Positions 1-64,000 of a stretch of DNA of 64,000 nt are shown here, piece by piece. The position numbers and the translations under genes were made by a program. The DNA is from Trichormus sp. M33_DOE_039 (GTDB taxonomy: Bacteria > Cyanobacteriota > Cyanobacteriia > Cyanobacteriales > Nostocaceae), in the NCBI GenBank assembly GCA_015296085.1, contig DVDT01000060.1, forward strand, positions 1 through 64,000, given 5' to 3'. Every line of letters begins with the position of its first letter. Positions within the stretch are counted from its first letter, which is position 1. The notes beneath the pieces are model-generated. The model had not been told where the DNA came from. It saw only the letters and a list, made by a program, of their open reading frames with translations, and did not search any database.

Positions 1-121
1 TGGAATCATTTTGTCACTAAGTTTCACAAATGAGATTAATCTCAACAACATGCTTTATTGAGAATAGATGAAAACATAGCTTCAGACCGAACAACGAGAA
101 CTCAAGGGTTTCGAGGATTTC

Positions 122-1003
122 TTATCCCGAACTCAGGTTATGTATAGCTTCCAACTCTGCTTTGATAGATAGAGGACTATATCCTAATTTAAAGGCTTTA
201 GAACTATCTAGAGATACATCGGCTGGTCTTGGTGCTGACATTTTTACGTCTTTTTGCAGACAGCTGTTCAATCCAGTGCTAGGAAGTTGAAAAACTTCGA
301 CTAGAAGCTTTCCAAAATCATAGCGGGAAATCCGTTCTTTGCCTCCTAAGTGAATGATGCCATTCACTTTTTTTAATGCTAATAACAAACCATTTGCCGC
401 AGTGTTGGCACTTGTTGGTGTACGAAATTCATCAATGAATAAGTTGAGATTATTTCCTGCTCTTAAAATTTCAATAAATGGTTGAATAAAGCTTTTTGCT
501 GTGGGGGTGGAATTACCGAACATTAATGGCATGCGACACACTGCTGTCATGGGATAGCGTTCTAGCATTCCTGTTTCTGCCATGACTTTTTGCTCGCCAT
601 AAATATTCACCGGACAAACTGCATCTTGCTCTCTATACGGCGCGTTTAAACCATCAAAAACTAAGTCGGTTGATGTAAAAGCACAAGGAATTTGATAGTC
701 TGCACAAAGTCCCGCAATATTACAGGATGCGGTGACATTAATTTTGTGTGATGCTTCGGGATGAATTTGACAAAAGTTAGGTTGCGATCGCGCGGCTGTA
801 TGAATTACAGCATCTGGTTGAATTTCACTAAATATTTGTTTAATTGCCGCAAAATCTATTAAGTCTAATTTAATTAATTTTATCCCAGTAATTTCTATAG
901 GGTGGGAGTCATAAGTTCCAAAAACTTCCCAGTCTTGTTGAGCTATTTGGCAAAGATGCCATCCTAAAAACCCACTTGCACCCGTGATTAAAAGTTTTTT
1001 CAT
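122..1003 (-). CDS. RmlD-like NAD(P)-dependent sugar-nucleotide reductase (SDR family)
   Basis: The 293-residue protein is an extended short-chain dehydrogenase/reductase. It opens with the Rossmann dinucleotide motif GASGFLG (residues 8-14), has the acidic strand-end LDL near residue 47, and carries the active-site pair in YGEQK (about residues 134-138). The C-terminal half resembles the substrate domain of dTDP-4-dehydrorhamnose reductases (RmlD/RfbD), which use NAD(P)H to reduce nucleotide-linked keto-sugars in the cytoplasm. No other rhamnose-pathway gene lies nearby, so the exact substrate is unknown. It is full length for the family and reads leftward, downstream of the TPR lipoprotein gene on the same strand with a gap of about 50 bp, so the two could be co-transcribed. 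The family is secure; the reaction is inferred. Confidence 0.8.
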   Translation of the reverse strand: MKKLLITGASGFLGWHLCQIAQQDWEVFGTYDSHPIEITGIKLIKLDLIDFAAIKQIFSEIQPDAVIHTAARSQPNFCQIHPEASHKINVTASCNIAGLCADYQIPCAFTSTDLVFDGLNAPYREQDAVCPVNIYGEQKVMAETGMLERYPMTAVCRMPLMFGNSTPTAKSFIQPFIEILRAGNNLNLFIDEFRTPTSANTAANGLLLALKKVNGIIHLGGKERISRYDFGKLLVEVFQLPSTGLNSCLQKDVKMSAPRPADVSLDSSKAFKLGYSPLSIKAELEAIHNLSSG

Positions 1004-1051
1004 ATCTTAATTTGCAAGTAGTAATTAAATTTTTAATTTAATCTTTAATTT

Positions 1052-1795
1052 CTATTGAATCAATTCTTTAAATTGTTGATTATTACGTACTTTATCAAAA
1101 TCCGGGTCAATTTTTGCTAATTGCTGATATTTATCGGGAGCAAGTTGTATTGCTTTTCGCAAATTTTGACTGGCTAATTTCACATTGCCGATTAAAGCGT
1201 AGGTACAAGCTTGATTATAGTAGGCTTCGGGTTTGTCTGGTTTGATAGCGATCGCTCGCTCATAAGACTTTAAAGCTTCCTGATAGCGTTGCATTTTGGT
1301 GAGGGAAATACCTCGATTAATCCAGCCTGCGGCTTTGTTTGGGTCAAGTGCGATCGCCTTGTCGTATGATGCTACTGCACCTTGATAATCTTGCAAGGTC
1401 ATTAACACGTTACCTCGGTTATACCAAGCTTCATCCTGTTCTGGCTGGAGGGCGATCGCTTTTTCGTAGGATGAGAGCGCGTCTTTATACTTTTGTAAAG
1501 AGGCTAGAGCGTTACCCCGATTAATCCAAATATCTGCATTTTCTGGTTTGATGGCGAGTGCTTGATCATATATACCCACAGCATCTTGATAGCGTCGTTC
1601 ATCAAACAAATTATTCCCTTGTACAAATAGCTGTTCTGCCTTTTGACTATCCTGGGATTCTCGAAAAAATTTGGAAACATTAATCTTCTTGACTACTTCC
1701 TGAGTCTTGGCTGTGGATGAGTTGACCCCACCACTACATCCAAACATCAAGACAGTAATACAACCACAGGCAATTAAGCCGCGCCAAAAGACCAT
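1052..1795 (-). CDS. TPR-repeat lipoprotein
   Basis: I start the gene at the internal ATG at 1795, because it places a compact signal peptide at the N-terminus: a basic Arg, a hydrophobic stretch, then a lipobox-like LMFGC followed by SGG. The open frame extends nine codons further upstream to 1822, but that extension would precede the signal. After a linker of about 40 residues come five tandem TPR units with the usual W/Y-x-N-R-G and A-I-A-L-x-P signatures. A short C-terminal tail (LAKIDPDFDKVRNNQQF) is common in cyanobacterial TPR proteins. TPRs are helical protein-binding scaffolds, so this is probably a membrane-anchored adaptor, but no partner can be named. It may share a transcript with the downstream reductase gene. 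Confidence 0.78.
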   Translation of the reverse strand: MVFWRGLIACGCITVLMFGCSGGVNSSTAKTQEVVKKINVSKFFRESQDSQKAEQLFVQGNNLFDERRYQDAVGIYDQALAIKPENADIWINRGNALASLQKYKDALSSYEKAIALQPEQDEAWYNRGNVLMTLQDYQGAVASYDKAIALDPNKAAGWINRGISLTKMQRYQEALKSYERAIAIKPDKPEAYYNQACTYALIGNVKLASQNLRKAIQLAPDKYQQLAKIDPDFDKVRNNQQFKELIQ

Positions 1796-2070
1796 GCTGT
1801 AACTACAGAACTCATAAAACAATGTTAAAACTACCCATTTTTGAGAATCGTATCAACTATCACGAATGCTTTTAGATAGTTTTGTATGTGTTTTGACAGT
1901 TTGTTGTTCTTGACAGTAATGTTTAAAAATTATCCCAATAGTAACATATGCTTACTGAAAAAGAAATAGTCACAAGTTATTAGTTATTTACTTCCTTGTC
2001 TCCCTTCCCCTGTCCCCAAATTCATGGGTAATACTTTGGGTAATTGACCTCCTGGTGCAAAATAGTAGAC

Positions 2071-3423
2071 ATGACGATTGAATCTAATTCCACCAAACCC
2101 CCAAGTCCAGAATCGAGTCCTGATGATGATTTGCAACCGGATGATTTTGACGGTGCAAGCGCAGGTGAAAATCACCTGACCTCAGAAACACTGGCTACAC
2201 AAAGAACCTTAGCGGCAATTTCGTCTTTGCAATCTCCGCAAAATACCGCCGCTTTGCAACAAGCTCGTTCCTTCTCGAATAGCCGGAAACCTCAATTAAC
2301 AATCAAGCCGAGGGCATTGCTAGTTACTGTAGTAGCGATCGCCATGACTTGTCTTGGTGTAGCTCTGAATAACTGGATTATAGGTGTAGTAGGGACGCTG
2401 TTAACGTTGCTGCTATCTTTGATGATCCTTTTACCCTGGATACAATACGTAATCAATGAATGGTTTTCTGAGCAAGATAAAATCATCTTTATTGCCTTGA
2501 TGGGGTTAATAGTAGCATTCGTTGGTGGACTGAAGTTTACTGGTGTATGGGAACGCTTACTGCTATGGGGTAAACGAGTTAACTGGGATGCTTCGGGGAC
2601 TTTAGCGGAGTGGTTTGGCGCATTGGGACAAATTCTCATTGCCATCATTGCTGTTTACGTGGCTTGGCGACAATATGTCATTTCCAAAGACTTGACCATT
2701 CAACAAAACCTCTTAACAGTTCAGCAAAATATTATTACCCAACAACAAACGATTGATTCTTATTTCCAAGGCGTTTCTGACTTGGTGTTAGATGAAGAAG
2801 GTTTATTAGAAGATTGGCCGCAAGAAAGAGCGATCGCAGAAGGTCGCACGGCGGCAATTTTTAGTAGTGTTGATGGTAGTGGGAAAGCGAAAATTCTGCG
2901 TTTCTTGTCCCGTTCTAAGTTACTCACACCCCTAAAACGCGATCGCCGCCTTGGTAGAGCCATTCTCAACGGTATTGGCGGTTACGCAGAAGACCGTTTG
3001 GAGGGTGTGCGGGTCATAGATTTAGGTGTGATGTTAGCCGCCGCTGACCTTGCTAATACAGATTTGCGCTGGACTGACCTCAGCGAAGCCAATCTCGTCC
3101 GCGCTAACCTCAGTGGCTGTGATTTAGTCAAAGCCAACCTTTCCCGAACGATTTTATATGATGCTGACCTGAGTGGTTCTGACTTTAATGGTGTACGCCT
3201 ATTCTATGGTTCATTGGAAGCCGCATCACCCCGCAGCCGCACCGAACCACCAGACTATGAAACAGGTCAACATACCGGTGCAGTAGTGGAAAATGCTGAT
3301 TTTAGCAATGTTCAAAGAATGTCTGATGCAAACCGTTACTATTGCTGCGCCTGGGGTGGAGAAAAAACTAGAGGTACAGTTCCCGGAGGTTGTGAAGGGA
3401 TTCCTAACAAGTTGGGAAGATAG
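2071..3423 (+). CDS. Pentapeptide-repeat membrane protein
   Basis: The start is taken at ATG 2071; a TTG at 2044 is in frame but adds only nine unconvincing residues. The roughly 450-residue protein has a Pro/Ser/Asp-rich N-terminus, then about four hydrophobic segments (roughly residues 85-215) predicted to span the membrane. A short Gln-rich coiled-coil-like stretch follows (QQNLLTVQQNIITQQQ). The C-terminal part (about 320-380) has pentapeptide repeats of the A(D/N)Lxx type, such as ANLVRANLSGCDLVKANLS, which fold as a right-handed quadrilateral beta-helix. Such proteins are abundant in Nostoc and mostly uncharacterised. It diverges from the TPR lipoprotein gene across about 275 bp. The domain calls are firm; the function is unknown. 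Confidence 0.8.
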   Translation: MTIESNSTKPPSPESSPDDDLQPDDFDGASAGENHLTSETLATQRTLAAISSLQSPQNTAALQQARSFSNSRKPQLTIKPRALLVTVVAIAMTCLGVALNNWIIGVVGTLLTLLLSLMILLPWIQYVINEWFSEQDKIIFIALMGLIVAFVGGLKFTGVWERLLLWGKRVNWDASGTLAEWFGALGQILIAIIAVYVAWRQYVISKDLTIQQNLLTVQQNIITQQQTIDSYFQGVSDLVLDEEGLLEDWPQERAIAEGRTAAIFSSVDGSGKAKILRFLSRSKLLTPLKRDRRLGRAILNGIGGYAEDRLEGVRVIDLGVMLAAADLANTDLRWTDLSEANLVRANLSGCDLVKANLSRTILYDADLSGSDFNGVRLFYGSLEAASPRSRTEPPDYETGQHTGAVVENADFSNVQRMSDANRYYCCAWGGEKTRGTVPGGCEGIPNKLGR

Positions 3424-3451
3424 TCATTAGTTATTGTTTTCCTCCCTCTGT

Positions 3452-3472
3452 CCCCAATCCCCAATCCCCACT
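3452..3472. repeat. STRR heptad repeat (CCCCAAT)
   Basis: Two full CCCCAAT heptads and a partial third lie in the spacer after the pentapeptide-repeat gene. This matches the short tandemly repeated repetitive (STRR) sequences known from heterocystous cyanobacteria. It has no coding content. Confidence 0.7.
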
Positions 3473-3543
3473 TCTTCCCAGACTTGATCAAATCGGTCAT
3501 GCGATCGCTCTATGATCCGGTAAGTATCACATAGGCGCAAATT

Positions 3544-4695
3544 ATGACGCAGACAATTTCTATTAATGACAATCAACGCTTACAACTGCAACCCCTAGAA
3601 GTTCCCAATCGACTGCTATTGGGGCCTGGGCCTTCTAATGCTCACCCCGCAGTTCTGCAAGCTATGAATACCTCACCATTAGGTCATCTTGACCCAGCTT
3701 TCTTAGCTCTGATGGATGAAATTCAATCTCTGCTACGCTATGTTTGGCAGACAGAAAACCAGCTGACTATTGCTGTTAGTGGTACAGGTTCGGCTGCAAT
3801 GGAAGCAACGATCGCCAATGCTGTAGAACCTGGGGATGTGGTATTAATTGGTGTAGCTGGTTATTTTGGTAATCGTTTGGTGGATATGGCCGGAAGATAT
3901 GGCGCAGATGTCCGCACCATGACCAAACCTTGGGGACAAGTTTTCTCTCTCGCAGAACTCCGCACCGCGCTAGAAACCCATCGTCCGGCAATTTTGGCGT
4001 TAGTTCATGCGGAAACTTCCACCGGCGCACGTCAACCATTGGAAGGAGTCGGGGAATTATGCCGTGAATTCGGCACACTTTTATTAATAGATACAGTCAC
4101 TAGTTTAGGTGGTGTCCCCATCTTTTTAGATGCTTGGGGAGTAGATTTAGCCTACAGTTGCAGTCAAAAAGGTTTAGGTTGTTCTCCTGGTGCTTCTCCC
4201 TTCACCATGAGTCCCCGCGCAATGGAAAAATTGCAAAAACGCTCCACTAAGGTAGCAAACTGGTATTTGGACATGAATTTGCTGGGTAAGTATTGGGGAA
4301 GTGAACGTGTATATCATCATACAGCCCCAATCAACTTATATTATGGATTGCGGGAAGCATTGCGTTTAATTGCCGAAGAAGGACTAGCAAACTGCTGGCA
4401 ACGCCACCAGAAAAACGTAGAATATCTGTGGCAACGTTTAGAAGAAATAGGGCTGAGTTTACACGTAGAAAGGGAGTATCGTTTACCGACTCTGACCACA
4501 GTCCGCATTCCGGCAGGTGTAGATGGCAAAGCGATCGCACGGCAATTACTCACCGAACATAATATTGAAGTTGGCGGCGGTTTAGGTGAATTAGCCGGTC
4601 AAGTCTGGCGTGTTGGACTCATGGGCTACAACAGCCGTCCAGAAAGTGTGGACAGACTCATAGACGCATTACAGCAAGTTCTACCCCAGCAGTAG
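3544..4695 (+). CDS. Alanine/serine-glyoxylate aminotransferase (class V, PLP)
   Basis: The 383-residue protein is a full-length class V (fold type I) aminotransferase. It has the N-terminal LLGPGPSN substrate-phosphate region (about 25-32), the GTGSAAME cofactor-binding motif (80-87), the aspartate in LLIDTVTSLGG (about 183), and the PLP-linking lysine in SCSQKGLG (K209). These features match alanine:glyoxylate and serine:glyoxylate aminotransferases, which convert glyoxylate to glycine in photorespiration. Close cyanobacterial relatives were historically labelled the 42 kDa subunit of a soluble hydrogenase, a name the sequence does not support. Whether alanine or serine is the preferred donor cannot be read from the sequence. 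It stands alone, with a HIP1-related site in its upstream spacer. Confidence 0.9.
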   Translation: MTQTISINDNQRLQLQPLEVPNRLLLGPGPSNAHPAVLQAMNTSPLGHLDPAFLALMDEIQSLLRYVWQTENQLTIAVSGTGSAAMEATIANAVEPGDVVLIGVAGYFGNRLVDMAGRYGADVRTMTKPWGQVFSLAELRTALETHRPAILALVHAETSTGARQPLEGVGELCREFGTLLLIDTVTSLGGVPIFLDAWGVDLAYSCSQKGLGCSPGASPFTMSPRAMEKLQKRSTKVANWYLDMNLLGKYWGSERVYHHTAPINLYYGLREALRLIAEEGLANCWQRHQKNVEYLWQRLEEIGLSLHVEREYRLPTLTTVRIPAGVDGKAIARQLLTEHNIEVGGGLGELAGQVWRVGLMGYNSRPESVDRLIDALQQVLPQQ

Positions 4696-4957
4696 GAATG
4701 AGAAACGAGTAGGCCATTTCGGCAGTATATTGATCATCTGTAGGGGTGTACAAAATTGTATGTCCCTACTCAATGTATTTGTCACATTCATTCATATTCA
4801 GCAAAATTTTTCATCAGAGCATTTTAAATGCGCCGAATAATTACAAATTACTAAGCTATACGGCAAAAAAGTTGACAAGTATAGAGAATACATCTAATTA
4901 ATAAACTAAACTGAGTTTTATTCCTATTCATAAATAAAACCAGCTTATTGATTATTT

Positions 4958-5932
4958 ATGAATCAGACTTATAGCAAAAAAAATTTTCTGCTTAAACTTT
5001 GTACATTAAGTATCACTATTACCATCAGCTTGGCTCTGAGTAGTTGCACGCCTCAAAGAAGAGCAATGCTCAGACTAACTGCGGAGAAATTTCATGAGCA
5101 AGTTATTGCAGCTATTACATCAGTTAAAGAAATTTACACGCTGACTAATGTACCCATAGAATCCTCCTTATCTCGTGATTTAATCACGCGGCAATTACTT
5201 ACAGACCCTAGCATCAATTTTAGAGACATCAACGAAGTTAATAAAATTATTACCCAAGATGATGAAACAGATAAGTTCCCTTCGGATTTTGAGAGGGAGT
5301 TAGAAAATTTAACAGCAGAATATGATACAGCTTTAGAGATATTTAAAAATCTAGAAAATATTGATTATGGTAGTGATAAAATAGTTGCACAAACTGCACA
5401 GCCTGCTAGATGTTTAACTGTCAAAATGTTACTTTTAGCTAAGGAAATTCAGGCGAATCCACCAAAACCAAATAATCCGCAACGGGTGTTGATTAGCTTG
5501 AAGCTGAATGAACTACGCAAACAATACAATAGTCCAGAGTTGTCTGCACGCACAAACCCAGAAGAAATTAAACGTCAAGTTGCTGAACAAATCGATGCTT
5601 GGTTAGCGATTAATGCCGCTGAAAAAAAGATGATCGAAGATTCTGTTTCTCAATTGCTGATAGCTGCGGATATTGGACGCAGGCTATCAAAGTTAATTGA
5701 TGATTATGCAAATTTAAATTTTGATGTAATTGCTACTAGAATTACACAAATTATGGGTTTGACATCTAATTTTACAGGGAAAGATTATAGTTCAACTTTA
5801 ACGAGAATGAGGGCTTTAGAAACTGCGATTAATTCAGACCCGACTTTGCGAGATTTTCTGCGGGAAGTTTCTATTAAAAGTAGACACACACCAACATCAC
5901 AGCCACAATTATGTCAAGAGGTTAGCGGTTAG
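4958..5932 (+). CDS. Hypothetical lipoprotein, mostly helical
   Basis: The 324-residue protein starts with a lysine-containing N-region, a hydrophobic stretch and a clear lipobox (LALSSC, cysteine at residue 30), so it should be lipid-anchored on the periplasmic side. The mature part is charged and appears predominantly alpha-helical (for example KEIQANPPKPNNPQRVLISLK and the region around AEKKMIEDSVSQLL). I recognise no catalytic motif and no named family. The next gene on the same strand begins about 90 bp downstream and also encodes a helical protein, so the two may form a unit. A long AT-rich leader precedes the start. The lipoprotein call is good; the function is unknown. Confidence 0.7.
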   Translation: MNQTYSKKNFLLKLCTLSITITISLALSSCTPQRRAMLRLTAEKFHEQVIAAITSVKEIYTLTNVPIESSLSRDLITRQLLTDPSINFRDINEVNKIITQDDETDKFPSDFERELENLTAEYDTALEIFKNLENIDYGSDKIVAQTAQPARCLTVKMLLLAKEIQANPPKPNNPQRVLISLKLNELRKQYNSPELSARTNPEEIKRQVAEQIDAWLAINAAEKKMIEDSVSQLLIAADIGRRLSKLIDDYANLNFDVIATRITQIMGLTSNFTGKDYSSTLTRMRALETAINSDPTLRDFLREVSIKSRHTPTSQPQLCQEVSG

Positions 5933-6025
5933 TAGAAATTAATCTATTTCTTAAATAAAGTGGGTAATTAATTGCTTGTCATATTCAATATTTGAAGAGA
6001 ATGATGTTGTTTAGAGGAATTTTGT

Positions 6026-6418
6026 ATGTCAACTAACGATGAAATTGTCGAAAAATTACAAGCTATAATTTCTCAACTAAACTCGACTTCAAACACAAAA
6101 ATAGATGTAGAAAAACTCCATCAAACAGCATCAGATTTAGAAAATATTTTGCCCCAGTTGCAGTTTGAAACGACTAATGCACGCATAGATGGGAATTGGG
6201 AGGAAGCAAAAAAATTAAAGGAAGCTGAGAAAGAATGCAAACAAGCTCTTGAAAGTGTGAGAGCTACAATTATAAGCTCAACTATTATTGGAATAAATCA
6301 AGACAATTTACGTGAGATGCAGAAGATATTAGGTGAGGTAGACACCGCATCTAAAACTCAACGCCGAATAGATTTTATTCTTGCTTCTTTACGCTTTGTC
6401 AGGAAATTTTTTGCATGA
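6026..6418 (+). CDS. Small helical hypothetical protein
   Basis: The 130-residue protein has no signal peptide and no membrane segment. It is rich in Lys, Glu, Gln and Leu, with heptad-like spacing (KLQAIISQLNSTSNT, then WEEAKKLKEAEKECKQALES), which suggests a coiled coil or helical bundle. It follows the lipoprotein gene closely. Its stop codon lies only a few bases from the 3' end of a tiny minus-strand gene (6421-6531), so the two genes converge. The ATG at 6026 follows GAGGAATTTTGT, which contains a usable ribosome-binding site. I do not recognise the family. Confidence 0.6.
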   Translation: MSTNDEIVEKLQAIISQLNSTSNTKIDVEKLHQTASDLENILPQLQFETTNARIDGNWEEAKKLKEAEKECKQALESVRATIISSTIIGINQDNLREMQKILGEVDTASKTQRRIDFILASLRFVRKFFA

Positions 6419-6420
6419 TT

Positions 6421-6531
6421 TCATTGCAAGAAAAATCCAGCAAAGAGCAAGGGTAAGAGTATTAAAGCCGATACAATCACAACTAAAGTTCCAGGATCGA
6501 TTTTAATTTGGTTATTTGGTGGTTTGGTCAT
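6421..6531 (-). CDS. 36-residue single-pass membrane protein (small ORF)
   Basis: The minus strand from 6531 encodes a short protein beginning MTKPPNNQIKIDPGTL, followed by a hydrophobic helix of about 20 residues (VVIVSALILLPLLFAGFF) and the ending LQ. A polar N-terminus plus one uninterrupted hydrophobic helix is typical of real small membrane proteins. No strong Shine-Dalgarno is visible upstream. It lies between two larger genes, directly downstream of the STAND ATPase gene on the same strand (gap about 50 bp), so it could be read from that transcript. The function is unknown, and a chance ORF remains possible. Confidence 0.45.
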   Translation of the reverse strand: MTKPPNNQIKIDPGTLVVIVSALILLPLLFAGFFLQ

Positions 6532-6581
6532 TGTGGGGGTGTCAGGGTATAGGGGAGAAAAGGATAGGAAATAACTAATGA

Positions 6582-8921
6582 CTATTTTGACATTGCTTTT
6601 CTGACTTTCTCAACTTGTTTGGGTGCTGGCATCTCGTTGAATAGTGCGATCGCTCTGTTAAAATTCTCCTGACTCTCTCTAGTTTCACCGATTCTCTGAT
6701 AAGTCAAACCTAACTGATAGTATGCTTTCGCTAAGTTGCACTTATCAGAAACTGTGGTCATGCTAGCGATGGCTTCATGATGCTTATTTATCGCTACTGC
6801 AAATTCTCCTTGTTCTCGATATAAAGATGCTAAACAAGAGGTAGCTCTTGCTTCTAAAAAGGAAAACAGATTGTTTTGACAATGGGTAATGGCTTGATTG
6901 CAAGTTTCTAGAGCAGTTTCTATTAGTCCTAGATTCTTATAAGTTAAGCTGATAAATAATAAACTGACTCCTCGACCCCAGGAGGTTAACTGTTCACTGG
7001 ATAAACCATTTTTTACCTCTGCTAACATTGTCATTACATAGTCATTACGACTAACAGAAGATTCTAAATAAGCTAAACAGCACACAGCATACACAATATA
7101 TTGGTAATAATTTCTCTCGTTTTCCACTAAGTTTTTCACAGACTGCAAAATATAATTAGCTCGTTCGACCTCCCATAAATCGATATAACAAAGACCTAAA
7201 TTAAAAAGACTGGATAGTCTCTCTTGGAAAAAATCACATCTTGTAGCAATTTCACTGGCTTTATGATGACACTCCATTGCTGCAGTAATGTTTCCTATTT
7301 GGTGATAAGCTCGCCCTAAAGTATTATGCAGAATACTGAGATGACATTCTGATTTTAAATTGGGGATTAGGGGAGCGATCGCAGCAATTAAAGTTTCTAA
7401 AAGACCAAGGCGATTAAATAAAACTCCCAAAGATAGGCTAATATCCCATCTATTTGGTCTGCGTTGAATAATCACATTGGCTGCTTCCTCAAAATCGCCA
7501 ATTTCCATATAGTGATGATAGGCTTCTAATGCCATCAGTGCGTGTTGTGGGTCTGCAACTGTGGTGACGCTGCTAGTCCAAAACTCTGCGGCTTTGCGGT
7601 TAGCAATTTCCCATTCTCCACTTTGCTTTAATCTGGCGATCGATTCTGTACAAATAACTGGATGTAACCAATATTTTCCTTTACGGCATTCTATTAATAA
7701 CCGATCAAATAAAGATTTGATTACTCTCCTATACTGCTGTTCTGATACATCCCACAATAAACATTGTAATCCTGGCATCCCAACATGATTGATATCTTGA
7801 TAACGATAGCAACCCAAGCGACAAAGCAGTTTATAAGCGGCTTTATCCATTTGCTCTAAGCGGTCAAATTGACTAGAAACCAAATTTTCTAAGTCCCGTT
7901 CAATTAACAAATCATCTCGATTTTCTCGCCAATAAACATCTGCATTACCATCAAAATCCGTCATAATTGTGCCAGTGATAATTCTCATTGCCTTGGCATT
8001 ACCGCCAAAAGCTTGGCACATTTCACTAAGTGCATTTAAACTCACTTTAATTTGACGAATTGTAAAAAATTCTTGCCAAGCAGACTCATCTAAGCCGGTC
8101 AGGAAATAGCAATCAACATCTACCCCAGATTCATACAGACGTTCCCGACTAGTAATTAGTGTTACCGATTGCACCGATGGATCTGCTAAAACCCTTAAGA
8201 GTTCTACATAAGGACGATGTTCAGGAATAACGCAGCCGTTTTGATCTAACGCTGATTCTAAATTATCAATCAAAACTCCTATTTTTCTGCTTGCATCCCG
8301 AAGTTTACGTCTGAGTCGGTCGAGATTAATCCCAAATTGTTTACCGGGTTCTTCGTTAAAGTGTCCCCTCAGCCATTCCTCTACTACACTTTCGACAGTG
8401 ACAATATTTTGGCTTTCTTGCGCCATCCACAGTTCTAGCAAGTAAAAACCTTGAGTTTTGAGATACTTACGTGCCAGGGTAGTTTTACCGACACCACCTT
8501 TACCTTGAATTAAAATAATTTTCGCGCCACACCTCACACGAGAGTTGAGTTCCGTAATTTCTCGGTCTCGTCCCACAAAATGATCTTCTGTTTCTTGTGA
8601 CTTGCCATTATTGAGAGCGGGATTTACAATAGGTCTCGTTCTTTGGGTAGGCAATGATTTGTAAAATCTCTGTACAGCTGCATGAAAAGTCGATTTTGTG
8701 ACTTTTTCCCCCAGAACATCTGAAAGTATTTGCCATAATTCCGCACCAACTGTTTTTACGTGTCCCTCTGTGTAACGACAAAGGTCAGCTATATTTTTAT
8801 AAGTCTGTTTTCGATCTTCCCAGAGATAACGCAGGATTACCCTTTGAACTGTATCGAGACGTTTCCCTGTTTGATCAAACACCAAGTTATCCAAAAGCTC
8901 TAAAGCTTCTTCTGCACCCAT
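6582..8921 (-). CDS. STAND-type NB-ARC ATPase with N-terminal HTH and C-terminal TPRs
   Basis: The 779-residue protein has three parts. Residues 1-90 form a winged-helix-like domain of the kind at the N-terminus of vWA-MoxR-associated and STAND proteins in cyanobacteria (TYKNIADLCRYTEGHVKTVG). Residues about 115-400 are an NB-ARC NTPase, with FVGRDRE before the Walker A GKGGVGKTT (140-148), Walker B as GVLIDN (about 215-220), and the arginine-bearing LITSRERL. Residues about 480-779 contain TPR units such as AKAYYQLGLTYQRIGE. STAND proteins are ATP-driven switches in which the repeats sense a ligand and the N-terminal domain signals. Some bacterial STANDs act in phage defence, but no effector domain or defence neighbour is visible here. 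A transcriptional regulatory role is equally plausible. Confidence 0.85.
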   Translation of the reverse strand: MGAEEALELLDNLVFDQTGKRLDTVQRVILRYLWEDRKQTYKNIADLCRYTEGHVKTVGAELWQILSDVLGEKVTKSTFHAAVQRFYKSLPTQRTRPIVNPALNNGKSQETEDHFVGRDREITELNSRVRCGAKIILIQGKGGVGKTTLARKYLKTQGFYLLELWMAQESQNIVTVESVVEEWLRGHFNEEPGKQFGINLDRLRRKLRDASRKIGVLIDNLESALDQNGCVIPEHRPYVELLRVLADPSVQSVTLITSRERLYESGVDVDCYFLTGLDESAWQEFFTIRQIKVSLNALSEMCQAFGGNAKAMRIITGTIMTDFDGNADVYWRENRDDLLIERDLENLVSSQFDRLEQMDKAAYKLLCRLGCYRYQDINHVGMPGLQCLLWDVSEQQYRRVIKSLFDRLLIECRKGKYWLHPVICTESIARLKQSGEWEIANRKAAEFWTSSVTTVADPQHALMALEAYHHYMEIGDFEEAANVIIQRRPNRWDISLSLGVLFNRLGLLETLIAAIAPLIPNLKSECHLSILHNTLGRAYHQIGNITAAMECHHKASEIATRCDFFQERLSSLFNLGLCYIDLWEVERANYILQSVKNLVENERNYYQYIVYAVCCLAYLESSVSRNDYVMTMLAEVKNGLSSEQLTSWGRGVSLLFISLTYKNLGLIETALETCNQAITHCQNNLFSFLEARATSCLASLYREQGEFAVAINKHHEAIASMTTVSDKCNLAKAYYQLGLTYQRIGETRESQENFNRAIALFNEMPAPKQVEKVRKAMSK

Positions 8922-9308
8922 CGATCGTCGTCTGTATCATTGTTGGTTCATTATACTCATATTTTCACTAATTCTTGTCCTCACTCCGTACTATAAACTA
9001 CTTTTTCTTACTTAAAAGAAAATACTGAAACTTACTTAATCAGACTGCAAATTAAATCTACTTGTATTATTCTTGTAATCAATACAGGCAGGTTAAGTTA
9101 ATTGCCCAGTGAATGTGGTTGAGGAAAGATGCAAATCGCTACTAGTCTGAATGAAATCATGAGCAATCACAACTGAATAATCAATATTGTCTAGGACAAC
9201 TGAATAACAGTAGCGTTTATTAAATAGGTAATCAGAATTAACTAACTAGATTCTGTAGAGAGTGTTTTTAAATAGTATGTCAGTCTTCACCCTACAGGAG
9301 TTTCAACA
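8922..9308. other. Divergent intergenic region
   Basis: This 387 bp AT-rich spacer lies between the divergently read STAND gene and the zinc-ribbon membrane protein gene, and must hold both promoters. A short direct repeat (ACAACTGAATAA) occurs at about 9169 and 9199. I see no ORF or RNA gene. Confidence 0.5.
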
Positions 9309-9557
9309 ATGTTGAACCAAGATTGTCATCAAGATTGCAATCATAACTATTGCCCATTTGCTCAGGATACCAAGAATCCTAATAGATATGTTTGTCTGAA
9401 ATGTGGTGTAGAGAGAGAAATCAATAGACATTCCTCTAGCTTTAGTTCATTCTTAATGCTGTTGTTGTGTCTATTTATCGCTTTTCAAGTGATTGTAGTT
9501 TTGGAAAGGCAAAGCAATGAAAATCCACAAATAGAACAGATAGAACCTATTTATTAA
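9309..9557 (+). CDS. Small zinc-ribbon plus single-TM protein
   Basis: The 82-residue protein begins with a Cys/His-rich segment (CHQDCNHNYC at 6-15, then CLKC at 29-32) that looks like a metal-binding ribbon. One hydrophobic helix follows (about 47-65, SFLMLLLCLFIAFQVIVV), then a short polar tail. A good ribosome-binding site (AGGAG, about 8 bases before ATG) supports the start. It is followed 55 bp later by another small membrane protein gene with a similar AGGAG site, so the two probably form an operon. The architecture suggests a membrane-tethered metal-binding or protein-docking module. The family is not recognised. Confidence 0.65.
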   Translation: MLNQDCHQDCNHNYCPFAQDTKNPNRYVCLKCGVEREINRHSSSFSSFLMLLLCLFIAFQVIVVLERQSNENPQIEQIEPIY

Positions 9558-9612
9558 CAGCAATAATTGAATATTTTCGTTTTCTTCTCCCACAATCTTC
9601 AGGAGTGCAGTC

Positions 9613-9840
9613 ATGAATACCCATCAGGATACCATTCTCTTCCGCGTTACTTCTAAATCATTGAAATACTTTCTGTTGATGTTGTTTGGCTTTGCTATTG
9701 TTTATTCCCTCTCTCACGCTTTAGGAGTGTTACACTTTATTCCTGTACTAATTTATGTTTTACAGCATTTATTTGTACCATTAGGAATGATACTTCTGTG
9801 CCTAACTACTGTCACAGTTCTATTTGAATCTCTACGTTAG
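9613..9840 (+). CDS. Small hydrophobic membrane protein
   Basis: The 75-residue protein has two hydrophobic helices (about 17-38 and 42-68), with a basic N-terminus and a short C-terminal tail ending SLR. A Shine-Dalgarno sequence (AGGAG) sits 8 bases before the ATG. It is the second gene of a probable two-gene unit with the zinc-ribbon protein. A hairpin terminator follows it (9865-9904), which it would share with the convergent small gene on the other strand. The function is unknown. Confidence 0.6.
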   Translation: MNTHQDTILFRVTSKSLKYFLLMLFGFAIVYSLSHALGVLHFIPVLIYVLQHLFVPLGMILLCLTTVTVLFESLR

Positions 9841-9864
9841 GACGATTTCTTAGAAGATGGAAAC

Positions 9865-9904
9865 AGGATTTGTATACAGTAATCAAACCCTGGATACAAA
9901 TCCT
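9865..9904. terminator. Hairpin between convergent small genes
   Basis: An 11-bp perfect inverted repeat (AGGATTTGTAT at 9865-9875 and ATACAAATCCT at 9894-9904) flanks an 18-base loop, between the stop of one small gene and the convergent stop of another. It has no long T-tract, so termination is inferred from the structure and position. Confidence 0.5.
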
Positions 9905-9917
9905 TGGTTGGCATTCT

Positions 9918-10025
9918 TCATTTCTTCCCAGGCAGTTTAGTACCCATTTCAGTTAATGCTGAGAAGATGAGATATGCAATTAATAAACCAACACCTGCGA
10001 AAAAAGCTAGTAAGTCATGATTCAT
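9918..10025 (-). CDS. 35-residue single-pass membrane protein (small ORF)
   Basis: The minus strand from ATG 10025 encodes 35 residues: MNHDLLAFFAGVGLLIAYLI, then FSALTEMGTKLPGKK. This is a polar start, one hydrophobic helix (about 5-22), and a basic tail that would stay in the cytoplasm. A GGAG ribosome-binding site lies about 10 bases upstream of the ATG. That site, the positive-inside tail and a downstream hairpin make this a more convincing small gene than a random ORF. Its role is unknown. Confidence 0.6.
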   Translation of the reverse strand: MNHDLLAFFAGVGLLIAYLIFSALTEMGTKLPGKK

Positions 10026-10299
10026 AAAATCGCTCCATTCATCTAGCTGAATTTTCTCATAAAACCTGATATTCTGTTCAGGAAATGTGAATACAAATAA
10101 ATAGATTGATGGTAGTAGTTGAGGATTGCTTAACTACTAACCTCACTCCTAGATATCAATCTAGGAGATTTTGCTGGCTATCTTGACCTGATACCATTTC
10201 ACGAAAAACCTGATACAGATATAAACCCTGAAAGTTTTGCTGCATCTCAGTTTGTTAATTGCGAATTATGAATTGGTATGACTTATTAAAACTGTTCAA

Positions 10300-10324
10300 T
10301 AAAAAAAGTCCGCTCAAGCGGACT
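10300..10324 (-). terminator. Orphan rho-independent terminator (minus strand)
   Basis: Read on the minus strand, AGTCCGC and GCGGACT form a 7-bp GC-rich stem with a 4-base loop, followed at once by six or seven T residues. This is a textbook intrinsic terminator. No protein gene ends here on that strand: the nearest sequence upstream on it is non-coding. Confidence 0.75.
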
Positions 10325-10455
10325 AGGGTAGAAGGGTCAAATGATCTTAAGTTGACTATGAGATCGTTAAATCCCTCCTTTATTGTTAGCAATTAAGTCT
10401 AAAAAATCAAGTATTAACTCACATGATTTTAGACATAATTCTAGTAATTATGTCT
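10300..10455 (-). ncRNA. Candidate small RNA ending at the orphan terminator
   Basis: This minus-strand stretch ends in the intrinsic terminator at 10300-10324. It contains two mutually exclusive hairpins: GTCTAAAAAATCA (10397-10409) with TGATTTTAGAC (10424-10434), and AGACATAATT (10431-10440) with AATTATGTCT (10446-10455), which share bases 10431-10434. It also has a Shine-Dalgarno-like AAAGGAGGG (minus strand, about 10373-10381) with no start codon after it. The 5' end is a guess. It matches no sRNA family I know (not Yfr1-like). Confidence 0.3.
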
Positions 10456-10815
10456 TTGGAAGTAGATATTGGTAATCTAGAAAACATAAATAATTACTTA
10501 TAGTTATTTACCTTTTTCTCTCAGGTGAATGTGATAAATGAATTTGCACAAGCGAGGGTCACTAATCAATTGAGATGGCTATAAATTTTTATGTTCTTGA
10601 TAATCAAACGTGATTTTTGTCAATATCTAAAATATATCTCTATAATATTGTTTTTCACTATTTGAATTCTCTGGATGTACGTGACAGACGATGCAAAAGA
10701 ATTTTGCAGTGACGTGAATATCAGACAAAGTACGGTTTGTCTATCAAGTTATAGTTGTATTTTAAATGCTTATATAGTAGAATCTTCACTATGTAGTGCA
10801 TACCTCTAAGGATAA

Positions 10816-11415
10816 ATGAGCCATCAAAGCGGACATCATCACCACATTTGGGTACAATCTCATCATCCTGTAAATTTAGAGTCAAAATTGCCACAACAGC
10901 TACAAACAGAGACGATGTTCTACTATTTTGCATACGGGTCGTGTATGTGTCCAGTAGACTTGAAGCGATCGCTAGGAGAAAACACTCATCATTACGTCAT
11001 TGGCCCCAGCATCTTACAAGGTTACAGACTGGGGTTTTATTTATATTCTCCTACTCGCAAATGTGGCGTTTTAGATATAGTTCCAGATGCAAGAGCTAGC
11101 GTGAAAGGTGTGTTATATCAACTACCTTTACGACTCAGTGAATACTTGGATAAACGGGAAGGAGTAGCGCAAGGACTGTATCGCCATGAATTAGTGAATA
11201 TCCACTGTCAAGACCGAGTTTACCAAGATGTTCGTACCTATATAGTAGTGGACAAACTAGCAGAAGAAGCCGCACCCAACGACTGGTATTTTAACGTTGT
11301 GCTACGTGGTGCAATTACCTGCGGACTACCGGAGGAATATTGCTGGCATTTATTTAATCATATGTATAATTTACAACAAAATCAGCAAGAACAACAATTT
11401 AGGCGATCGGCTTAG
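10816..11415 (+). CDS. Gamma-glutamylcyclotransferase-like protein
   Basis: The core carries the family hallmark YFAYGSCM (residues 37-44), which forms the substrate-binding loop in gamma-glutamylcyclotransferases and AIG2-like proteins, and a candidate catalytic glutamate in YLDKREGV. Members release 5-oxoproline from gamma-glutamyl compounds in the cytoplasm. The ATG at 10816 follows AAGGA and gives a 199-residue protein with an unusual His-rich N-terminus (HHHHIWVQSHH). A second start at ATG 10915 would begin directly at the fold (MFYYFAYGS). The fold call is good; the substrate, and which start is used, are uncertain. Confidence 0.75.
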   Translation: MSHQSGHHHHIWVQSHHPVNLESKLPQQLQTETMFYYFAYGSCMCPVDLKRSLGENTHHYVIGPSILQGYRLGFYLYSPTRKCGVLDIVPDARASVKGVLYQLPLRLSEYLDKREGVAQGLYRHELVNIHCQDRVYQDVRTYIVVDKLAEEAAPNDWYFNVVLRGAITCGLPEEYCWHLFNHMYNLQQNQQEQQFRRSA

Positions 11416-11416
11416 T

Positions 11417-11432
11417 ATACTTACGTAAGTAT
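11417..11432. promoter_or_regulatory. Perfect 16-bp palindrome after the cyclotransferase-like gene
   Basis: ATACTTACGTAAGTAT is self-complementary over all 16 bases and starts one base after the stop codon. It could be a dimeric regulator site or a weak hairpin. There is no T-tract directly after it. Confidence 0.35.
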
Positions 11433-11534
11433 TAAAACTTGTTAAAATCCGCAACAAAATCAGCCAATCGGGTGATCCAATTGTAGGAAGTCTGAGAACT
11501 GTCCAAAATTAGATTCTAGAAACCAGAAAACGTT

Positions 11535-11559
11535 CACCACATTGAAATGTGGTGGGGAG
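11535..11559 (+). promoter_or_regulatory. Hairpin abutting the ribosome-binding site of the secreted repeat protein
   Basis: CACCACATT (11535-11543) pairs perfectly with AATGTGGTG (11546-11554). The Shine-Dalgarno GGGGAG (11554-11559) overlaps the last base of the stem, and ATG is at 11568. The hairpin also contains the upstream in-frame ATG (11547), arguing that the 11568 start is used. Control of translation by this structure is inferred. Confidence 0.4.
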
Positions 11560-11567
11560 TAAATACT

Positions 11568-12266
11568 ATGCACCTAAAACTTAAAAATATTGCTAACGCA
11601 TCTATGTTTGCTTTAGCATCTCTGGGGAGTGCGATCGCTTCCACAGAGTTATTGCTACCACAACAGCCAGCCTTCGCCGACTCATTAGGCGATTGTATTC
11701 AAGAACTCAGAAACCGCGGCGTTTCTGCACAGGAGGCGGCGAGAATATGTCGATATCGGCGAGATCGATACGACAGAGATGATAGGTATGACAGAGACGA
11801 CAGGGATGATAGGTATGACAGAGATGATAGGTATGACAGAGACGATAGAGATGATAGATATGGCAGAGGTAGAAGAGGTAGAGGACGGTATATAGAATTA
11901 CGTGCGCGGTCTGGCCCTACCCCGGAAGGACGTTGGCGTTATTCTGCTCCTGGTATACCTTATGATGCTATGCAAAGAGCCGGCTGTCAAAATGTCTCTG
12001 GCGATGATTGGCGTTGTGCTTCTCCTCGCATCCGCGTCCAAGTTCGAGACCAAGGGAGACAATACCCTGATCGTAACGGCAACGGCCGAGTACAATATAT
12101 AGAATTACGCGCACGGTCTGGCCCTACCCCGGAAGGACGTTGGCGTTATTCTGCGCCTGGTGTACCTTATGAGGCTATGCAAAGAGCCGGTTGTCAAAAT
12201 GTCTCTGGTGATGATTGGCGTTGTGCTTCTCCTCGTATCCGTGTCCAAGTCATAGGTAGATACTAA
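11568..12266 (+). CDS. Secreted protein with Asp/Arg/Tyr-rich linker and duplicated 52-residue domain
   Basis: Starting at ATG 11568 (good GGGGAG site), the protein has a signal peptide: a basic N-terminus, a hydrophobic core, and cleavage probably after QPAFA. A short helical segment with two cysteines follows (DCIQELRNRGVSAQEAARIC). Next comes a low-complexity linker of DRYDRDD units, then two nearly identical 52-residue domains beginning YIELRARSGPTPEGRWRYSA and ending ASPRIRVQV, joined by a 17-residue spacer. Each domain contains two cysteines (AGCQNV and DWRCAS) that could form a disulphide, consistent with export. It is followed by an excellent terminator. I do not recognise the domain. 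Confidence 0.75.
   Translation: MHLKLKNIANASMFALASLGSAIASTELLLPQQPAFADSLGDCIQELRNRGVSAQEAARICRYRRDRYDRDDRYDRDDRDDRYDRDDRYDRDDRDDRYGRGRRGRGRYIELRARSGPTPEGRWRYSAPGIPYDAMQRAGCQNVSGDDWRCASPRIRVQVRDQGRQYPDRNGNGRVQYIELRARSGPTPEGRWRYSAPGVPYEAMQRAGCQNVSGDDWRCASPRIRVQVIGRY
11889..12251 (+). repeat. Two near-identical 156-bp coding repeats
   Basis: Copies at 11889-12044 and 12096-12251 encode the two 52-residue domains. They differ at only a few, mostly silent or conservative positions (Ile/Val and Asp/Glu), indicating a recent duplication or ongoing conversion. Confidence 0.85.
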
Positions 12267-12274
12267 TCAAAACT

Positions 12275-12317
12275 AAGAATTCAGAATTCAGCCATTCGTG
12301 AATTCTGAATTCTTTTT
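12275..12317 (+). terminator. Rho-independent terminator
   Basis: A perfect 16-bp inverted repeat (AAGAATTCAGAATTCA and its complement, 8-base loop) ends in a run of five T residues, just after the secreted repeat protein gene. Confidence 0.75.
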
Positions 12318-12336
12318 AACTACGAAGAAAGCACTG

Positions 12337-12780
12337 ATGAGTGAAACGCCAAAAATTGACCGCCAACGGGAGCATCAAGCCAACGAAAGAACTTTTCTTG
12401 CTTGGCTGAGAACTTCTATCGCTTTAATTGGGTTTGGATTTGCGATCGCTCGTTTCGGTCTATTTTTACGTCAGCTTAATCTTGCAATTACACAAAGGGA
12501 ATCATCCGTAAATCCCTGGTTTAATTCGGAAAACTTGGGGATTGTTTTAGTCGTTTTTGGTGTGATCACCATCGCCTTGGCTGCGTGGCGTTACAATCAG
12601 GTGTTTTGGCAAATTGAACGCAGTGACTATCAACCTCAGCGTTGGGGAGTATGGTTAATGACCGGAATGGTCATGATTTTAGGGTTAATGAGCCTTCCTT
12701 TACTGCTACTACGAAATCACATTCCATCGCGTCCAAATTCTCCCCTACAACCCCAGTCTCGTAATTTTGATAGAAATTAA
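12337..12780 (+). CDS. DUF202 (YidH-type) membrane protein
   Basis: The 147-residue protein contains the DUF202 signature near its start (RQREHQANERTFLAWLRTSI). Three hydrophobic helices follow (about 24-45, 65-87 and 105-128), a topology typical of this small bacterial inner-membrane family of unknown function. The start is taken at ATG 12337, which gives MSETPKIDRQ. The frame is open further upstream to a GTG at 12298, but that lies inside the terminator hairpin of the preceding gene. The gene converges on the giant gene, whose stop is about 60 bp away. Confidence 0.82.
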   Translation: MSETPKIDRQREHQANERTFLAWLRTSIALIGFGFAIARFGLFLRQLNLAITQRESSVNPWFNSENLGIVLVVFGVITIALAAWRYNQVFWQIERSDYQPQRWGVWLMTGMVMILGLMSLPLLLLRNHIPSRPNSPLQPQSRNFDRN

Positions 12781-12841
12781 ATTGAAGAAAGGCAGGGGGT
12801 AGGAGGAATAATTGGAATTTTGAATTGGTATGACCCATTAC

Positions 12842-13350
12842 CTATAACTGAGAATTGATAATCAAAGTTAGCTTACGTGCATCAAGAACCGTGATCATAC
12901 CATCGCCATCTAAATCGCGAGGATCTTTTTGAGTACCTAACAGTGTTGCTATACCCAGGTTATCGTCTAGCAGTGCGTCTGTAATATTACTGATGTAAAG
13001 GAAGAAATTCTTGTTTGTGGGTTGAGGTTTAGTAGCTGGCTTATTACGTGCTGCTAGGAGCAAATTCATATCAGTTTGGTTGACTAAACCATCACCATTG
13101 ATATCTCCTTCTTTTGGTTTAATCAGCATGACTTTAAGAGTCTGGATAGTTTGTCCTGCCTCAAAGGTGAGATTACCAGAGGTAGAAGCATAATCAACAC
13201 CCGCTTTCGCAGTATTATCGCCAGTATTAAAGTTAAATGTGACGGGTTGAGTACTAGGAGTAGATAATCTCACTGTAAACAAGGCAAAAGTATTGTTTTG
13301 GTCATCTGTGTTGATAGTGACATCATCGACTGTGAGTTTGGGAAGTTGAC
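12842..13350 (-). other. C-terminal Calx-beta domain and dockerin-like module of the giant protein
   Basis: The last 170 or so residues contain a Calx-beta unit (AGVDYASTSGNLTFEAGQT) followed by two calcium-loop repeats: GDINGDGLVNQTDMNLLL and, after an insert of about 45 residues, DLDGDGMITVLDARKLTLII at the extreme C-terminus. Paired DxNxDGxxxxxD loops each followed by a helix are the dockerin signature. Dockerins bind cohesins. The insert between the two repeats is longer than in cellulosomal dockerins. Confidence 0.75.
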
Positions 13351-16300
13351 TATTCACAATTACCTGTAAAGTATCTTGGGTTCTGCCACCATCTTGATCG
13401 GTGACGGTCAGTGTTACTGTATAGATGCCATCATTAATGTAGTTATGAGTAGGGGTGAGTGTAGCGATCGCTGTATTACCATCCCCAAAGTCCCATTCAA
13501 TTGTATGGGTATCGAGAATACCAGGGTCAGTGAATTGACTGGCAAAATTGACTAATGAACCTTGAACAACTGTTTGATCTACTCCTGCGTTAACAAGAGG
13601 TGCAACATTGGCAACGTTGACCCCTAAGGTTTGAGTAGTTACCCCACCATAAGAGTCAGTTACAGTCAGAGTAACCGTGTACTCACCATTATCTGCAAAG
13701 GTGTGTTGTACATTTTCACCTGTAATCGTGTCGCTACCATCGCCAAAGTTCCAGGTGTAAGTAAGGGTGTCATTACCAGGTTCAGTAGCTGTGGCGGTAA
13801 AGGTGGCTGTTTCCCCTTCATTTAGCTGGCTTTTACCGGAGAGGTTAGTAATTGAGGGTAGTAGATTATTAACGGTAATAGTGACGGTGGCTAAGTTTGA
13901 GGTTAAACCTTGGCTGTCTTGGATGGTGTAGGTAAAGCTTTCTGTCCCTGCAAAGGTGGGGTAGGGGGTGAAAGTGATTGTACCATCTGGGTTGATTGTG
14001 ATTGTACCGTTGGTTGGTTGAGTGGCGATCGCTAGTGTATTTTGGTTGAGGGTAGTGTTAGTGCGATCGTTGGCCAGGACATTGATAGTAACGGGTTGAC
14101 CTTGGTTAGTAGTTGCAGTGTCATTATTTGCAGTTGGAGGATTACCGACTTCCGTAATCAAAATAACATCATCTAAAATCACGCTACTGTCTACTTGACC
14201 AAAACCGAGTAAATCAAAGTAGAGAGTGGCGAAAGTTCCAGCTTGGAGACTGCTGATATCAATGTTGACCGTTAAAGGCGAACCCACACTACCAAAAATC
14301 TTCACTTGCGGTGCTGTGAAAATTTCCCCATCATTTTGAATATTCAGCAGTGCATCGGTTTGGGTGAGTCCGGTAACAGTTCCTAACAGGGGTTGCATGG
14401 TTTGAGTGTTGAGTAAAGCCACCTCAAACGCATCGGGAGGATTGAGTAAAGTGCTACCTAAATTAGTACTGAGAATCTTAAACTGGAGAGTTTTTGCATC
14501 TTGAGGAATGACGAAGCTTTGGGATAAACCACTGTTGAGATAGTCGCCTTCATTAATTTGGACAGCTTCATTGACAATAGAAGCATTACCACGCAAATTC
14601 CATCCAAATTGAGAATTACTGGGGTTATTAATGTTGAAGCTACCGTTAACAATACCTGCAGTGAAGTTAGTTAACTGAGTCGAACTAGATGCCAAACTTA
14701 GAGATAAAGATGGAGATAGTAAAGTCTCAGATGTGGTGAAGTTAGAAATATGCGATCGCGGATGACGGCGTACTCCTGCTGGTAGTGTCGCACTCATTAA
14801 GCGGTACGGTTGAATGCTAGCATCAATATCTGCTAAACCTAGAACGTGACCGAGTTCGTGAGTAATTACTGTTAATAAATCGACCTTACCAAAGGCGGGA
14901 CTATTTTCTTGAGCCTGAAATTCTGCTTCCGAAACTGCTGTCTGAAATTCACTACTGTTTGCCGGAGAATCATCGATAAACCATCCATAACCAGCTGCAT
15001 CCCGGTCAATCTTAATTGTCATTCCTTCAGTGAGAGCCAGAGTTGCACCTGTCAAATCAGTAACTTGGAATTGTACATTTTGCAGTTGGTTTAATTTATC
15101 TAACCCTACATTTGTTTGTTGCCAATCTGAGATGGCTTGATTTTTTAAGCTACTCAATACATTTGTGGTGAATAATTCTCCTGAAGGATTAAGTGTATTT
15201 GTTGATAAGGTTTCAGCCAGTAAATTTTGACTAAGAGAATTATTAATAGTGATAGTTCTACTTTGGGTAGAAGTTCCGCCATCATTATCTTCCAAGAGAA
15301 TAGATACTGTATAGGTTGTAGTGGGTTCATTTCTCTTGGCATAAATATGGCTGTATTCAGGTATGCTAAATACTTCATCTTCAGGACGGTCTTCTGGAGT
15401 AAAACTGCGTCCACTTACTCCACCATCACCCCAATCAATAAACATGGTGACAGTATCTTTTGTGCCAACGTCAATAAATGTGCCATTAATCAACGTGACT
15501 TTTGCCCCATTTTCAATCGGACTTTGTTGGAAATCAAAAGCTAGTAATTGTGGTACACGATTCTGCACAATTTGATTGAGTGTGACAGCAGAAGCAGCAG
15601 AATTACCCAGTTGGACTTGAATATTATAAGTATCTTGTGATGTGCCGTTGGGGTCATCATCTAGATAGCGGTGTTCTAGATAAATGGGAATAAAATTATT
15701 GTTGGGATTGGGATTTGTAAATGTATATCTTTGTTGTGGTGTACCATCACCCCAACTAACTAAAATCTCTGTAGCGAAACAGCCACCACCAGCAGTCACA
15801 ACACCTGTGATTTTTGACAGTCCATTTTCATCAATTACTGGTGAACTGAGTACCACATTTTGGAGAGTTTGCAGCCCAGGATCACAATTATCAATCAGGG
15901 TAATATTATCAATTGCTATACCCCCATTAAATCCATCAGCCATCACATCATTGCGGCGAATAATTAATTCTGCAATTTGACCTAATGCTTCTGTGGGTAA
16001 AGCAAAATTTCTTGACAAGAAAGTCGTAGAAAATCCTAGAGGATCGTTGCCGACTGGGTCTTGACCTACTTGAATATTCCCGACGGGGACAATGCGACCG
16101 TCAGCTAATCTTAATTCAATCACCACCTCATCATCGGTAACGGGGATAATGGGTAGATCTAGAGGTTCAGGGAAAATGTTTAAAGGTTTGAGTAGATGAG
16201 CTGTAGAAATCTGTAAAAACTGTTGACCATTGGGGGGAATGTAAAACCTGTTGTGAACAATCTTCGGAATTGATTCATCTAGTTCAAAAGCGAAATCAAT

Positions 16301-19300
16301 GAAATTTTCTTGAGATTGTTGAACTAATTTTTGTCCGATATCAGATAGTACTTCGATACCAGAACCTTTTAACAGAGCCAGGCCAAATTCTCTGTCTCCT
16401 TTCCCAATACCATCGATAATTGCATCAACCAGAATTTCCATGACATCTATGATATCGCTACTGGTTAACTTATCTTTGCCATAAGCTTCAATGGCATTAA
16501 TAATATCCTGTGGAACCGCTATTTGTTTGATTGTTTCTAATAACTTATCCCATTGCATATACCATTGCAGATTCCAGCCTTGATTAAATTGACCTGAACC
16601 TCCATGAAAAGACCAACCAGGGATTTCCCAACCGAGGGGGAATCTACCAAAAATTGGGCGGAAACTCGACTGAAAATCTCCATTAAATATCGGTGCAACA
16701 AATCCTTGATTTCCTCCCTGTTCGGTATTATTTGTGGTGATGGGAACAGATTGAGAACTTTGAGGACGTAAATTAGCACCACCACCTAGCGCAGAATAAA
16801 ACCAACCTGCACCGATTCCTTCCCAGGGTGCTGTATCTTCGGCAGAATTAAAATCGGAAGTCAGAGTAATTTGAGTATCCCAAGGTAAGTAAAATTCGGT
16901 TTCTCGCGCCCGATACCAAGGATTGGAAACTTGATCATATAAATTCAGATCGCCATACTTGCGCCAAATTGGTTCGGCATCAAATTCTGATAAGCTTAAA
17001 TCGGCTGTTCCTGCATACCAAGATTTCACTCGGCTATGAGTTTTTGCACCTATTTGAGCTTGTGTAAATCCGGCTCGGTTATCCAGCCAAAGATTAATAT
17101 CAGCCTTCTCAATTAATCGACCATTAGGAGTAATAGATAAAACATCAGTATTAAAAATCCCTAATGCTGCTTCTTTGCCTAATTTTTGATAGTAATTATC
17201 ATGAAAAGCAACATTTGACCATCTTTGCACATCAGGATCTTTCAATTCCGCATACAACAATTTATCATAATTAGCGACTTTCAAAACTTTTTCAAATATG
17301 GCATCAACGATTAAAGCCGGAATGTTTAACTTTCTCGCTTTGAGAATCCAAATGGGTAATTTAGCCACCACTGACCAAGGCAGATCTAAAGAGTCTTGTT
17401 TAAAATCATGGGGGTCGAGAGTTGTCATGTGAATATCATCAATGGCGGGGAAATACATCCCTAGACGCTGAATAATTTCACTATTAACAACTGCGCCGCG
17501 ACTATGACCAATAAAGTGTAGGGGTGAGGCGAAAACTTTGCCATCTAATTCTTTATTTAAATTGACTAAAGCGGCAAAAAAGGCATCGGCGGCGGCTTCA
17601 GAAAAACCAGAATCAGAAATGTCAGATTCTTCATTCCAATCGGGAATCAGAACTAAGGGTTTGCCTTCGGTAGCCCATCTGGCATCTAAACCAGATTGAG
17701 GAGAAAACCAACGTCCGTTGTAGCGATCATACATAAAGACTTCACTGCCGTCACCGCCACTGACTTGGGAAATGTAGCTACCCATGTCAACAAATGCTGA
17801 GGGAGCTTGAAATGGCAGATCGGCAAAACTCAAGGAAGGCTGAAAACCATGCGTGATAATTGTCACGCCATTAAAGGGTGTATTTAATTTAATTGGTGCA
17901 GTTGCAAATTCTCCTTTTCTAATTGTTTTCTGTCCAGTTTTTCTAGTGGCTTCTACTGCCCAATAATACTTCTGTCCGGCGGTTAATGTGCGGTTATCAG
18001 GCAGAATGAAACTGTCATTATCATTGGTGTTGAAAGACTCATTACCCCACACCCACTGGTTAGCTTGTTGATCCCAAGTGGCAGTCAGAATGCGATTGGG
18101 GTTGATATCCACAGGTTGATTGATGCGGGAGGGAACAGTACCCGGTAAATCGCTGGGTAATAAGCCTTCGCCTGGGGCAAAAACACTGACATATAATTTC
18201 ACTTCTCGAATATCTTCAGCTGTTACGCCATTGGTATATTCCCAGGTAAATTCCGGGGTTAAGTCCTCCAATCGATTGGCGTTGGTGCTAACTGTGGGTG
18301 CGGTCAATTTCAGCCATTCATTTTGCTGCATAGCAATACCGAAAGCATAACCGCCGATAGGAGCTTGGGTACTGCCATTAGGTACACCGACGCTGGGGGC
18401 GACTCTGGAGGTAAAGCGGTAGACGTTGTTATTATCTCTGGGATTAATTAAGGTGTAGTCGGCTTTGAAATCGATGTTGAGATCATTTTCGCGATCGCTG
18501 GCTTTCCCCCCACCGGGACGGCCATAGCTGTAAAATCCGTCAATGGGAACTGATGTTAAATCATAATCTGATTGATTCAGAGTATTTAAGATTGCCCGGA
18601 CATCGTAAATATACGTACCTGCACCATCACCTTTAGCGGCAACAAACAAGCGTTCCCCATCTGGTGATAGAACTAGGTTTTCGGGGAAAGTCCAAGGAAT
18701 CGGGCGAGTAGCTGCTACTAGTTGCCGTTGTCCGGCTCTATTCAGGGGATCACGAATAATGCCGACATTGCCACCGGCTGGGCGGTAGTTAATGTGGGAT
18801 AGATAATTAAACCAATCTTCGGGAGAGTAGGGATTATAGTTCGGATCTTTGGATATGACTCCATGAAAATAAGTGTTATAGGCAGAAACAAAGGCATAAT
18901 CAACTGTTTGGGTTGCGCCTAATGTGCCGGCTGGTAATAAAGCAATTCCTGAGCCGTTATTTACGTCAAAATAATCGATCCTGCTGCCTAATGTTAAATC
19001 CAGACTATCGGCAAATGTATCATTTTGCAGGATACCGAAGCCGCGTAAATCTTCAGAGCGATTGGTAAACAGCATCACATCGGGATCGGCAGTAGGAACG
19101 ATCGCATAGGGTTCTCTACCAACCGGGATGACTTTAATTTGCTGCCAATAGGTCTCTGAATCTGGATTGACATCAATGACAATGACATTACCTGATTGAC
19201 TTTGTTGTCCATTCACCCAACCAAATCCCCTTTGTCCTGGGGCTGTAGCATAGAGTTTTGTGCCGTCGCTGTTGAAAGCTAGACGAGGAATACCATGAAT

Positions 19301-22300
19301 AGAACCGACAGGAATAGTTTCAACCAGTTGATGATAGGTCTTTGATTCAGGTTGAATATCAATTACGTAAATTTGCGGCAGGAAGCGATCGCTAACATAA
19401 AGATAATCCCCCTCGTTATCTGTAATTGCCCAGTAGGGAGTAGCTCCCCATAACCTAATAGAATCAACTGTTTGTGTACTCGCATCGACATCCAGTTGTC
19501 GTAACGCCTGCATATCAATAACAGAAACGTCGCCATTACCCCTAGCTGCGTAGACACGGGTTAAATCAGGGGTAGGAGCAACACTTTGAGCAGCGACAAA
19601 CCCATCTTGGAGGGTGAGTCTAGCAACTAAATCACCTGTTTCTTGATCAATAAAACCAAGACGACCGCCACCTAAAGCCGAGATGGCATACTTACCATCG
19701 ATGTAATCCCCAAAGGAAATTCTATTGCTAAAAAATTCAGTTGGTATTTCCTCAATTAAAGGTGTAGCAATACGTTGGACTCCAGGACGAACAACGGAGA
19801 CATCCGCTAAACCAATCAGGACACTTTGAGGAACGATGACTTTAATTTCTGTATTGGTTACAGATTGAATTGTTCCTTCTACCTGAGTGCCGTCGGGATT
19901 ATGGAAATAAACTTGCGGGGTAGCTGTTTTATTGGGTGTGTAGTCGTCGCCCCTAAAGCGATTGCCACTTAAAGTAACTAGAGTTCCTGAGTCAGTCAAT
20001 TCTAAATTGGCAAAAAGAATCAGGGGATCTAAGTACAGGTCTTGAGAGGGTGGAATCGGAAGTGGAGGAATTTGTAGAGTATTCACACCAGGGCGCACTT
20101 CTAAACCATAGCTATTGCGAGATGGTAAGCCGACTTGGGGAATGGATAATACGTCAATGAGTTTATAGCCAGTGGGTACGACGGTGGCTAAGGTGGCGGT
20201 AATACCAATCACAGCGATCGCCGCACTCACTCCCCCTAAGGATAGGGACTGAATACCAAATTCTTCTGGGGCGGCAAAGGTGCGATCTGCTACTGAAGGA
20301 CTATCATTAATAATCGCGATTGCATTGCTGGAGTTACCTGCAAATTCGAGGTTAATTGTTCCCAAGGCATCAGCTGAGGCTGTACCCATAAAGTATGTTC
20401 CGCTACCCCAAATGCCAGTAAATGGGGGTGAAGTTGTCCGCGCATAACCATCACTACCGACAACACCTTTTTCTAATTGCAGCCAAACTGGTTGTTCTCC
20501 TCCGGTAGTATCGGGAACGGTACTGGCGCGGAAGAAATAAACTTCTGTGCCGGCTGCAATACTGGTATCGACGGGTAGAGTTAACTGAATTGGTTGATTG
20601 AGATTGCGATCGCCTAAATTTAATTCAAAGGCTTTCAACACTTGGAACGGTTGGGGAATTAGATAAGGTAAGCTATCCACAGCCACATCGTTAATACTGA
20701 CTGTGGTAACTTCCGATATCGTTCCTGGGCCAATACTAATTAATGAACCGTCCGCACCTTGAACAATTCCCCCCTCTTTGCCAATGGTGACTGGCCCGAC
20801 AATGGGATTGGTAATTTGAACGGGGATTAATACCTCAGATCCACCATTGATGACTGTAATAGTTGTCACACCTGGGTTTTTGGCGGTGACTAAGCCATCG
20901 CTACTCACCACCGCCACATCGGGATTACCGACAAAATAGCGGGTGCCTTTTTCAGCTTGAGTTAAATCGATTTGATCGAGGACATCAATTTTTAACTGTC
21001 TTGTACCGATTTGAGCAGGCAGAGAAAGGGTTTGAGGATAGGTTTCTAAGCCTGCAATGACAATTACTTGGTCTAAGGATTCTGCGGGAATGCCGACATT
21101 AAAGGCGGTGACGGCTTGGATGCCGTTGCGAGATGCGCTAATTAGCCCTGTACCATCAGCTAATGCCAATACTTGACCACGGGAATTAATCGTGGCGGCT
21201 GTGGGATTGCTGGATGAGATGGTGAGATAATTGCCCGTGAGGATGACATCTTGTTGGTCAGCGAAATCACCGAGGAAAATTAACTGAGTGCGATCGCCTG
21301 TTTGCAGTAAAGGATTACGATTTTGGATATCTATATTAAGTAGTGGTGCATCACTCACCTTCACTGTCACTTTTACAGGAATAGCCGCACCAAAGCCGTC
21401 ATCTGCTAAAAGCTCAAAACTAGCATTACCGATATAATCAGCAGTTGGCGTAAAGATTGCTCCCACACCATCAGCACTCATCTGCACTGTCCCGTTGACG
21501 GGATTCAGGACACGATAATATACAGCATCGCCGTCGGGGTCTGTTGCTAAGTTGGTTAAGGGAACTGTCACCGCTAAATCTTCATGGGTGAGAATCGAGG
21601 TTGTCTGCACCACAGGTGCTTGATTCGCCACAAAACCGTAGTTGCTGCCTAATATCTGCACATCTGTAGCGTTGATGCTACCGTCTCGGTTCACATCCAG
21701 GTTGACATTATATTTTGTATCTCCCTGTTGACTACCCAATGCAGATATCAACTGTTGACTATCTAAGCCATCTACTCGACCATCGGCGTTGACATCCCCA
21801 GCAACGAATAGTTGCAATGAGTAACCACCAGCCGTGTTATTCTTGGCGTTGATTTCTAATAGATGCAGCCCTTCACGATTCAGGGCATATAAAGCAAACG
21901 CACTATTGGCCGTTATTTGAGTCGCCAGGGGAGTTAAACCGTTAATTACAGGCAATTGTGGCTGTAATAAACTACCTGTATTGGCTTGGAGTTTTACCCC
22001 TAAGAGTATTACATTAGTTTCCGTTGCCCGCAGTTCCGAACCGCGCACGCTGAAGGTGTAACGCTGTGTTTCACCAGCGGTTAAGTTACCTGTGGTGGTT
22101 GTGGGAATAAATTTATTGGCACTGCCTAAGTCTGCAAGTACGGGTAAGACTTGTGGTTGTTGTTGATTGTAGAGAATGGCTGCCCCAACTTGACCCGGTG
22201 AAGGTGCAGTTAAGGTGAGAAGATGTTGATTATCCTGGGAGTAAGCGTAACGCTGAGACTCGCCTGTAAATAGTTGTCGTGCTGCTAGTAGATTACCGTT

Positions 22301-25300
22301 ATCATCGTAAGTGTAAGCCACTACTCGACCATCAGGAGCGGTGATCTTGCTGAGTCTTCCTTGGGCATCGTGGACAAAGCTAACTACCTCACCTGTGGAG
22401 CTGGTGATGCCACTATCTGTGTAGATAAATTTGACATTATTAGGTGTAATTTGTTCTTTGACTTTACCTGCGGCATCAAGATGATAAATTGTGCCATCGG
22501 GTGCTGTGAGAGTATATTTGTTACCGTTGAAGGTGCTGCTGGCTGGGTTGTAAGGTTGAGCAGTTTTGAGTTCGTAGAGTTTATTTCCAGCTAAAGTTAA
22601 CAGTGCATCCACTGACTGCAAACTATAGTTAACCCCAGGATCAGCTACCCAAGCGGGGGTGTAGTAAATTAAACCAGGAATTTCTCGTTTTTCTGGTTGG
22701 AAGGTAAATCCGACTCGTTGACCATCAGGTAAGCTTAAGTAGAGGCGTGTGCCTACACGGAAGGGATTGTAAGCACCTAATGTTTCTCTACCAGTTGCAG
22801 GGACATTGGTTTGGATATTAGTATCCGTATTTGCCAATCGCCAACCGTAACCAAAAGTTCCTGATTGTTGATTATTTAAAGAATCATAAGCGCGGACTAA
22901 ATTGAGAGTTGTGCCCGCAAAATCAACAGTTAAATCTGTTTCTCGGCGTTGATATTGGGTTGGTTTTTGTGGGCTATTAATTTCGATGAAGGCTTCAGTT
23001 GTAGTGCTGCGTCCACTAATATCAGTGGCTTGTAATCGCAATTGATAGAATCCGTTGCTGAGTAGTTGAGGATCTATTTGAGATAAAGCAGAATTATTGA
23101 CAGGAGTTTGACCGCTCGCTAATTTTTGCCAATGATTACTATTGAATGGTGAGATTTCTAATATCCAATCATCTAAATTACTATCAATAACATTACCCAA
23201 GATATTAGTAATATCTGTTAGTTTTCTGCCATTGAATCCAGTACCAAAATTGACGGCTGGAGCTAAATTATCTTGTGGATCTCTAACTTTAATGACTGAA
23301 CTGATTGTTCCTTCTAAACCATCAACATCCTTGGCTGTAGCTTCAACAATATATTTACCGGGTGCAGTTGCTGTAAATTCTCCTCTCCCTTGGGCATCTT
23401 TAGATACTAACTGACCATTGACTTTAATAGTGATGTTAGCAATATCTCCTAGACTGCTGGCTAAAGCATTAATTAAAATTTTCTGTCCTGGAATAGCAGG
23501 GAAGCTAGGAGTTAATTCGATGGTGACGGGTATGGGTTCTGGGGTTAAAGTTGCTTTAATTAAAACTGTTTCACTGCTGGTGGTTTCTCCATCACTCACT
23601 ATAAATGTGATGGGATATTCTCCCATTTGTCCAGGGCTAGGAATCCAGGTAAATTCACCTGTTTGAGAGTTGATTGTTGCTCCTTCTGGTAATTGATTGG
23701 CACTGTAGGTTAATTGTGTATTGCTGTCTGGATCTGTGCCAATTAAGGTAAATTTTAAAGCCTGTCCTAAGACTGCTGTATGGCTAGAAACTTGTAAGGA
23801 TGGTGCACGATTAACATTATCAATTTGGATGGCGACATCAACTGTACTAGTTGCCCCTTGGGGGTCAAAGGCAGCAAATTTTAGGGTATAGTTTCCGGCT
23901 TGTTCGTAATTAGGAGTCCAGGTAAACTGCTTGGTTTCGGGGTTGAATGATGCCCCAATCGGTAACTGAGAAATTGGTGATATCGATAGACTATCACCAT
24001 CTAAATCATTGGCAGCTAAGGTAAATTGTAAAAGTGTATTTTCTCTGCCTGATTGTGATGGTAAAGGAATTAAAACTGGGGCTTGATTAGTATTATTAAC
24101 TTTGATGGTAATTGTTTGTGCACTAGATTTATTACCATCACTAGCAATTAATTGAATATTATTGTATGACCCAGTATCATTGAGGGTTGTTTGCCAAGTT
24201 AATGCGCCTGTAACTGGGTTTAAAATTGCATTGACTGGTAAATTAATTGCAGAATAAGTCAAGACATCGCCATCTGCATCGGTGGCGTTGAGGTTGAGGC
24301 TAAGGGTTTGACCTTCGGCTAGGGTTTGGTTAGTTATTGGTGATAAAACTGGTGCTTGGTTAGCATTTCTTACCTTTAACTTGAATAATTTCTGGTCACT
24401 TAAAACCTCACTAATATCACCACTACCGCTGTCAGTCACCTTTAAGGTAATGTCATAGTTACCAACATCAGCAGCAGTAGGAGTCCAAGTAAAGATAGCT
24501 TTACCGTAAACTGAAGTCGGCACAAAGGTTGCACCATTGGGAAGTCCGACAGCACTAAATGTTAAATTATCTTGGTCTTTATCATTAACTAAAACTTCAA
24601 ATTGCAATTGTTCACCGACAACAGCAACTTTATCGCTAACAAAACTGAGTTGTGGTGGCTCATTAGGTGCGTTGACGGTAACAACGAAGGAATATTCTTG
24701 TGACTGTACAGCAGATGCGCCGCCACCATCACCGTCATCAGTGGCTTTTAAGGTAATGGTGTAATTGCCACTATCATTAAAGCTGGGTGCTAACCGCAAT
24801 ACGCCTTTACCATTACCTTGGTCGGTAAATGTGGCAAATCGGGGGATGCCAAACCCTGGTAAACCTTGGGCTGTGATAGTTAAGGGGTTACCGTCGGGGT
24901 CTATAAATTCGACAGGAAGCTCAAGAATTTCACCCCGGTTAATTGTTTGATTGGTGATGGGAGTAATAGCTGGGATGCGGTTAGTGTTGAGTACCTTGAT
25001 GGGGACGTTGACAACTGTTGATAGATTATTTCCTGTACCGTCTCCGTTGTCGGTAGCAATAAAGGTGGGGGTGTAATTACCAGCAGATGTATATTCAGGT
25101 GTCCAAATAAAGTAGCCAGTTTCTGAGTCGAAGGTTGCGCCTGTTGGTAAGTTAGTCACAGTGTAAGTAACTGTGGCTTCGCTACCTTCCAAGGGAGTTA
25201 ACGTCCCATCGGGGAGGCGTTCGGGTGGAACATAGGCTGGGTTGTCGGGGTCAAAGGCGAAGGCGCGGAAGCGAATTTGTTGCCCTTCTTGGACTTGCCA

Positions 25301-28300
25301 AGCGGCTAAATCATCAAAGATAGGAGCAGCATTAGCATTTAAGACAGTGATTTTTGCGGTTTGGCTGGTAACTGACTCGCCATCACCAGCACTAAAGGTA
25401 ATTTCAAATTCTCCGGCTTGGAAGAAGGTGGGAGTCCATTCAAATATGCCTGTATTGGGGTCGAGTTTCGCACCTCCAGGTAATATGTTGCTGAAATAGG
25501 TGATTTTCTGTCCTTCGGGGTCGGTGGCGAGTAGTTGAAGGCGGAGTTTTTCGCCTTGTCTCAGGGTGCGTTCTTGGGGACGAGTTAGGGTCGGTGCTTG
25601 ATTTTTGGGTGCAATGAGGATAGTTGTAGTTTGGCTAGTTTGGAGTAAGCCGTCACTGACAATAAATTTAACATTCTCGTAAGTGCCAGCAGCATTAAAT
25701 GCTGGTATCCAGCTTAATTTCTGCGTTAACGGGTCAAAAACTGCACCCCCTGGGAGATTCTCAGCAAAGAAGCTGAGAATATTGTTGTCTGCGTCGATGG
25801 CAGAGACAGGAATTTCTAAGAGTTCACCCTCTGTGCCTAGTATTTGTGTGGGCAGGGGACTTAAGACAGGCTGGTGGTTGCCGCCATTGACTTGGATGGT
25901 AAAGTTTTGAATGCCATAGCCGCCTCGTGAGTCGTAGACGCGCAGTTTAACGGATGTTTCTGCATTACTGCTGCTTGTGGGTGTCCAAGTGACTAACCCA
26001 GTGGCAGTATCTACCGTCATTCCTGCTGGGCCTTCATAGAGGAGGTAAGCTAAAGCTACACCATCGGGGTCACTTGCAGTGGCTTGATAAGTGTAAGTTT
26101 CTCCAGCTTTGGCTGTGAGAACGGGGGCAGAGGTAAAGTTTGGTGCTTTATTAGAAGTGGGTAAGGCATAAATTCCCGGTGCGAGGCTAACGCGCAGTTG
26201 TTCGGGATTTTGGACGGTGATGACTTTGCCACGAATCGATTGACCAGGGCTAAGGCGACCGTTGGTTAAGCTGTCGCTGAGGTCGATTAAGTAAGCACCT
26301 TGGTTAGTTGTACCGCTATTGCCGAGGGGAATGCCTGTAAAGTTATTTTGGGGTTCTAAGAGTAAGACTAAGGGGATGAGTAAGTCGTAGTCGGTCTTAC
26401 TGGTAATGATGACATCATAGGAGATGGTTTGAGTTTGGCGATCGCTGCGGGGATTATCAAATTTAAAATCAACGTAGGGTAAAAAGTCGGAGATGGCTGT
26501 AAAGTCATCAACGTAGTCTGCCTGCATCTCCAGTCCAGCTAGACTTTTCACCGTATTTTCTACTCGCAGTTCATAGCGGTCAGGAATTAAGGCATCAAAG
26601 GTTAGTTGAACTGTGCGGGTAGCTGCGTCATAGTTAATGGTTTGCGGTGTGAGGAAGCCTAGGCTATTACCTTGGAGTTTAAAGTTATTGAGATTGAGAA
26701 CAGAACTACTCTCACCAGCATTGCCTACATACATATCTTGGTCAAAGCTGATGCTGACAGTATTGTAGGGTAATGTAATGTTTGCATCCGGGGCGGGGTT
26801 GGTGGCAATAACTTTGGGTGCGACCACCGGACTTAAAACATCAATTTGACGAGATTGACTGATTAAAACTCGACCGTCAGCAGTCGCCTTGATCATATCG
26901 CCACGGCTACCACCCTGGGTAACTTTCACAGTTCTTAAGGTGGTGACATCTACCATTGTCATCTCACCCTGGTTACTGGATATAAATAACAATCCTGCTA
27001 GTTGTGTACCGTTCACGCCAAAGGTGAGGGAGTCGATAGCAGTATCAAAACTGAGGACACGTTGGGCTTTACCTGTGTTGTCAAAGCGGATGATATCACC
27101 TCGTTGTGGCCAAGTTGCCGCCCACAGTTGCCCATTGGGACTAAAGGCCATGTTCCCCACGCGGATATTGCTGAATGCAGTGAAGGTGGCGGTACTGGGG
27201 TCAAAGATTTCTACACCGTTACCAGATGAGAGATAAATTAACCCTGTTTCGGGATGAATGGCTAAGGTTTGGGTGATACCGTTGCCATATTGGTTGAGAA
27301 TTGCCCCGGTATTGGGGTTGAGTTGGAGTAAGGGGCCGCCGCCTGTGGTCGCCCAGAGGTTGCCGTTGCGGTCGAAGGCGAGGTCAAAGATGGGATGGGG
27401 TAAGGTAGCGAAGGGATTTCCGGCTGCCCCTCCGGTTTTGGGAATAGTGTAGAGTTGGTTACGACCTAAGCCACCACTAGCAATGACTGTACCATCTGCA
27501 CGAGTGGCGATCGCCATCGGCCCAATATTCCCATGACTTTGGCTAATCCCTGTAGCAAAGGCTTGGACTGTAAAGGGACGTAGGGTTTGGGTAAATTCAG
27601 ATGGTTGCGTTAATGTCCCTGGTGCAGGTATCAGCTTTTCTGCTTCTGTAAATAAGGGGTTGGTTGAGGGTTGGGTGCTGGGCTGTGGTGGTGTGCCTAA
27701 GTCTTGGGTTGTTTGGTTAACGGTAGGTAATGACCCTAAATTTACACCAGAACCATCATCTGGGGGAGTAATGCCGAGTCTGGGTTGTTCGCGGTTGCCA
27801 GCATTATCGGTAGCGAGGGCAATAAATTCATAGGTGTGTCCGGCTTCACCTTGGAAAATGGCTGAGGTGGCTGTAGTTTGCCGTTGCCAGATTTCAAAGT
27901 TGCCGCCGTCTTTGGCTACATATACGGTAACGTGTTTGACACCTGAACCTGCACTGTCATCAGTTGCTTGCCATTGGACGAGATAATCAGAACTGCTACT
28001 GCTTAAAGGTTTAGCAGTGAGTTGAGTCGTTGGTGCTTGGGCATCAACTACATTGCTTAAAGCTGTGGTATCTAAGGGGGCAGCAGTGTTAAAGATGACT
28101 CGCGCTTGAGAGGCGATCGCGCTGCCAGTGGTAATATCTGATTTGGGTTTAACTGTATAGGTAACAAAACCTCTACCTGCACCATTGGCATCATTGGCAG
28201 GTAATAAACCAATGTTGGGGTCTTGAATAACTTCCCCGGTATCAGGGTTAATTGCTTGTAATAGCCAAGTTGCTGTTTTCGAGAGTGGGTCAAGTCCGGC

Positions 28301-31300
28301 ACTAATGCGTAACAAGAAGCCTTTGGAACGGACAAAATCAAATGTCCCTTCAAAACTACCCCTACCTGTGGGTAAGTTAACTTGAATATCCCCTAGCTGC
28401 ATATCCCCTAATTCAAAGGTACGGGGATCTAAGTCTGCATCTAATTGAGTAACAATGCGGACTTCTCCTACCTTAGATGAGGCTGTAGCAGCATTTTCAA
28501 AGCTAATTGTATACGGTAGTGCCTCACCCAGAGGTAAAAATCCTTGATTACCAAATCCTAGGGGGCCTGTTAGGCTTGCTTGTTCGCCCACACTCCCTGC
28601 GGCGTTGAAGAACCGGGCAAAACTGGGGGTTGGTACGGTGACAGAACTAGGTAAGTCTAAGTTGGCACTACCATTTTTATTACTAAACGGTACGTAAATA
28701 TTAAACGCCTCAAAGTGGGTGCGTTGCGACAGTCCCAAATCGTAATCTTGGAAGTTGGGTAAATTTTGTGTGCCAATCTTGGTAGAGTCGTTGCCGTACC
28801 ATTGCCGTACTTTATCGAAGAAACTGACCAAGTTACCATCGGTAATGATTTGATTTCCCGACGGGCCAGCCAGTATCCCTGTTGCCAAAGTCGCCATTAA
28901 ACTGACTACTAAGGGATTTTGTCTCACCGGTGGGGCTTGGTCTTCGGGACGCAGTAAGCCGGCAATTTCTAAAGCTGCTAAGTAACTTTGTACCCAAGCT
29001 TGTTCATCTGCGGCTAAGACAATTAAACCTTGGGAAGCAGTGGCATCATTTAAGATGGCATTCCGCAGTTTTAAGGCTTCTTTGGTCTGCTGGTCGATAA
29101 ATTCTTGGCGAGTTAAGGCTGTAGCGGCTGCAATAATCGGGAATTGGAAGGCAACATCGAAGGGGTCTGCTTCTGCTAATGTATCTAATTTACCTGTATT
29201 GAAGTCAGGTAAAACAGCCGGATAAAACTGTTGTAAATCTGCTGGGGTGTTAATTTTGCCTTTAAGTTCGGGGTAAGCTTCATAAATTGCCAGACGTAAA
29301 GCAATAAAATCTCTATCAGTAATTGCCTTAACTCCTGGGTAGGTTTGCGCCGTAAAGGTACGTCCTACATAGCCACCTGTAGGTAAGTCAAAAATATAGC
29401 CTGGTGCTAGGTTGACTCCGGTAGTATTGACATCGGAGATTAAACTTGCCCAAGGTACATCTTTTAAGGCTGCGCTTTCGGGTTGTCCGCCGAGGTTGGA
29501 GGAAAACTTGAGATATGGGAAACCGTAAACTACACCATTTTTCCCTAATTCTGGTACGCCAAATTGGAATTGCACATAGGGAGTATCAATATTACTTAAG
29601 TTCTGTACAGATACCCCATAAATTCCTGCACCCCCCACTCCCAGCACACGGGGGCCACCCAAAGCAATATCTACATCCGGTTCAAGAGCGCGTTCTACTA
29701 AGTAACGGTATGGTACGATCGCAGTCTGTCCATCAGGGTTAATCACCTTGACATCATATAACCCATGTACTGCCTCGCGTAAATCAAAGATGGCAATGAT
29801 TTTGGTACTGTCAATCACCTCGTAGCGGACTGGTTGATATTCTGCAAATCCTGGTCTAACTAACTTAACTACCGCACCTTTTTGGAACTGCGCCCCGCGA
29901 ATGGTGGTGGTAACATAGCGACTATCTCCACCACGGTCTGTAGTGACATCAGTAATGCCAAAGGGTAGGACATCGGCTAATAAGTTAACAGTAGTGGCTT
30001 TACCACTATCCCGCACCAAGATATAGTACACGCCTGGTTTCGTGGTGGGAATAATCGCAGTTTGATTGGGGCTTAATTGCCCTTCATAGGCAGCATCATA
30101 AACAATATCTGTCGGAACATTGCCAAAGCGTAGGAATAATTCATTAGCTGATTCGCTATCTGTACCTGTCACCCTTACCCGCAGAGTTTGATTTTGTTGT
30201 ACCTTGACTTGGAAAAGTTTTTCTTTACCAGTGGTTAAGTTAGTGGTGAGAGGTACGCCTAATTGTAATTCTTCGACGGTGACATTCAATGGGTCGGCGG
30301 AAGCTGTGCGGTTATTGGCTTCGTTTGAACCTTCATACACCTGATTGAAAATATCAGGACGGATAATAATTCTGTATTGTCCGGGAATGGCTGGGGGTAA
30401 GGCGGCGGTGAGTTTGGATGTGTAAGATTCGCCTGTTTGCAGAGTTCCCTTAAATCCTACCCGACCAATGACGACATCATTAATATCCCAAATGTTGTCT
30501 GTGGAGAGGTAAACTGCATCAGTCCATTCACCGTTGGCTTTGTAATTACCTTGGTTAAATACAGTCCATTCTAATTGGATGTTATCACCCGTTTTGACTG
30601 ACCCAGGAACGGTAATTGTCTCTACCTGTAAATCAGATGGTGGCGGTAATTCAATAATTAAAGGTTGCAAACTGGGGGTAGCGTTATTTCCTTCATTTCC
30701 GCCTTCAAAAACTCGACCAATGGGGCTATCTTGTGGTGGGTCGGTGATGACAAAGACGTAGAATGGCCCAGTTAAATCTGTAGGTAGTCTGAGAGTTTTG
30801 TTGATGGTGTAACTAGCACCAGCCGCTAATCCGCCAGTATGATCAACATAATCTAAATAGCGATCGCTACGTAAATCTAAAAACTGGTCGCGGGATAAAT
30901 AAATTAAATCTCGCCAATTCGGTTGTTTTCTGGCTGTATTCCCCGTACTGTTATTCTTAACGGTGTAAGTCAAGTTAAAGGTTTGGCCGGTAATTGCCCG
31001 TTCTGGCGCAATTAACGAGGTGACTTGTAAATCTGGCGGTATGGCTAATTGAATCGGTAAGGGAACAGAGGTGATATTATTTCCCTCATCTCGATATTCA
31101 CCCACACGAGAAAGTCTTCTATCAATTCCATATTCAAAGGGGTCAACAGGATTAGGAACGATATTCGAGTCACTAAACACCAGAATATAGAAATTACCGG
31201 CTATACCGTCAGGTAAATCAAGATTAATAGTTGCTTGATAGGAACTACCTGCATCTAACTTGCCAAATCGGTCTAATTCTCCTAATAGTCGGTCTGTCTT

Positions 31301-34300
31301 ATCTAAAGAAGGATCAAGTGATAAATAAACTCTATCTTTCCAGTAATTTTGGCGGGTTTCTCTAGTCCCTTGGTTTTTTACTGTCCAAGTCACAGGAATA
31401 ATATCACCAGATTGGGGCGTGCTTGGAGGTACAAGAATTTGTGTTACTTGTAAATCTGCTTCGCGGTAAGTTACAGGTGTCAGAGTGCGACTGAGGTTAT
31501 TATTTCGAGGTTCAAATACTCGACTTTGGTATCTTTCCCGGTTGCGGAGATTATTTTCTGCACCACTAATTTGAACTGAATCACCTTCTTGTACTGCTGG
31601 GTCAGCGTTGGTAATTACATAAACATAATATTTGCCACCGATACCTCGCGGTAAAATCACCTCTTGGGTTTGGGTGTAACTTTCACCTGTAGTTAATGGT
31701 CGGGTGGGGCTATAAGCAAAGCTACCTAAGTAAGTAGGAGTGAGCGAATTAATGTCAAAGTTAGTAATATCACTGTTTCTGCGGTCAAAGACTGCCAAAT
31801 TCTGCAAATTGGGGTCGCTGGAAATATAAACATCATCGACCCAATAGCGTGTTCCATCCCAAACAGTTCCGCCTTGGTTGGTGACAGTCCATTGAATTCG
31901 GGCTTTTTCGCCTGAGAAGCTTTCCGGTGGAACATTAATTGCAGTGACAACTAAATCTGCGGGGATGGGTGTAACGTTAGTCGCTTCAGTGCGTGTATTG
32001 TTATTAGTGTAGGGACCTTCCCAAGTTGATTGCAGACTTGCATCCCGTTTCACATTGGTTTCCACAATCACATACTGACCAGATGCAGCCGGACTGAGGT
32101 TAAATGTCTGGTCTATGGTGTAAGTTTCATTCGCTTTCAGTTTCCCCGTCCGGTTAATCTTACCTAAAACCCAGACTTTAGCATTACGGTCTTCTAAATT
32201 GGGTTTATCTGATAAATAAACAATATCCGTCCAAGTCTCAGTTAAGGTTTCTGTCGTGGCTTGGTTTTGGACTGTCCATTTGACGTTAAATGGTTGACCA
32301 CCTTGGGCTTGAGTTGTGGGTGTAACTGATGTCACCACTAAATCTGGCGGTGGTGTCAATAAAATGGTGATGGGTCGCGCTTTATAGTTGTTATTGTCTA
32401 ATTCGTTGGGATCATCAGGGTTAATGTTGATATCCCTGGTGTCTTCCAAAACGACATCATAAGCATCTGACCAAGGCGTAATGTACCATTCCCCAGTCAG
32501 TTGTCCTGGTAAGGTGACTCGGACAATTTTTTCATAACCTGCACCCACTTTTAATGAACCAGAATGAGAGACTGTTGCTAACAAAATGTCATTGGGAAGG
32601 GGTGGGTTATCACGGGTAATGGGAGAGGGACGATTTTTATCTCTAGTTAACCAAATTGTATCTGTCCAACTGTCACGGTCAGTTTCTCCTACCCCTAAGT
32701 TAGTAACTTTATAGCGTACTTCAATTGTCGCACCGTCGAAGGCTTGGTCTGGGGCGATGACGTTGCTGGTTACTAAGTCTGATGGCGGTAAGCCGATGAC
32801 GTTGACTTGTTTGGCGAGGACATTATTACTGTCGTTGGGATATTCATCAACTTGTGTGCTTGCGTCTGCTTCCACTAATAAAAATGCTGGGCCTCGGAAA
32901 AACTTCGGCACAATATAAGGTTGAGTCCGACTGCGGTAGCTTTCCCCTGGTGCTAAGGCTGCACCATTATCTAGTGTCCCTAAGACAATATCATCACTAC
33001 TAATGCGGCTATCTAACGATAGATAAACCCTGTCGCGCCAACGGGGTGTGTTGGTAGCGACTGTTCCTTGGTTGATGACGACGAAATCTAAGGAAACTGT
33101 ACCACCAGCTGAGATATTTTCCGGGGCGTTAATTTCTTTGACTTGTAAATCGGGACGGGGTGCTAAAGTAACTTGCAGGATATCCGGGTCAACAGTAGTG
33201 TTATTATTGGTCGCCCCATGTTCATACAGGGAGTTACTGGCGTTAGTTTGAATGACAACTTGATACAATCCCTGTAAGGTAGAGGGAATAGTAAACTGTT
33301 CGGCACGAGTGTAAAACTTACCCGCTTCTAGTCCACTACCATAGGTAAATGAACCAAGTTGAATTGTTTGACCGTTGGGTTTACCGGCTTCCTGTAAAAA
33401 TACTCTATCTACCCAAGCTGTAGCAGCGTTACCTTGTCCAATATTCCGCACTGTCCAAGTAACATCAATCTTTTCTCCTGATTTAATCGCTGGTGGGGCA
33501 ATAATATCACTGACGGTCAAATCCGGCGGCGGGGTTAAGGTGATATTGACGGGGGTCGTAGAAACTCGGCGATTATTGTTGTTGTAAACAAACTCAAATG
33601 GCCCGCCTGTTTCGACAACTACGTAATAAGTCCCAGTTAAGCCGTTGGGTAAAGATGCTTGAACGTTGCGAATATAGCTTTGATCTAGTCCTAACGCCCC
33701 TGTATGGTTGAATTGTCCTAAGTTGACAACGACATTGTTACCTGCGGCATCCGTCGCTAGTTTAACAGTATCGTACCATTCACTGGTATTAGTAACAGCG
33801 ATCGCATTCCCTTGATTAGCTACACTCTGGTTTAAGACTGTCCAAGACATGCCCAAGGTTTGTCCACTACTTCCTGTCGCATCAGCACTCACCGCAGAGA
33901 TGACTAAATCTGCATAGGGAATTGTAACTACATCAAAGAAATTAGTTGCAGCCGCACTGTTATTACTTTCTTGATTGTTTTCCCAAATTTGATTAGTTGC
34001 GTCGGTTCTGACAAATAGGCGATACCGTCCTTGGAAGTTATTCGGGAGTAACAGTGTTTCGGTGCGGTTGTAACTTGCACCGACATTCAGCAAGCCGTTG
34101 CGGGTGAATTCGCCTAAGATGCGGTCATCATTATTGCCCACAATCTCATCGCTAGAGGCAATAATTCTATCTACCCAACTAGCAATTTTACCTGTGCCGT
34201 TGCCTTGATTGCTAACTCGCCAACTAATAGTAACTTCGGCAGGATTGCCAATAGTTAAAGGGGGTGCAGTCACATTGGTGACGACTAAATCTGCGTAGGG

Positions 34301-37300
34301 TGTTAACTCAATTTTGATGGGTGCAGCTGCAAGATTATTGCTTTCGTCGCTATTTTCCTGAATTTGATTATTCGCATCGGTGACTACTAAAATATAGCGA
34401 TCGCCACTGATATCTACTGGTAATCTAATATCTAGCTGGGCTGGATAACTCGCGTTAGGTGCTAGGGCTGTAGTTGCGTTCCATTCCCCTAGAAGTAGAT
34501 CGCTATTATCAAACTTATTATCGCTGGAAAGATAAACGCGATCGCGCCAATTTTTCAGAGTAATTGCTGAACCCTGATTTTTTACATTCCATTCTAATAA
34601 GATATTCCCATCAGAAATAACATTACTGGGGAGGTTGATAATTGTTGGTACTAAGTCAGGATGACCAATAAATATAGGATTTTCACCTATTTTCTGATTA
34701 TTACTATCTCCCAATCCTTCAAAAATCTGGTTATTGCTATCAGTAACTACAATTATTTGATAATTGCCATCAGCTAAAACTGGCAAAGTTAAAGATTGAG
34801 TAGCTGTGTAGGTTTCTCCGATAGCTAAAGGTGTGTTTCTGGTAACGCTGGCAAGTAAAGTTGCGTTAGTTAAGTTACCATTCGTAGATAAATAAATCCT
34901 ATCTACCCAAGGATTTTTTGCCTCTGCCGTCCCTGCATTTTTGACTGTCCAGCTAAAAGTTGTGTTTTCTCCTGGTTGGGCTGTAGCGGGATTATTAATA
35001 GCAGTAATTTGTAAATCTGGGTCTGGTTTACGACTGATATTTATAGCTGTACTATTGACATTGTTATTTTCGTAAAGATATTCAAAAACTTGATTATTTA
35101 TATCAGTAATTACAAAAATATAATAATTGCCTTCAATACCATTAGGTAAGGTTACTTGTGCAGATTTAGTATAGTCTGCGTTAATCCCCAGAGAGCTTAT
35201 ATGACTAACTCGTGTGAGTTCTAAATCATTGCTATCGAGCTGATTATCAGTAGAAAGAACAATGCGATCGCTCCAACTACTAACATTGGTTATCGCTACT
35301 CCTTGATTGCGAACTTTCCAGTTAATTTGGACTGGTTCACCACTGACATAACTTCCAGATGTGGTAATTTCTGCTACTATTAAATCAGCGTGAGGAGGAA
35401 CTGTAACTTGCAGTAAACTAGTAGCAAGATTATTAGTTTCATTAGTTTCTGGTTGCTGTTGATTAGCATCAGAAGCTACCAGGAAATAATAAGTTCCTGG
35501 GGTAATATTGGGGATGGTAACTGTTTGACTGAGTGTATAAGTGTCACCACTTGCCAACGGAGTCTGATCTGCCACCGAAACAGAGGTCAAAAGCCGATCT
35601 TGAGCATCAATTGTAGTGTCAGTAGATAAATAAATATAATCAACCCAATCTGCTGTTGCTCGTCCTCCACCTTGGTTGGTAACTTTCCAAGTAATGGTGG
35701 CGGTGTCTCCCCATGTCACACTGCTAGGAGCATTAGTAATAGTAGTAATTAAGTCTGCTGGAGGTTGAACATTAAAGCTAACAGCACTAAGATTATTATT
35801 CTCGTTTGTTTCCCCTTGGTTATTATTGCGATCGGCAACAAACAACAAGTAACGACTACCAAAACTGGTAATAGGTACAGTGATGTTACGGGTAATAGTG
35901 TAGTTACCACCTGCTGCTAATGGAGTTTGGGTAGCGATAGATTCACTCGCTACAAAAGTATCTGAGCCATCTAGTATGGTATCGCTAGAAATATATACAT
36001 AGTCAGTCCAATCTGCTGGTGCAGCCAAATTTCCTTGATTAGTGACAGTCCATGAAACCTCTATTGTTTCACCCACGGCGGCAGCAGTTGGGGCTTTAGG
36101 CGCAGACATCACTAAATCCGGCGTACCAAGCTGAATTTCCACTGCTTGGACATTGTTCGTTTCGTTAGTTTCACCTTGATTGTTGAATCTATCTGTGGCA
36201 AATAGCAAGTAACGGCGGCCACTAGTAGTGTTAGGAATATTGATATTACGTGTAATGGTATAGCTACTACCTGCGGCTAGTGGGGTTTGGGTACTAATGT
36301 ATTCTTGTGCAACATAAGTGTCTGAGCCATCTAATGTAGCGTCACTGGAAATATAAACGTAGTCATACCAATCAGCCGGTGCAGCGACAGTACCTTGATT
36401 AGTGACTGTCCAGGAAACCTCTACGCTCTCGCCCAAAATAGCGGTAGTCGGGGCTTTAGGTGCAGACAGCACTAAATCTGGCGCATTTAGCTGAATTTCT
36501 ACCGCCTGAACGTTGTTCGTTTCGTTGGTTTCACCTTGATAGTTATTACCATCGGTAACAAACAGCAAGTAACCGTTACCAATTGTAGTGTTAGGTATAG
36601 TGAAATTGCGTGTAATTGTGTAGCTACCACCTGCGGCTAGTGGTGTTTGAGTGCTGATATATTCACCACCAACATAAGTGTCGGAGTAATCAAATATTGT
36701 ATCGCTGGAAATATAAACGTAGTCATACCAATCGGTTGGTGCAGTGACAGTACCTTGATTAGTGACTGTCCAGGAAACTTCTACTCTCTCGCCCAGAATA
36801 GCGGTAGTCGGGGCTTTAGGCGCAGACAGCACTAAATCTGGTGCATTTAGCTGAATTTCTACCGCCTGAACGTTGTTCGTTTCGTTGGTTTCACCTTGAC
36901 GGTTGCCATCATCTGTAACAAACAGCAGGTAACGGCTACCAATGGTAGTGTTAGGTATAGTGAAATTGCGTGTAATTGTATAGCTACCACCTGCGGCTAG
37001 TGGTGTTTGAGTGCTGATATATTCACCACCAATATAAGTGTCGGAGTAATCAAATATTGTATCGCTGGAAATATAAACGTAGTCATACCAATCAGTTGGT
37101 GCAGTGACAGTCCCTTGATTAGTGACTGTCCAGGAAACTTCTACGCTCTCGCCTAAAATAGCGGTAGTCGGGGCTTTAGGTGCAGACAGCACTAAATCTG
37201 GCGCATTTATCTGAATTTCTACCACCTGAACGTTGTTAGTTTCGTTGGTTTCACCTTGATTGTTGAATCTATCTGTGGCAAATAGCAGGTAACGGCTACC

Positions 37301-39826
37301 AATTGTAGTGTTAGGTATAGCGAAATTGCGTGTAATGGTATAGCTACTACCTGCGGCTAGTGGTGTTTGAGTGCTGATATATTCACCACCAATATAAGTG
37401 TCTGAGGCATCTAATGTAGCGTCACTGGAAATATAAACATAGTCATACCAATCAGTCGATGCAGCGGCAGTACCTTGATTAGTAACTGTCCAGGAAACTT
37501 CTACTCTCTCGCCCAAAATAGCGGTAGTCGGGGCTTTAGGCGCAGACAGCACTAAATCTGGTGCATTTATCTGAATTTCTACTACCTGGACATTATTATT
37601 TTCGTTGGTTTCACCTTGATAGTTATTACCATCGGTAACAAACAGCAAGTAACCGTTACCAATAGTGATATTAGGTATAGTGAAATTGCGTGTAATTGTG
37701 TAGCTACCACCTGCAGCTAGTGGTGTTTGAGTGCCGATATATTCACCACCAACATAAGTGTCGGAGTAATCAAATACTGTATCGCTGGAAATATAAACAT
37801 AGTCATACCAATAATCTACCAATGCAGAGACAGTACCCTGATTAGTGACAGTCCAAGATAGAGAAATTGTCTCACCCACATTAGCCGATTTTGGGTCTGT
37901 AGGCGCAGATATCACCAAATCAGGCGCATTCAAGGTGATAGCTTTCGCTAAAACATTGTTTTCTTCATTGCTTTCAGTTTGGGAATAGGAACTGTCAGCA
38001 ACAAATAGGAGATAGCGAGCGCCTGCAGTTATATAACTAGGCAAGAAAATACTCTCAGATAAAAAACGGGTAGCACCTGGTTCGAGAGGGCTTTCTTGGA
38101 AGAAGTTAGTGAGGTACGTATCACTATTATCTAAAAATTCATCATCGGAGATGTAAACTGCGTTATCCCAATAAGTCGCTGTGGCAACTGTACCTTGATT
38201 AGTAACGCTCCAAGATACGGAAATTGTCTCTCCTAAATTGGCTGATGTAGGGGGTGTGAAAACTGACACGACTAAATCTGGAGTAGATATAGTCAGTGCG
38301 ATCGCTTTGACATTATTTGTTTCATCTATTTCGCTCTGATCATTGCTTTCATCGGTGACAAATAGCAGGTAGTATGAGTCATCACTACTAAAATAGCCTC
38401 CACCTTCACCATTACCTCCACTCAAATTAGTAGGTATATAAATGTCAAAAACAGTATTGTAAGTATCTCCTGGTAGAAGTGGTGTTTGGGAACTGGTGTA
38501 TAAACTACTGCCAACAGCAATATCTGAATAGTCTAGTGTTTCGTCAGGAGAAATATAGACATAGTCATACCAATCAGCCGATGTCGCTACTGTACCTTGA
38601 TTTTTTACTGTCAAAGATACAGAAACCGTCTCACCCAAAACTGGAGTTGTTAACGGAGTAGCATCTAACACTATTAGATCGGGATTTTCCCTGCTGATCA
38701 GAGGAATGATGCGATCATTGTTACTATTATCTATCTCTGATTGTTGATTGAGGAAATCACTACGAAAGACGAGATAGTAATTTTGTAATGCTCCTAAGTC
38801 TGAAGGTAAATAGCTTGTGAGAGAAATTTTATAGTTTTGATTAGGTGCTAAAGGTGTTTGTTCACTAATAACAGTACCAGTTAGAAATTGATCGTTATCA
38901 TCAAAAACTGGGTCTGAAGATAAATATACCTGATCGTACCAATCTCCTATAGCTGTTTCTGTCCCTTGATTGGTAACAGTCCAAGAAACGTCAAAATATT
39001 CACCTGCAACGGGATTACCAGACACTGTTATATCGGAGATGACTAAGTCTGCATTACTGCGAGGACTTAAACTAATCGCAAATGGAGAACTGACATTATT
39101 GGTTTCGTCAGATTCGGCTTGTACATTACTATTAAAATTGGGAAAGTTGTCAGTAACTGCGAATAAATAGTAATCTCCAGAAGCTATATTTTCCAGCGGT
39201 AAGAAAACATTTAATGTTTCGCTAGTATTGGGTGCGAGGGTGCTTAAATGGTAACTCGTAATAATGAGTTGATCAGAGTCAGGATTAAAAGTTTGGTCTG
39301 TTGAGAGATAGAAAGAGTCATACCAATCATCATCGGTAGTCGTTCCTATCCCTTGATTTAAGACTGTCCACGAAATTAAGACATTAGCACCACTCTGTAC
39401 TATTTCTGGTATTTCTACGTTTGTGACCACTAAATCAGGTAAATCAACACTAGCTGTCAACGCAGCATTAAGGAAGCTAAAGCTAGTTGTTATGTCTTCC
39501 TCATTTGTGAAGTTTTCTACTTCACTTGTTTTCAAGGCTGACCCAGTAAAATCTTGACTGAGAACTCCTACTATTGGTACATCATTCTGAGTTATCAGGG
39601 GGTCTTGGTTAAATAAATTAGTCGATTTTAAACTAAATGTATTACTACTTAAGTTATCTAAGGAATTAATATTATTAAGAGAATATTCTAAAAATAGATC
39701 GGTGAATAAAGCATTTCCTGAATGCTGTATGGGTTTGATTAAAGCATTACCTTCATATGTACCAAAATCTGTAATTAACCCTAAAAGGTTGGAGTTTTCT
39801 GCTATAGGATTTTGATTAAATTCCAT
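12842..39826 (-). CDS. Giant multidomain surface/secreted protein (8,994 aa; CARDB array, Ig, propellers, peptidase, dockerin)
   Basis: One uninterrupted frame of 26,985 bp fills 42% of the window. From the N-terminus I see 24 CARDB units (about 130-3190), a TIG-like region (about 3290), a beta-propeller (about 4085-4330), an SbsA-type Ig (about 4340-4440), nine He_PIG-type Ig units (about 4558-5429), an Rhs/YD-like segment (about 5611-5863), dockerin-like EF loops (6010-6065), a Big_2 unit, a second TIG, a YVTN-type propeller (about 6698-7091), a GHSRG hydrolase-like segment (Ser7442), PKD-like units, a metzincin motif (H8323), a cadherin-like unit, two PKDs, Calx-beta and a terminal dockerin. 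No Sec signal peptide is visible, so type I or another export route is inferred. Upstream lie a terminator and a gene of unknown function. Adhesion or matrix assembly is the likely role. Confidence 0.9.
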   Translation of the reverse strand: MEFNQNPIAENSNLLGLITDFGTYEGNALIKPIQHSGNALFTDLFLEYSLNNINSLDNLSSNTFSLKSTNLFNQDPLITQNDVPIVGVLSQDFTGSALKTSEVENFTNEEDITTSFSFLNAALTASVDLPDLVVTNVEIPEIVQSGANVLISWTVLNQGIGTTTDDDWYDSFYLSTDQTFNPDSDQLIITSYHLSTLAPNTSETLNVFLPLENIASGDYYLFAVTDNFPNFNSNVQAESDETNNVSSPFAISLSPRSNADLVISDITVSGNPVAGEYFDVSWTVTNQGTETAIGDWYDQVYLSSDPVFDDNDQFLTGTVISEQTPLAPNQNYKISLTSYLPSDLGALQNYYLVFRSDFLNQQSEIDNSNNDRIIPLISRENPDLIVLDATPLTTPVLGETVSVSLTVKNQGTVATSADWYDYVYISPDETLDYSDIAVGSSLYTSSQTPLLPGDTYNTVFDIYIPTNLSGGNGEGGGYFSSDDSYYLLFVTDESNDQSEIDETNNVKAIALTISTPDLVVSVFTPPTSANLGETISVSWSVTNQGTVATATYWDNAVYISDDEFLDNSDTYLTNFFQESPLEPGATRFLSESIFLPSYITAGARYLLFVADSSYSQTESNEENNVLAKAITLNAPDLVISAPTDPKSANVGETISLSWTVTNQGTVSALVDYWYDYVYISSDTVFDYSDTYVGGEYIGTQTPLAAGGSYTITRNFTIPNITIGNGYLLFVTDGNNYQGETNENNNVQVVEIQINAPDLVLSAPKAPTTAILGERVEVSWTVTNQGTAAASTDWYDYVYISSDATLDASDTYIGGEYISTQTPLAAGSSYTITRNFAIPNTTIGSRYLLFATDRFNNQGETNETNNVQVVEIQINAPDLVLSAPKAPTTAILGESVEVSWTVTNQGTVTAPTDWYDYVYISSDTIFDYSDTYIGGEYISTQTPLAAGGSYTITRNFTIPNTTIGSRYLLFVTDDGNRQGETNETNNVQAVEIQLNAPDLVLSAPKAPTTAILGERVEVSWTVTNQGTVTAPTDWYDYVYISSDTIFDYSDTYVGGEYISTQTPLAAGGSYTITRNFTIPNTTIGNGYLLFVTDGNNYQGETNETNNVQAVEIQLNAPDLVLSAPKAPTTAILGESVEVSWTVTNQGTVAAPADWYDYVYISSDATLDGSDTYVAQEYISTQTPLAAGSSYTITRNINIPNTTSGRRYLLFATDRFNNQGETNETNNVQAVEIQLGTPDLVMSAPKAPTAAAVGETIEVSWTVTNQGNLAAPADWTDYVYISSDTILDGSDTFVASESIATQTPLAAGGNYTITRNITVPITSFGSRYLLFVADRNNNQGETNENNNLSAVSFNVQPPADLITTITNAPSSVTWGDTATITWKVTNQGGGRATADWVDYIYLSTDTTIDAQDRLLTSVSVADQTPLASGDTYTLSQTVTIPNITPGTYYFLVASDANQQQPETNETNNLATSLLQVTVPPHADLIVAEITTSGSYVSGEPVQINWKVRNQGVAITNVSSWSDRIVLSTDNQLDSNDLELTRVSHISSLGINADYTKSAQVTLPNGIEGNYYIFVITDINNQVFEYLYENNNVNSTAINISRKPDPDLQITAINNPATAQPGENTTFSWTVKNAGTAEAKNPWVDRIYLSTNGNLTNATLLASVTRNTPLAIGETYTATQSLTLPVLADGNYQIIVVTDSNNQIFEGLGDSNNQKIGENPIFIGHPDLVPTIINLPSNVISDGNILLEWNVKNQGSAITLKNWRDRVYLSSDNKFDNSDLLLGEWNATTALAPNASYPAQLDIRLPVDISGDRYILVVTDANNQIQENSDESNNLAAAPIKIELTPYADLVVTNVTAPPLTIGNPAEVTISWRVSNQGNGTGKIASWVDRIIASSDEIVGNNDDRILGEFTRNGLLNVGASYNRTETLLLPNNFQGRYRLFVRTDATNQIWENNQESNNSAAATNFFDVVTIPYADLVISAVSADATGSSGQTLGMSWTVLNQSVANQGNAIAVTNTSEWYDTVKLATDAAGNNVVVNLGQFNHTGALGLDQSYIRNVQASLPNGLTGTYYVVVETGGPFEFVYNNNNRRVSTTPVNITLTPPPDLTVSDIIAPPAIKSGEKIDVTWTVRNIGQGNAATAWVDRVFLQEAGKPNGQTIQLGSFTYGSGLEAGKFYTRAEQFTIPSTLQGLYQVVIQTNASNSLYEHGATNNNTTVDPDILQVTLAPRPDLQVKEINAPENISAGGTVSLDFVVINQGTVATNTPRWRDRVYLSLDSRISSDDIVLGTLDNGAALAPGESYRSRTQPYIVPKFFRGPAFLLVEADASTQVDEYPNDSNNVLAKQVNVIGLPPSDLVTSNVIAPDQAFDGATIEVRYKVTNLGVGETDRDSWTDTIWLTRDKNRPSPITRDNPPLPNDILLATVSHSGSLKVGAGYEKIVRVTLPGQLTGEWYITPWSDAYDVVLEDTRDININPDDPNELDNNNYKARPITILLTPPPDLVVTSVTPTTQAQGGQPFNVKWTVQNQATTETLTETWTDIVYLSDKPNLEDRNAKVWVLGKINRTGKLKANETYTIDQTFNLSPAASGQYVIVETNVKRDASLQSTWEGPYTNNNTRTEATNVTPIPADLVVTAINVPPESFSGEKARIQWTVTNQGGTVWDGTRYWVDDVYISSDPNLQNLAVFDRRNSDITNFDINSLTPTYLGSFAYSPTRPLTTGESYTQTQEVILPRGIGGKYYVYVITNADPAVQEGDSVQISGAENNLRNRERYQSRVFEPRNNNLSRTLTPVTYREADLQVTQILVPPSTPQSGDIIPVTWTVKNQGTRETRQNYWKDRVYLSLDPSLDKTDRLLGELDRFGKLDAGSSYQATINLDLPDGIAGNFYILVFSDSNIVPNPVDPFEYGIDRRLSRVGEYRDEGNNITSVPLPIQLAIPPDLQVTSLIAPERAITGQTFNLTYTVKNNSTGNTARKQPNWRDLIYLSRDQFLDLRSDRYLDYVDHTGGLAAGASYTINKTLRLPTDLTGPFYVFVITDPPQDSPIGRVFEGGNEGNNATPSLQPLIIELPPPSDLQVETITVPGSVKTGDNIQLEWTVFNQGNYKANGEWTDAVYLSTDNIWDINDVVIGRVGFKGTLQTGESYTSKLTAALPPAIPGQYRIIIRPDIFNQVYEGSNEANNRTASADPLNVTVEELQLGVPLTTNLTTGKEKLFQVKVQQNQTLRVRVTGTDSESANELFLRFGNVPTDIVYDAAYEGQLSPNQTAIIPTTKPGVYYILVRDSGKATTVNLLADVLPFGITDVTTDRGGDSRYVTTTIRGAQFQKGAVVKLVRPGFAEYQPVRYEVIDSTKIIAIFDLREAVHGLYDVKVINPDGQTAIVPYRYLVERALEPDVDIALGGPRVLGVGGAGIYGVSVQNLSNIDTPYVQFQFGVPELGKNGVVYGFPYLKFSSNLGGQPESAALKDVPWASLISDVNTTGVNLAPGYIFDLPTGGYVGRTFTAQTYPGVKAITDRDFIALRLAIYEAYPELKGKINTPADLQQFYPAVLPDFNTGKLDTLAEADPFDVAFQFPIIAAATALTRQEFIDQQTKEALKLRNAILNDATASQGLIVLAADEQAWVQSYLAALEIAGLLRPEDQAPPVRQNPLVVSLMATLATGILAGPSGNQIITDGNLVSFFDKVRQWYGNDSTKIGTQNLPNFQDYDLGLSQRTHFEAFNIYVPFSNKNGSANLDLPSSVTVPTPSFARFFNAAGSVGEQASLTGPLGFGNQGFLPLGEALPYTISFENAATASSKVGEVRIVTQLDADLDPRTFELGDMQLGDIQVNLPTGRGSFEGTFDFVRSKGFLLRISAGLDPLSKTATWLLQAINPDTGEVIQDPNIGLLPANDANGAGRGFVTYTVKPKSDITTGSAIASQARVIFNTAAPLDTTALSNVVDAQAPTTQLTAKPLSSSSSDYLVQWQATDDSAGSGVKHVTVYVAKDGGNFEIWQRQTTATSAIFQGEAGHTYEFIALATDNAGNREQPRLGITPPDDGSGVNLGSLPTVNQTTQDLGTPPQPSTQPSTNPLFTEAEKLIPAPGTLTQPSEFTQTLRPFTVQAFATGISQSHGNIGPMAIATRADGTVIASGGLGRNQLYTIPKTGGAAGNPFATLPHPIFDLAFDRNGNLWATTGGGPLLQLNPNTGAILNQYGNGITQTLAIHPETGLIYLSSGNGVEIFDPSTATFTAFSNIRVGNMAFSPNGQLWAATWPQRGDIIRFDNTGKAQRVLSFDTAIDSLTFGVNGTQLAGLLFISSNQGEMTMVDVTTLRTVKVTQGGSRGDMIKATADGRVLISQSRQIDVLSPVVAPKVIATNPAPDANITLPYNTVSISFDQDMYVGNAGESSSVLNLNNFKLQGNSLGFLTPQTINYDAATRTVQLTFDALIPDRYELRVENTVKSLAGLEMQADYVDDFTAISDFLPYVDFKFDNPRSDRQTQTISYDVIITSKTDYDLLIPLVLLLEPQNNFTGIPLGNSGTTNQGAYLIDLSDSLTNGRLSPGQSIRGKVITVQNPEQLRVSLAPGIYALPTSNKAPNFTSAPVLTAKAGETYTYQATASDPDGVALAYLLYEGPAGMTVDTATGLVTWTPTSSSNAETSVKLRVYDSRGGYGIQNFTIQVNGGNHQPVLSPLPTQILGTEGELLEIPVSAIDADNNILSFFAENLPGGAVFDPLTQKLSWIPAFNAAGTYENVKFIVSDGLLQTSQTTTILIAPKNQAPTLTRPQERTLRQGEKLRLQLLATDPEGQKITYFSNILPGGAKLDPNTGIFEWTPTFFQAGEFEITFSAGDGESVTSQTAKITVLNANAAPIFDDLAAWQVQEGQQIRFRAFAFDPDNPAYVPPERLPDGTLTPLEGSEATVTYTVTNLPTGATFDSETGYFIWTPEYTSAGNYTPTFIATDNGDGTGNNLSTVVNVPIKVLNTNRIPAITPITNQTINRGEILELPVEFIDPDGNPLTITAQGLPGFGIPRFATFTDQGNGKGVLRLAPSFNDSGNYTITLKATDDGDGGGASAVQSQEYSFVVTVNAPNEPPQLSFVSDKVAVVGEQLQFEVLVNDKDQDNLTFSAVGLPNGATFVPTSVYGKAIFTWTPTAADVGNYDITLKVTDSGSGDISEVLSDQKLFKLKVRNANQAPVLSPITNQTLAEGQTLSLNLNATDADGDVLTYSAINLPVNAILNPVTGALTWQTTLNDTGSYNNIQLIASDGNKSSAQTITIKVNNTNQAPVLIPLPSQSGRENTLLQFTLAANDLDGDSLSISPISQLPIGASFNPETKQFTWTPNYEQAGNYTLKFAAFDPQGATSTVDVAIQIDNVNRAPSLQVSSHTAVLGQALKFTLIGTDPDSNTQLTYSANQLPEGATINSQTGEFTWIPSPGQMGEYPITFIVSDGETTSSETVLIKATLTPEPIPVTIELTPSFPAIPGQKILINALASSLGDIANITIKVNGQLVSKDAQGRGEFTATAPGKYIVEATAKDVDGLEGTISSVIKVRDPQDNLAPAVNFGTGFNGRKLTDITNILGNVIDSNLDDWILEISPFNSNHWQKLASGQTPVNNSALSQIDPQLLSNGFYQLRLQATDISGRSTTTEAFIEINSPQKPTQYQRRETDLTVDFAGTTLNLVRAYDSLNNQQSGTFGYGWRLANTDTNIQTNVPATGRETLGAYNPFRVGTRLYLSLPDGQRVGFTFQPEKREIPGLIYYTPAWVADPGVNYSLQSVDALLTLAGNKLYELKTAQPYNPASSTFNGNKYTLTAPDGTIYHLDAAGKVKEQITPNNVKFIYTDSGITSSTGEVVSFVHDAQGRLSKITAPDGRVVAYTYDDNGNLLAARQLFTGESQRYAYSQDNQHLLTLTAPSPGQVGAAILYNQQQPQVLPVLADLGSANKFIPTTTTGNLTAGETQRYTFSVRGSELRATETNVILLGVKLQANTGSLLQPQLPVINGLTPLATQITANSAFALYALNREGLHLLEINAKNNTAGGYSLQLFVAGDVNADGRVDGLDSQQLISALGSQQGDTKYNVNLDVNRDGSINATDVQILGSNYGFVANQAPVVQTTSILTHEDLAVTVPLTNLATDPDGDAVYYRVLNPVNGTVQMSADGVGAIFTPTADYIGNASFELLADDGFGAAIPVKVTVKVSDAPLLNIDIQNRNPLLQTGDRTQLIFLGDFADQQDVILTGNYLTISSSNPTAATINSRGQVLALADGTGLISASRNGIQAVTAFNVGIPAESLDQVIVIAGLETYPQTLSLPAQIGTRQLKIDVLDQIDLTQAEKGTRYFVGNPDVAVVSSDGLVTAKNPGVTTITVINGGSEVLIPVQITNPIVGPVTIGKEGGIVQGADGSLISIGPGTISEVTTVSINDVAVDSLPYLIPQPFQVLKAFELNLGDRNLNQPIQLTLPVDTSIAAGTEVYFFRASTVPDTTGGEQPVWLQLEKGVVGSDGYARTTSPPFTGIWGSGTYFMGTASADALGTINLEFAGNSSNAIAIINDSPSVADRTFAAPEEFGIQSLSLGGVSAAIAVIGITATLATVVPTGYKLIDVLSIPQVGLPSRNSYGLEVRPGVNTLQIPPLPIPPSQDLYLDPLILFANLELTDSGTLVTLSGNRFRGDDYTPNKTATPQVYFHNPDGTQVEGTIQSVTNTEIKVIVPQSVLIGLADVSVVRPGVQRIATPLIEEIPTEFFSNRISFGDYIDGKYAISALGGGRLGFIDQETGDLVARLTLQDGFVAAQSVAPTPDLTRVYAARGNGDVSVIDMQALRQLDVDASTQTVDSIRLWGATPYWAITDNEGDYLYVSDRFLPQIYVIDIQPESKTYHQLVETIPVGSIHGIPRLAFNSDGTKLYATAPGQRGFGWVNGQQSQSGNVIVIDVNPDSETYWQQIKVIPVGREPYAIVPTADPDVMLFTNRSEDLRGFGILQNDTFADSLDLTLGSRIDYFDVNNGSGIALLPAGTLGATQTVDYAFVSAYNTYFHGVISKDPNYNPYSPEDWFNYLSHINYRPAGGNVGIIRDPLNRAGQRQLVAATRPIPWTFPENLVLSPDGERLFVAAKGDGAGTYIYDVRAILNTLNQSDYDLTSVPIDGFYSYGRPGGGKASDRENDLNIDFKADYTLINPRDNNNVYRFTSRVAPSVGVPNGSTQAPIGGYAFGIAMQQNEWLKLTAPTVSTNANRLEDLTPEFTWEYTNGVTAEDIREVKLYVSVFAPGEGLLPSDLPGTVPSRINQPVDINPNRILTATWDQQANQWVWGNESFNTNDNDSFILPDNRTLTAGQKYYWAVEATRKTGQKTIRKGEFATAPIKLNTPFNGVTIITHGFQPSLSFADLPFQAPSAFVDMGSYISQVSGGDGSEVFMYDRYNGRWFSPQSGLDARWATEGKPLVLIPDWNEESDISDSGFSEAAADAFFAALVNLNKELDGKVFASPLHFIGHSRGAVVNSEIIQRLGMYFPAIDDIHMTTLDPHDFKQDSLDLPWSVVAKLPIWILKARKLNIPALIVDAIFEKVLKVANYDKLLYAELKDPDVQRWSNVAFHDNYYQKLGKEAALGIFNTDVLSITPNGRLIEKADINLWLDNRAGFTQAQIGAKTHSRVKSWYAGTADLSLSEFDAEPIWRKYGDLNLYDQVSNPWYRARETEFYLPWDTQITLTSDFNSAEDTAPWEGIGAGWFYSALGGGANLRPQSSQSVPITTNNTEQGGNQGFVAPIFNGDFQSSFRPIFGRFPLGWEIPGWSFHGGSGQFNQGWNLQWYMQWDKLLETIKQIAVPQDIINAIEAYGKDKLTSSDIIDVMEILVDAIIDGIGKGDREFGLALLKGSGIEVLSDIGQKLVQQSQENFIDFAFELDESIPKIVHNRFYIPPNGQQFLQISTAHLLKPLNIFPEPLDLPIIPVTDDEVVIELRLADGRIVPVGNIQVGQDPVGNDPLGFSTTFLSRNFALPTEALGQIAELIIRRNDVMADGFNGGIAIDNITLIDNCDPGLQTLQNVVLSSPVIDENGLSKITGVVTAGGGCFATEILVSWGDGTPQQRYTFTNPNPNNNFIPIYLEHRYLDDDPNGTSQDTYNIQVQLGNSAASAVTLNQIVQNRVPQLLAFDFQQSPIENGAKVTLINGTFIDVGTKDTVTMFIDWGDGGVSGRSFTPEDRPEDEVFSIPEYSHIYAKRNEPTTTYTVSILLEDNDGGTSTQSRTITINNSLSQNLLAETLSTNTLNPSGELFTTNVLSSLKNQAISDWQQTNVGLDKLNQLQNVQFQVTDLTGATLALTEGMTIKIDRDAAGYGWFIDDSPANSSEFQTAVSEAEFQAQENSPAFGKVDLLTVITHELGHVLGLADIDASIQPYRLMSATLPAGVRRHPRSHISNFTTSETLLSPSLSLSLASSSTQLTNFTAGIVNGSFNINNPSNSQFGWNLRGNASIVNEAVQINEGDYLNSGLSQSFVIPQDAKTLQFKILSTNLGSTLLNPPDAFEVALLNTQTMQPLLGTVTGLTQTDALLNIQNDGEIFTAPQVKIFGSVGSPLTVNIDISSLQAGTFATLYFDLLGFGQVDSSVILDDVILITEVGNPPTANNDTATTNQGQPVTINVLANDRTNTTLNQNTLAIATQPTNGTITINPDGTITFTPYPTFAGTESFTYTIQDSQGLTSNLATVTITVNNLLPSITNLSGKSQLNEGETATFTATATEPGNDTLTYTWNFGDGSDTITGENVQHTFADNGEYTVTLTVTDSYGGVTTQTLGVNVANVAPLVNAGVDQTVVQGSLVNFASQFTDPGILDTHTIEWDFGDGNTAIATLTPTHNYINDGIYTVTLTVTDQDGGRTQDTLQVIVNSQLPKLTVDDVTINTDDQNNTFALFTVRLSTPSTQPVTFNFNTGDNTAKAGVDYASTSGNLTFEAGQTIQTLKVMLIKPKEGDINGDGLVNQTDMNLLLAARNKPATKPQPTNKNFFLYISNITDALLDDNLGIATLLGTQKDPRDLDGDGMITVLDARKLTLIINSQL
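13340..14130 (-). other. Cadherin-like and two PKD domains of the giant protein
   Basis: The segment begins NDTATTNQGQPVTINVLAND, a cadherin-like/VCBS-type unit with TFTPYPTFAGTESFTYTI. Two PKD domains follow, with WNFGDGSDT and WDFGDGNTA and the closing YTVTLTVTD strand repeated in each. These are beta-sandwich spacers common in surface proteins. Confidence 0.75.
14755..15240 (-). other. Metzincin-like metallopeptidase segment of the giant protein
   Basis: The segment contains HELGHVLGLAD (residues 8323-8333), the HExxHxxGxxD zinc motif, followed at the expected distance by a Met-turn-like RLMSATL (Met8344). Upstream are strands typical of matrixin-like folds (FQVTDLTGATLALTEGMTIK and YGWFIDDSP). 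All catalytic positions are present, so it may be an active protease that acts on the giant itself or on surface proteins. Confidence 0.65.
17380..17875 (-). other. Alpha/beta-hydrolase-like segment of the giant protein
   Basis: The segment opens with the oxyanion-type strand VTIITHGFQPS and contains the nucleophile elbow FIGHSRGAVV (Ser7442), then TTLDPHDF, which could supply Asp and His. This resembles lipase-type alpha/beta hydrolases. The catalytic triad is inferred from motif order only. Confidence 0.55.
18555..19735 (-). other. YVTN-type beta-propeller of the giant protein
   Basis: Residues about 6698-7091 contain repeated blades such as YAARGNGDVSVIDMQAL, YLYVSDRFLPQIYVIDI and RLFVAAKGDGAGTYIYDV, spaced as in YVTN/WD-like surface propellers. 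A TIG/IPT-like domain (VTLSGNRFRGDDY) precedes it at about 19790-20000. Confidence 0.65.
21631..21799 (-). other. Internal dockerin-like module of the giant protein
   Basis: GDVNADGRVDGLDSQQLISA and LDVNRDGSINATDVQILGSN (residues 6010-6065) form a compact pair of calcium-binding loops each followed by a helix, closely matching a type I dockerin in spacing. It lies mid-chain, which is unusual. Confidence 0.7.
22240..22995 (-). other. Rhs/YD-like segment of the giant protein
   Basis: The segment begins RRETDLTVDFAGTTLNLVRA followed by YDSLNNQQSGTFGYGWRL, the entry motif of Rhs/wall-associated proteins. It ends with YD-type units (GRVVAYTYDDNGNLLAARQL). There is no PxxxxDPxGL cleavage motif and no toxin tip, so it is a structural fragment rather than a toxin shell. 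Confidence 0.6.
23540..26155 (-). other. Array of nine Ig-like (He_PIG-type) domains of the giant protein
   Basis: Residues about 4558-5429 contain nine units of about 90 residues. Each starts N(x)(A/P)P with a hydrophobic strand and carries the LPxGAxFxxxxxxxxWTP signature and a closing (F/I)xVxDG strand. This is the putative-Ig/cadherin-like fold found in bacterial adhesins. Confidence 0.75.
26495..27570 (-). other. Beta-propeller plus SbsA-type Ig domain of the giant protein
   Basis: Residues about 4085-4330 have NHL/SMP-30-like blades (FDLAFDRNGNLWATTGGG and GNMAFSPNGQLWAATWPQ). These are followed by an Ig-like domain beginning IATNPAPDANITLPYNTVSI with SFDQDM, typical of the SbsA/Big_5 family of surface proteins. 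Confidence 0.65.
30250..39440 (-). other. Array of 24 CARDB domains of the giant protein
   Basis: Residues about 130-3190 consist of about 24 units of 115-130 residues, each opening (P/A)DL and containing W(T/K)VxNQG, then DxVY(L/I)SxD, and ending ETNETNN-like. This is the CARDB (cell adhesion related domain in bacteria) pattern. The N-terminal third of the giant protein is entirely this stalk. Confidence 0.85.
36121..37920 (-). repeat. Five tandem 360-bp repeats within the CARDB array
   Basis: The DNA repeats with an exact 360-bp period: the segment ending ACTAAATCTG recurs at 36480, 36840, 37200 and 37560. The central copies differ by only scattered substitutions. The last unit (37561 onward) is six bases longer. 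Recent tandem duplication or gene conversion is the simplest explanation. Confidence 0.9.
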
Positions 39827-39986
39827 TTTTAAAAGAAAAATTATAAGGTATAAATAGTTTATTGATTATAATTTAATCACAATTTTCACTAGTTTAGTGT
39901 ATAGAATTTTATCTGCATTTTGGGTAAGGTTGAAGGCAGATAAATTATATTTGTTATGTTATGTGTTGAAAAAAAAGTAAGAGAGA

Positions 39987-40036
39987 TGAATAGTGGTGTA
40001 TATGCCATAATATGATTATCAATACACTACTATTCA
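39987..40036 (-). terminator. Terminator upstream of the giant gene
   Basis: A 15-bp inverted repeat with one mismatch (TGAATAGTGGTGTAT at 39987-40001, ATACACTACTATTCA at 40022-40036) is followed on the minus strand by a run of eight T residues a few bases beyond. It would end the transcript of the 245-aa gene, so the giant gene needs its own promoter in 39827-39965. Confidence 0.6.
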
Positions 40037-40047
40037 TTATTGATTAT

Positions 40048-40785
40048 TTAATTTGCTCCAATAACAACTTGCGGCGTTTCACTCTGTGGTACATCGATAA
40101 GATAGCTTTGATTATTTAAAAATTTGCTGTTGACAAGTTCTTTTAGTGTTTCTACGTCGTCTTGCCACTTGTCAATTACTACTCCTATAGCCGACAACCT
40201 TGCTGTTGGTTCATCTTGAGTAATAGCATGACTGAAGTTTGCAGAGAACAAAATGGCTGGCTTAGTTGTTTGATCGGGATACTGCAACTGAGCTTCATTG
40301 ATATCCAAATACAACTGTGTTTCGTCCAGTGTGTAAACCATTCTTACAGAAGCTTCCATCGGTGCAGAGCCAAAGTCTTGCCATGCTCCCGGTTGCAGTA
40401 GGTTGCTAAAAGTATAGTTGCGTGCGTTGAAATTTGTCTGTTCGTAAGGCGCGATTCCACGCACATTTATCCCCACACCTTGATAACTTACTTGTTTGAC
40501 TGTCTGGAGATATTTATGAGCTATGGCGGGGATTTCTACTTCACTGGCTTCTTTGGTGGCGATCGCTTCAGCAAAAATCACTCTATTAACTTCTGCAACT
40601 ATGCTCACACCATTTTTAAACACAACCTGAGCCGCAGTGTTAGTGATAACTGGTGGTCTAGCTAACTCCCACTCACTAGGAACAATCCCCGTGTACTTCA
40701 GGAAGTCTGTGGTCAAAATACTAGGGTTTTGCTGCCGAAGGGCGATCGCAATCAAAAGTTCTTGAACTTCAAAATTTTGGCTCAT
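40048..40785 (-). CDS. Conserved hypothetical protein, paralogue A
   Basis: The 245-residue protein begins MSQNFEVQELLIAIALRQQN and shares long identical stretches throughout with the divergent 246-residue protein at 41568-42308. Shared blocks include FAEAIA, LLQPGAWQDFGSAP, YTLDETQLYLDINEA and FSANFS; the two look roughly two-thirds identical by eye. There is no signal peptide or membrane segment, so it is probably cytoplasmic. I do not recognise the family. It is read toward the giant gene and separated from it by a terminator. Its position suggests a role in expressing or exporting the neighbouring surface protein, but that rests on context only. Confidence 0.7.
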   Translation of the reverse strand: MSQNFEVQELLIAIALRQQNPSILTTDFLKYTGIVPSEWELARPPVITNTAAQVVFKNGVSIVAEVNRVIFAEAIATKEASEVEIPAIAHKYLQTVKQVSYQGVGINVRGIAPYEQTNFNARNYTFSNLLQPGAWQDFGSAPMEASVRMVYTLDETQLYLDINEAQLQYPDQTTKPAILFSANFSHAITQDEPTARLSAIGVVIDKWQDDVETLKELVNSKFLNNQSYLIDVPQSETPQVVIGAN

Positions 40786-41567
40786 TTTTTAGTCGTAGAA
40801 ATAAAAATAAGTGCTATTTTATGCTTAGTTGACATAAGAATACACTTAATTCCCTAGAGATTAAAATAAATTTTTGATTAAGTTTCTGTAAAAAGCAGTG
40901 ATTATACTTGGTTTTTTTAAAGAAATGTTAAATAATACATAAGTTTAAAAAATATATTATCTCCTGATAACCTTCATAACGTGATTATCTTTGGTGGAGT
41001 ATAGCTCATCATATAGGTTTGTATTGAACTATAAAGGTGATACATCACTACAAGTTATAATTGGCTAAATTTATGTATTTATTTTATATATGAAAAAGTC
41101 GAAATAAATAGTTAAATTCGTATTTTAAAAAACAGTTTTATGATTAAAAATCATTTCAAGCAGGTCAATCCTCGGAAATAATTACATAAATCTTTTGAGT
41201 TAAAATTGTAAATTTATTATTAAACGACTTCAAAAATTTTTACCAATTCTGTATTATATATTTCAGAAAAAAGTAGAAATACATACTCATGTATTTTTAT
41301 TAATTGCTTAATTTCCTGTGTCATGGTAATCAACTAGCTTACTTATAGCGTATCAAGCTAATCTATAAGCACTGCTATGCAAGCTGAGTTAATTAACTTT
41401 GCCTCTGTAAAAATTAATTAGGAACATAAGCAGTAATATTAAGTTTTTTCAATACTTAATAAAAATACTAGTTTTATTGCCTATTCGCATAAGTTGCCTA
41501 ATTAATTTATTCAGAGAAATACACAAAATTTTTGTAAAAATTTTTAGATAAAGCAAAAGGAAAAATA
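40786..41567. other. AT-rich divergent intergenic region between the two paralogues
   Basis: This 782 bp stretch is very AT-rich, lies between divergent genes and has no credible ORF, RNA or repeat family that I can identify. It must contain both promoters. It is longer than most spacers in the window. Confidence 0.5.
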
Positions 41568-42308
41568 GTGAGCCAAAAATTTGAAGTTCAAGAACTGTTA
41601 ATAGCGATAGCAGTCAAACAGCAAAATCCCTCAATTTTGACTGCGGATTTTCTCAGATACACTGGAATCATCCCTAGTGATTGGGAATTAGCTAGACCAC
41701 CTGTTTTGACAAATACTGCGGCTCAAGTTGTTTTTCAGAACGGTGTAAGTCTAATTGCAGAGGTAAATAGAATTATCTTCGCTGAAGCTATTGCGAATAA
41801 AGAACCTAGCGAAGTACAAATCCCCGCCATAGCTCACAAATATATTGAGACAGTCAAGCAAGTGAACTATCAAGGAATTGGTATTAACTTAAGAGGTTTT
41901 GTCCTTGACGAAACAAAAAATCAAACTACACGCAATTACATTTTTAGCAAACTACTCCAACCAGGAGCATGGCAAGACTTTGGCTCTGCACCTGTACAAG
42001 CTTCTATGCGGTTTGTGTATACTCTGGACGACACACAGCTATATTTAGATGTGAATGAAGCCGAATTGCAATATCCAGACCAAACATCCAAGCCTGCTGT
42101 GCTATTCTCTGCTAATTTTAGCCGAGCGATCGCACAAGAAGAAGCAAAAGACCGTATAGCTACTATGGATATAGTAATTGACAAGTGGCAAACTGATTTA
42201 GCAACATTAAAAGCACTTGTTGATACCAAGTTTTTTAGTAACGATAGCTATCCCATAAATGCTGCATCAACTGAGACAATTAGGTTTCCAGCAATAGCAG
42301 CAAAGTAA
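41568..42308 (+). CDS. Conserved hypothetical protein, paralogue B
   Basis: The 246-residue protein starts at GTG 41568 after AAAAGGAAAAATA, a good ribosome-binding site, and its N-terminus (MSQKFEVQELLIAIA) aligns exactly with that of paralogue A. The two differ most in the middle (VLDETKNQTTRNY) and at the C-terminus. It has no signal peptide or transmembrane helix and no motif I can assign. A terminator follows at 42323, and then the cohesin-like surface protein gene. This mirrors the order in the opposite arm (paralogue A, terminator, giant gene). Confidence 0.7.
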   Translation: MSQKFEVQELLIAIAVKQQNPSILTADFLRYTGIIPSDWELARPPVLTNTAAQVVFQNGVSLIAEVNRIIFAEAIANKEPSEVQIPAIAHKYIETVKQVNYQGIGINLRGFVLDETKNQTTRNYIFSKLLQPGAWQDFGSAPVQASMRFVYTLDDTQLYLDVNEAELQYPDQTSKPAVLFSANFSRAIAQEEAKDRIATMDIVIDKWQTDLATLKALVDTKFFSNDSYPINAASTETIRFPAIAAK

Positions 42309-42322
42309 TTTAATGCTGGATG

Positions 42323-42361
42323 ATGCACAATTGCTAAATCAGATGTTCAGTAATTGTGCAT
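42323..42361 (+). terminator. Terminator after paralogue B
   Basis: A perfect 10-bp inverted repeat (ATGCACAATT at 42323-42332, AATTGTGCAT at 42352-42361) is followed by a T-rich stretch. Confidence 0.55.
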
Positions 42362-42430
42362 TATTTGGTTTATATTTTTAACTTAAATACTTCAATCGTT
42401 ACTATAGTCTTATTCACTTAATTACTGCTC

Positions 42431-43072
42431 ATGAAACCCAATTTAGGATTAGGGATAGGTATTGCATTAATATCATTTTTGAATGTAGGTTCAGTTCAAG
42501 CCATTACGCTATCTTTTGAACCAGAATATCAGGAAGTCTTACTTGGTAACACAGTGGATGTAGATATTAAAATTTCTGATTTGGGTGATGATGTACTGGG
42601 TAGTTATGACTTAACGGTTGAATTTGATGCCGATATTCTAGAATATCAGGATCATAGTTTTGGTACTCAACTTGGTTTCGGTGATCAAAATTTCCCATCT
42701 CTTGCATTTTTATTACCATCGCCAAATGAAAATAATCTAATATATAGGCTTAACCTTTATGAAATTTCTTCCTATGAGCCTGATTTTCTGAATGTTAATC
42801 AAGATAATGATTTTATTTTATTCACGTTAACTTTTAAGGCAATTCAATTAGGCATTAGTCCAGTAAAAATTGTGAATGAGCCACCAGATATTCCCTTCAT
42901 ATTAGGGGATGCTTATGTATCTAATTTACCAGTAAATATCCCTGCTGATGGAAGTGTAAAAGTTACTGAATCAACTCCCATTCCTGAAGCTTCTACTATA
43001 CCTATCCCCATAGTAGGTATAATTATGTGGTTTTTAATGAACAAATATAGAAAAAGCAAAAATATTGGTTGA
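42431..43072 (+). CDS. Cohesin-like surface protein with PEP-CTERM-type anchor
   Basis: The 213-residue protein has a signal peptide (cleavage likely after VQA, residue 24). Its 140-residue extracellular domain has cohesin-like features: an opening strand (YQEVLLGNTVDVDIKISDLG), the YDLTVEFDADILEY strand pair characteristic of cohesins, and the late strand FTLTFKAIQLGISPVKI. The C-terminus has a PEP-CTERM-type tripartite tail: PEAST (185-189), a hydrophobic helix (IPIPIVGIIMWFLM) and a basic end (NKYRKSK). Such tails are processed by exosortases, which anchor or release proteins at the surface. Cohesins bind dockerins, and the giant protein nearby ends in a dockerin-like module. The pairing is inferred. 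Confidence 0.72.
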   Translation: MKPNLGLGIGIALISFLNVGSVQAITLSFEPEYQEVLLGNTVDVDIKISDLGDDVLGSYDLTVEFDADILEYQDHSFGTQLGFGDQNFPSLAFLLPSPNENNLIYRLNLYEISSYEPDFLNVNQDNDFILFTLTFKAIQLGISPVKIVNEPPDIPFILGDAYVSNLPVNIPADGSVKVTESTPIPEASTIPIPIVGIIMWFLMNKYRKSKNIG

Positions 43073-43181
43073 TATTATTCATCAAGATAGTGTTGATTTT
43101 CTCCAAAAATCATTATTTGAAAACTTGCCTGATTCTTAGTCTTATAGTATTTGATTTTAATAATAAAATAAATGCGCTAAT

Positions 43182-43207
43182 AGGGGTTAAGCAATGCTTA
43201 AACCCCT
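43182..43207. terminator. Bidirectional hairpin between convergent genes
   Basis: AGGGGTT (43182-43188) pairs with AACCCCT (43201-43207), and AAGC with GCTT extends the stem inward past a one-base bulge. It lies between the cohesin-like gene and the histidine kinase gene, which converge. The flanks are AT-rich, but there is no long T-run. Confidence 0.5.
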
Positions 43208-43253
43208 AAGTAAAATCTGTGCGTACCAAGATTGTCTGAAAATGGGATTACAT

Positions 43254-46200
43254 CTAGTCTTTAACTAGAGATTTTTTAGCTATGTTCTGACGAATCGGTA
43301 ACTCAACAATAAACTCTGTACCTTTGCCTGGTTCAGATTGGCATTTTATCTTGCCTTTATGTTTATCAGTGATGATTCGATAGCTAATGGAAAGCCCTAA
43401 TCCTGTACCTTTACCAACACCTTTGGTAGTAAAAAATGGATCAAATAGGCGAGAAAGTAACTTTTCATCCATGCCGATGCCGTTGTCAGCAATCCGAATG
43501 CTAATCCAATCATTATTCAGTATAGAAGTAGAAATGCAGATTTCGCTGGGGTTAGCTGCGATCGCCTCAGTAGTAGCTTGTGCATTACGCTCTTCTAACG
43601 CATCGATAGCGTTAGATAACAGATTCATAAATACTTGATTCAATTGACCAGGGTAGCATTCTATTAAAGGTAACTGATCATAATCTTTCTTTAAATGAAT
43701 AGCGGGACGATCAGGTGAAGACTTCAAACGGTGTTCCAAAATCATTAATGTACTATCAATACCTTCGTGAATGTTAGCGACTTTAAAGTCAGCTTCATCT
43801 AGACGCGAGAAGTTCCGCAATGATGTCACAATTTCGCAAACGCGCTCTGTACCAACTTTCATTGACTGAAACAATTTTGGTAAGTCGTCAAACAAAAACT
43901 CGATTTCGGCTTGCTTGAGAAACTCTTGTACCTCAGGTGCAGCATCAGGATGATAATGACTATAAAGTTCTACGCAACGCAGCAAATCTTGTGTGTATTT
44001 ATGAGCGTGTTCTAAGTTACCGTGAATAAAATTAATCGGATTATTAATTTCATGGGCAACTCCCGCCACTAGTTGTCCCAAACTAGCCATTTTTTCGGCT
44101 TGGATAATTTGCATTTGGGCAGTGCGCAGTTCTATCAACGCCTGTGATAGTTGATTTGCTTCTTCGCGGGTTTGACCCAGTAAACTAGACTGTTGGAATA
44201 AGTTGGCTTGACGCAGTGCTACACTCAGTTGAGCCGCTATTTGAGTTACAAATTCCAATTCATCTTCTTCCCACTGACGCGCATGGGTGCATTGATGAAC
44301 GCACAATAGCCCCCACATCTGATCACCTTCCATCAACGGTACAACAATCTGGGCTGTGATATGGAATCGCTCAATTACTTCCAGATGAGGCACTTTCACG
44401 CCAATACTGTTGATATCAGAGATGACTTGCACTTGCCCTTGGCGATATTGTGGGGCGAAATGTTCACCAAAACAATAATCTTGTACCTTGACAGCGAGAG
44501 CAGAATCGAACTTGGGTACAACATCTTCTGCAATAAACTCACCACTGCACAAACCGACATCAGAGTCAAATTGAAATATACCCACTCGATCTGCTTTTAG
44601 CGATCGCCTGACTTCCTGTACTGTAGTGTGGAAAATTGTCTCTAAATCCAAAGACTCACGAATTTTAACGACTAAATCAAATAAAATCCGGCGTTGTTCA
44701 GCCGCTTGATGCAATTCATCTGCACGAGTTTGAATTTGGGTCATCATTTCGGAACTTTGTAATGCCACTCCTAATTGGCTGGCAACCTGTCCCAAAAATT
44801 CCACTTCTACAGCGTCCCATTGGCGGGGTGCAGAATGTTGATAAGCCGCCAGCAATCCCCACAACTTTCGACCTACAAAAATCGGGGTCAACACATAGGC
44901 ACGAATCTTAAACTGTTTCAAAATATCTAGGTGACAGCGTGAGTGTCCAGCTTCGTAGATGTCGTTAACAGCAAAAGCTTCATTATTGCGGTAGCGTCCA
45001 CCTTTGGTTTCTTGCAGATGGGTATCTTCCCAAACGAGATTTTTGCCAAAGGGATTAATGCTGTCCCATTGCGCTTCCACCATGCCGAAATGGCTGACAA
45101 ATTCGCCACTCCAGTCTTCATTAAAGCGATAAACACCGACTCGCTCAACGCGCAGTAATTTGCAAACTTCCTGACAGGTGGTTTTCAGAATTAAATCAAT
45201 ATCTAGAGAGGAGCGAATTTTGCCGACAACCTCAGTGAGCGCGCATTGCCTGGCGATCGCATCTTTGAGGGCGATCGCTTGTTGTTTTGACTGAGACAAA
45301 TTCTCCGCTTGCTGAATGGCAACCCCCAGTTGCGCCCCCACCTGTCCCAAAAACTCAACTTCGTAATTGGCCCATTGGCGAGGCCCAGAGTGTTGATAAG
45401 CTGCAACCAGTCCCCACAGTTTTGAACCGATGAAAATTGGTGCTAAGGCATAAGCCCGAATCTTGAATTGCTCTAGAATATCGATGTGACAGCGTGAGTG
45501 TCCAGCTAGGTAAATGTCGTTGACCGCAAAACTTTCATTATTGCGATAGCGTCCACCTTTGGTTTCTTGCAGGTGCGTGTCTTCCCAAATCAGATTTTTA
45601 CCAAATGGATTGACTCTATCCCACAGCGGCTCTACCATGCCGAACTGGCTGACAAACTCCCCACTCCAGTCTTCATGGAAGCGATAAATCGCCGCCCGTT
45701 CTAGTTTCAGTAGTTGGCAAAGTTCTTGACAGGCAGTGTCTAAAATAATTTGAGTGTCTACAGACGAACGAATATTTCCCACTACTTCTGTCAAAGCGCG
45801 TTGCCTAGCAATGGCATCTTGCAATTCTGCTGTCCGTTGTTTGGTTTCTTCTATGTTTTCTGCTTGCTGCATAGCTACGCCAAGATAGGTGGCGGCTTGC
45901 GCGACAAATTCAACTTCGTGAGGATGCCAGTGTCGCGGTGCAGAGTGTTGATAGGCAGCCAGTAAACCCCAAAGTTTTGCACCCACAAAAATCGGTGCGA
46001 TCGCATATGCCTGAATCTGGAATTGTTCTAATACTTCGATATGACAACGAGCATGTCCAGCATAGTAAATGTCAGCCACGGCAAACGGCTCATTTTTGCG
46101 ATATCGCCCTCCTTGAGTTTCTTGTAAATGGCAATCTTGCCATACTAAGTCTTGCCCAAAGGCGGTTAAGGTATTCCAAGGTGCTTCTGCAAAGCCGAAA

Positions 46201-46448
46201 CGATTGATAAAACTACCGCTCCAGTCAGCATTGAAGCGATAGATTGCTACCCGCTCAATCTTCAATTGCCGACAAATATCTTGACAAGAAGTAGAACACA
46301 AGGATTCTAGGTTAACAGCTGCACGAACCTTAGCCAGAATCCTCGCTAAGATTTTTTGGTACTGCTTGAAAAGCTGTAGCTGTTGATGACATTCTTGCCA
46401 ATCCAAATGGCTTGCAGTTTCATAATCGTTTGTTGTCATATCTTCCAA
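43254..46448 (-). CDS. Four-GAF sensor histidine kinase with three Cys-His GAF domains
   Basis: The 1,064-residue protein contains four GAF domains in a row and then a histidine kinase. GAF1-3 are close copies spaced 185 residues apart. Each holds a Cys-His pair in a context like bilin-binding GAFs (C135, C320 and C505 in GHxRCH(I/L)) and the later KLWGL(L/V)AAYQHS strand. GAF4 has diverged and lacks the cysteine. The kinase has the H-box GVAHEINNPINF (His799), the N-box NLLSNAIDALEE, and the G-boxes DNGIGM and GKGTGLGL, so it should autophosphorylate. There is no membrane segment. The GAFs may bind phycocyanobilin, as in cyanobacteriochromes, or may be non-pigmented relatives. No partner response regulator is adjacent. 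Confidence 0.85.
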   Translation of the reverse strand: MEDMTTNDYETASHLDWQECHQQLQLFKQYQKILARILAKVRAAVNLESLCSTSCQDICRQLKIERVAIYRFNADWSGSFINRFGFAEAPWNTLTAFGQDLVWQDCHLQETQGGRYRKNEPFAVADIYYAGHARCHIEVLEQFQIQAYAIAPIFVGAKLWGLLAAYQHSAPRHWHPHEVEFVAQAATYLGVAMQQAENIEETKQRTAELQDAIARQRALTEVVGNIRSSVDTQIILDTACQELCQLLKLERAAIYRFHEDWSGEFVSQFGMVEPLWDRVNPFGKNLIWEDTHLQETKGGRYRNNESFAVNDIYLAGHSRCHIDILEQFKIRAYALAPIFIGSKLWGLVAAYQHSGPRQWANYEVEFLGQVGAQLGVAIQQAENLSQSKQQAIALKDAIARQCALTEVVGKIRSSLDIDLILKTTCQEVCKLLRVERVGVYRFNEDWSGEFVSHFGMVEAQWDSINPFGKNLVWEDTHLQETKGGRYRNNEAFAVNDIYEAGHSRCHLDILKQFKIRAYVLTPIFVGRKLWGLLAAYQHSAPRQWDAVEVEFLGQVASQLGVALQSSEMMTQIQTRADELHQAAEQRRILFDLVVKIRESLDLETIFHTTVQEVRRSLKADRVGIFQFDSDVGLCSGEFIAEDVVPKFDSALAVKVQDYCFGEHFAPQYRQGQVQVISDINSIGVKVPHLEVIERFHITAQIVVPLMEGDQMWGLLCVHQCTHARQWEEDELEFVTQIAAQLSVALRQANLFQQSSLLGQTREEANQLSQALIELRTAQMQIIQAEKMASLGQLVAGVAHEINNPINFIHGNLEHAHKYTQDLLRCVELYSHYHPDAAPEVQEFLKQAEIEFLFDDLPKLFQSMKVGTERVCEIVTSLRNFSRLDEADFKVANIHEGIDSTLMILEHRLKSSPDRPAIHLKKDYDQLPLIECYPGQLNQVFMNLLSNAIDALEERNAQATTEAIAANPSEICISTSILNNDWISIRIADNGIGMDEKLLSRLFDPFFTTKGVGKGTGLGLSISYRIITDKHKGKIKCQSEPGKGTEFIVELPIRQNIAKKSLVKD

Positions 46449-47137
46449 AAAAAAATTAATTAACTAGTTGTAGTGTTCCCTGATTTATTTTTCGATTACA
46501 GGTGTCAACACAAACTACATAGAATCATTAATATTGTGGTGTGGAAAAGTTTTTAAATCTGGCACACTCCGTTGCCCGTGTGATTGAAAGTATCAATTGA
46601 ATGTTGTGAACATGTCCGTATTGGACTGTGGGTTTGCACATAAAATGAGATTTTACGGCTTAATTTGCCAATAGACCTTAGGGGCGCAAAAACAGCAATA
46701 TCTGAGTTGCGATCGCTCATCACAAGAATTTTTATTTACATAAAGCAACATGATAATTTGCTACTAGTGTAAATGCTTGACACTATTTTGTAATATTTAA
46801 GACATTAATCCAAAAGCTTTGTCATCCGCTCAAGAATTGATCAGCAGAAGCCTAGGTTTAGCTAAGACTAAGATATCCCTAACACTTGGGTCTTATTTGG
46901 TGCAGTCTGTACACTTGCTTTCTGAAAAGATAATTAACAAACAACAAGAAGTTGCTGACAAATGCTGCAGCTTAGGATTGATACCTAAGAAAGTAAATGT
47001 CAGGGATGGGTTTTTAAGTCAATAACAATATACAGAAATTACTCCCCAGAAAGTTTTAGCAAAGCAATATTTATGAGAAGAAGTTAGGAAATATCCCTCT
47101 AATTAATGCTATTTTTTTGGAGGAATTTGCTGGAAGA
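46449..47137. other. Intergenic region upstream of the GAF kinase gene
   Basis: This 689 bp region contains the promoter side of the kinase gene and a HIP1-related site near 46710. It also contains a possible gene remnant at 46819-47025, listed separately. Nothing else is recognisable. Confidence 0.45.
46819..47025 (+). pseudogene. Possible C-terminal remnant of an aliphatic-sulfonate-type substrate-binding protein
   Basis: A 68-codon open stretch with no proper start codon (TTG only) ends in a sequence that resembles the tail of SsuA-type ABC substrate-binding proteins: KQQEVADKCCSLGLIPKKVN followed by VRD. In the family I would expect an aromatic pair where CC stands and Ala-Val-Trp after VRD. 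No upstream part of such a gene is visible. I treat it as a decayed fragment; a chance ORF is possible. Confidence 0.3.
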
Positions 47138-47647
47138 CTAACAATTTTCGCCGGACTGTTCACAAGCTCCAATGCTTACCCAACTACTAGATAAAGTACC
47201 ATCTTGTGAACTGTACCACTCCTTTTTCCAAATGGGCGCGTTGTGTTTTAAGGTATCAATCGCATAACGACAAGCTGCAAATGCTTCACTGCGATGAGGA
47301 GAACCAACTGCTACTAAAACACTAATTTCGCCAATTTGTAACCGCCCGATGCGGTGGTGAATTACCACCCGGTTGACATCAGACCATTGTTTACGAATAT
47401 CAGCAGCAATTTGATAAAAAACTTGCAAAGCCATCGGTTCATAAGCTTGGTATTCCAGAGCAATCACAGGTTGACCATCAGTCTGGTTACGAACTGTCCC
47501 ACTCATCATCACAACAGCACCATTAGCGGGATCATTAGCTTTATGATAAATTTCATCTATAGATAATGGTGCGAAGGTAATAGCAAAGCTATCTTCAACT
47601 CTTGGTTTAATAACAGCAATATGTGTAGATGTTAGCCCTGAAGTCAT
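47138..47647 (-). CDS. moaE: Molybdopterin synthase catalytic subunit MoaE
   Basis: The 169-residue protein carries MoaE hallmarks: GAVVMMSGTVRN near residue 50, IHHRIGRLQIGEISVLVAVG in the middle, SPHRSEAFAACRYAIDTLK, and the lysine-bearing active-site segment APIWKKE. MoaE combines with MoaD to transfer sulphur to precursor Z, making molybdopterin for the molybdenum cofactor needed by nitrate reductase. It has an N-terminal extension of about 20 residues compared with the usual 150 or so. It lies 97 bp downstream of the NTF2-like gene on the same strand. No other moa gene is in the window. Confidence 0.92.
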   Translation of the reverse strand: MTSGLTSTHIAVIKPRVEDSFAITFAPLSIDEIYHKANDPANGAVVMMSGTVRNQTDGQPVIALEYQAYEPMALQVFYQIAADIRKQWSDVNRVVIHHRIGRLQIGEISVLVAVGSPHRSEAFAACRYAIDTLKHNAPIWKKEWYSSQDGTLSSSWVSIGACEQSGENC

Positions 47648-47744
47648 AGTTACTTAAAAAATCATGTAAAATCAAAAATTTAAAATTGGCAATATCAAAT
47701 TTTTCGTCTATGTAGAGTAAAATTATCGCCTCTGCCCCCAATTA

Positions 47745-48143
47745 CTACCTCATAATTGGACTACCATGATGATGCACTAAATACCACTTACCTCCAAAAA
47801 ATTGAAATAAATTGGTTGCTATTGAGCGCGCTTCTAGTCGTTTACCTCCTATCACTTGTAACACATTTTCTATCAATATTAAGTAAGCAAAATTATCTAC
47901 TAATTCTATATTAATGATATCAGTATTGATTTCTATATAAGCTGTATTTTTGAATATTTGTTCCCAAGAAGTGTAGATTTCTTGCCAACCACGTAGAGCA
48001 TTACGCCCAGGATGAATACAACAGCTACCAGTACCTTTTGACCAGACGTTACTCATGGCTTCTATATCTTTTTTTTCAAAAGCCCGATAAAAGGCTGTAT
48101 TAGCTGCTAAAACTTCAGATTTCATGGTCGATTTACTTTGCAT
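47745..48143 (-). CDS. NTF2/SnoaL-like protein
   Basis: The 132-residue protein fits the SnoaL-like (NTF2 fold) family: a helical start (ANTAFYRAFEKKDIEAMSNV), a WSKGTGSCCIHPG strand-turn, RGWQEIYTSWEQIF, and the final strands WYLVHHHGSPI. Family members form cone-shaped dimers with a hydrophobic pocket and serve as small enzymes or ligand binders; many cyanobacterial members have no known role. The ATG at 48143 lies 12 bp after the stop of the hybrid kinase gene, so the two are almost certainly co-transcribed. A second Met at 48125 is an alternative start. Confidence 0.8.
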   Translation of the reverse strand: MQSKSTMKSEVLAANTAFYRAFEKKDIEAMSNVWSKGTGSCCIHPGRNALRGWQEIYTSWEQIFKNTAYIEINTDIINIELVDNFAYLILIENVLQVIGGKRLEARSIATNLFQFFGGKWYLVHHHGSPIMR

Positions 48144-48155
48144 GACACCAGTATT

Positions 48156-50048
48156 TTAAGTGTTATTTTTGACTAAATTGATTGTTTGTAATAATTGGTT
48201 AGCGGTGTAAGGTTTGGCTAAGAAAGCTTGGATACCTATGTTATGAGCCGCACTCACTTTATCACTAGTAGCCAAGCCACTAACAGCAATAATTTTGACT
48301 TCAGGGTTAATTTTTTGTAATGTGCGAATCGTAGTTAATCCATCCATTGATGGCATAATCATATCTGTTAATACCAAGAATATTTCTGCTTGATATTCTG
48401 CGTATAAAGCTATAGCTTCGATGCCATCACTAGCTGTAATAGCTTTGTAGTTATGGTTTTCTAGCGATTTTTTAGTAATGTCTCTAATTGCATCTTCGTC
48501 ATCTACCACCAAAATTAATTCTCCATTGCCTGGAGGTAGTTCGATTTCGCCTTCTTCTGCTGTTTCGTGGGCTTCTTGTGCTGGTAGATAGATTTTAAAT
48601 TGACTGCCTTTTCCTATTTGTGTAGTGACGTTGATAAAACCACCATGACTTTTAATAATACCAAGAACGGTGGAAAGGCCAAGACCTGTGCCTTTATTTA
48701 TTTCCTTAGTGGTAAAAAAAGGTTCAAATATTCGATCTAATATCTCTGGATGAATACCAATGCCCGTATCAGTAACTGTAATTACTACATAAGGGCCGAC
48801 TTTAGCATCTAAATTCATCCTAGTATAATTCTCATCTATAAAGAAATTATCAACTGCAATCTGTAATATCCCACCATTGGGCATGGCATCACGGGCATTG
48901 ACACACAAATTCATCAGGACTTGATGAATTTGTGTGGCATCAGCAGATACAGCCCAAATATTTGGTGATATTTTGCTAATAATTTCAATGGATTTGGGAA
49001 AAGTTTCTTTAATTATTTGTTTAATTTCGAGAATTAAGTGCTTGAGTTGCAAGAGGCTACGCTCACCTTCAAGACCACGAGTGAAAGAAAGTACCTGTTT
49101 AACTAAATTTGCTCCCCGTTTAGCATTGGTAATTAATATAGGGAGTAGTCTGAGAGAACGTTCATCTTGAATTTGAGTCTCTAAAAGTTGTGCTGTCATT
49201 AGGATGGGAGCTAAGACATTGTTCAAATCGTGAGCAATGCCACTGGCGAGAGTGCCGATACTTTCCAACCGTTGAGCGCGCAGAAATTGGGCTTCTAGTT
49301 GCTTTTTATGGGTAATTTCTGTATTGACAACTAGGATTGATTCAGTTTGCTCTCTAAATTCTGGTACTAACGTCCAACGACTCTCAACAATGATGTGTTT
49401 ACCTGTTCTGGTTATTTGATTTAACTCTCCTTCCCAGTAGTGATTTTTTTTTAAATCTTCTAGTGCTGTTGTTAATAGTTTTAAATTTGTTTCTTGCCAA
49501 AGTGCTTGTGTTTTTTTGCCAATAGCGGCTGCTTTTTCCCAACCGTAAAGTAACTCTGCGGCTTGATTCCAAAATAAGATTTTTCCGTCTAAATCCTGGA
49601 CAAAGATTGCATCTTTAGCAATATCAAGTAGGGCAGCTTGTTGCTTAATTTTTTGCTCTGTGTGTTTGCGTTCAATCGCATAACGGATAGAACGTTCTAG
49701 TAAAGGTGCATTCAACAATCCTTTTTCTAGATAATCTGCTGCTCCCACTTGCATAGCTTGGAGGTCGATTTCTCTGTCTCCTTGACCAGTGAGTAAAATC
49801 ATGGGTGCGTTGCAACTATTAGCTATGGCATCGCGAATTAATTCTAGCCCACTCTCCGTTTCTAAACGGTTATCTATAAGATAAATATCATGTTGAGCTT
49901 GAGCGATCGCAGCTTGAGCTGCTTGAAATTCAGCCACCCATTCTAACTCACAATCAATTACTTGAAATTCACTCAACCAATTATGGATTAAGATATAGTC
50001 ATTTTCATTATCATCAACTAACAAGACTCTAATTGGAACTTTTTCCAT
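48156..50048 (-). CDS. REC-PAS-histidine kinase-REC hybrid sensor kinase
   Basis: The 630-residue cytoplasmic protein has an N-terminal receiver (LLVDDNENDY, phospho-acceptor Asp59 in YLIDN) and a PAS domain (about 140-250, DIAKDAIFVQDLDGKILFWN). The kinase core follows, with H-box GIAHDLNNVLAP (His273), N-box NLCVNARDAM, and the G-boxes DTGIGI and GTGLGL. A C-terminal receiver ends the protein (LVVDDEDAIRD, Asp562 in LTDMIMPS). The HDLNN box is typical of NtrB-like hybrid kinases. A receiver at each end suggests input from another kinase and an internal phosphorelay. Its signal is unknown. The next gene starts 12 bp downstream, so it appears to head a kinase, NTF2-like, moaE transcript. Confidence 0.88.
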   Translation of the reverse strand: MEKVPIRVLLVDDNENDYILIHNWLSEFQVIDCELEWVAEFQAAQAAIAQAQHDIYLIDNRLETESGLELIRDAIANSCNAPMILLTGQGDREIDLQAMQVGAADYLEKGLLNAPLLERSIRYAIERKHTEQKIKQQAALLDIAKDAIFVQDLDGKILFWNQAAELLYGWEKAAAIGKKTQALWQETNLKLLTTALEDLKKNHYWEGELNQITRTGKHIIVESRWTLVPEFREQTESILVVNTEITHKKQLEAQFLRAQRLESIGTLASGIAHDLNNVLAPILMTAQLLETQIQDERSLRLLPILITNAKRGANLVKQVLSFTRGLEGERSLLQLKHLILEIKQIIKETFPKSIEIISKISPNIWAVSADATQIHQVLMNLCVNARDAMPNGGILQIAVDNFFIDENYTRMNLDAKVGPYVVITVTDTGIGIHPEILDRIFEPFFTTKEINKGTGLGLSTVLGIIKSHGGFINVTTQIGKGSQFKIYLPAQEAHETAEEGEIELPPGNGELILVVDDEDAIRDITKKSLENHNYKAITASDGIEAIALYAEYQAEIFLVLTDMIMPSMDGLTTIRTLQKINPEVKIIAVSGLATSDKVSAAHNIGIQAFLAKPYTANQLLQTINLVKNNT

Positions 50049-50494
50049 TATTTCCTCCCACTGCTACTAGAGACAGTTCCATTTCCAACCAGTGTTTTGC
50101 CGTCACTTGTTTCATCAGTATAGGATCTGAAAGTGTGTAGTTTGATAATGGAGGAATTTTGGTTTCAATGATAACGATGAGATCTATCTTCTTTTAGGCT
50201 GAATTTTGTCAGTTGTAATTGATTATAGATGTTTATCTTAAAGATTATATTTTGACTCGTATTGGATTAAAAATATGATTATTCTTTCGTCCATGCTGTC
50301 TATATATTCATCTTTATAAAGGAAGCGTATTTTCTCTTCTCTCACCAAAAATTAAAGCATATACCCTTACAATAAACCCCACTTTAGGGTAAGTTGATAA
50401 TCCCTCTATAGGAATAAAACCAATAAATTAATGTAAATAAGTTAACAATTATTTTCAAGAGTTAATATTTTTCCTTTCTTGCAGTTCTGCTTCA
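50049..50494. other. Intergenic region upstream of the hybrid kinase gene
   Basis: This 446 bp AT-rich region separates the pyrR stop from the kinase start, both genes reading leftward. I see no ORF or strong hairpin. It should hold the kinase promoter and the end of the pyrR transcript. Confidence 0.45.
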
Positions 50495-51037
50495 CTAATA
50501 ACCAATTAACTCGACTGCATCTTTGCTGTCCCAATCTTGAAAATAAACTTTCACAATTTCTTCTTTAGCAGTGGGTAATTTTTTACCTATAAAATCTGGA
50601 TGAATAGGTAATTCCCGATGACCTCTATCAACCAACACAGCTAAACGAATCACTTCTGGTCTGCCATACTCATTGACGGCATTTAATGCCGCACGAATTG
50701 TCCGTCCTTTGAAAATGACATCATCTACCAACACAACTGTCTTTCCTGTCAAGTCAAAAGGAATGTTAGTTTTTGCTGGAGTTCGTAAACTAATTTGATC
50801 AAGATCGTCCCGATAGAAAGTAATATCTAATGCTCCCACTGCAACATTGATATTTTCTAATGCTTCAATTTGACGTGCTAGTAGTTCAGCTAATGGTACA
50901 CCACGGGTATATATGCCAATTAACACCAGTTGAGATAAATCACGAGTTCTTTCGATGATTTGAGAGGCTAAACGCGTTATAGTCCGGCGTAGGTCTTCTG
51001 AGGAAAGGATCTCAACAACTTTAGTAGGTGTAGACAT
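50495..51037 (-). CDS. pyrR: PyrR, pyrimidine operon regulator / uracil phosphoribosyltransferase
   Basis: The 180-residue protein is full length for PyrR. It has the type I phosphoribosyltransferase PRPP loop [15 protein letters not shown] (about 100-114), the early [14 protein letters not shown] segment, DITFYRDDL (about 71-79) and [12 protein letters not shown]. In Gram-positive bacteria PyrR binds UMP and controls attenuation of the pyr operon, and it also makes UMP from uracil and PRPP. In cyanobacteria the regulatory role is less clear, and no pyr biosynthesis gene is adjacent here. It follows cobD by 49 bp and probably ends an rrf2-cobD-pyrR transcript. Confidence 0.92.
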
Positions 51038-51086
51038 GGTGTTAATAGGGAATGGGGAATTGGAAATGGGGGAGAACGACTAATGA

Positions 51087-52043
51087 CTAGTTTATAAGTA
51101 TGGCGATCGCTATTCCCAACCATAGTAGAAAGCAATATCTAGTAAGTTGTAAGGCTTGGTCGATATGACTAGGTTGAATAGGATGAATCGGATCTCCTAA
51201 CAGTGGTTTGGGTTTGGGGACTCCCCGATACCAATTTGTACCACCCATTTGGACACCCAAAATCGCTGCATAAACACACTCACTCCAACCGGAGTTAGGA
51301 CTGGGATCAGCAATTGCGTCACGGCGACAAATACGCCATACATCCCTAGGTTTCCCTGATAATAAACCTAAAGTCAAGACTGTGAGACGACAAGGCAACC
51401 AAGTTAAACAATCTTCTAGTCGCGCACTACACCATCCTATATATGTATAAGGTGGTTCTCGATAACCCACCATTGAATCTAGGGTACTACTAGCTTTGTA
51501 TGCTAATGCTAGTGGCACTGGCCCAACTCCTGGAATGCAAGCACCAAGAATGGCGTAAAACAGGGGAGATGTTACGCCATCAGTAGCATTTTCCGTCACT
51601 GTTTCTAACACAGCGCGTAAAATTTCTGTTTCAGGTAAGTTTTGGGTATCTCTACCGACATACTTACTCAAATTTTGTTGAGCTACGGCTAAATCTTTAG
51701 CTGTTAATGGTTGTAAAACATCAGTTGCAGCATTTCGCAAACTCCGAAAAGCAAAACAGCTAGCTAAGAGAATACTTTCAATGGCGATCGCTAGCAATGG
51801 ATGCAACCATCTAACTAACTGCACAATGAACCAACCTATACCACCGCTACCGATAATTAAAATCAAGGCTAGTAAGATTCCGACTATCCTTTGGGTGACA
51901 GGTTTGTGGCAAAGATGCAAAAAAAAATTACTCAGGCGAGAAATTACCCATCCCATAACTTGTACAGGATGCGGCCAACCCCAAGGATCGCCGATTAAGA
52001 AATCTAAAATTGCCGCAACGATCAAAACAGTAGCAGATAACAC
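51087..52043 (-). CDS. cobD: Adenosylcobinamide-phosphate synthase CobD/CbiB
   Basis: The 318-residue integral membrane protein opens with the family signature LDFLIGDPWGWPHPVQVMGW. It also has TENATDGVTSPLFYAILG (about residue 147) and YKASSTLDSMVGYR (about 185), all diagnostic of CobD/CbiB. The enzyme attaches aminopropanol (or its phosphate) to adenosylcobyric acid late in cobalamin or pseudocobalamin synthesis. Several hydrophobic segments support a membrane location. The start is GTG at 52043. It lies 44 bp downstream of the Rrf2 gene and 49 bp upstream of pyrR, consistent with one transcript. Confidence 0.92.
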   Translation of the reverse strand: MLSATVLIVAAILDFLIGDPWGWPHPVQVMGWVISRLSNFFLHLCHKPVTQRIVGILLALILIIGSGGIGWFIVQLVRWLHPLLAIAIESILLASCFAFRSLRNAATDVLQPLTAKDLAVAQQNLSKYVGRDTQNLPETEILRAVLETVTENATDGVTSPLFYAILGACIPGVGPVPLALAYKASSTLDSMVGYREPPYTYIGWCSARLEDCLTWLPCRLTVLTLGLLSGKPRDVWRICRRDAIADPSPNSGWSECVYAAILGVQMGGTNWYRGVPKPKPLLGDPIHPIQPSHIDQALQLTRYCFLLWLGIAIAILIN

Positions 52044-52087
52044 GTTTCAGTAGGTGACAAGTGAAGTTGGCTAATGACTAATAATGA

Positions 52088-52531
52088 CTAAACCACAAAA
52101 CTTGCTTCTTCTCCTAGGGATGCTTGCCAACTACGCGCATCGTAATATAAATCTGCCAGGGTAATACTGTACAAAGCTTCTTTGAGTTTTTGGTTGAGTC
52201 TTTGCCAAAGACTAAAAGTTACCCAATCTTCTGTTTGTGCTGGGGTAGGGGTATGATGAGGTAAATTTGTCACCGTTTCACCTACAGCTTCTAAAATTTG
52301 TCCGATAGAGATTTGGACTGGTTTTTTTGCTAGTTGATAGCCGCCAACACTACCGCGAATTGATTTCACAAGTCCAGCACGGCGCATTTCTATTAATAAT
52401 TTTTCTAGGTATGGAGCTGGAATATCTTGGCGTTTGGATATCACTTTCACTGATGCAGGCCCGTAACCTGGCTGTAAACTTAAGTCAAGTAATGCCTTGA
52501 CGCTGTAATGTCCTTTAGTAGTTAGTTTCAT
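52088..52531 (-). CDS. Rrf2-family transcriptional regulator without cysteines
   Basis: The 147-residue protein is a winged-helix Rrf2 regulator. It starts MKLTTKGHYSVKALLDLSLQ, has the recognition-helix region PAPYLEKLLIEMRRAGLVKS and the wing SIRGSVGGYQLAK. Well-studied members (IscR, NsrR, RirA) bind an iron-sulphur cluster through three cysteines near residues 90-105, but this protein contains no cysteine at all. It therefore cannot bind a cluster that way and may resemble the cysteine regulator CymR instead. It appears to lead the rrf2-cobD-pyrR set. Its targets are unknown. Confidence 0.85.
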   Translation of the reverse strand: MKLTTKGHYSVKALLDLSLQPGYGPASVKVISKRQDIPAPYLEKLLIEMRRAGLVKSIRGSVGGYQLAKKPVQISIGQILEAVGETVTNLPHHTPTPAQTEDWVTFSLWQRLNQKLKEALYSITLADLYYDARSWQASLGEEASFVV

Positions 52532-52563
52532 TGGTATTGGTCATTATTCATCAGTCATTCAAT

Positions 52564-52619
52564 AGTTATTAGTCCATAGTCATTAGTGATTAGTCGTTAG
52601 TCAACAGTCATTAGTCTCT
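52564..52619. repeat. STRR heptad array (AGTCATT)
   Basis: Eight consecutive heptads based on AGTCATT, with one to three changes each, lie directly upstream of the Rrf2 gene. The family is typical of Nostoc spacers. Confidence 0.75.
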
Positions 52620-52762
52620 AAAAATTACCTAACTTTAGTTGTGCGAGTTTTAGGGTAATGAGTAAGGCAATCATTTTTCCCAAATACCAATTAATAATTA
52701 TCAAACCCGTTTACCACAACTTTTATGAGCTAGCAACTCTAGTGAGCTAATGACCAATGATC

Positions 52763-52783
52763 ATTGACTATTGACTATTGACT
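52763..52783. repeat. STRR heptad array (ATTGACT)
   Basis: Three perfect consecutive ATTGACT heptads, nearly the reverse complement of the AGTCATT unit found 150 bp away. Confidence 0.75.
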
Positions 52784-53093
52784 AAGGATCAGTTTTGCTT
52801 ATCACTTTTTACTCCCATGATCAATCTCAGTAAATAGACAAGTTTTTTTGCACCACTTTAGAAAACTTAAATAAATATAGTTTAGCAGCAATCAACAAAC
52901 TAAATATAGTTATCAGCATTCTCAAAAATAGATTGTCTTAACAATATTGGAAATCTTGCAACATTTTTACCTTTGAATGTAATATACTTGGCTAGGCTGA
53001 GATAAAAACTAAAGGATAGTGTTCCTATTAGCTCAAGTCAGCTAAAATAAAATCGATTCAACTACTTTAACCATTGATTTTTGACCTAAGTTG

Positions 53094-53507
53094 ATGCCTA
53101 AACAGAAAAAGATTGAACCCCTAGTCGGTGAAGAACTGCTCAAGAAAGTCAAAGAGCTAGAGAACCTTAGCAAAGAAGAAAAAGCAAAGCAGTGTGGCTA
53201 CTATACCGTTACGAAAAATGGTGTAGAGCGTGTGAATATGATGAAATTCTTGAATGCCCTAATTGATGCAGAAGGCATTCAGTTAGACAGCGCACCCAAT
53301 GCCAATGGACGCGGCGGACGCAGTGCTAGCTATAGAATTAGTGTGCAATCGAATGGTAACTTGTTAATTGGTTCAGCTTATACAAAACAGATGAACCTCA
53401 AACCAGGAGATGAGTTTCTCATTACTTTAGGGAAAAAGCACATTCGTCTGCGACAAGTAGATGAAGATGAAAAGCTAGGAATAGAAGCTGAGGAAGCTAC
53501 AGCATAA
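53094..53507 (+). CDS. cyAbrB, cyanobacterial AbrB-type transcriptional regulator
   Basis: The 137-residue protein is a cyanobacterial AbrB-like regulator. It has the conserved N-terminal region (LLKKVKELENLSKEEKAKQC then GYYTV), the central RGGRSASYRISVQSNGNLLI, and a C-terminal swapped-hairpin DNA-binding region (LKPGDEFLITLGKKHIRLRQ). Unlike Bacillus AbrB, the DNA-binding fold is at the C-terminus, as in all cyAbrB proteins. These global regulators affect carbon/nitrogen balance, hydrogenase and, in Anabaena, heterocyst-related genes. I start at ATG 53094; a TTG codon just before it is in frame. I cannot tell from sequence alone which of the two cyAbrB clades it belongs to. Confidence 0.88.
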   Translation: MPKQKKIEPLVGEELLKKVKELENLSKEEKAKQCGYYTVTKNGVERVNMMKFLNALIDAEGIQLDSAPNANGRGGRSASYRISVQSNGNLLIGSAYTKQMNLKPGDEFLITLGKKHIRLRQVDEDEKLGIEAEEATA

Positions 53508-53587
53508 ATAATCAACAGTCAATAGTCCAATGCTAACGCCAGTCACTCATGAGGGAAAACCTCAATATTGTGCTGGCTCACTAATCA

Positions 53588-55465
53588 CTAATGACCATTG
53601 ACTAACCCATAAATTGCTTTGCTTGTGACTGCCAAGTCATATGTTAGTGCAATTTGCTCCCGATCTAACAAACCTAAAATCAATTCATGGTTATCTCGTG
53701 CCACTACTGGTAATTGATGCAAACCTCTGAGAGTCATCCGATCAAAAGCTTCAGATAAAGGTTCATCACGCCAAGCGAAAAGTATTTCAGTAGTACAGAT
53801 ATCCATGACAGTTTGATTGGCAAAATTACTCTGGCTTTCAGTGGAAGAATTAGAGTGATTTTGCCAAAGCGAAAGGGTACGGTTAATGTCTTCTAGAGAG
53901 AGGATACCCACTAATTGCTCGGCTTCATTAATTACTAAAGCACTGCGGGTGCGATCGCGTGTCATTTCTTTTGCCGCTTCTAATACTCCTAAACTAGCGG
54001 GGAGTTTTTTCGGACAAGAAAGCATAGCATTCTCTACTAAAATTTGCTGCAAAACTTCTCCCTGCTCATCTTTCAATTCCGAAAGACCAATTTGTTGCAG
54101 ATTAGAATTAGAGTCAGCATTTGGTTTGATGCGGTCTACTAGCCATACACTTAAACTTACAGCCGCCATCAAAGGCAGAACAATTCTATAGTCGCGTGTG
54201 AGTTCAAATAACATCAAAATTGCCGTTAAGGGCGCGCGCACACTCCCAGCTAGCACAGCAGCCATCCCCACCATTGCATAAGCTGGTGGTGCAGCCATAT
54301 ATTCACCAATACCGGGAATAATGAGGGGCAGAATTTTGGCGTATGCTGATCCTAAAGAAGCACCGAGAAACATCGCCGGTGCAAACAAACCCCCGACAAA
54401 CCCACTACCTGCACTAATAGCTGTCATCAACAACTTAACTACTAGTAAAGCTAGAAGCACATTGAGAGAGAATTCTACATCTTGCAGCATGGCTTGGACT
54501 GTCTCATAACCAGTCCCCAAAATTTGTGGGAATTGTAAAGCTGCTACACCGACAATTACACCCCCAATAATGGGATGAATTGGTTGAGGAATCTTCCCAA
54601 AAAAACTTAAGCCAGGAATTGAACCAGCAAAACCAGCTTTTGCTAAACGAATTGATTGTGTATAGACCAGAGAAACTAAACTTGCGCTTAAACCTAAGCC
54701 TAAATAAATAGGTAACTCTAAAGGACTGCGGACTTGGTAAACAGGTAAAGCAAAAGCAGGTTGCGCCCCTAACCCAATTTGAGCAATCAAAGCTGCAACC
54801 ACTGCGGCTAATAGGACAATACTCACCGCAGAAGTAGCAAAAGAAGTGGCCCCCATAACTACTTCTAACGCAAAAAATACCCCAGCGATCGGGGCATTAA
54901 ATCCCGCTGCTAATCCCGCCGCCGCCCCAGCCCCTAATAACAAACGCCGCTTCTCCTGTGAGACTTGCAGGATTAAAGAGAGCAACATCCCAAAATTCGC
55001 ACCAATTTCCACACTTGGCCCCTCTGGGCCTAAAGAAGCACCACTCCCCAAAGAAACTGATGCAGCGAGCATTTTAGTGACTGGCCGTAATTGACGCTTA
55101 ATTTCCGTACCATCAGAAGCAGCAATTAAAGATGAAAGTCCAGGGCCAAAATCTTGCGTCCGCCAGCGCATTAACCCCACAACTAATCCACCCAACATAG
55201 GGACACAAGCTAAAGCCCAAGCACCCCAAACTCCAATCACACCCATCAAATTTTCTAACATGAGCTGGTGAATCAACTCAATCAAATAGTGAAACGTCAC
55301 CACGCCCATACCAGTGCCACCGCCGATAATCAGAGCTAAAAATAGCACGACGGTTTCAGGAGAAAGTTGAAAACGGTTAACCAGGTGTAATAAGCGGTTA
55401 GAAAGGGAAGGCAAGGCAACTTGTTCCTTTGCCTTCCCTAGTTCAACAGGAGGCAATAGAGTCAT
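53588..55465 (-). CDS. ClC-family anion transporter/channel with CBS pair
   Basis: The 625-residue protein has a full ClC membrane domain (about 35-450) and two C-terminal CBS domains (about 480-620). It has the selectivity motif GSGASLGPEGP (140-150), with the external gating glutamate at E148. The helix after FNAPIAGVFFALEVVMG has Val where E. coli ClC has the internal proton-transfer glutamate (E203), a change seen in chloride channels rather than exchangers. The CBS pair probably binds adenine nucleotides and gates the pore. The gene converges on cyAbrB with an 80 bp spacer. The physiological anion is unknown. Confidence 0.88.
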   Translation of the reverse strand: MTLLPPVELGKAKEQVALPSLSNRLLHLVNRFQLSPETVVLFLALIIGGGTGMGVVTFHYLIELIHQLMLENLMGVIGVWGAWALACVPMLGGLVVGLMRWRTQDFGPGLSSLIAASDGTEIKRQLRPVTKMLAASVSLGSGASLGPEGPSVEIGANFGMLLSLILQVSQEKRRLLLGAGAAAGLAAGFNAPIAGVFFALEVVMGATSFATSAVSIVLLAAVVAALIAQIGLGAQPAFALPVYQVRSPLELPIYLGLGLSASLVSLVYTQSIRLAKAGFAGSIPGLSFFGKIPQPIHPIIGGVIVGVAALQFPQILGTGYETVQAMLQDVEFSLNVLLALLVVKLLMTAISAGSGFVGGLFAPAMFLGASLGSAYAKILPLIIPGIGEYMAAPPAYAMVGMAAVLAGSVRAPLTAILMLFELTRDYRIVLPLMAAVSLSVWLVDRIKPNADSNSNLQQIGLSELKDEQGEVLQQILVENAMLSCPKKLPASLGVLEAAKEMTRDRTRSALVINEAEQLVGILSLEDINRTLSLWQNHSNSSTESQSNFANQTVMDICTTEILFAWRDEPLSEAFDRMTLRGLHQLPVVARDNHELILGLLDREQIALTYDLAVTSKAIYGLVNGH

Positions 55466-56079
55466 TGAAAAAAGGGGTAAATCTGGGAAGAAATTTAAAT
55501 TTTTATCTGTTAGTTCTTATTGTGAGACATTATTCATCCAGCAGACAAGTAAGAGTCAATAGTCATTAGTCCTGAGTTTTTCTCCTCTACTCCCTCTGTA
55601 CCCCTCCGGGGAAGCAAGCTACGCGGAGTGTCTTGTAGGAAAAGAGAAGGAAGGCAAGCTACGAACTTCTTTCTGTTCCCTATCCTCAATTACCAATCCC
55701 CAGTTACAAAGATTTAGTTAAAAAAATTTTGCTGCTCCGAATGTTTCTGGAGATAATGGTTAAATTAAGAGAGAACTAATGGTTCATGAGCAACGCTTAA
55801 TAGCAAGGTGTGAGTGGATTACTATGTTTATTCTCTAAACTAGAGGGCATTGTCAAAGGCAAATGAATATACCACTCTTAATTCATAGTAGCCATTCTTA
55901 CCTACCTATAGCTATCTTGGTATTGCAACCATTGAATGATTCTCTGTATGAACAAGTAGGTGTGTAACTAATGATTATCGTTATACACACTTTTTCAAGT
56001 TACTCAGTATTGTTTGGGAATTAAATATAACCATATCAATAGAGTGAAAGTGAATTAATGGATTAAGCGGAAGATGTAG
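55466..56079. other. Intergenic region with interspersed repeats
   Basis: This 614 bp region between the divergent ClC and zinc-ribbon genes contains STRR-like heptads (about 55553-55575) and an interspersed repeat at 55600-55665. The rest is AT-rich, with no ORF or RNA gene seen. Confidence 0.5.
55600..55665. repeat. Interspersed Nostoc-type repeat
   Basis: The sequence contains CTCCGGGGAAGCAAGCTACG and a second GGCAAGCTACG 45 bp later. The GC-rich AAGCAAGCTACGCG core is of a kind commonly scattered in Nostoc spacers, and its composition differs from the surrounding AT-rich DNA. Confidence 0.5.
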
Positions 56080-56466
56080 ATGAACACACACACCTTTGAT
56101 AATCATTACGTTACTTGCCCTATTTGCCAAAGACATACTAGGGCAAAAGTGTTTAAAACTTATATTGGCTTATTCACTTGTCCGTATTGTCAAGAAAGAC
56201 TAGTAGTTTGTCAAAGCGGACATTACGTGCGAGATCCGTTTGTTCTGAATCAAATGATTATTTGTTCAGCAATACGTCGTCAAAGCAGTCCTTTCGCTAG
56301 AATTATCCGCGATTTTGTTCTTTGCAAACGTCCTTTGTTAGCTTTAGCTGTAGGTAGTGCTATCGTGCTTGGGACAATTGCCATTACTCAAAAATCTACA
56401 AGTTACGAACAGCAACAACCAGTCTTGGAGACTAAAGATTGGGAACCGGGGGCTGGGAATAAGTAG
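56080..56466 (+). CDS. Zinc-ribbon protein with C-terminal membrane helix
   Basis: The 128-residue protein has a zinc ribbon with two CxxC knuckles (CPIC at 13-16, CPYC at 34-37), followed by a basic stretch and one hydrophobic helix (about 89-106, LLALAVGSAIVLGTIAIT), then a polar tail. It resembles the smaller zinc-ribbon/TM protein at 9309 in layout but not in sequence. The ATG at 56080 is preceded by GCGGAAG, a moderate ribosome-binding site. It is probably a membrane-anchored adaptor. The family is not recognised. An interspersed repeat begins shortly after its stop. Confidence 0.6.
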   Translation: MNTHTFDNHYVTCPICQRHTRAKVFKTYIGLFTCPYCQERLVVCQSGHYVRDPFVLNQMIICSAIRRQSSPFARIIRDFVLCKRPLLALAVGSAIVLGTIAITQKSTSYEQQQPVLETKDWEPGAGNK

Positions 56467-56509
56467 GAGTGTAGGGAAAAGGTAGAGAGGATCATACCCA
56501 CTGCCCAAT

Positions 56510-56600
56510 GACGGCATTTGCTCCTCTTGGGGAGCCAGTCTCGTGGGCGGGTTTCCCGACTTGAGAGAACTGGCGTGAGACCCTTGCGTATCCGTCACTG
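56510..56600. repeat. Interspersed Nostoc-type repeat
   Basis: A GC-rich element between convergent genes contains TGCTCCTCTTGGGGAGCCAG, with GCTCC and GGAGC forming a small hairpin, followed by GGGCGGGTTTCCCGACTTG. The composition differs from the flanks and the pattern recalls repeats common in Nostoc spacers. Confidence 0.5.
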
Positions 56601-56619
56601 CTTTCCCAATGCTCACCCT

Positions 56620-58236
56620 TTATAATCGTTTAGTTTCCTTGGTGATGAGTTTCCAGCCTTCGGCTTCGTCAAGCAATTGCATGGAATGCAACTGGAGTTT
56701 TTTGGCATCAGAGGTGTTGATGAGGATGTAGGGTTGTTTGTCGTATTGCCAATAATATTGCAGTTCATGGAAGGAAGCGGGAATAATAGTGCGATCGCTA
56801 TAAAAGTTTAATGATGGGCGATACTGGGGAAAAGATGTATAAATTTTGCTAACTGCTGGATTAACGCGGTTGATCATATGGGCGACTGGTTTGACTGGAT
56901 AAGCTTCCCACAATTCCCACACCCAGTAGTGAGATTTCATTAACAGTAAGAGCGAGATATAAGTTCCCCAAAATAAAATTTTGAGGAATTGTCCATCACC
57001 CCTTTCTGCCAAAATAGCTGCCAGTATCATTGTTAAAGCGACAGCCGCAAAAATTAGCTGCAAGTCGGTTTTAAGGTGTGTTCCCCAACTAAAGTAAATG
57101 CTGCCAAAAGAGGCGACGACAGCTAGGATGGATAATCCAACTACCCAAGCACGGGGATAATTGGAAAATAACGGTAAGTTTTCAATTTCTGCTAACTGAG
57201 TCCCGAAAGCTAAAGCTAGACAGGGGTAAATTGGCAAGATATAGCAGGAATATTTAGTACCGATGAGGGAAATCAGCAGCAAATAGACTCCACACCAAAC
57301 TATGATCAGTCTTGCCCAACTCAAATTACGATTTTCCCAAACTAAACGGGCAGTTTGTGGTAAAAAGATTAACCAAGGCCAAGTCCATTTGAGCAGTTCG
57401 AGAACATAAAACCAAGGTGTTTGGGAATCAGTAGGAGCAAATGTGCTGTGATTGAGGAATTGGCTAGGTAAACCATTGCGAACGAAATCATTACCGTAAT
57501 GTAGTAGTTGCGCTGCATACCAACCCAGCGCAGGTAATATTCCTAAGCCAATGGCGATCCAAAGATAGGGGCTATTCAATAACCTGGGCGTGTCCCAAAA
57601 GAAAAATGCGATCGCTACAGCACCTAAAATCATACCCATCAATCCTTGGGTGAGACAAATCAACCCAAAGCTTAAGCCTATACCCAAGCAGTAGCGTAAA
57701 TCTCGGCGCGATCGCAACACACACAACATCATCACCAACAAAAAACTTACCACTACCCCATCTAAGATGGCCAACCTGCCATGACGTACTACAGGCAGCA
57801 TTGTGAGATAAACTAAAGCACTGTAAATTGCTGCCCAGCGATAGCGAAATATCTCTCGACTCAAGCAATACAGTAAAGGTACTGAGAAAGCCGTTAAAAT
57901 TGCTCCTGGTAAGCGTGTTGTCCACTCACTCACACCTCCTAGAGAGTACGCACCAGCAATGAGGATGTGAAGTAAAGGCGGTTTGTGATGGTAAGCTTGT
58001 CCACCTAAAGTTGGGTATAACCAACGCATCTCACCGACAGGGGCGCGCCAAATTTCCTTGGCAACCTGTGCTACAGTCGCTTCATCTCCATCTCGCAACG
58101 GCAAGTCTCCCAGGTTAACACTAAACAGCAGTATGGCTGCAATCAGCAATACTGCTAGCCATGACCAGTCAATCCATTTTTCAGCCGTGCGGTGCTGTTT
58201 TTCTAGATGACCCCAAATAAAGCTTCCTTCTCGCAT
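56620..58236 (-). CDS. GT39/ArnT-like membrane glycosyltransferase
   Basis: The 538-residue protein is a polytopic membrane protein (about 11-12 hydrophobic segments) of the GT-C type. The first periplasmic loop has the catalytic acid in LPLRDGDEATVAQVAKEIWR (about 50-66), and HHKPPLLH follows at about 83-90, matching the DE and KPPL motifs of ArnT and protein-mannosyltransferase relatives. These enzymes use polyprenyl-phosphate sugars to modify lipids or proteins outside the membrane. The acceptor here is unknown. The C-terminal domain (TSFPQYRPSLNFYSDRTIIP) is soluble and also ArnT-like. It stands alone on the minus strand. Confidence 0.85.
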   Translation of the reverse strand: MREGSFIWGHLEKQHRTAEKWIDWSWLAVLLIAAILLFSVNLGDLPLRDGDEATVAQVAKEIWRAPVGEMRWLYPTLGGQAYHHKPPLLHILIAGAYSLGGVSEWTTRLPGAILTAFSVPLLYCLSREIFRYRWAAIYSALVYLTMLPVVRHGRLAILDGVVVSFLLVMMLCVLRSRRDLRYCLGIGLSFGLICLTQGLMGMILGAVAIAFFFWDTPRLLNSPYLWIAIGLGILPALGWYAAQLLHYGNDFVRNGLPSQFLNHSTFAPTDSQTPWFYVLELLKWTWPWLIFLPQTARLVWENRNLSWARLIIVWCGVYLLLISLIGTKYSCYILPIYPCLALAFGTQLAEIENLPLFSNYPRAWVVGLSILAVVASFGSIYFSWGTHLKTDLQLIFAAVALTMILAAILAERGDGQFLKILFWGTYISLLLLMKSHYWVWELWEAYPVKPVAHMINRVNPAVSKIYTSFPQYRPSLNFYSDRTIIPASFHELQYYWQYDKQPYILINTSDAKKLQLHSMQLLDEAEGWKLITKETKRL

Positions 58237-58490
58237 ATTCTATAGATCATCATTTTACTAGCTTGACTTAGATATCTAAAGAGAATGTCTAATTTTGCCA
58301 CCCCTTAACAACCTTTGCGCTGCACAAATACTAAATTCCCAGGTTAGCTTAATTCTCTCTAGACAGCGATTAATTTTTTTCGGAAAAGTGGCTGAAATTT
58401 AATTCAACTTATTTAACACTTATTTTTTGCTAAAAATGATACAACTGTTGCCAACTAGGATGTGCTATTTACCAATTCAGGAATCTGTCC

Positions 58491-60083
58491 ATGACCTTAC
58501 CTTTTATAATAGATGTCACCATTGGGTTAGTATTCATTTACTTAATCCTAAGTTTATTAGCATCAGAAGTTCAAGAACTGATTACTACTGTATTACAATG
58601 GCGTGCTGTTCATTTAAAAAAATCAATTGAAATACTCATTGCAGGTAATGTCCATCAATCAGAAGAAGACAGTATTGTCGAACTAGTCAATGACTTATAC
58701 GATCATCCTCTAATTAAAAGTGTTAATCAAGAAGCAAAAGGTTTTCTCACTATCTTACCTCGGAAGTTAATTTGGTTTATATCCACTCTTCCGGTTAAAT
58801 TATCGCTATCTGGAAAAAAGCGGACTAATAGCATTTTTGGATATATCAAAAATTCCCTAGGAGAAACTAACGGTGCAAAACGGAGTGCGCCTTCATACAT
58901 TCCTGCTGATACTTTTGCGACTACTCTCATGGAAACCTTAGGCATTCCTCAATTAGTAGAGAAGCTAACTGAGTCAAGATTAATCAATTTTGCTCACCAA
59001 CAGTTTCATAGTATGCAAAGTATTTTAATAAAATTACGAGAACAGACATATAATTCAGATGAGTCAGTACAAAAATTCCTAGATAATATTGATCAAGATT
59101 TTAAACAACTAGAATATGAATTTCAAATTATTATTACTGACTATCAAAAAGATAAAGCAGATTTAGTGACTAGCATAAATCGCATGGCTAGGAGTTTAGA
59201 TAAATTCATTGAAATATTTGAATTAGATATACCAGATAATCCATTAATTTCTAAAACACTTCAGCGATTAAAGCTATTCCGCAAAGATATTTTCGATGAT
59301 ATTGAAGCAACTATTTGTTTACAGGGGTTAAGACCTAATATTAATGAGGTCGTACAATTAATTAATGTAGGCAGTACCATCCATCAAGAATTTATCAATG
59401 AATTTAAAGATAAAGATAGTGAAGCCTACCAAACATTTCAATATCTCTGCCAAAAGCTGGAAACCTTCAGTAAAAAACTACCCCCATCAGTTATAGAGAA
59501 TATGGCAACATTGGCAAAACGCGCTCAATTAAAAGCTAAATCTACAGAAGATGGAGTTAATATACTCCGTCAAGAAATTGCAGCCACCTTTGATAATTCA
59601 ATGGAAAGAGCTTCTGGAGTTTATCGGCGTAATGCTAAAGGTGTAGCACTTTTAATTGGAATTAGTATTGCAATCATTGCCAATGCCGATACATTTCACA
59701 TTGTGAGTATTTTATCTAAAGATGCAGCTATTCGGACAGCAATAGTCAATAATGCTGGACAAGTAGTGCAGAGCAATAGTGTTAATTCACCTGACGAAAT
59801 CAAGAGGCTACAAAAGGAAACAAATAGTCTTTTAGAAGAAATTACTTTACCAATTGGTTGGAATAAACTCAACTTAGAGCAACAACTTAGCTCGACATTA
59901 GACCCGAAAAACTCCACATTATTTAATAGCTATTTAACAATGCTTTTCGGTTGGTTAATCAGTGGTGTAGCGATTTCAATGGGTGCGCCTTTTTGGTTTG
60001 AGTTAATTGGTAAAGTTGTGAATGTGCGTAATTCTGGTAAACCTCCTAAATCTTCTGTGAAAGCTGAGGATGAGGATAAGTAG
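58491..60083 (+). CDS. Conserved membrane protein of unknown function
   Basis: The 530-residue protein has one N-terminal membrane helix (about 4-24, FIIDVTIGLVFIYLILSLLA) directly followed by SEVQELITTVLQWRA. A long, charged, helix-rich middle follows (about 25-380). Two or three hydrophobic segments lie near the C-terminus (about 385-400 and 482-508, YLTMLFGWLISGVAISMGAP), and the tail is acidic/lysine-rich. The ATG at 58491 follows CAGGAAT. I do not recognise a named family, though the N-terminal block looks conserved. The large soluble middle suggests a membrane-anchored scaffold. A strong terminator follows. Confidence 0.7.
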   Translation: MTLPFIIDVTIGLVFIYLILSLLASEVQELITTVLQWRAVHLKKSIEILIAGNVHQSEEDSIVELVNDLYDHPLIKSVNQEAKGFLTILPRKLIWFISTLPVKLSLSGKKRTNSIFGYIKNSLGETNGAKRSAPSYIPADTFATTLMETLGIPQLVEKLTESRLINFAHQQFHSMQSILIKLREQTYNSDESVQKFLDNIDQDFKQLEYEFQIIITDYQKDKADLVTSINRMARSLDKFIEIFELDIPDNPLISKTLQRLKLFRKDIFDDIEATICLQGLRPNINEVVQLINVGSTIHQEFINEFKDKDSEAYQTFQYLCQKLETFSKKLPPSVIENMATLAKRAQLKAKSTEDGVNILRQEIAATFDNSMERASGVYRRNAKGVALLIGISIAIIANADTFHIVSILSKDAAIRTAIVNNAGQVVQSNSVNSPDEIKRLQKETNSLLEEITLPIGWNKLNLEQQLSSTLDPKNSTLFNSYLTMLFGWLISGVAISMGAPFWFELIGKVVNVRNSGKPPKSSVKAEDEDK

Positions 60084-61414
60084 GGTGGTGTAAATAATTC
60101 CGAATTTGATTTATTCAAGTTGAATAACTTAAAAGCAGAGAAACCCGGCTTTGTAACCGGGTTTCCAATTTTAACTTGCTCATAAATTCATCAGAATGTA
60201 CATAAATTAAAGTTCCAGACACCTTAATTTATCAATTAATAATTACTTAGTCGGTGTACTCATTTGAGTTTTGAGACAATGAAATCAACAAGTAAACACT
60301 AGATAGATAAGTTATGGATAGAATGCAAATGGTCAAGATGAATTCAAAATCATTCATGGCATTTCAATGATATTTTGAGTGTGTGAGGAGCTAAGAAATT
60401 AAATTGCGATGCGTGAAATTGTGCATTTCTATACTGAAATGCAAAAGGATAAGCTTTCACCCCAATTTTTGGACGAGTTAAAGATAATTAGATCACTAAA
60501 TGGATGAAGTTCTCCTGATCAGTCTTCAACTAGTACGGCTATGCACTAGTACAAGATCCAAGAAACAAGTAAAACTTTTCCTTTCAATCTTGTATTTCAG
60601 AAGGTCAATAGCAGTTGCTTTAACCCCAGAGAATATCTATCATCAATTAAGCTGACAAATAGATGTAGCTATAACATTGATTTCGGGAAGTAATTCCCGC
60701 TAGCTAGATCATCAATTTAAAGATGTGCTAGGAACATATTCCGACGACTAGCCCTAAACCCCAGAGAATTCAATAGAAATTCTGGTTACTATGAGCAAAG
60801 TCAGGGAGTAGCCCCTTCAGACTTCTTTATTGATCAACATTCCTCAACTCTGTTGAGGTAGACGGCTAAACAGCTATGAAGAAACTTACTAGCCTGATTA
60901 ACGACTAGCTTTTCACCACAGCTTGGTTACGCTACTGTCCTAAAATTGCTACATGTCAGTAGTTAGACAAAATTAAGCGTTTATCGCTCTGAGCTAATAT
61001 TTATCATGGCTAAAGCCACTTAATACACGCTTGCGTTTAATTTAGTTTTCTACTTAATGAGCAAAGTTAACTAGGCAGTTAGCATTAGTTAGCCTCATGG
61101 ATGAGTGCTATTGCTATGTTGTGAACTACTGTTTCTCTATATTAGACCAAACTAGCAGAACTTAACAAAAAATATAATTCAAAATTTTATTTAGTAAATA
61201 TACTCAGAAGAAATTGGAGACTGGGAAAACAACTAATGACTATTAACGGTAAATATCTGAGAGAAATATTTCACTTGCTAGAGAATAAAGCCTAAAGGGT
61301 ATGGTAGTAATGATTTGCTATGACCGTACAAATACCAAACTTGTATAACCCTAGGTTTTATGTACGATCGCTGGTTAAACTTTTGTATAATTTCGTGAGT
61401 GAAAGGTAGCAATT
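60084..61414. other. 1.3 kb gene-poor region
   Basis: No protein gene longer than a few dozen codons is present. It starts with the terminator at 60140. A 32-codon ORF (60409-60507, MREIVHFYTEMQKDKLSPQF) is possible but unsupported. There are repeated AACCCCAGAGAAT motifs (about 60623 and 60756), a 7-bp hairpin (CCTCAAC and GTTGAGG, 60842-60858) and other short inverted repeats. There are many stops in all frames. No tRNA, tmRNA or RNase P signature is visible. It may contain an unknown RNA or decayed sequence. Confidence 0.45.
60140..60165 (+). terminator. Rho-independent-like terminator
   Basis: A 9-bp perfect GC-rich stem (GAAACCCGG and CCGGGTTTC, 8-base loop) is followed by CAATTTT, about 55 bp after the membrane protein gene. 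Confidence 0.7.
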
Positions 61415-61933
61415 ATGAGCAATTATGAGCAGATTTTCGAGGCTAAAAACGCCACAGCCGAAACGTTGAATGGAGAAGAAGCTGTAGCGGCGATCGCACT
61501 TGCAACGGCGATCGCTGATTCTGCAATTGAAGAAGTAGATGCTGAAGGTTTAGCGGCTATCCTGTTTGAATTTGAAGTATTCGCAGAATATTCAGAAGAC
61601 GAAATTGTGGAAATTGTTGATGAACTCCTGGCGATCGCCACCGAGGAGGGAGTCGGCCCTTTATTAAACACAGCCACTAAAGCTTTACCTGAAGAAATGG
61701 TTTGGGATGGTTTCGCAGCTGCTGTGGTTTTACTTTTAGACGAAGACGAATTAATAATTCCCTCAGAGAAACAGCCTTACCTGAAAAAACTCCAGGAAGC
61801 TTTAAAACTTGAAGAGGAAGAAGCACAGGAAATTATTGAAGAAGTAATCGCAGCTTTTCAAGAATCGGATGAAGAATATTTAGATGATGATGATGATAAT
61901 GATGAAACAGTCGTTTTAGGAGGATCAAATTAA
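61415..61933 (+). CDS. Acidic TerB-like protein
   Basis: The 172-residue protein is strongly acidic and helical. Its core (GEEAVAAIALATAIADSAIE, then FEFEVFAEYSEDEIVEIVDE) resembles the TerB-like tellurite-resistance family, whose alpha-helical domains bind metal or membrane partners. The C-terminus is a run of acidic residues ending ETVVLGGSN. The ATG at 61415 follows GAAAGGTAGCAATT, a good ribosome-binding site; an out-of-frame second ATG lies 10 bases later in a small duplication. A hairpin and then the nuclease-like gene follow on the same strand. There is no evidence for an actual role in tellurite resistance. Confidence 0.6.
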   Translation: MSNYEQIFEAKNATAETLNGEEAVAAIALATAIADSAIEEVDAEGLAAILFEFEVFAEYSEDEIVEIVDELLAIATEEGVGPLLNTATKALPEEMVWDGFAAAVVLLLDEDELIIPSEKQPYLKKLQEALKLEEEEAQEIIEEVIAAFQESDEEYLDDDDDNDETVVLGGSN

Positions 61934-61963
61934 ATATCTATCCTGAACTATGTGGGAAAACAA

Positions 61964-61995
61964 GATCCTCGATTGCTTTTGGGAAGCCGGGGATC
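61964..61995 (+). terminator. Hairpin after the TerB-like gene
   Basis: GATCCTCG (61964-61971) pairs with CGGGGATC (61988-61995) with one G-T wobble, followed by TGTTGTTT. It suggests the nuclease-like gene downstream has its own promoter. Confidence 0.45.
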
Positions 61996-62088
61996 TGTTG
62001 TTTAAACTGATTCCTACTCAATCTTTACCTTTAGTTAAGCAAAAATTCGTAGAAATACGAGGATGGCTTAACACTTAAAGGTAAAAGT

Positions 62089-64000
62089 ATGGCAAAAATT
62101 ATCATTAATGAATTTTATCGAGGCGGAAATCTTACTACTGGAGATGAATTTATCGAACTTTTGTTAGTGGAAGACTTAACTGCTGCACAGCTTGAGTCTT
62201 TTTTTGTAGGTGACTCTACCGCGGCCAAAACTTCTAAGTTTTCTGCCTATGATTTTACTAACATGAGTGCGATCGCTCCAACTTTCAAAGCAGGAACGAT
62301 AATTACACTAGGTGGCACAGGGGCTTTTTCTCAGGATACATCCTATAATCCCAACGGCGGCGATTGGAATATACAACTCAATGCTGGCGGTTCATTTTTA
62401 CCCAATGCTAACAGTAGCAATACTGGTGACATAGCTGGGGATGATATTGTCTGGATTGACACGACAAATACTGGGGCGACCATTTCACCTGATGGCTTTG
62501 CAGTAGATATCGGTACTGCTAACAGTACATTTACTAATGCAGTCAATGTGAATTTTGGTACAAGCACCAACAATACAGGTTACGCACTCAACTCCGATGC
62601 CACAGGTGCGACTAACATCGCTCACTGGACAACAGGAATTGCCAAGATTGACACCACACCTGGTCAACCCAATAGTGGGAATAACGCAACCTACATTAAC
62701 AGTTTACGTTCATCTCTCGTGATCGCTGCTGGGGTAACAATTACCCCATCTGGAAATAGCACTGATGTTAGCGAAAGCGGACAAACAACTGATACCTATA
62801 CCATTGCTTTAAATACTACGCCAACTAACACGGTGACTATTACCATTGCAGCTGATGGTCAAACCGAAGTTAGCATTGATGGCACAAGCTTTTTCAACTC
62901 TGTCAACATTTCCCTGAATAATATAAATCCTACGACAATTACTGTGCGAGCGGTTGATGATGCTAACAGCGAAAATTCACCCCATACAGGTTTCATCACC
63001 CACACTATCAGCAGCAGCGATCCGAATTACTCTAGTCTGACCATTCCCAATCTCAACATTAACATCACAGACAATGATGTGACTGTAGGGGCTATTCGCA
63101 TCCATGACATTCAAGGTGCAGCCCATATTTCCCCTCTGTTAGCTTCTGCAAACGATAGAGTCGGAGTGATTAACGTACCAGGAATTGTCACAGCCATAGC
63201 TAGTAACGGTTTCTATCTGCAAGACCCCTCTCCTGATAACGATGTCAGCACCTCAGAGGGGATTTTTGTGTTCACTGGTACTAATTCCCCTCTTCGCACA
63301 GCTAGAACTATTGGAGAAGCAATTTTAGTCTCAGGAACAGTGAGTGAGTTTCGTCCTGGTAATGACCAGGAAAACTTGACTATTACTCAAATCATTAATG
63401 ATTCCTCAGTGCAGATTTTGGCTGTCACACCCTGGACGACTGCACCAACAACCACGATTAATCCTACCGTTATTTCTAGCGATCGCACTCCACCTACCGC
63501 AGTTATTAATGACGACTTCACCACCCCCGGTAATGTAGAAACTGGTGGTGATTTTGACCCCAGCGTCGAAGGAATTGACTTTTACGAAAGTTTAGAGGGA
63601 ATGGTAGTGCAGATTCCCAACCCTGTAGCAGTCAGTCCCACCAATAACTTTGGGGAAATTTGGGTATTGGCGAATAATGGTGCAGGGGCTACGGGGTTAA
63701 GTTCCAGAGGTAGTATTACAATTAGCGCAGGGGACTTTAACCCAGAACGCATTCAGATTGATGACACCCTGACAGGTACATCACCAATAGTTAACACAGG
63801 TACGCAATTAAATAACATCACTGGAGTAGTTAGCTATAGTTTTGATAACTACGAAGTACTCCCCACATCACCTGTCACCATCGCTAACCCCAGCACCTTG
63901 CAAAGGGAAGTCACTAACTTAACTAGCACCAACCCCGACCAACTCACCGTTGCTAGTTTCAACGTTGAAAACCTTGACCCCAGCGATGGCGAGAGATTTG
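62089..64000 (+). CDS. ExeM/NucH-type extracellular nuclease, 5' part (runs off the window)
   Basis: An ATG at 62089, after TTAAAGGTAAAAGT, opens a frame of 637 codons that is still open at the window edge. It begins with a lamin-tail-like domain (IIINEFYRGGNLTTGDEFIE, then LLL). A Calx-beta-like region follows (TITIAADGQTEVSI), then the nucleic-acid-binding OB-like region typical of ExeM/NucH proteins (VGVINVPGIVTAIASNGFYL, then QDPSPDND and FVFTG). At the edge stands LTVASFNVENLDPSDGERF, the entry motif of the endonuclease/exonuclease/phosphatase domain, whose catalytic core would lie outside. No Sec signal is visible; in cyanobacteria such proteins often leave by type I export. It probably digests extracellular DNA. 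Confidence 0.8.
   Translation, partial: MAKIIINEFYRGGNLTTGDEFIELLLVEDLTAAQLESFFVGDSTAAKTSKFSAYDFTNMSAIAPTFKAGTIITLGGTGAFSQDTSYNPNGGDWNIQLNAGGSFLPNANSSNTGDIAGDDIVWIDTTNTGATISPDGFAVDIGTANSTFTNAVNVNFGTSTNNTGYALNSDATGATNIAHWTTGIAKIDTTPGQPNSGNNATYINSLRSSLVIAAGVTITPSGNSTDVSESGQTTDTYTIALNTTPTNTVTITIAADGQTEVSIDGTSFFNSVNISLNNINPTTITVRAVDDANSENSPHTGFITHTISSSDPNYSSLTIPNLNINITDNDVTVGAIRIHDIQGAAHISPLLASANDRVGVINVPGIVTAIASNGFYLQDPSPDNDVSTSEGIFVFTGTNSPLRTARTIGEAILVSGTVSEFRPGNDQENLTITQIINDSSVQILAVTPWTTAPTTTINPTVISSDRTPPTAVINDDFTTPGNVETGGDFDPSVEGIDFYESLEGMVVQIPNPVAVSPTNNFGEIWVLANNGAGATGLSSRGSITISAGDFNPERIQIDDTLTGTSPIVNTGTQLNNITGVVSYSFDNYEVLPTSPVTIANPSTLQREVTNLTSTNPDQLTVASFNVENLDPSDGERF

Follow-up and report, generated by a model that had tools for sequence, protein, structure and literature searches.

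The window, the whole analysed stretch of 64,000 nucleotides, encodes a 213-aa protein of the cohesin type and, close to it, an 8994-aa protein ending in a dockerin-type module, and we consider it likely that the former acts at the surface as a hook for proteins with a dockerin tail, in this case the giant. As a single-cohesin hook, the 213-aa protein would be exported through Sec, and an exosortase acting on its PEP-CTERM-like C-terminal tail would sort it to the cell envelope or the matrix, where it stays. The giant's terminal dockerin, loaded with calcium, would bind to the face of this cohesin, and this binding would keep the giant at the surface. The same type of hook in other bacteria may hold different proteins with dockerin tails, possibly many in a single genome.

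Both reading frames lie where the original prediction had placed them (Table 1), with 2605 bp from the start codon of the giant to the start of the cohesin gene. The two genes are divergent in the window and are separated by two ORFs, P0004 and P0003. The same P0003–cohesin arrangement was found in another genome of the genus (G139, locus L044; 17307-18101, then 18215-18877).

Table 1. Features of the hook-and-cargo locus, in window coordinates
Feature	Position	Strand	Residues and remarks
Giant protein ORF	12842..39826	-	8994 aa; proposed cargo
C-terminal dockerin repeat 2	12845..12925	-	8968-8994; DPRDLDGDGMITVLDARKL; PF00404 and alignments
Insert between dockerin repeats	12926..13018	-	8937-8967; resembles end of Calx-beta repeat
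C-terminal dockerin repeat 1	13019..13108	-	8907-8936; DINGDGLVNQTD loop and following helix; PF00404, alignments A3 and A5
Last Calx-beta domain, first part	13115..13336	-	8831-8904; profile 8-81 of 119
Internal dockerin-type domain	21650..21802	-	6009-6059; PF00404 48.7 bits, E 9e-13
P0004, family unassigned	40048..40785	-	245 aa; directly upstream of giant
P0003, paralog of P0004	41568..42308	+	246 aa; same strand as cohesin gene, 122 bp directly upstream
Cohesin-type exported protein ORF (P0001)	42431..43072	+	213 aa; proposed hook; PF00963 match, AF2 and Foldseek, profile search
Probable Sec signal peptide	42431..42502	+	1-24; by eye; AF2 helix 6-17, low confidence
Cohesin domain	42503..42970	+	~25-180; AF2 strands between 25 and 179, Pfam stretch 39-104
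PEP-CTERM-like anchor (PEA, hydrophobic helix, KYRKSK)	42980..43069	+	~184-213; by eye; AF2 helix 192-211

The 213-aa protein matched the Pfam Cohesin family (PF00963) over residues 39-104 at 26.8 bits (cut-off 24.1; E 6.7e-6), and was the sole PF00963 match among those listed for its genome. The best of five AF2 models, the only good one among them (mean pLDDT 62.4, 53.9, 42.7, 37.7, and 34.2), had a pTM of 0.56 and ten listed strands. When this model was compared with solved structures using Foldseek, the best 50 of 78 matches at E<=0.001 were cohesin-bearing entries, with E as low as 2.1e-9 and TM on target as high as 0.82. The cohesin-like strands and the nine-stranded jelly-roll that had been proposed are thus borne out by family profile and predicted fold, and a cohesin fold is supported for this protein. 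Searching PDB sequences with the cohesin profile A4 gave 3l8q as the best match (E 2.1e-6). Among homologs, PF00963 was above the cut-off in L123 (27.0 bits), at it in L053 (24.1), and below it in G102, G148, L121, L051, G139, and L115 (22.4, 21.5, 20.9, 18.3, 16.8, and 16.6, respectively); the same Pfam scan, which left out the hooks of L113, L114, L117-L120, and L127, found no PF00963 at E<=0.01 in those of L116, L122, and L172.

The PEP-CTERM-type anchor of the original prediction stands as a motif visible by eye, and three orthologs in the genus have IPEP or VPEP where the window protein has PEA, but no PEP-CTERM model in Pfam (PF07589) or NCBIfam (TIGR02595) recognised its tail. PF07589 was above the cut-off in the hooks of L172 and L115 (29.4 and 32.0 bits, respectively) and fell just short of it in that of L053. 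Exosortase genes (PF09721) were found in all 13 genomes of the genus, including two in the window's genome, G000 (202.3 and 149.5 bits). The 213-aa protein is probably anchored at the surface. A different fate is conceivable but unlikely, in which the pair binds and the cohesin, once cleaved by the exosortase, passes into the sheath or exopolysaccharide, where it cross-links the giant into the matrix. PEP-CTERM proteins are linked to exopolysaccharide, and the unrecognised tail of the window protein, together with the atypical tails of the L114, L119, and L122 hooks, would fit such a release; the hook homologs inspected by eye, on the other hand, retain a hydrophobic tail followed by basic residues, and no result discriminates between release and retention.

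The prospective cargo contains CARDB repeats, He_PIG/Big_9/cadherin-like, RHS, PKD, and Calx-beta domains in the Pfam scan, with no cellulase domain among those listed. Given its CARDB, PKD, cadherin-like, and Calx-beta repeats, a part in adhesion or matrix formation is plausible. The giant would probably be exported by a type I system. No Sec signal was visible in it by eye, and no exporter gene lies beside it within the window. Downstream of the homologous giants of G070, G115, and G102, at no more than ~2.3 kb, there is an ABC exporter ORF with a Peptidase_C39 domain, and an ABC exporter is annotated near the giants in AP018293 and AP018308. In nine genomes where neither P0001 nor the module was matched, giants of this family lack the module at their C-terminal end.

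The claim that the giant ends in two dockerin repeats was upheld by an above-threshold match of its C-terminal 100 aa to Dockerin_1 (PF00404; 29.4 bits, cut-off 22.9), although this match falls in two separate stretches, and the insert that splits the module had been missed. When the insert was removed from the query, PF00404 matched without a break (33.0 bits, profile 2-52); when repeat 1 was removed, the Calx-beta score rose from 43.8 to 50.5 bits and the reach along the profile from 83 to 98. The insert also locally matches repeats of giant homologs, and the terminal dockerin therefore looks as if it were split by the end of a Calx-beta domain. Both F-hand loops (D-x-[ND]-x-D-G-x-[IV]-x-x-x-D) are present, as DINGDGLVNQTD and DLDGDGMITVLD; across the paired modules, loop 1 keeps its first Asp in 17/18 and its last in 18/18, and loop 2 keeps both in 18/18. 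We infer that binding to the cohesin would depend on calcium. The repeats are ~31 residues apart in the giant of the window and in the two of G139, and near each other in the other modules aligned. The AF2 model of the dockerin was poor (mean pLDDT 56.1, pTM 0.25) and had no Foldseek match at E<=0.001, while a profile of nine modules searched against PDB sequences found three dockerin-bearing sequences (best E 4.1e-4). Elsewhere, PF00404 was above the cut-off in the L051 module (37.5 bits), below it in those of G102 and G148 (13.3-16.1), and absent at E<=0.1 from the L052 module and the L053 fragment; L053 and L054 contain only pieces of a dockerin. The cohesin-linked modules share a signature of RN-P, DPRD, and R, and modules of this type are carried by the proteins linked to a cohesin in G102 and G148.

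The scan of the giant, run in 3000-aa pieces, reported as its dockerin stretch an internal domain that was not listed in the original prediction and is a stronger match than the terminal one (48.7 vs 29.4 bits).

Among the 13 genomes of the genus, the window's included, profiles found both parts in four, neither in nine, and one alone in none, and the two lie within ~2.6 kb of each other in all four carriers, so the expected joint conservation in relatives was observed. In G000 and G139, a giant ~2 to 2.6 kb from the cohesin ends with the module, whereas the large proteins of G102 and G148, at 223 and 146 bp, respectively, from the cohesin frame, start with it. The sequences of G000, G102, and G139 went into profiles A2 and A3; A4 was built additionally from G148, L051, and L053, and A5 additionally from G148, L051, L052, and L053, all of which match by construction; the fourth carrier, G148, is independent of the profiles that found both parts. 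Single-sequence queries of 145 family genomes found the cohesin and the C-terminal module in three each, the same three. The profile scan of genome contigs gave at least four loci, with records near the window's genome possibly left out. Of the 319 scanned across the phylum, 2 have the module, and both belong to the genus of the window; the L051 module had no match in the plasmid collection searched. Because all carriers found fall in one genus, the four cyanobacterial cases are not independent.

The pairing recurs in distant bacteria. The module profile alone picked 12 of 369 Gammaproteobacteria genomes, and 12/12 of them have a cohesin-like ORF on the same strand as the dockerin ORF and no more than 0.8 kb from it. 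Eleven of these twelve cohesins are outside the profile training (E 4.2e-31 to 7.2e-10), the eleven genomes and L127 (G441) being independent of A4. This search covered the 12 module-positive genomes and control regions, with 10 of these genomes, together with G102, G139, and G148, supplying the latter; 20 control regions searched with the cohesin profile gave nothing at E<=1. In G442, which has 23 module matches, 22 of them in 21 regions examined, one cohesin ORF was found for these 22 modules, beside one of them; no cohesin was found in 10 control regions or at the 23rd match, at contig edge L054. The partner proteins vary and occur in both gene orders, comprising proteases, a lipase, and RHS and Ig-fold proteins. 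Since proteases, a lipase, and RHS proteins are among them, the role in general seems to be display at the surface and not adhesion alone. This recurrence suggests a general way of hanging large secreted proteins on the surface. In a mirror-tree comparison, the 18 pairs were weakly correlated (r 0.24, p 0.014) and the 14 non-cyanobacterial ones among them showed no correlation (r 0.02, p 0.44), giving co-evolution no support beyond the clade split.

We give little credence to the terminal module being a calcium-stabilised end cap or export signal, with the neighbouring cohesin serving something else. Dockerin-type domains without cohesins are common (PF00404 matches 19 of the 145 genomes in the family, and 13 of these have no PF00963 or P0001 match), and the module sits at the very C-terminus, where type I export signals lie. 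It is, however, near the N-terminus or internal in seven proteins, unlike a C-terminal export signal (two in G102, one in G148, and four gammaproteobacterial), and it accompanies a cohesin in 4/4 genus carriers and 12/12 gammaproteobacterial genomes; the exception, G440, showed no cohesin beside its three modules, all near contig ends. Still less probable is that the cohesin's partner is the internal dockerin, instead of or besides the C-terminal one. Its stronger Pfam match speaks for it, but similar internal domains, lacking the RN-P, DPRD, and R signature, occur in giants of genomes with no P0001 or module match, and the proteins linked to the cohesin in G102 and G148 carry modules of the signature type; it was rejected as the main partner on the first of these grounds. 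That both genes share surface-protein islands by chance, a reading left room by the non-independence of the cyanobacterial cases, is very improbable, given 12/12 recurrence in Gammaproteobacteria with different cargo and both gene orders and 0/30 in control regions. A chance pair of weak motifs was rejected, since profiles, fold, and co-occurrence agree.

The hook-and-cargo reading can be extended to a general Gram-negative display system, for and against which we see the chances as even. One exosortase-sorted single-cohesin socket would be reusable for any secreted protein with a terminal DPRD-type dockerin, whichever terminus that is; its clients would number one in the window and possibly over 20 in G442. 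In this genus, the plug would be threaded through a Calx-beta domain as a split dockerin, its halves flanking the domain's last strands, possibly forming a calcium-locked end clamp on a fibre of nearly 1 MDa.

The pair shares its two folds with cellulosomal type I pairs (Clostridium thermocellum, PDB 1ohz), by profile for both and also by structure comparison for the cohesin, whereas its partners are giants, proteases, RHS proteins, and others. Neither a scaffoldin nor a cellulase was found, and one PF00963 place and one PF00404 place are listed in the window's genome. OlpA-like single-cohesin anchoring proteins are likewise surface cohesins that hold dockerin-bearing secreted proteins, as the hook would here. 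OlpA is anchored by SLH repeats, in place of which the hook has its PEP-CTERM-like tail. With PEP-CTERM/exosortase proteins, such as the flocculation-associated PepA (NF033554), it has tail and exosortases in common, and the C-terminal half of the L053 hook matched NF033554 at 36.9 bits (below the cut-off of 80); unlike PepA, the hook has a cohesin as its body, which could hold a second protein.

Passages of PMC5244752 and PMC6030884 describe cohesin and dockerin modules outside cellulosomes in all domains of life, and the former states there that their role is not known. Compared with such modules at large, the present case offers a defined pair whose genes stay close together, with an anchor of the exosortase type and a dockerin subfamily that can be recognised, and the locus and its relatives form a small testable pair for that role. 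The hook has one recognised client in the window's genome, and 9 of the 13 genus genomes do without both parts. If the proposed mechanism is true, exosortase sorting and cohesin–dockerin docking, separately known, become linked, and large secreted proteins could be held on cells without an anchor of their own each. In one open-access literature collection, we found no paper that treats PEP-CTERM together with cohesin or dockerin; in contrast to the tethering proposed for the giant, no holding by a cohesin is reported for HesF of Anabaena sp. PCC 7120 in excerpts of PMC4390845.

Relatives of P0003 are present in 20 plasmid records. In 5/5 of those inspected, the relative lies upstream of a very large same-strand CDS, directly in four and with one gene between in the fifth.

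P0001, the small cohesin-type protein, scored 26.8 bits against the Pfam Cohesin family (PF00963; cut-off 24.1) at residues 39–104, and the giant's final 100 residues scored 29.4 bits against Dockerin_1 (cut-off 22.9). Both profile searches thus bore out the original prediction of a cohesin-like small protein close to a giant ending in a dockerin, in one locus. The P0001 gene, the only PF00963 match listed in the genome, starts 2605 bp past the giant's start codon; the intervening stretch contains two further ORFs (P0003 and P0004). A second Dockerin_1 domain, absent from the original prediction, was found inside the giant (residues 6009–6059, 48.7 bits) and was the only hit listed in a genome-wide PF00404 search at E ≤ 0.001. 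Similar internal domains also occur in the giants of family genomes that contain no match to P0001 or to the C-terminal dockerin module.

Features of the locus, with window coordinates
Feature	Coordinates	Strand	Basis
Giant ORF, 8994 aa	12842-39826	-	ORF reading of window
Internal dockerin-type domain of the giant	21650-21802		PF00404
P0004	40048-40785		ORF in window
P0003	41568-42308		ORF in window
Cohesin-type ORF P0001, 213 aa	42431-43072	+	ORF reading of window

The cohesin fold proposed for P0001 was supported by structure prediction. From an alignment of P0001 with two relatives (from loci L051 and L053), the best AlphaFold2 model had a mean pLDDT of 62.4 and a pTM of 0.56; because the other four models were worse (53.9 to 34.2), we regard it as usable, not strong. 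It consisted of a leading helix, ten strands within residues 25–179, and a terminal helix (192–211). A Foldseek search of the PDB yielded 78 matches at E ≤ 0.001, the best 50 of which were cohesin-bearing entries, 3kcp among them. The lowest E value was 2.1e-9, and the TM score on the target reached 0.82 (1ohz). As a single sequence, P0001 matched no PDB sequence, and a profile of six relatives listed cohesin-bearing chains (best E 2.1e-6). Likewise, a profile of nine modules listed three dockerin-bearing chains (best E 4.1e-4). The dockerin model (mean pLDDT 56.1, pTM 0.25) was too poor for use and gave no Foldseek match at E ≤ 0.001.

The two parts were found together in relatives. The P0001 and C-terminal module queries each matched 3 of the 145 family genomes, the identical three, all from the window's genus; among 319 cyanobacterial genomes, the module had two carriers, both again of this genus. 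In profile searches of 13 genomes of the genus, both parts were present in the same four and neither in the remaining nine; the fourth carrier, G148, took no part in building the profiles. PF00404 and PF00963 were detected in 19 and 6 of the 145 family genomes, respectively; 13 of the 19 had neither a PF00963 nor a P0001 match, and one genome (G064) had PF00963 but not PF00404. Dockerin-like domains thus generally need no such cohesin, and it is the signature type that tracks it. The G139 locus shares the window's layout (giant, then a P0003-like gene and the cohesin gene, both divergent from the giant), and a second module-ended giant lies elsewhere in that genome. In G102 and G148, the cohesin gene is followed by same-strand large proteins starting with the module (two and one, respectively); thus, the plug changed ends yet stayed near the cohesin.

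In a blind test outside cyanobacteria, a contig search with the module alone retrieved at least four loci, titled Gammaproteobacteria (one), Candidatus Competibacteraceae (one), and only 'bacterium' (two). In the first (L051), a cohesin-like protein gene lies 160 bp ahead of a module-ended subtilase; in the second (L053), a VPEP-tailed cohesin protein directly follows a dockerin fragment. Of 369 genomes of the L051 class, 12 matched the module profile, and in all 12 the cohesin profile detected an ORF near the dockerin-bearing one (11 of the 12, with E 4.2e-31 to 7.2e-10, were outside the profile's training set). The same profile matched nothing at E ≤ 1 in 20 control regions, of which 15 came from ten positive genomes and five from the cyanobacteria. 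Locus L127 (genome G441) provided an additional independent case, and no match was obtained around the three modules of G440, all near contig ends. All 18 tabulated cohesin–dockerin ORF pairs were on the same strand, with frame gaps of 3 to 778 bp in 17 and 5924 bp in one (the second G102 client); the module was C-terminal in 11, N-terminal in 6, and internal in 1. PF00963 was weak on the eight non-cyanobacterial cohesin proteins scanned: L123 passed, L053 was at the cut-off, L051, L115, and L121 were below it, and L116, L122, and L172 had no match at E ≤ 0.01. The pairing is far better supported than the original prediction could know. Domain identity and association support its reading of P0001 as a surface tether for the giant, with the two modules probably binding each other in a calcium-dependent manner.

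The scanned partner proteins included enzymes (two subtilases, a GDSL lipase, and a glucose/sorbosone dehydrogenase-type protein) as well as RHS/teneurin-like, PASTA/RHS, IgGFc-binding-type, NHL/SGL-type, and PKD/Ig proteins; those of L115 and L119 matched no Pfam family at E ≤ 0.001. Genome G442 had 23 module matches, and one cohesin ORF was found in 21 regions spanning 22 modules, 100 bp past a frame that spans at least 3391 aa and ends in a dockerin, with none in ten control regions; perhaps many clients are served by one cohesin there. In this 8.9 Mb genome (the record of L054), the longest module-bearing open frame has 4758 aa, and the one domain-scanned protein contained 19 PKD stretches.

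In the window giant and both G139 giants, the two dockerin repeats are split by approximately 31 residues, which are similar to the final part of Calx-beta repeats from homologous giants. The Pfam match of the preceding Calx-beta domain extends to position 83 of the 119-position profile; with repeat 1 removed from the query, it rose from 43.8 to 50.5 bits and reached position 98, and with the insert removed, the dockerin gave a single continuous match (33.0 bits). Most simply, repeat 1 would be embedded in the Calx-beta domain, with repeat 2 following that domain.

Homologous giants in nine genomes without a P0001 or module match, and another in G102, keep much of the body but have a different ending that lacks the module. 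Within ~2.3 kb downstream of 3 of these 10 (G070, G115, and G102) is an ORF for an ABC exporter carrying a Peptidase_C39 domain, and such an exporter is likewise annotated near a giant on two plasmid records, one apparently the G115 case. By eye, Sec-like N-termini were seen in many non-cyanobacterial clients, not in cyanobacterial ones. The giant is probably exported. A precedent is HesF of Anabaena, an exoprotein involved in adhesion that lacks a signal peptide and is secreted in an HgdD-dependent manner (PMC4390845).

P0003 relatives occurred on 20 plasmid records and, in all five read, upstream of a very large same-strand CDS (with one gene between in AP018293). P0003 and P0004, by eye seemingly close paralogs in inverted orientation, matched nothing in Pfam or NCBIfam at E ≤ 0.01. 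At L198 (NZ_CP091914.1, 21051–30689), a large CDS annotated as 'colicin E3/pyocin S6 family cytotoxin' follows a P0003 relative (74% identity), and a gene for a PEP-CTERM protein lies a little further on; the C-termini of such giants may vary as in polymorphic toxins.

The PEP-CTERM-type anchor predicted for P0001 is visible by eye as a tail (PEA, a hydrophobic stretch, then KYRKSK), but no Pfam or NCBIfam PEP-CTERM model reaches it. Orthologs have IPEP (G139) or VPEP (G102 and G148) at the PEA position. Among non-cyanobacterial cohesin proteins, L172 (29.4) and L115 (32.0) passed PF07589 (cut-off 20.7), and L053 (20.3), L116 (18.8), L051 (18.0), and L123 (16.4) fell below. Every one of the 13 genus members has an exosortase (PF09721), and the window's genome has two; P0001 is a candidate for anchoring. 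In open-access literature, nothing joined PEP-CTERM with cohesin, with dockerin or with both, and exosortase appeared with either in a single paper, on methanotrophic archaea; because most subscription journals lay outside the search, this does not show that the published literature is silent.

Two further sightings concern other genomes. Seven PF00963 matches lie within a ~13 kb stretch in a family genome with 6% estimated contamination (G081, contig C1, 4241089–4254267). In G013 (contig C1, ~3310784–3311467; L004, L031, and L068), a cohesin match of 45.8 bits, beside a dockerin match near the cut-off, lies in a stop-free frame reported as 36,883 aa, which, if real, would be among the largest bacterial proteins.
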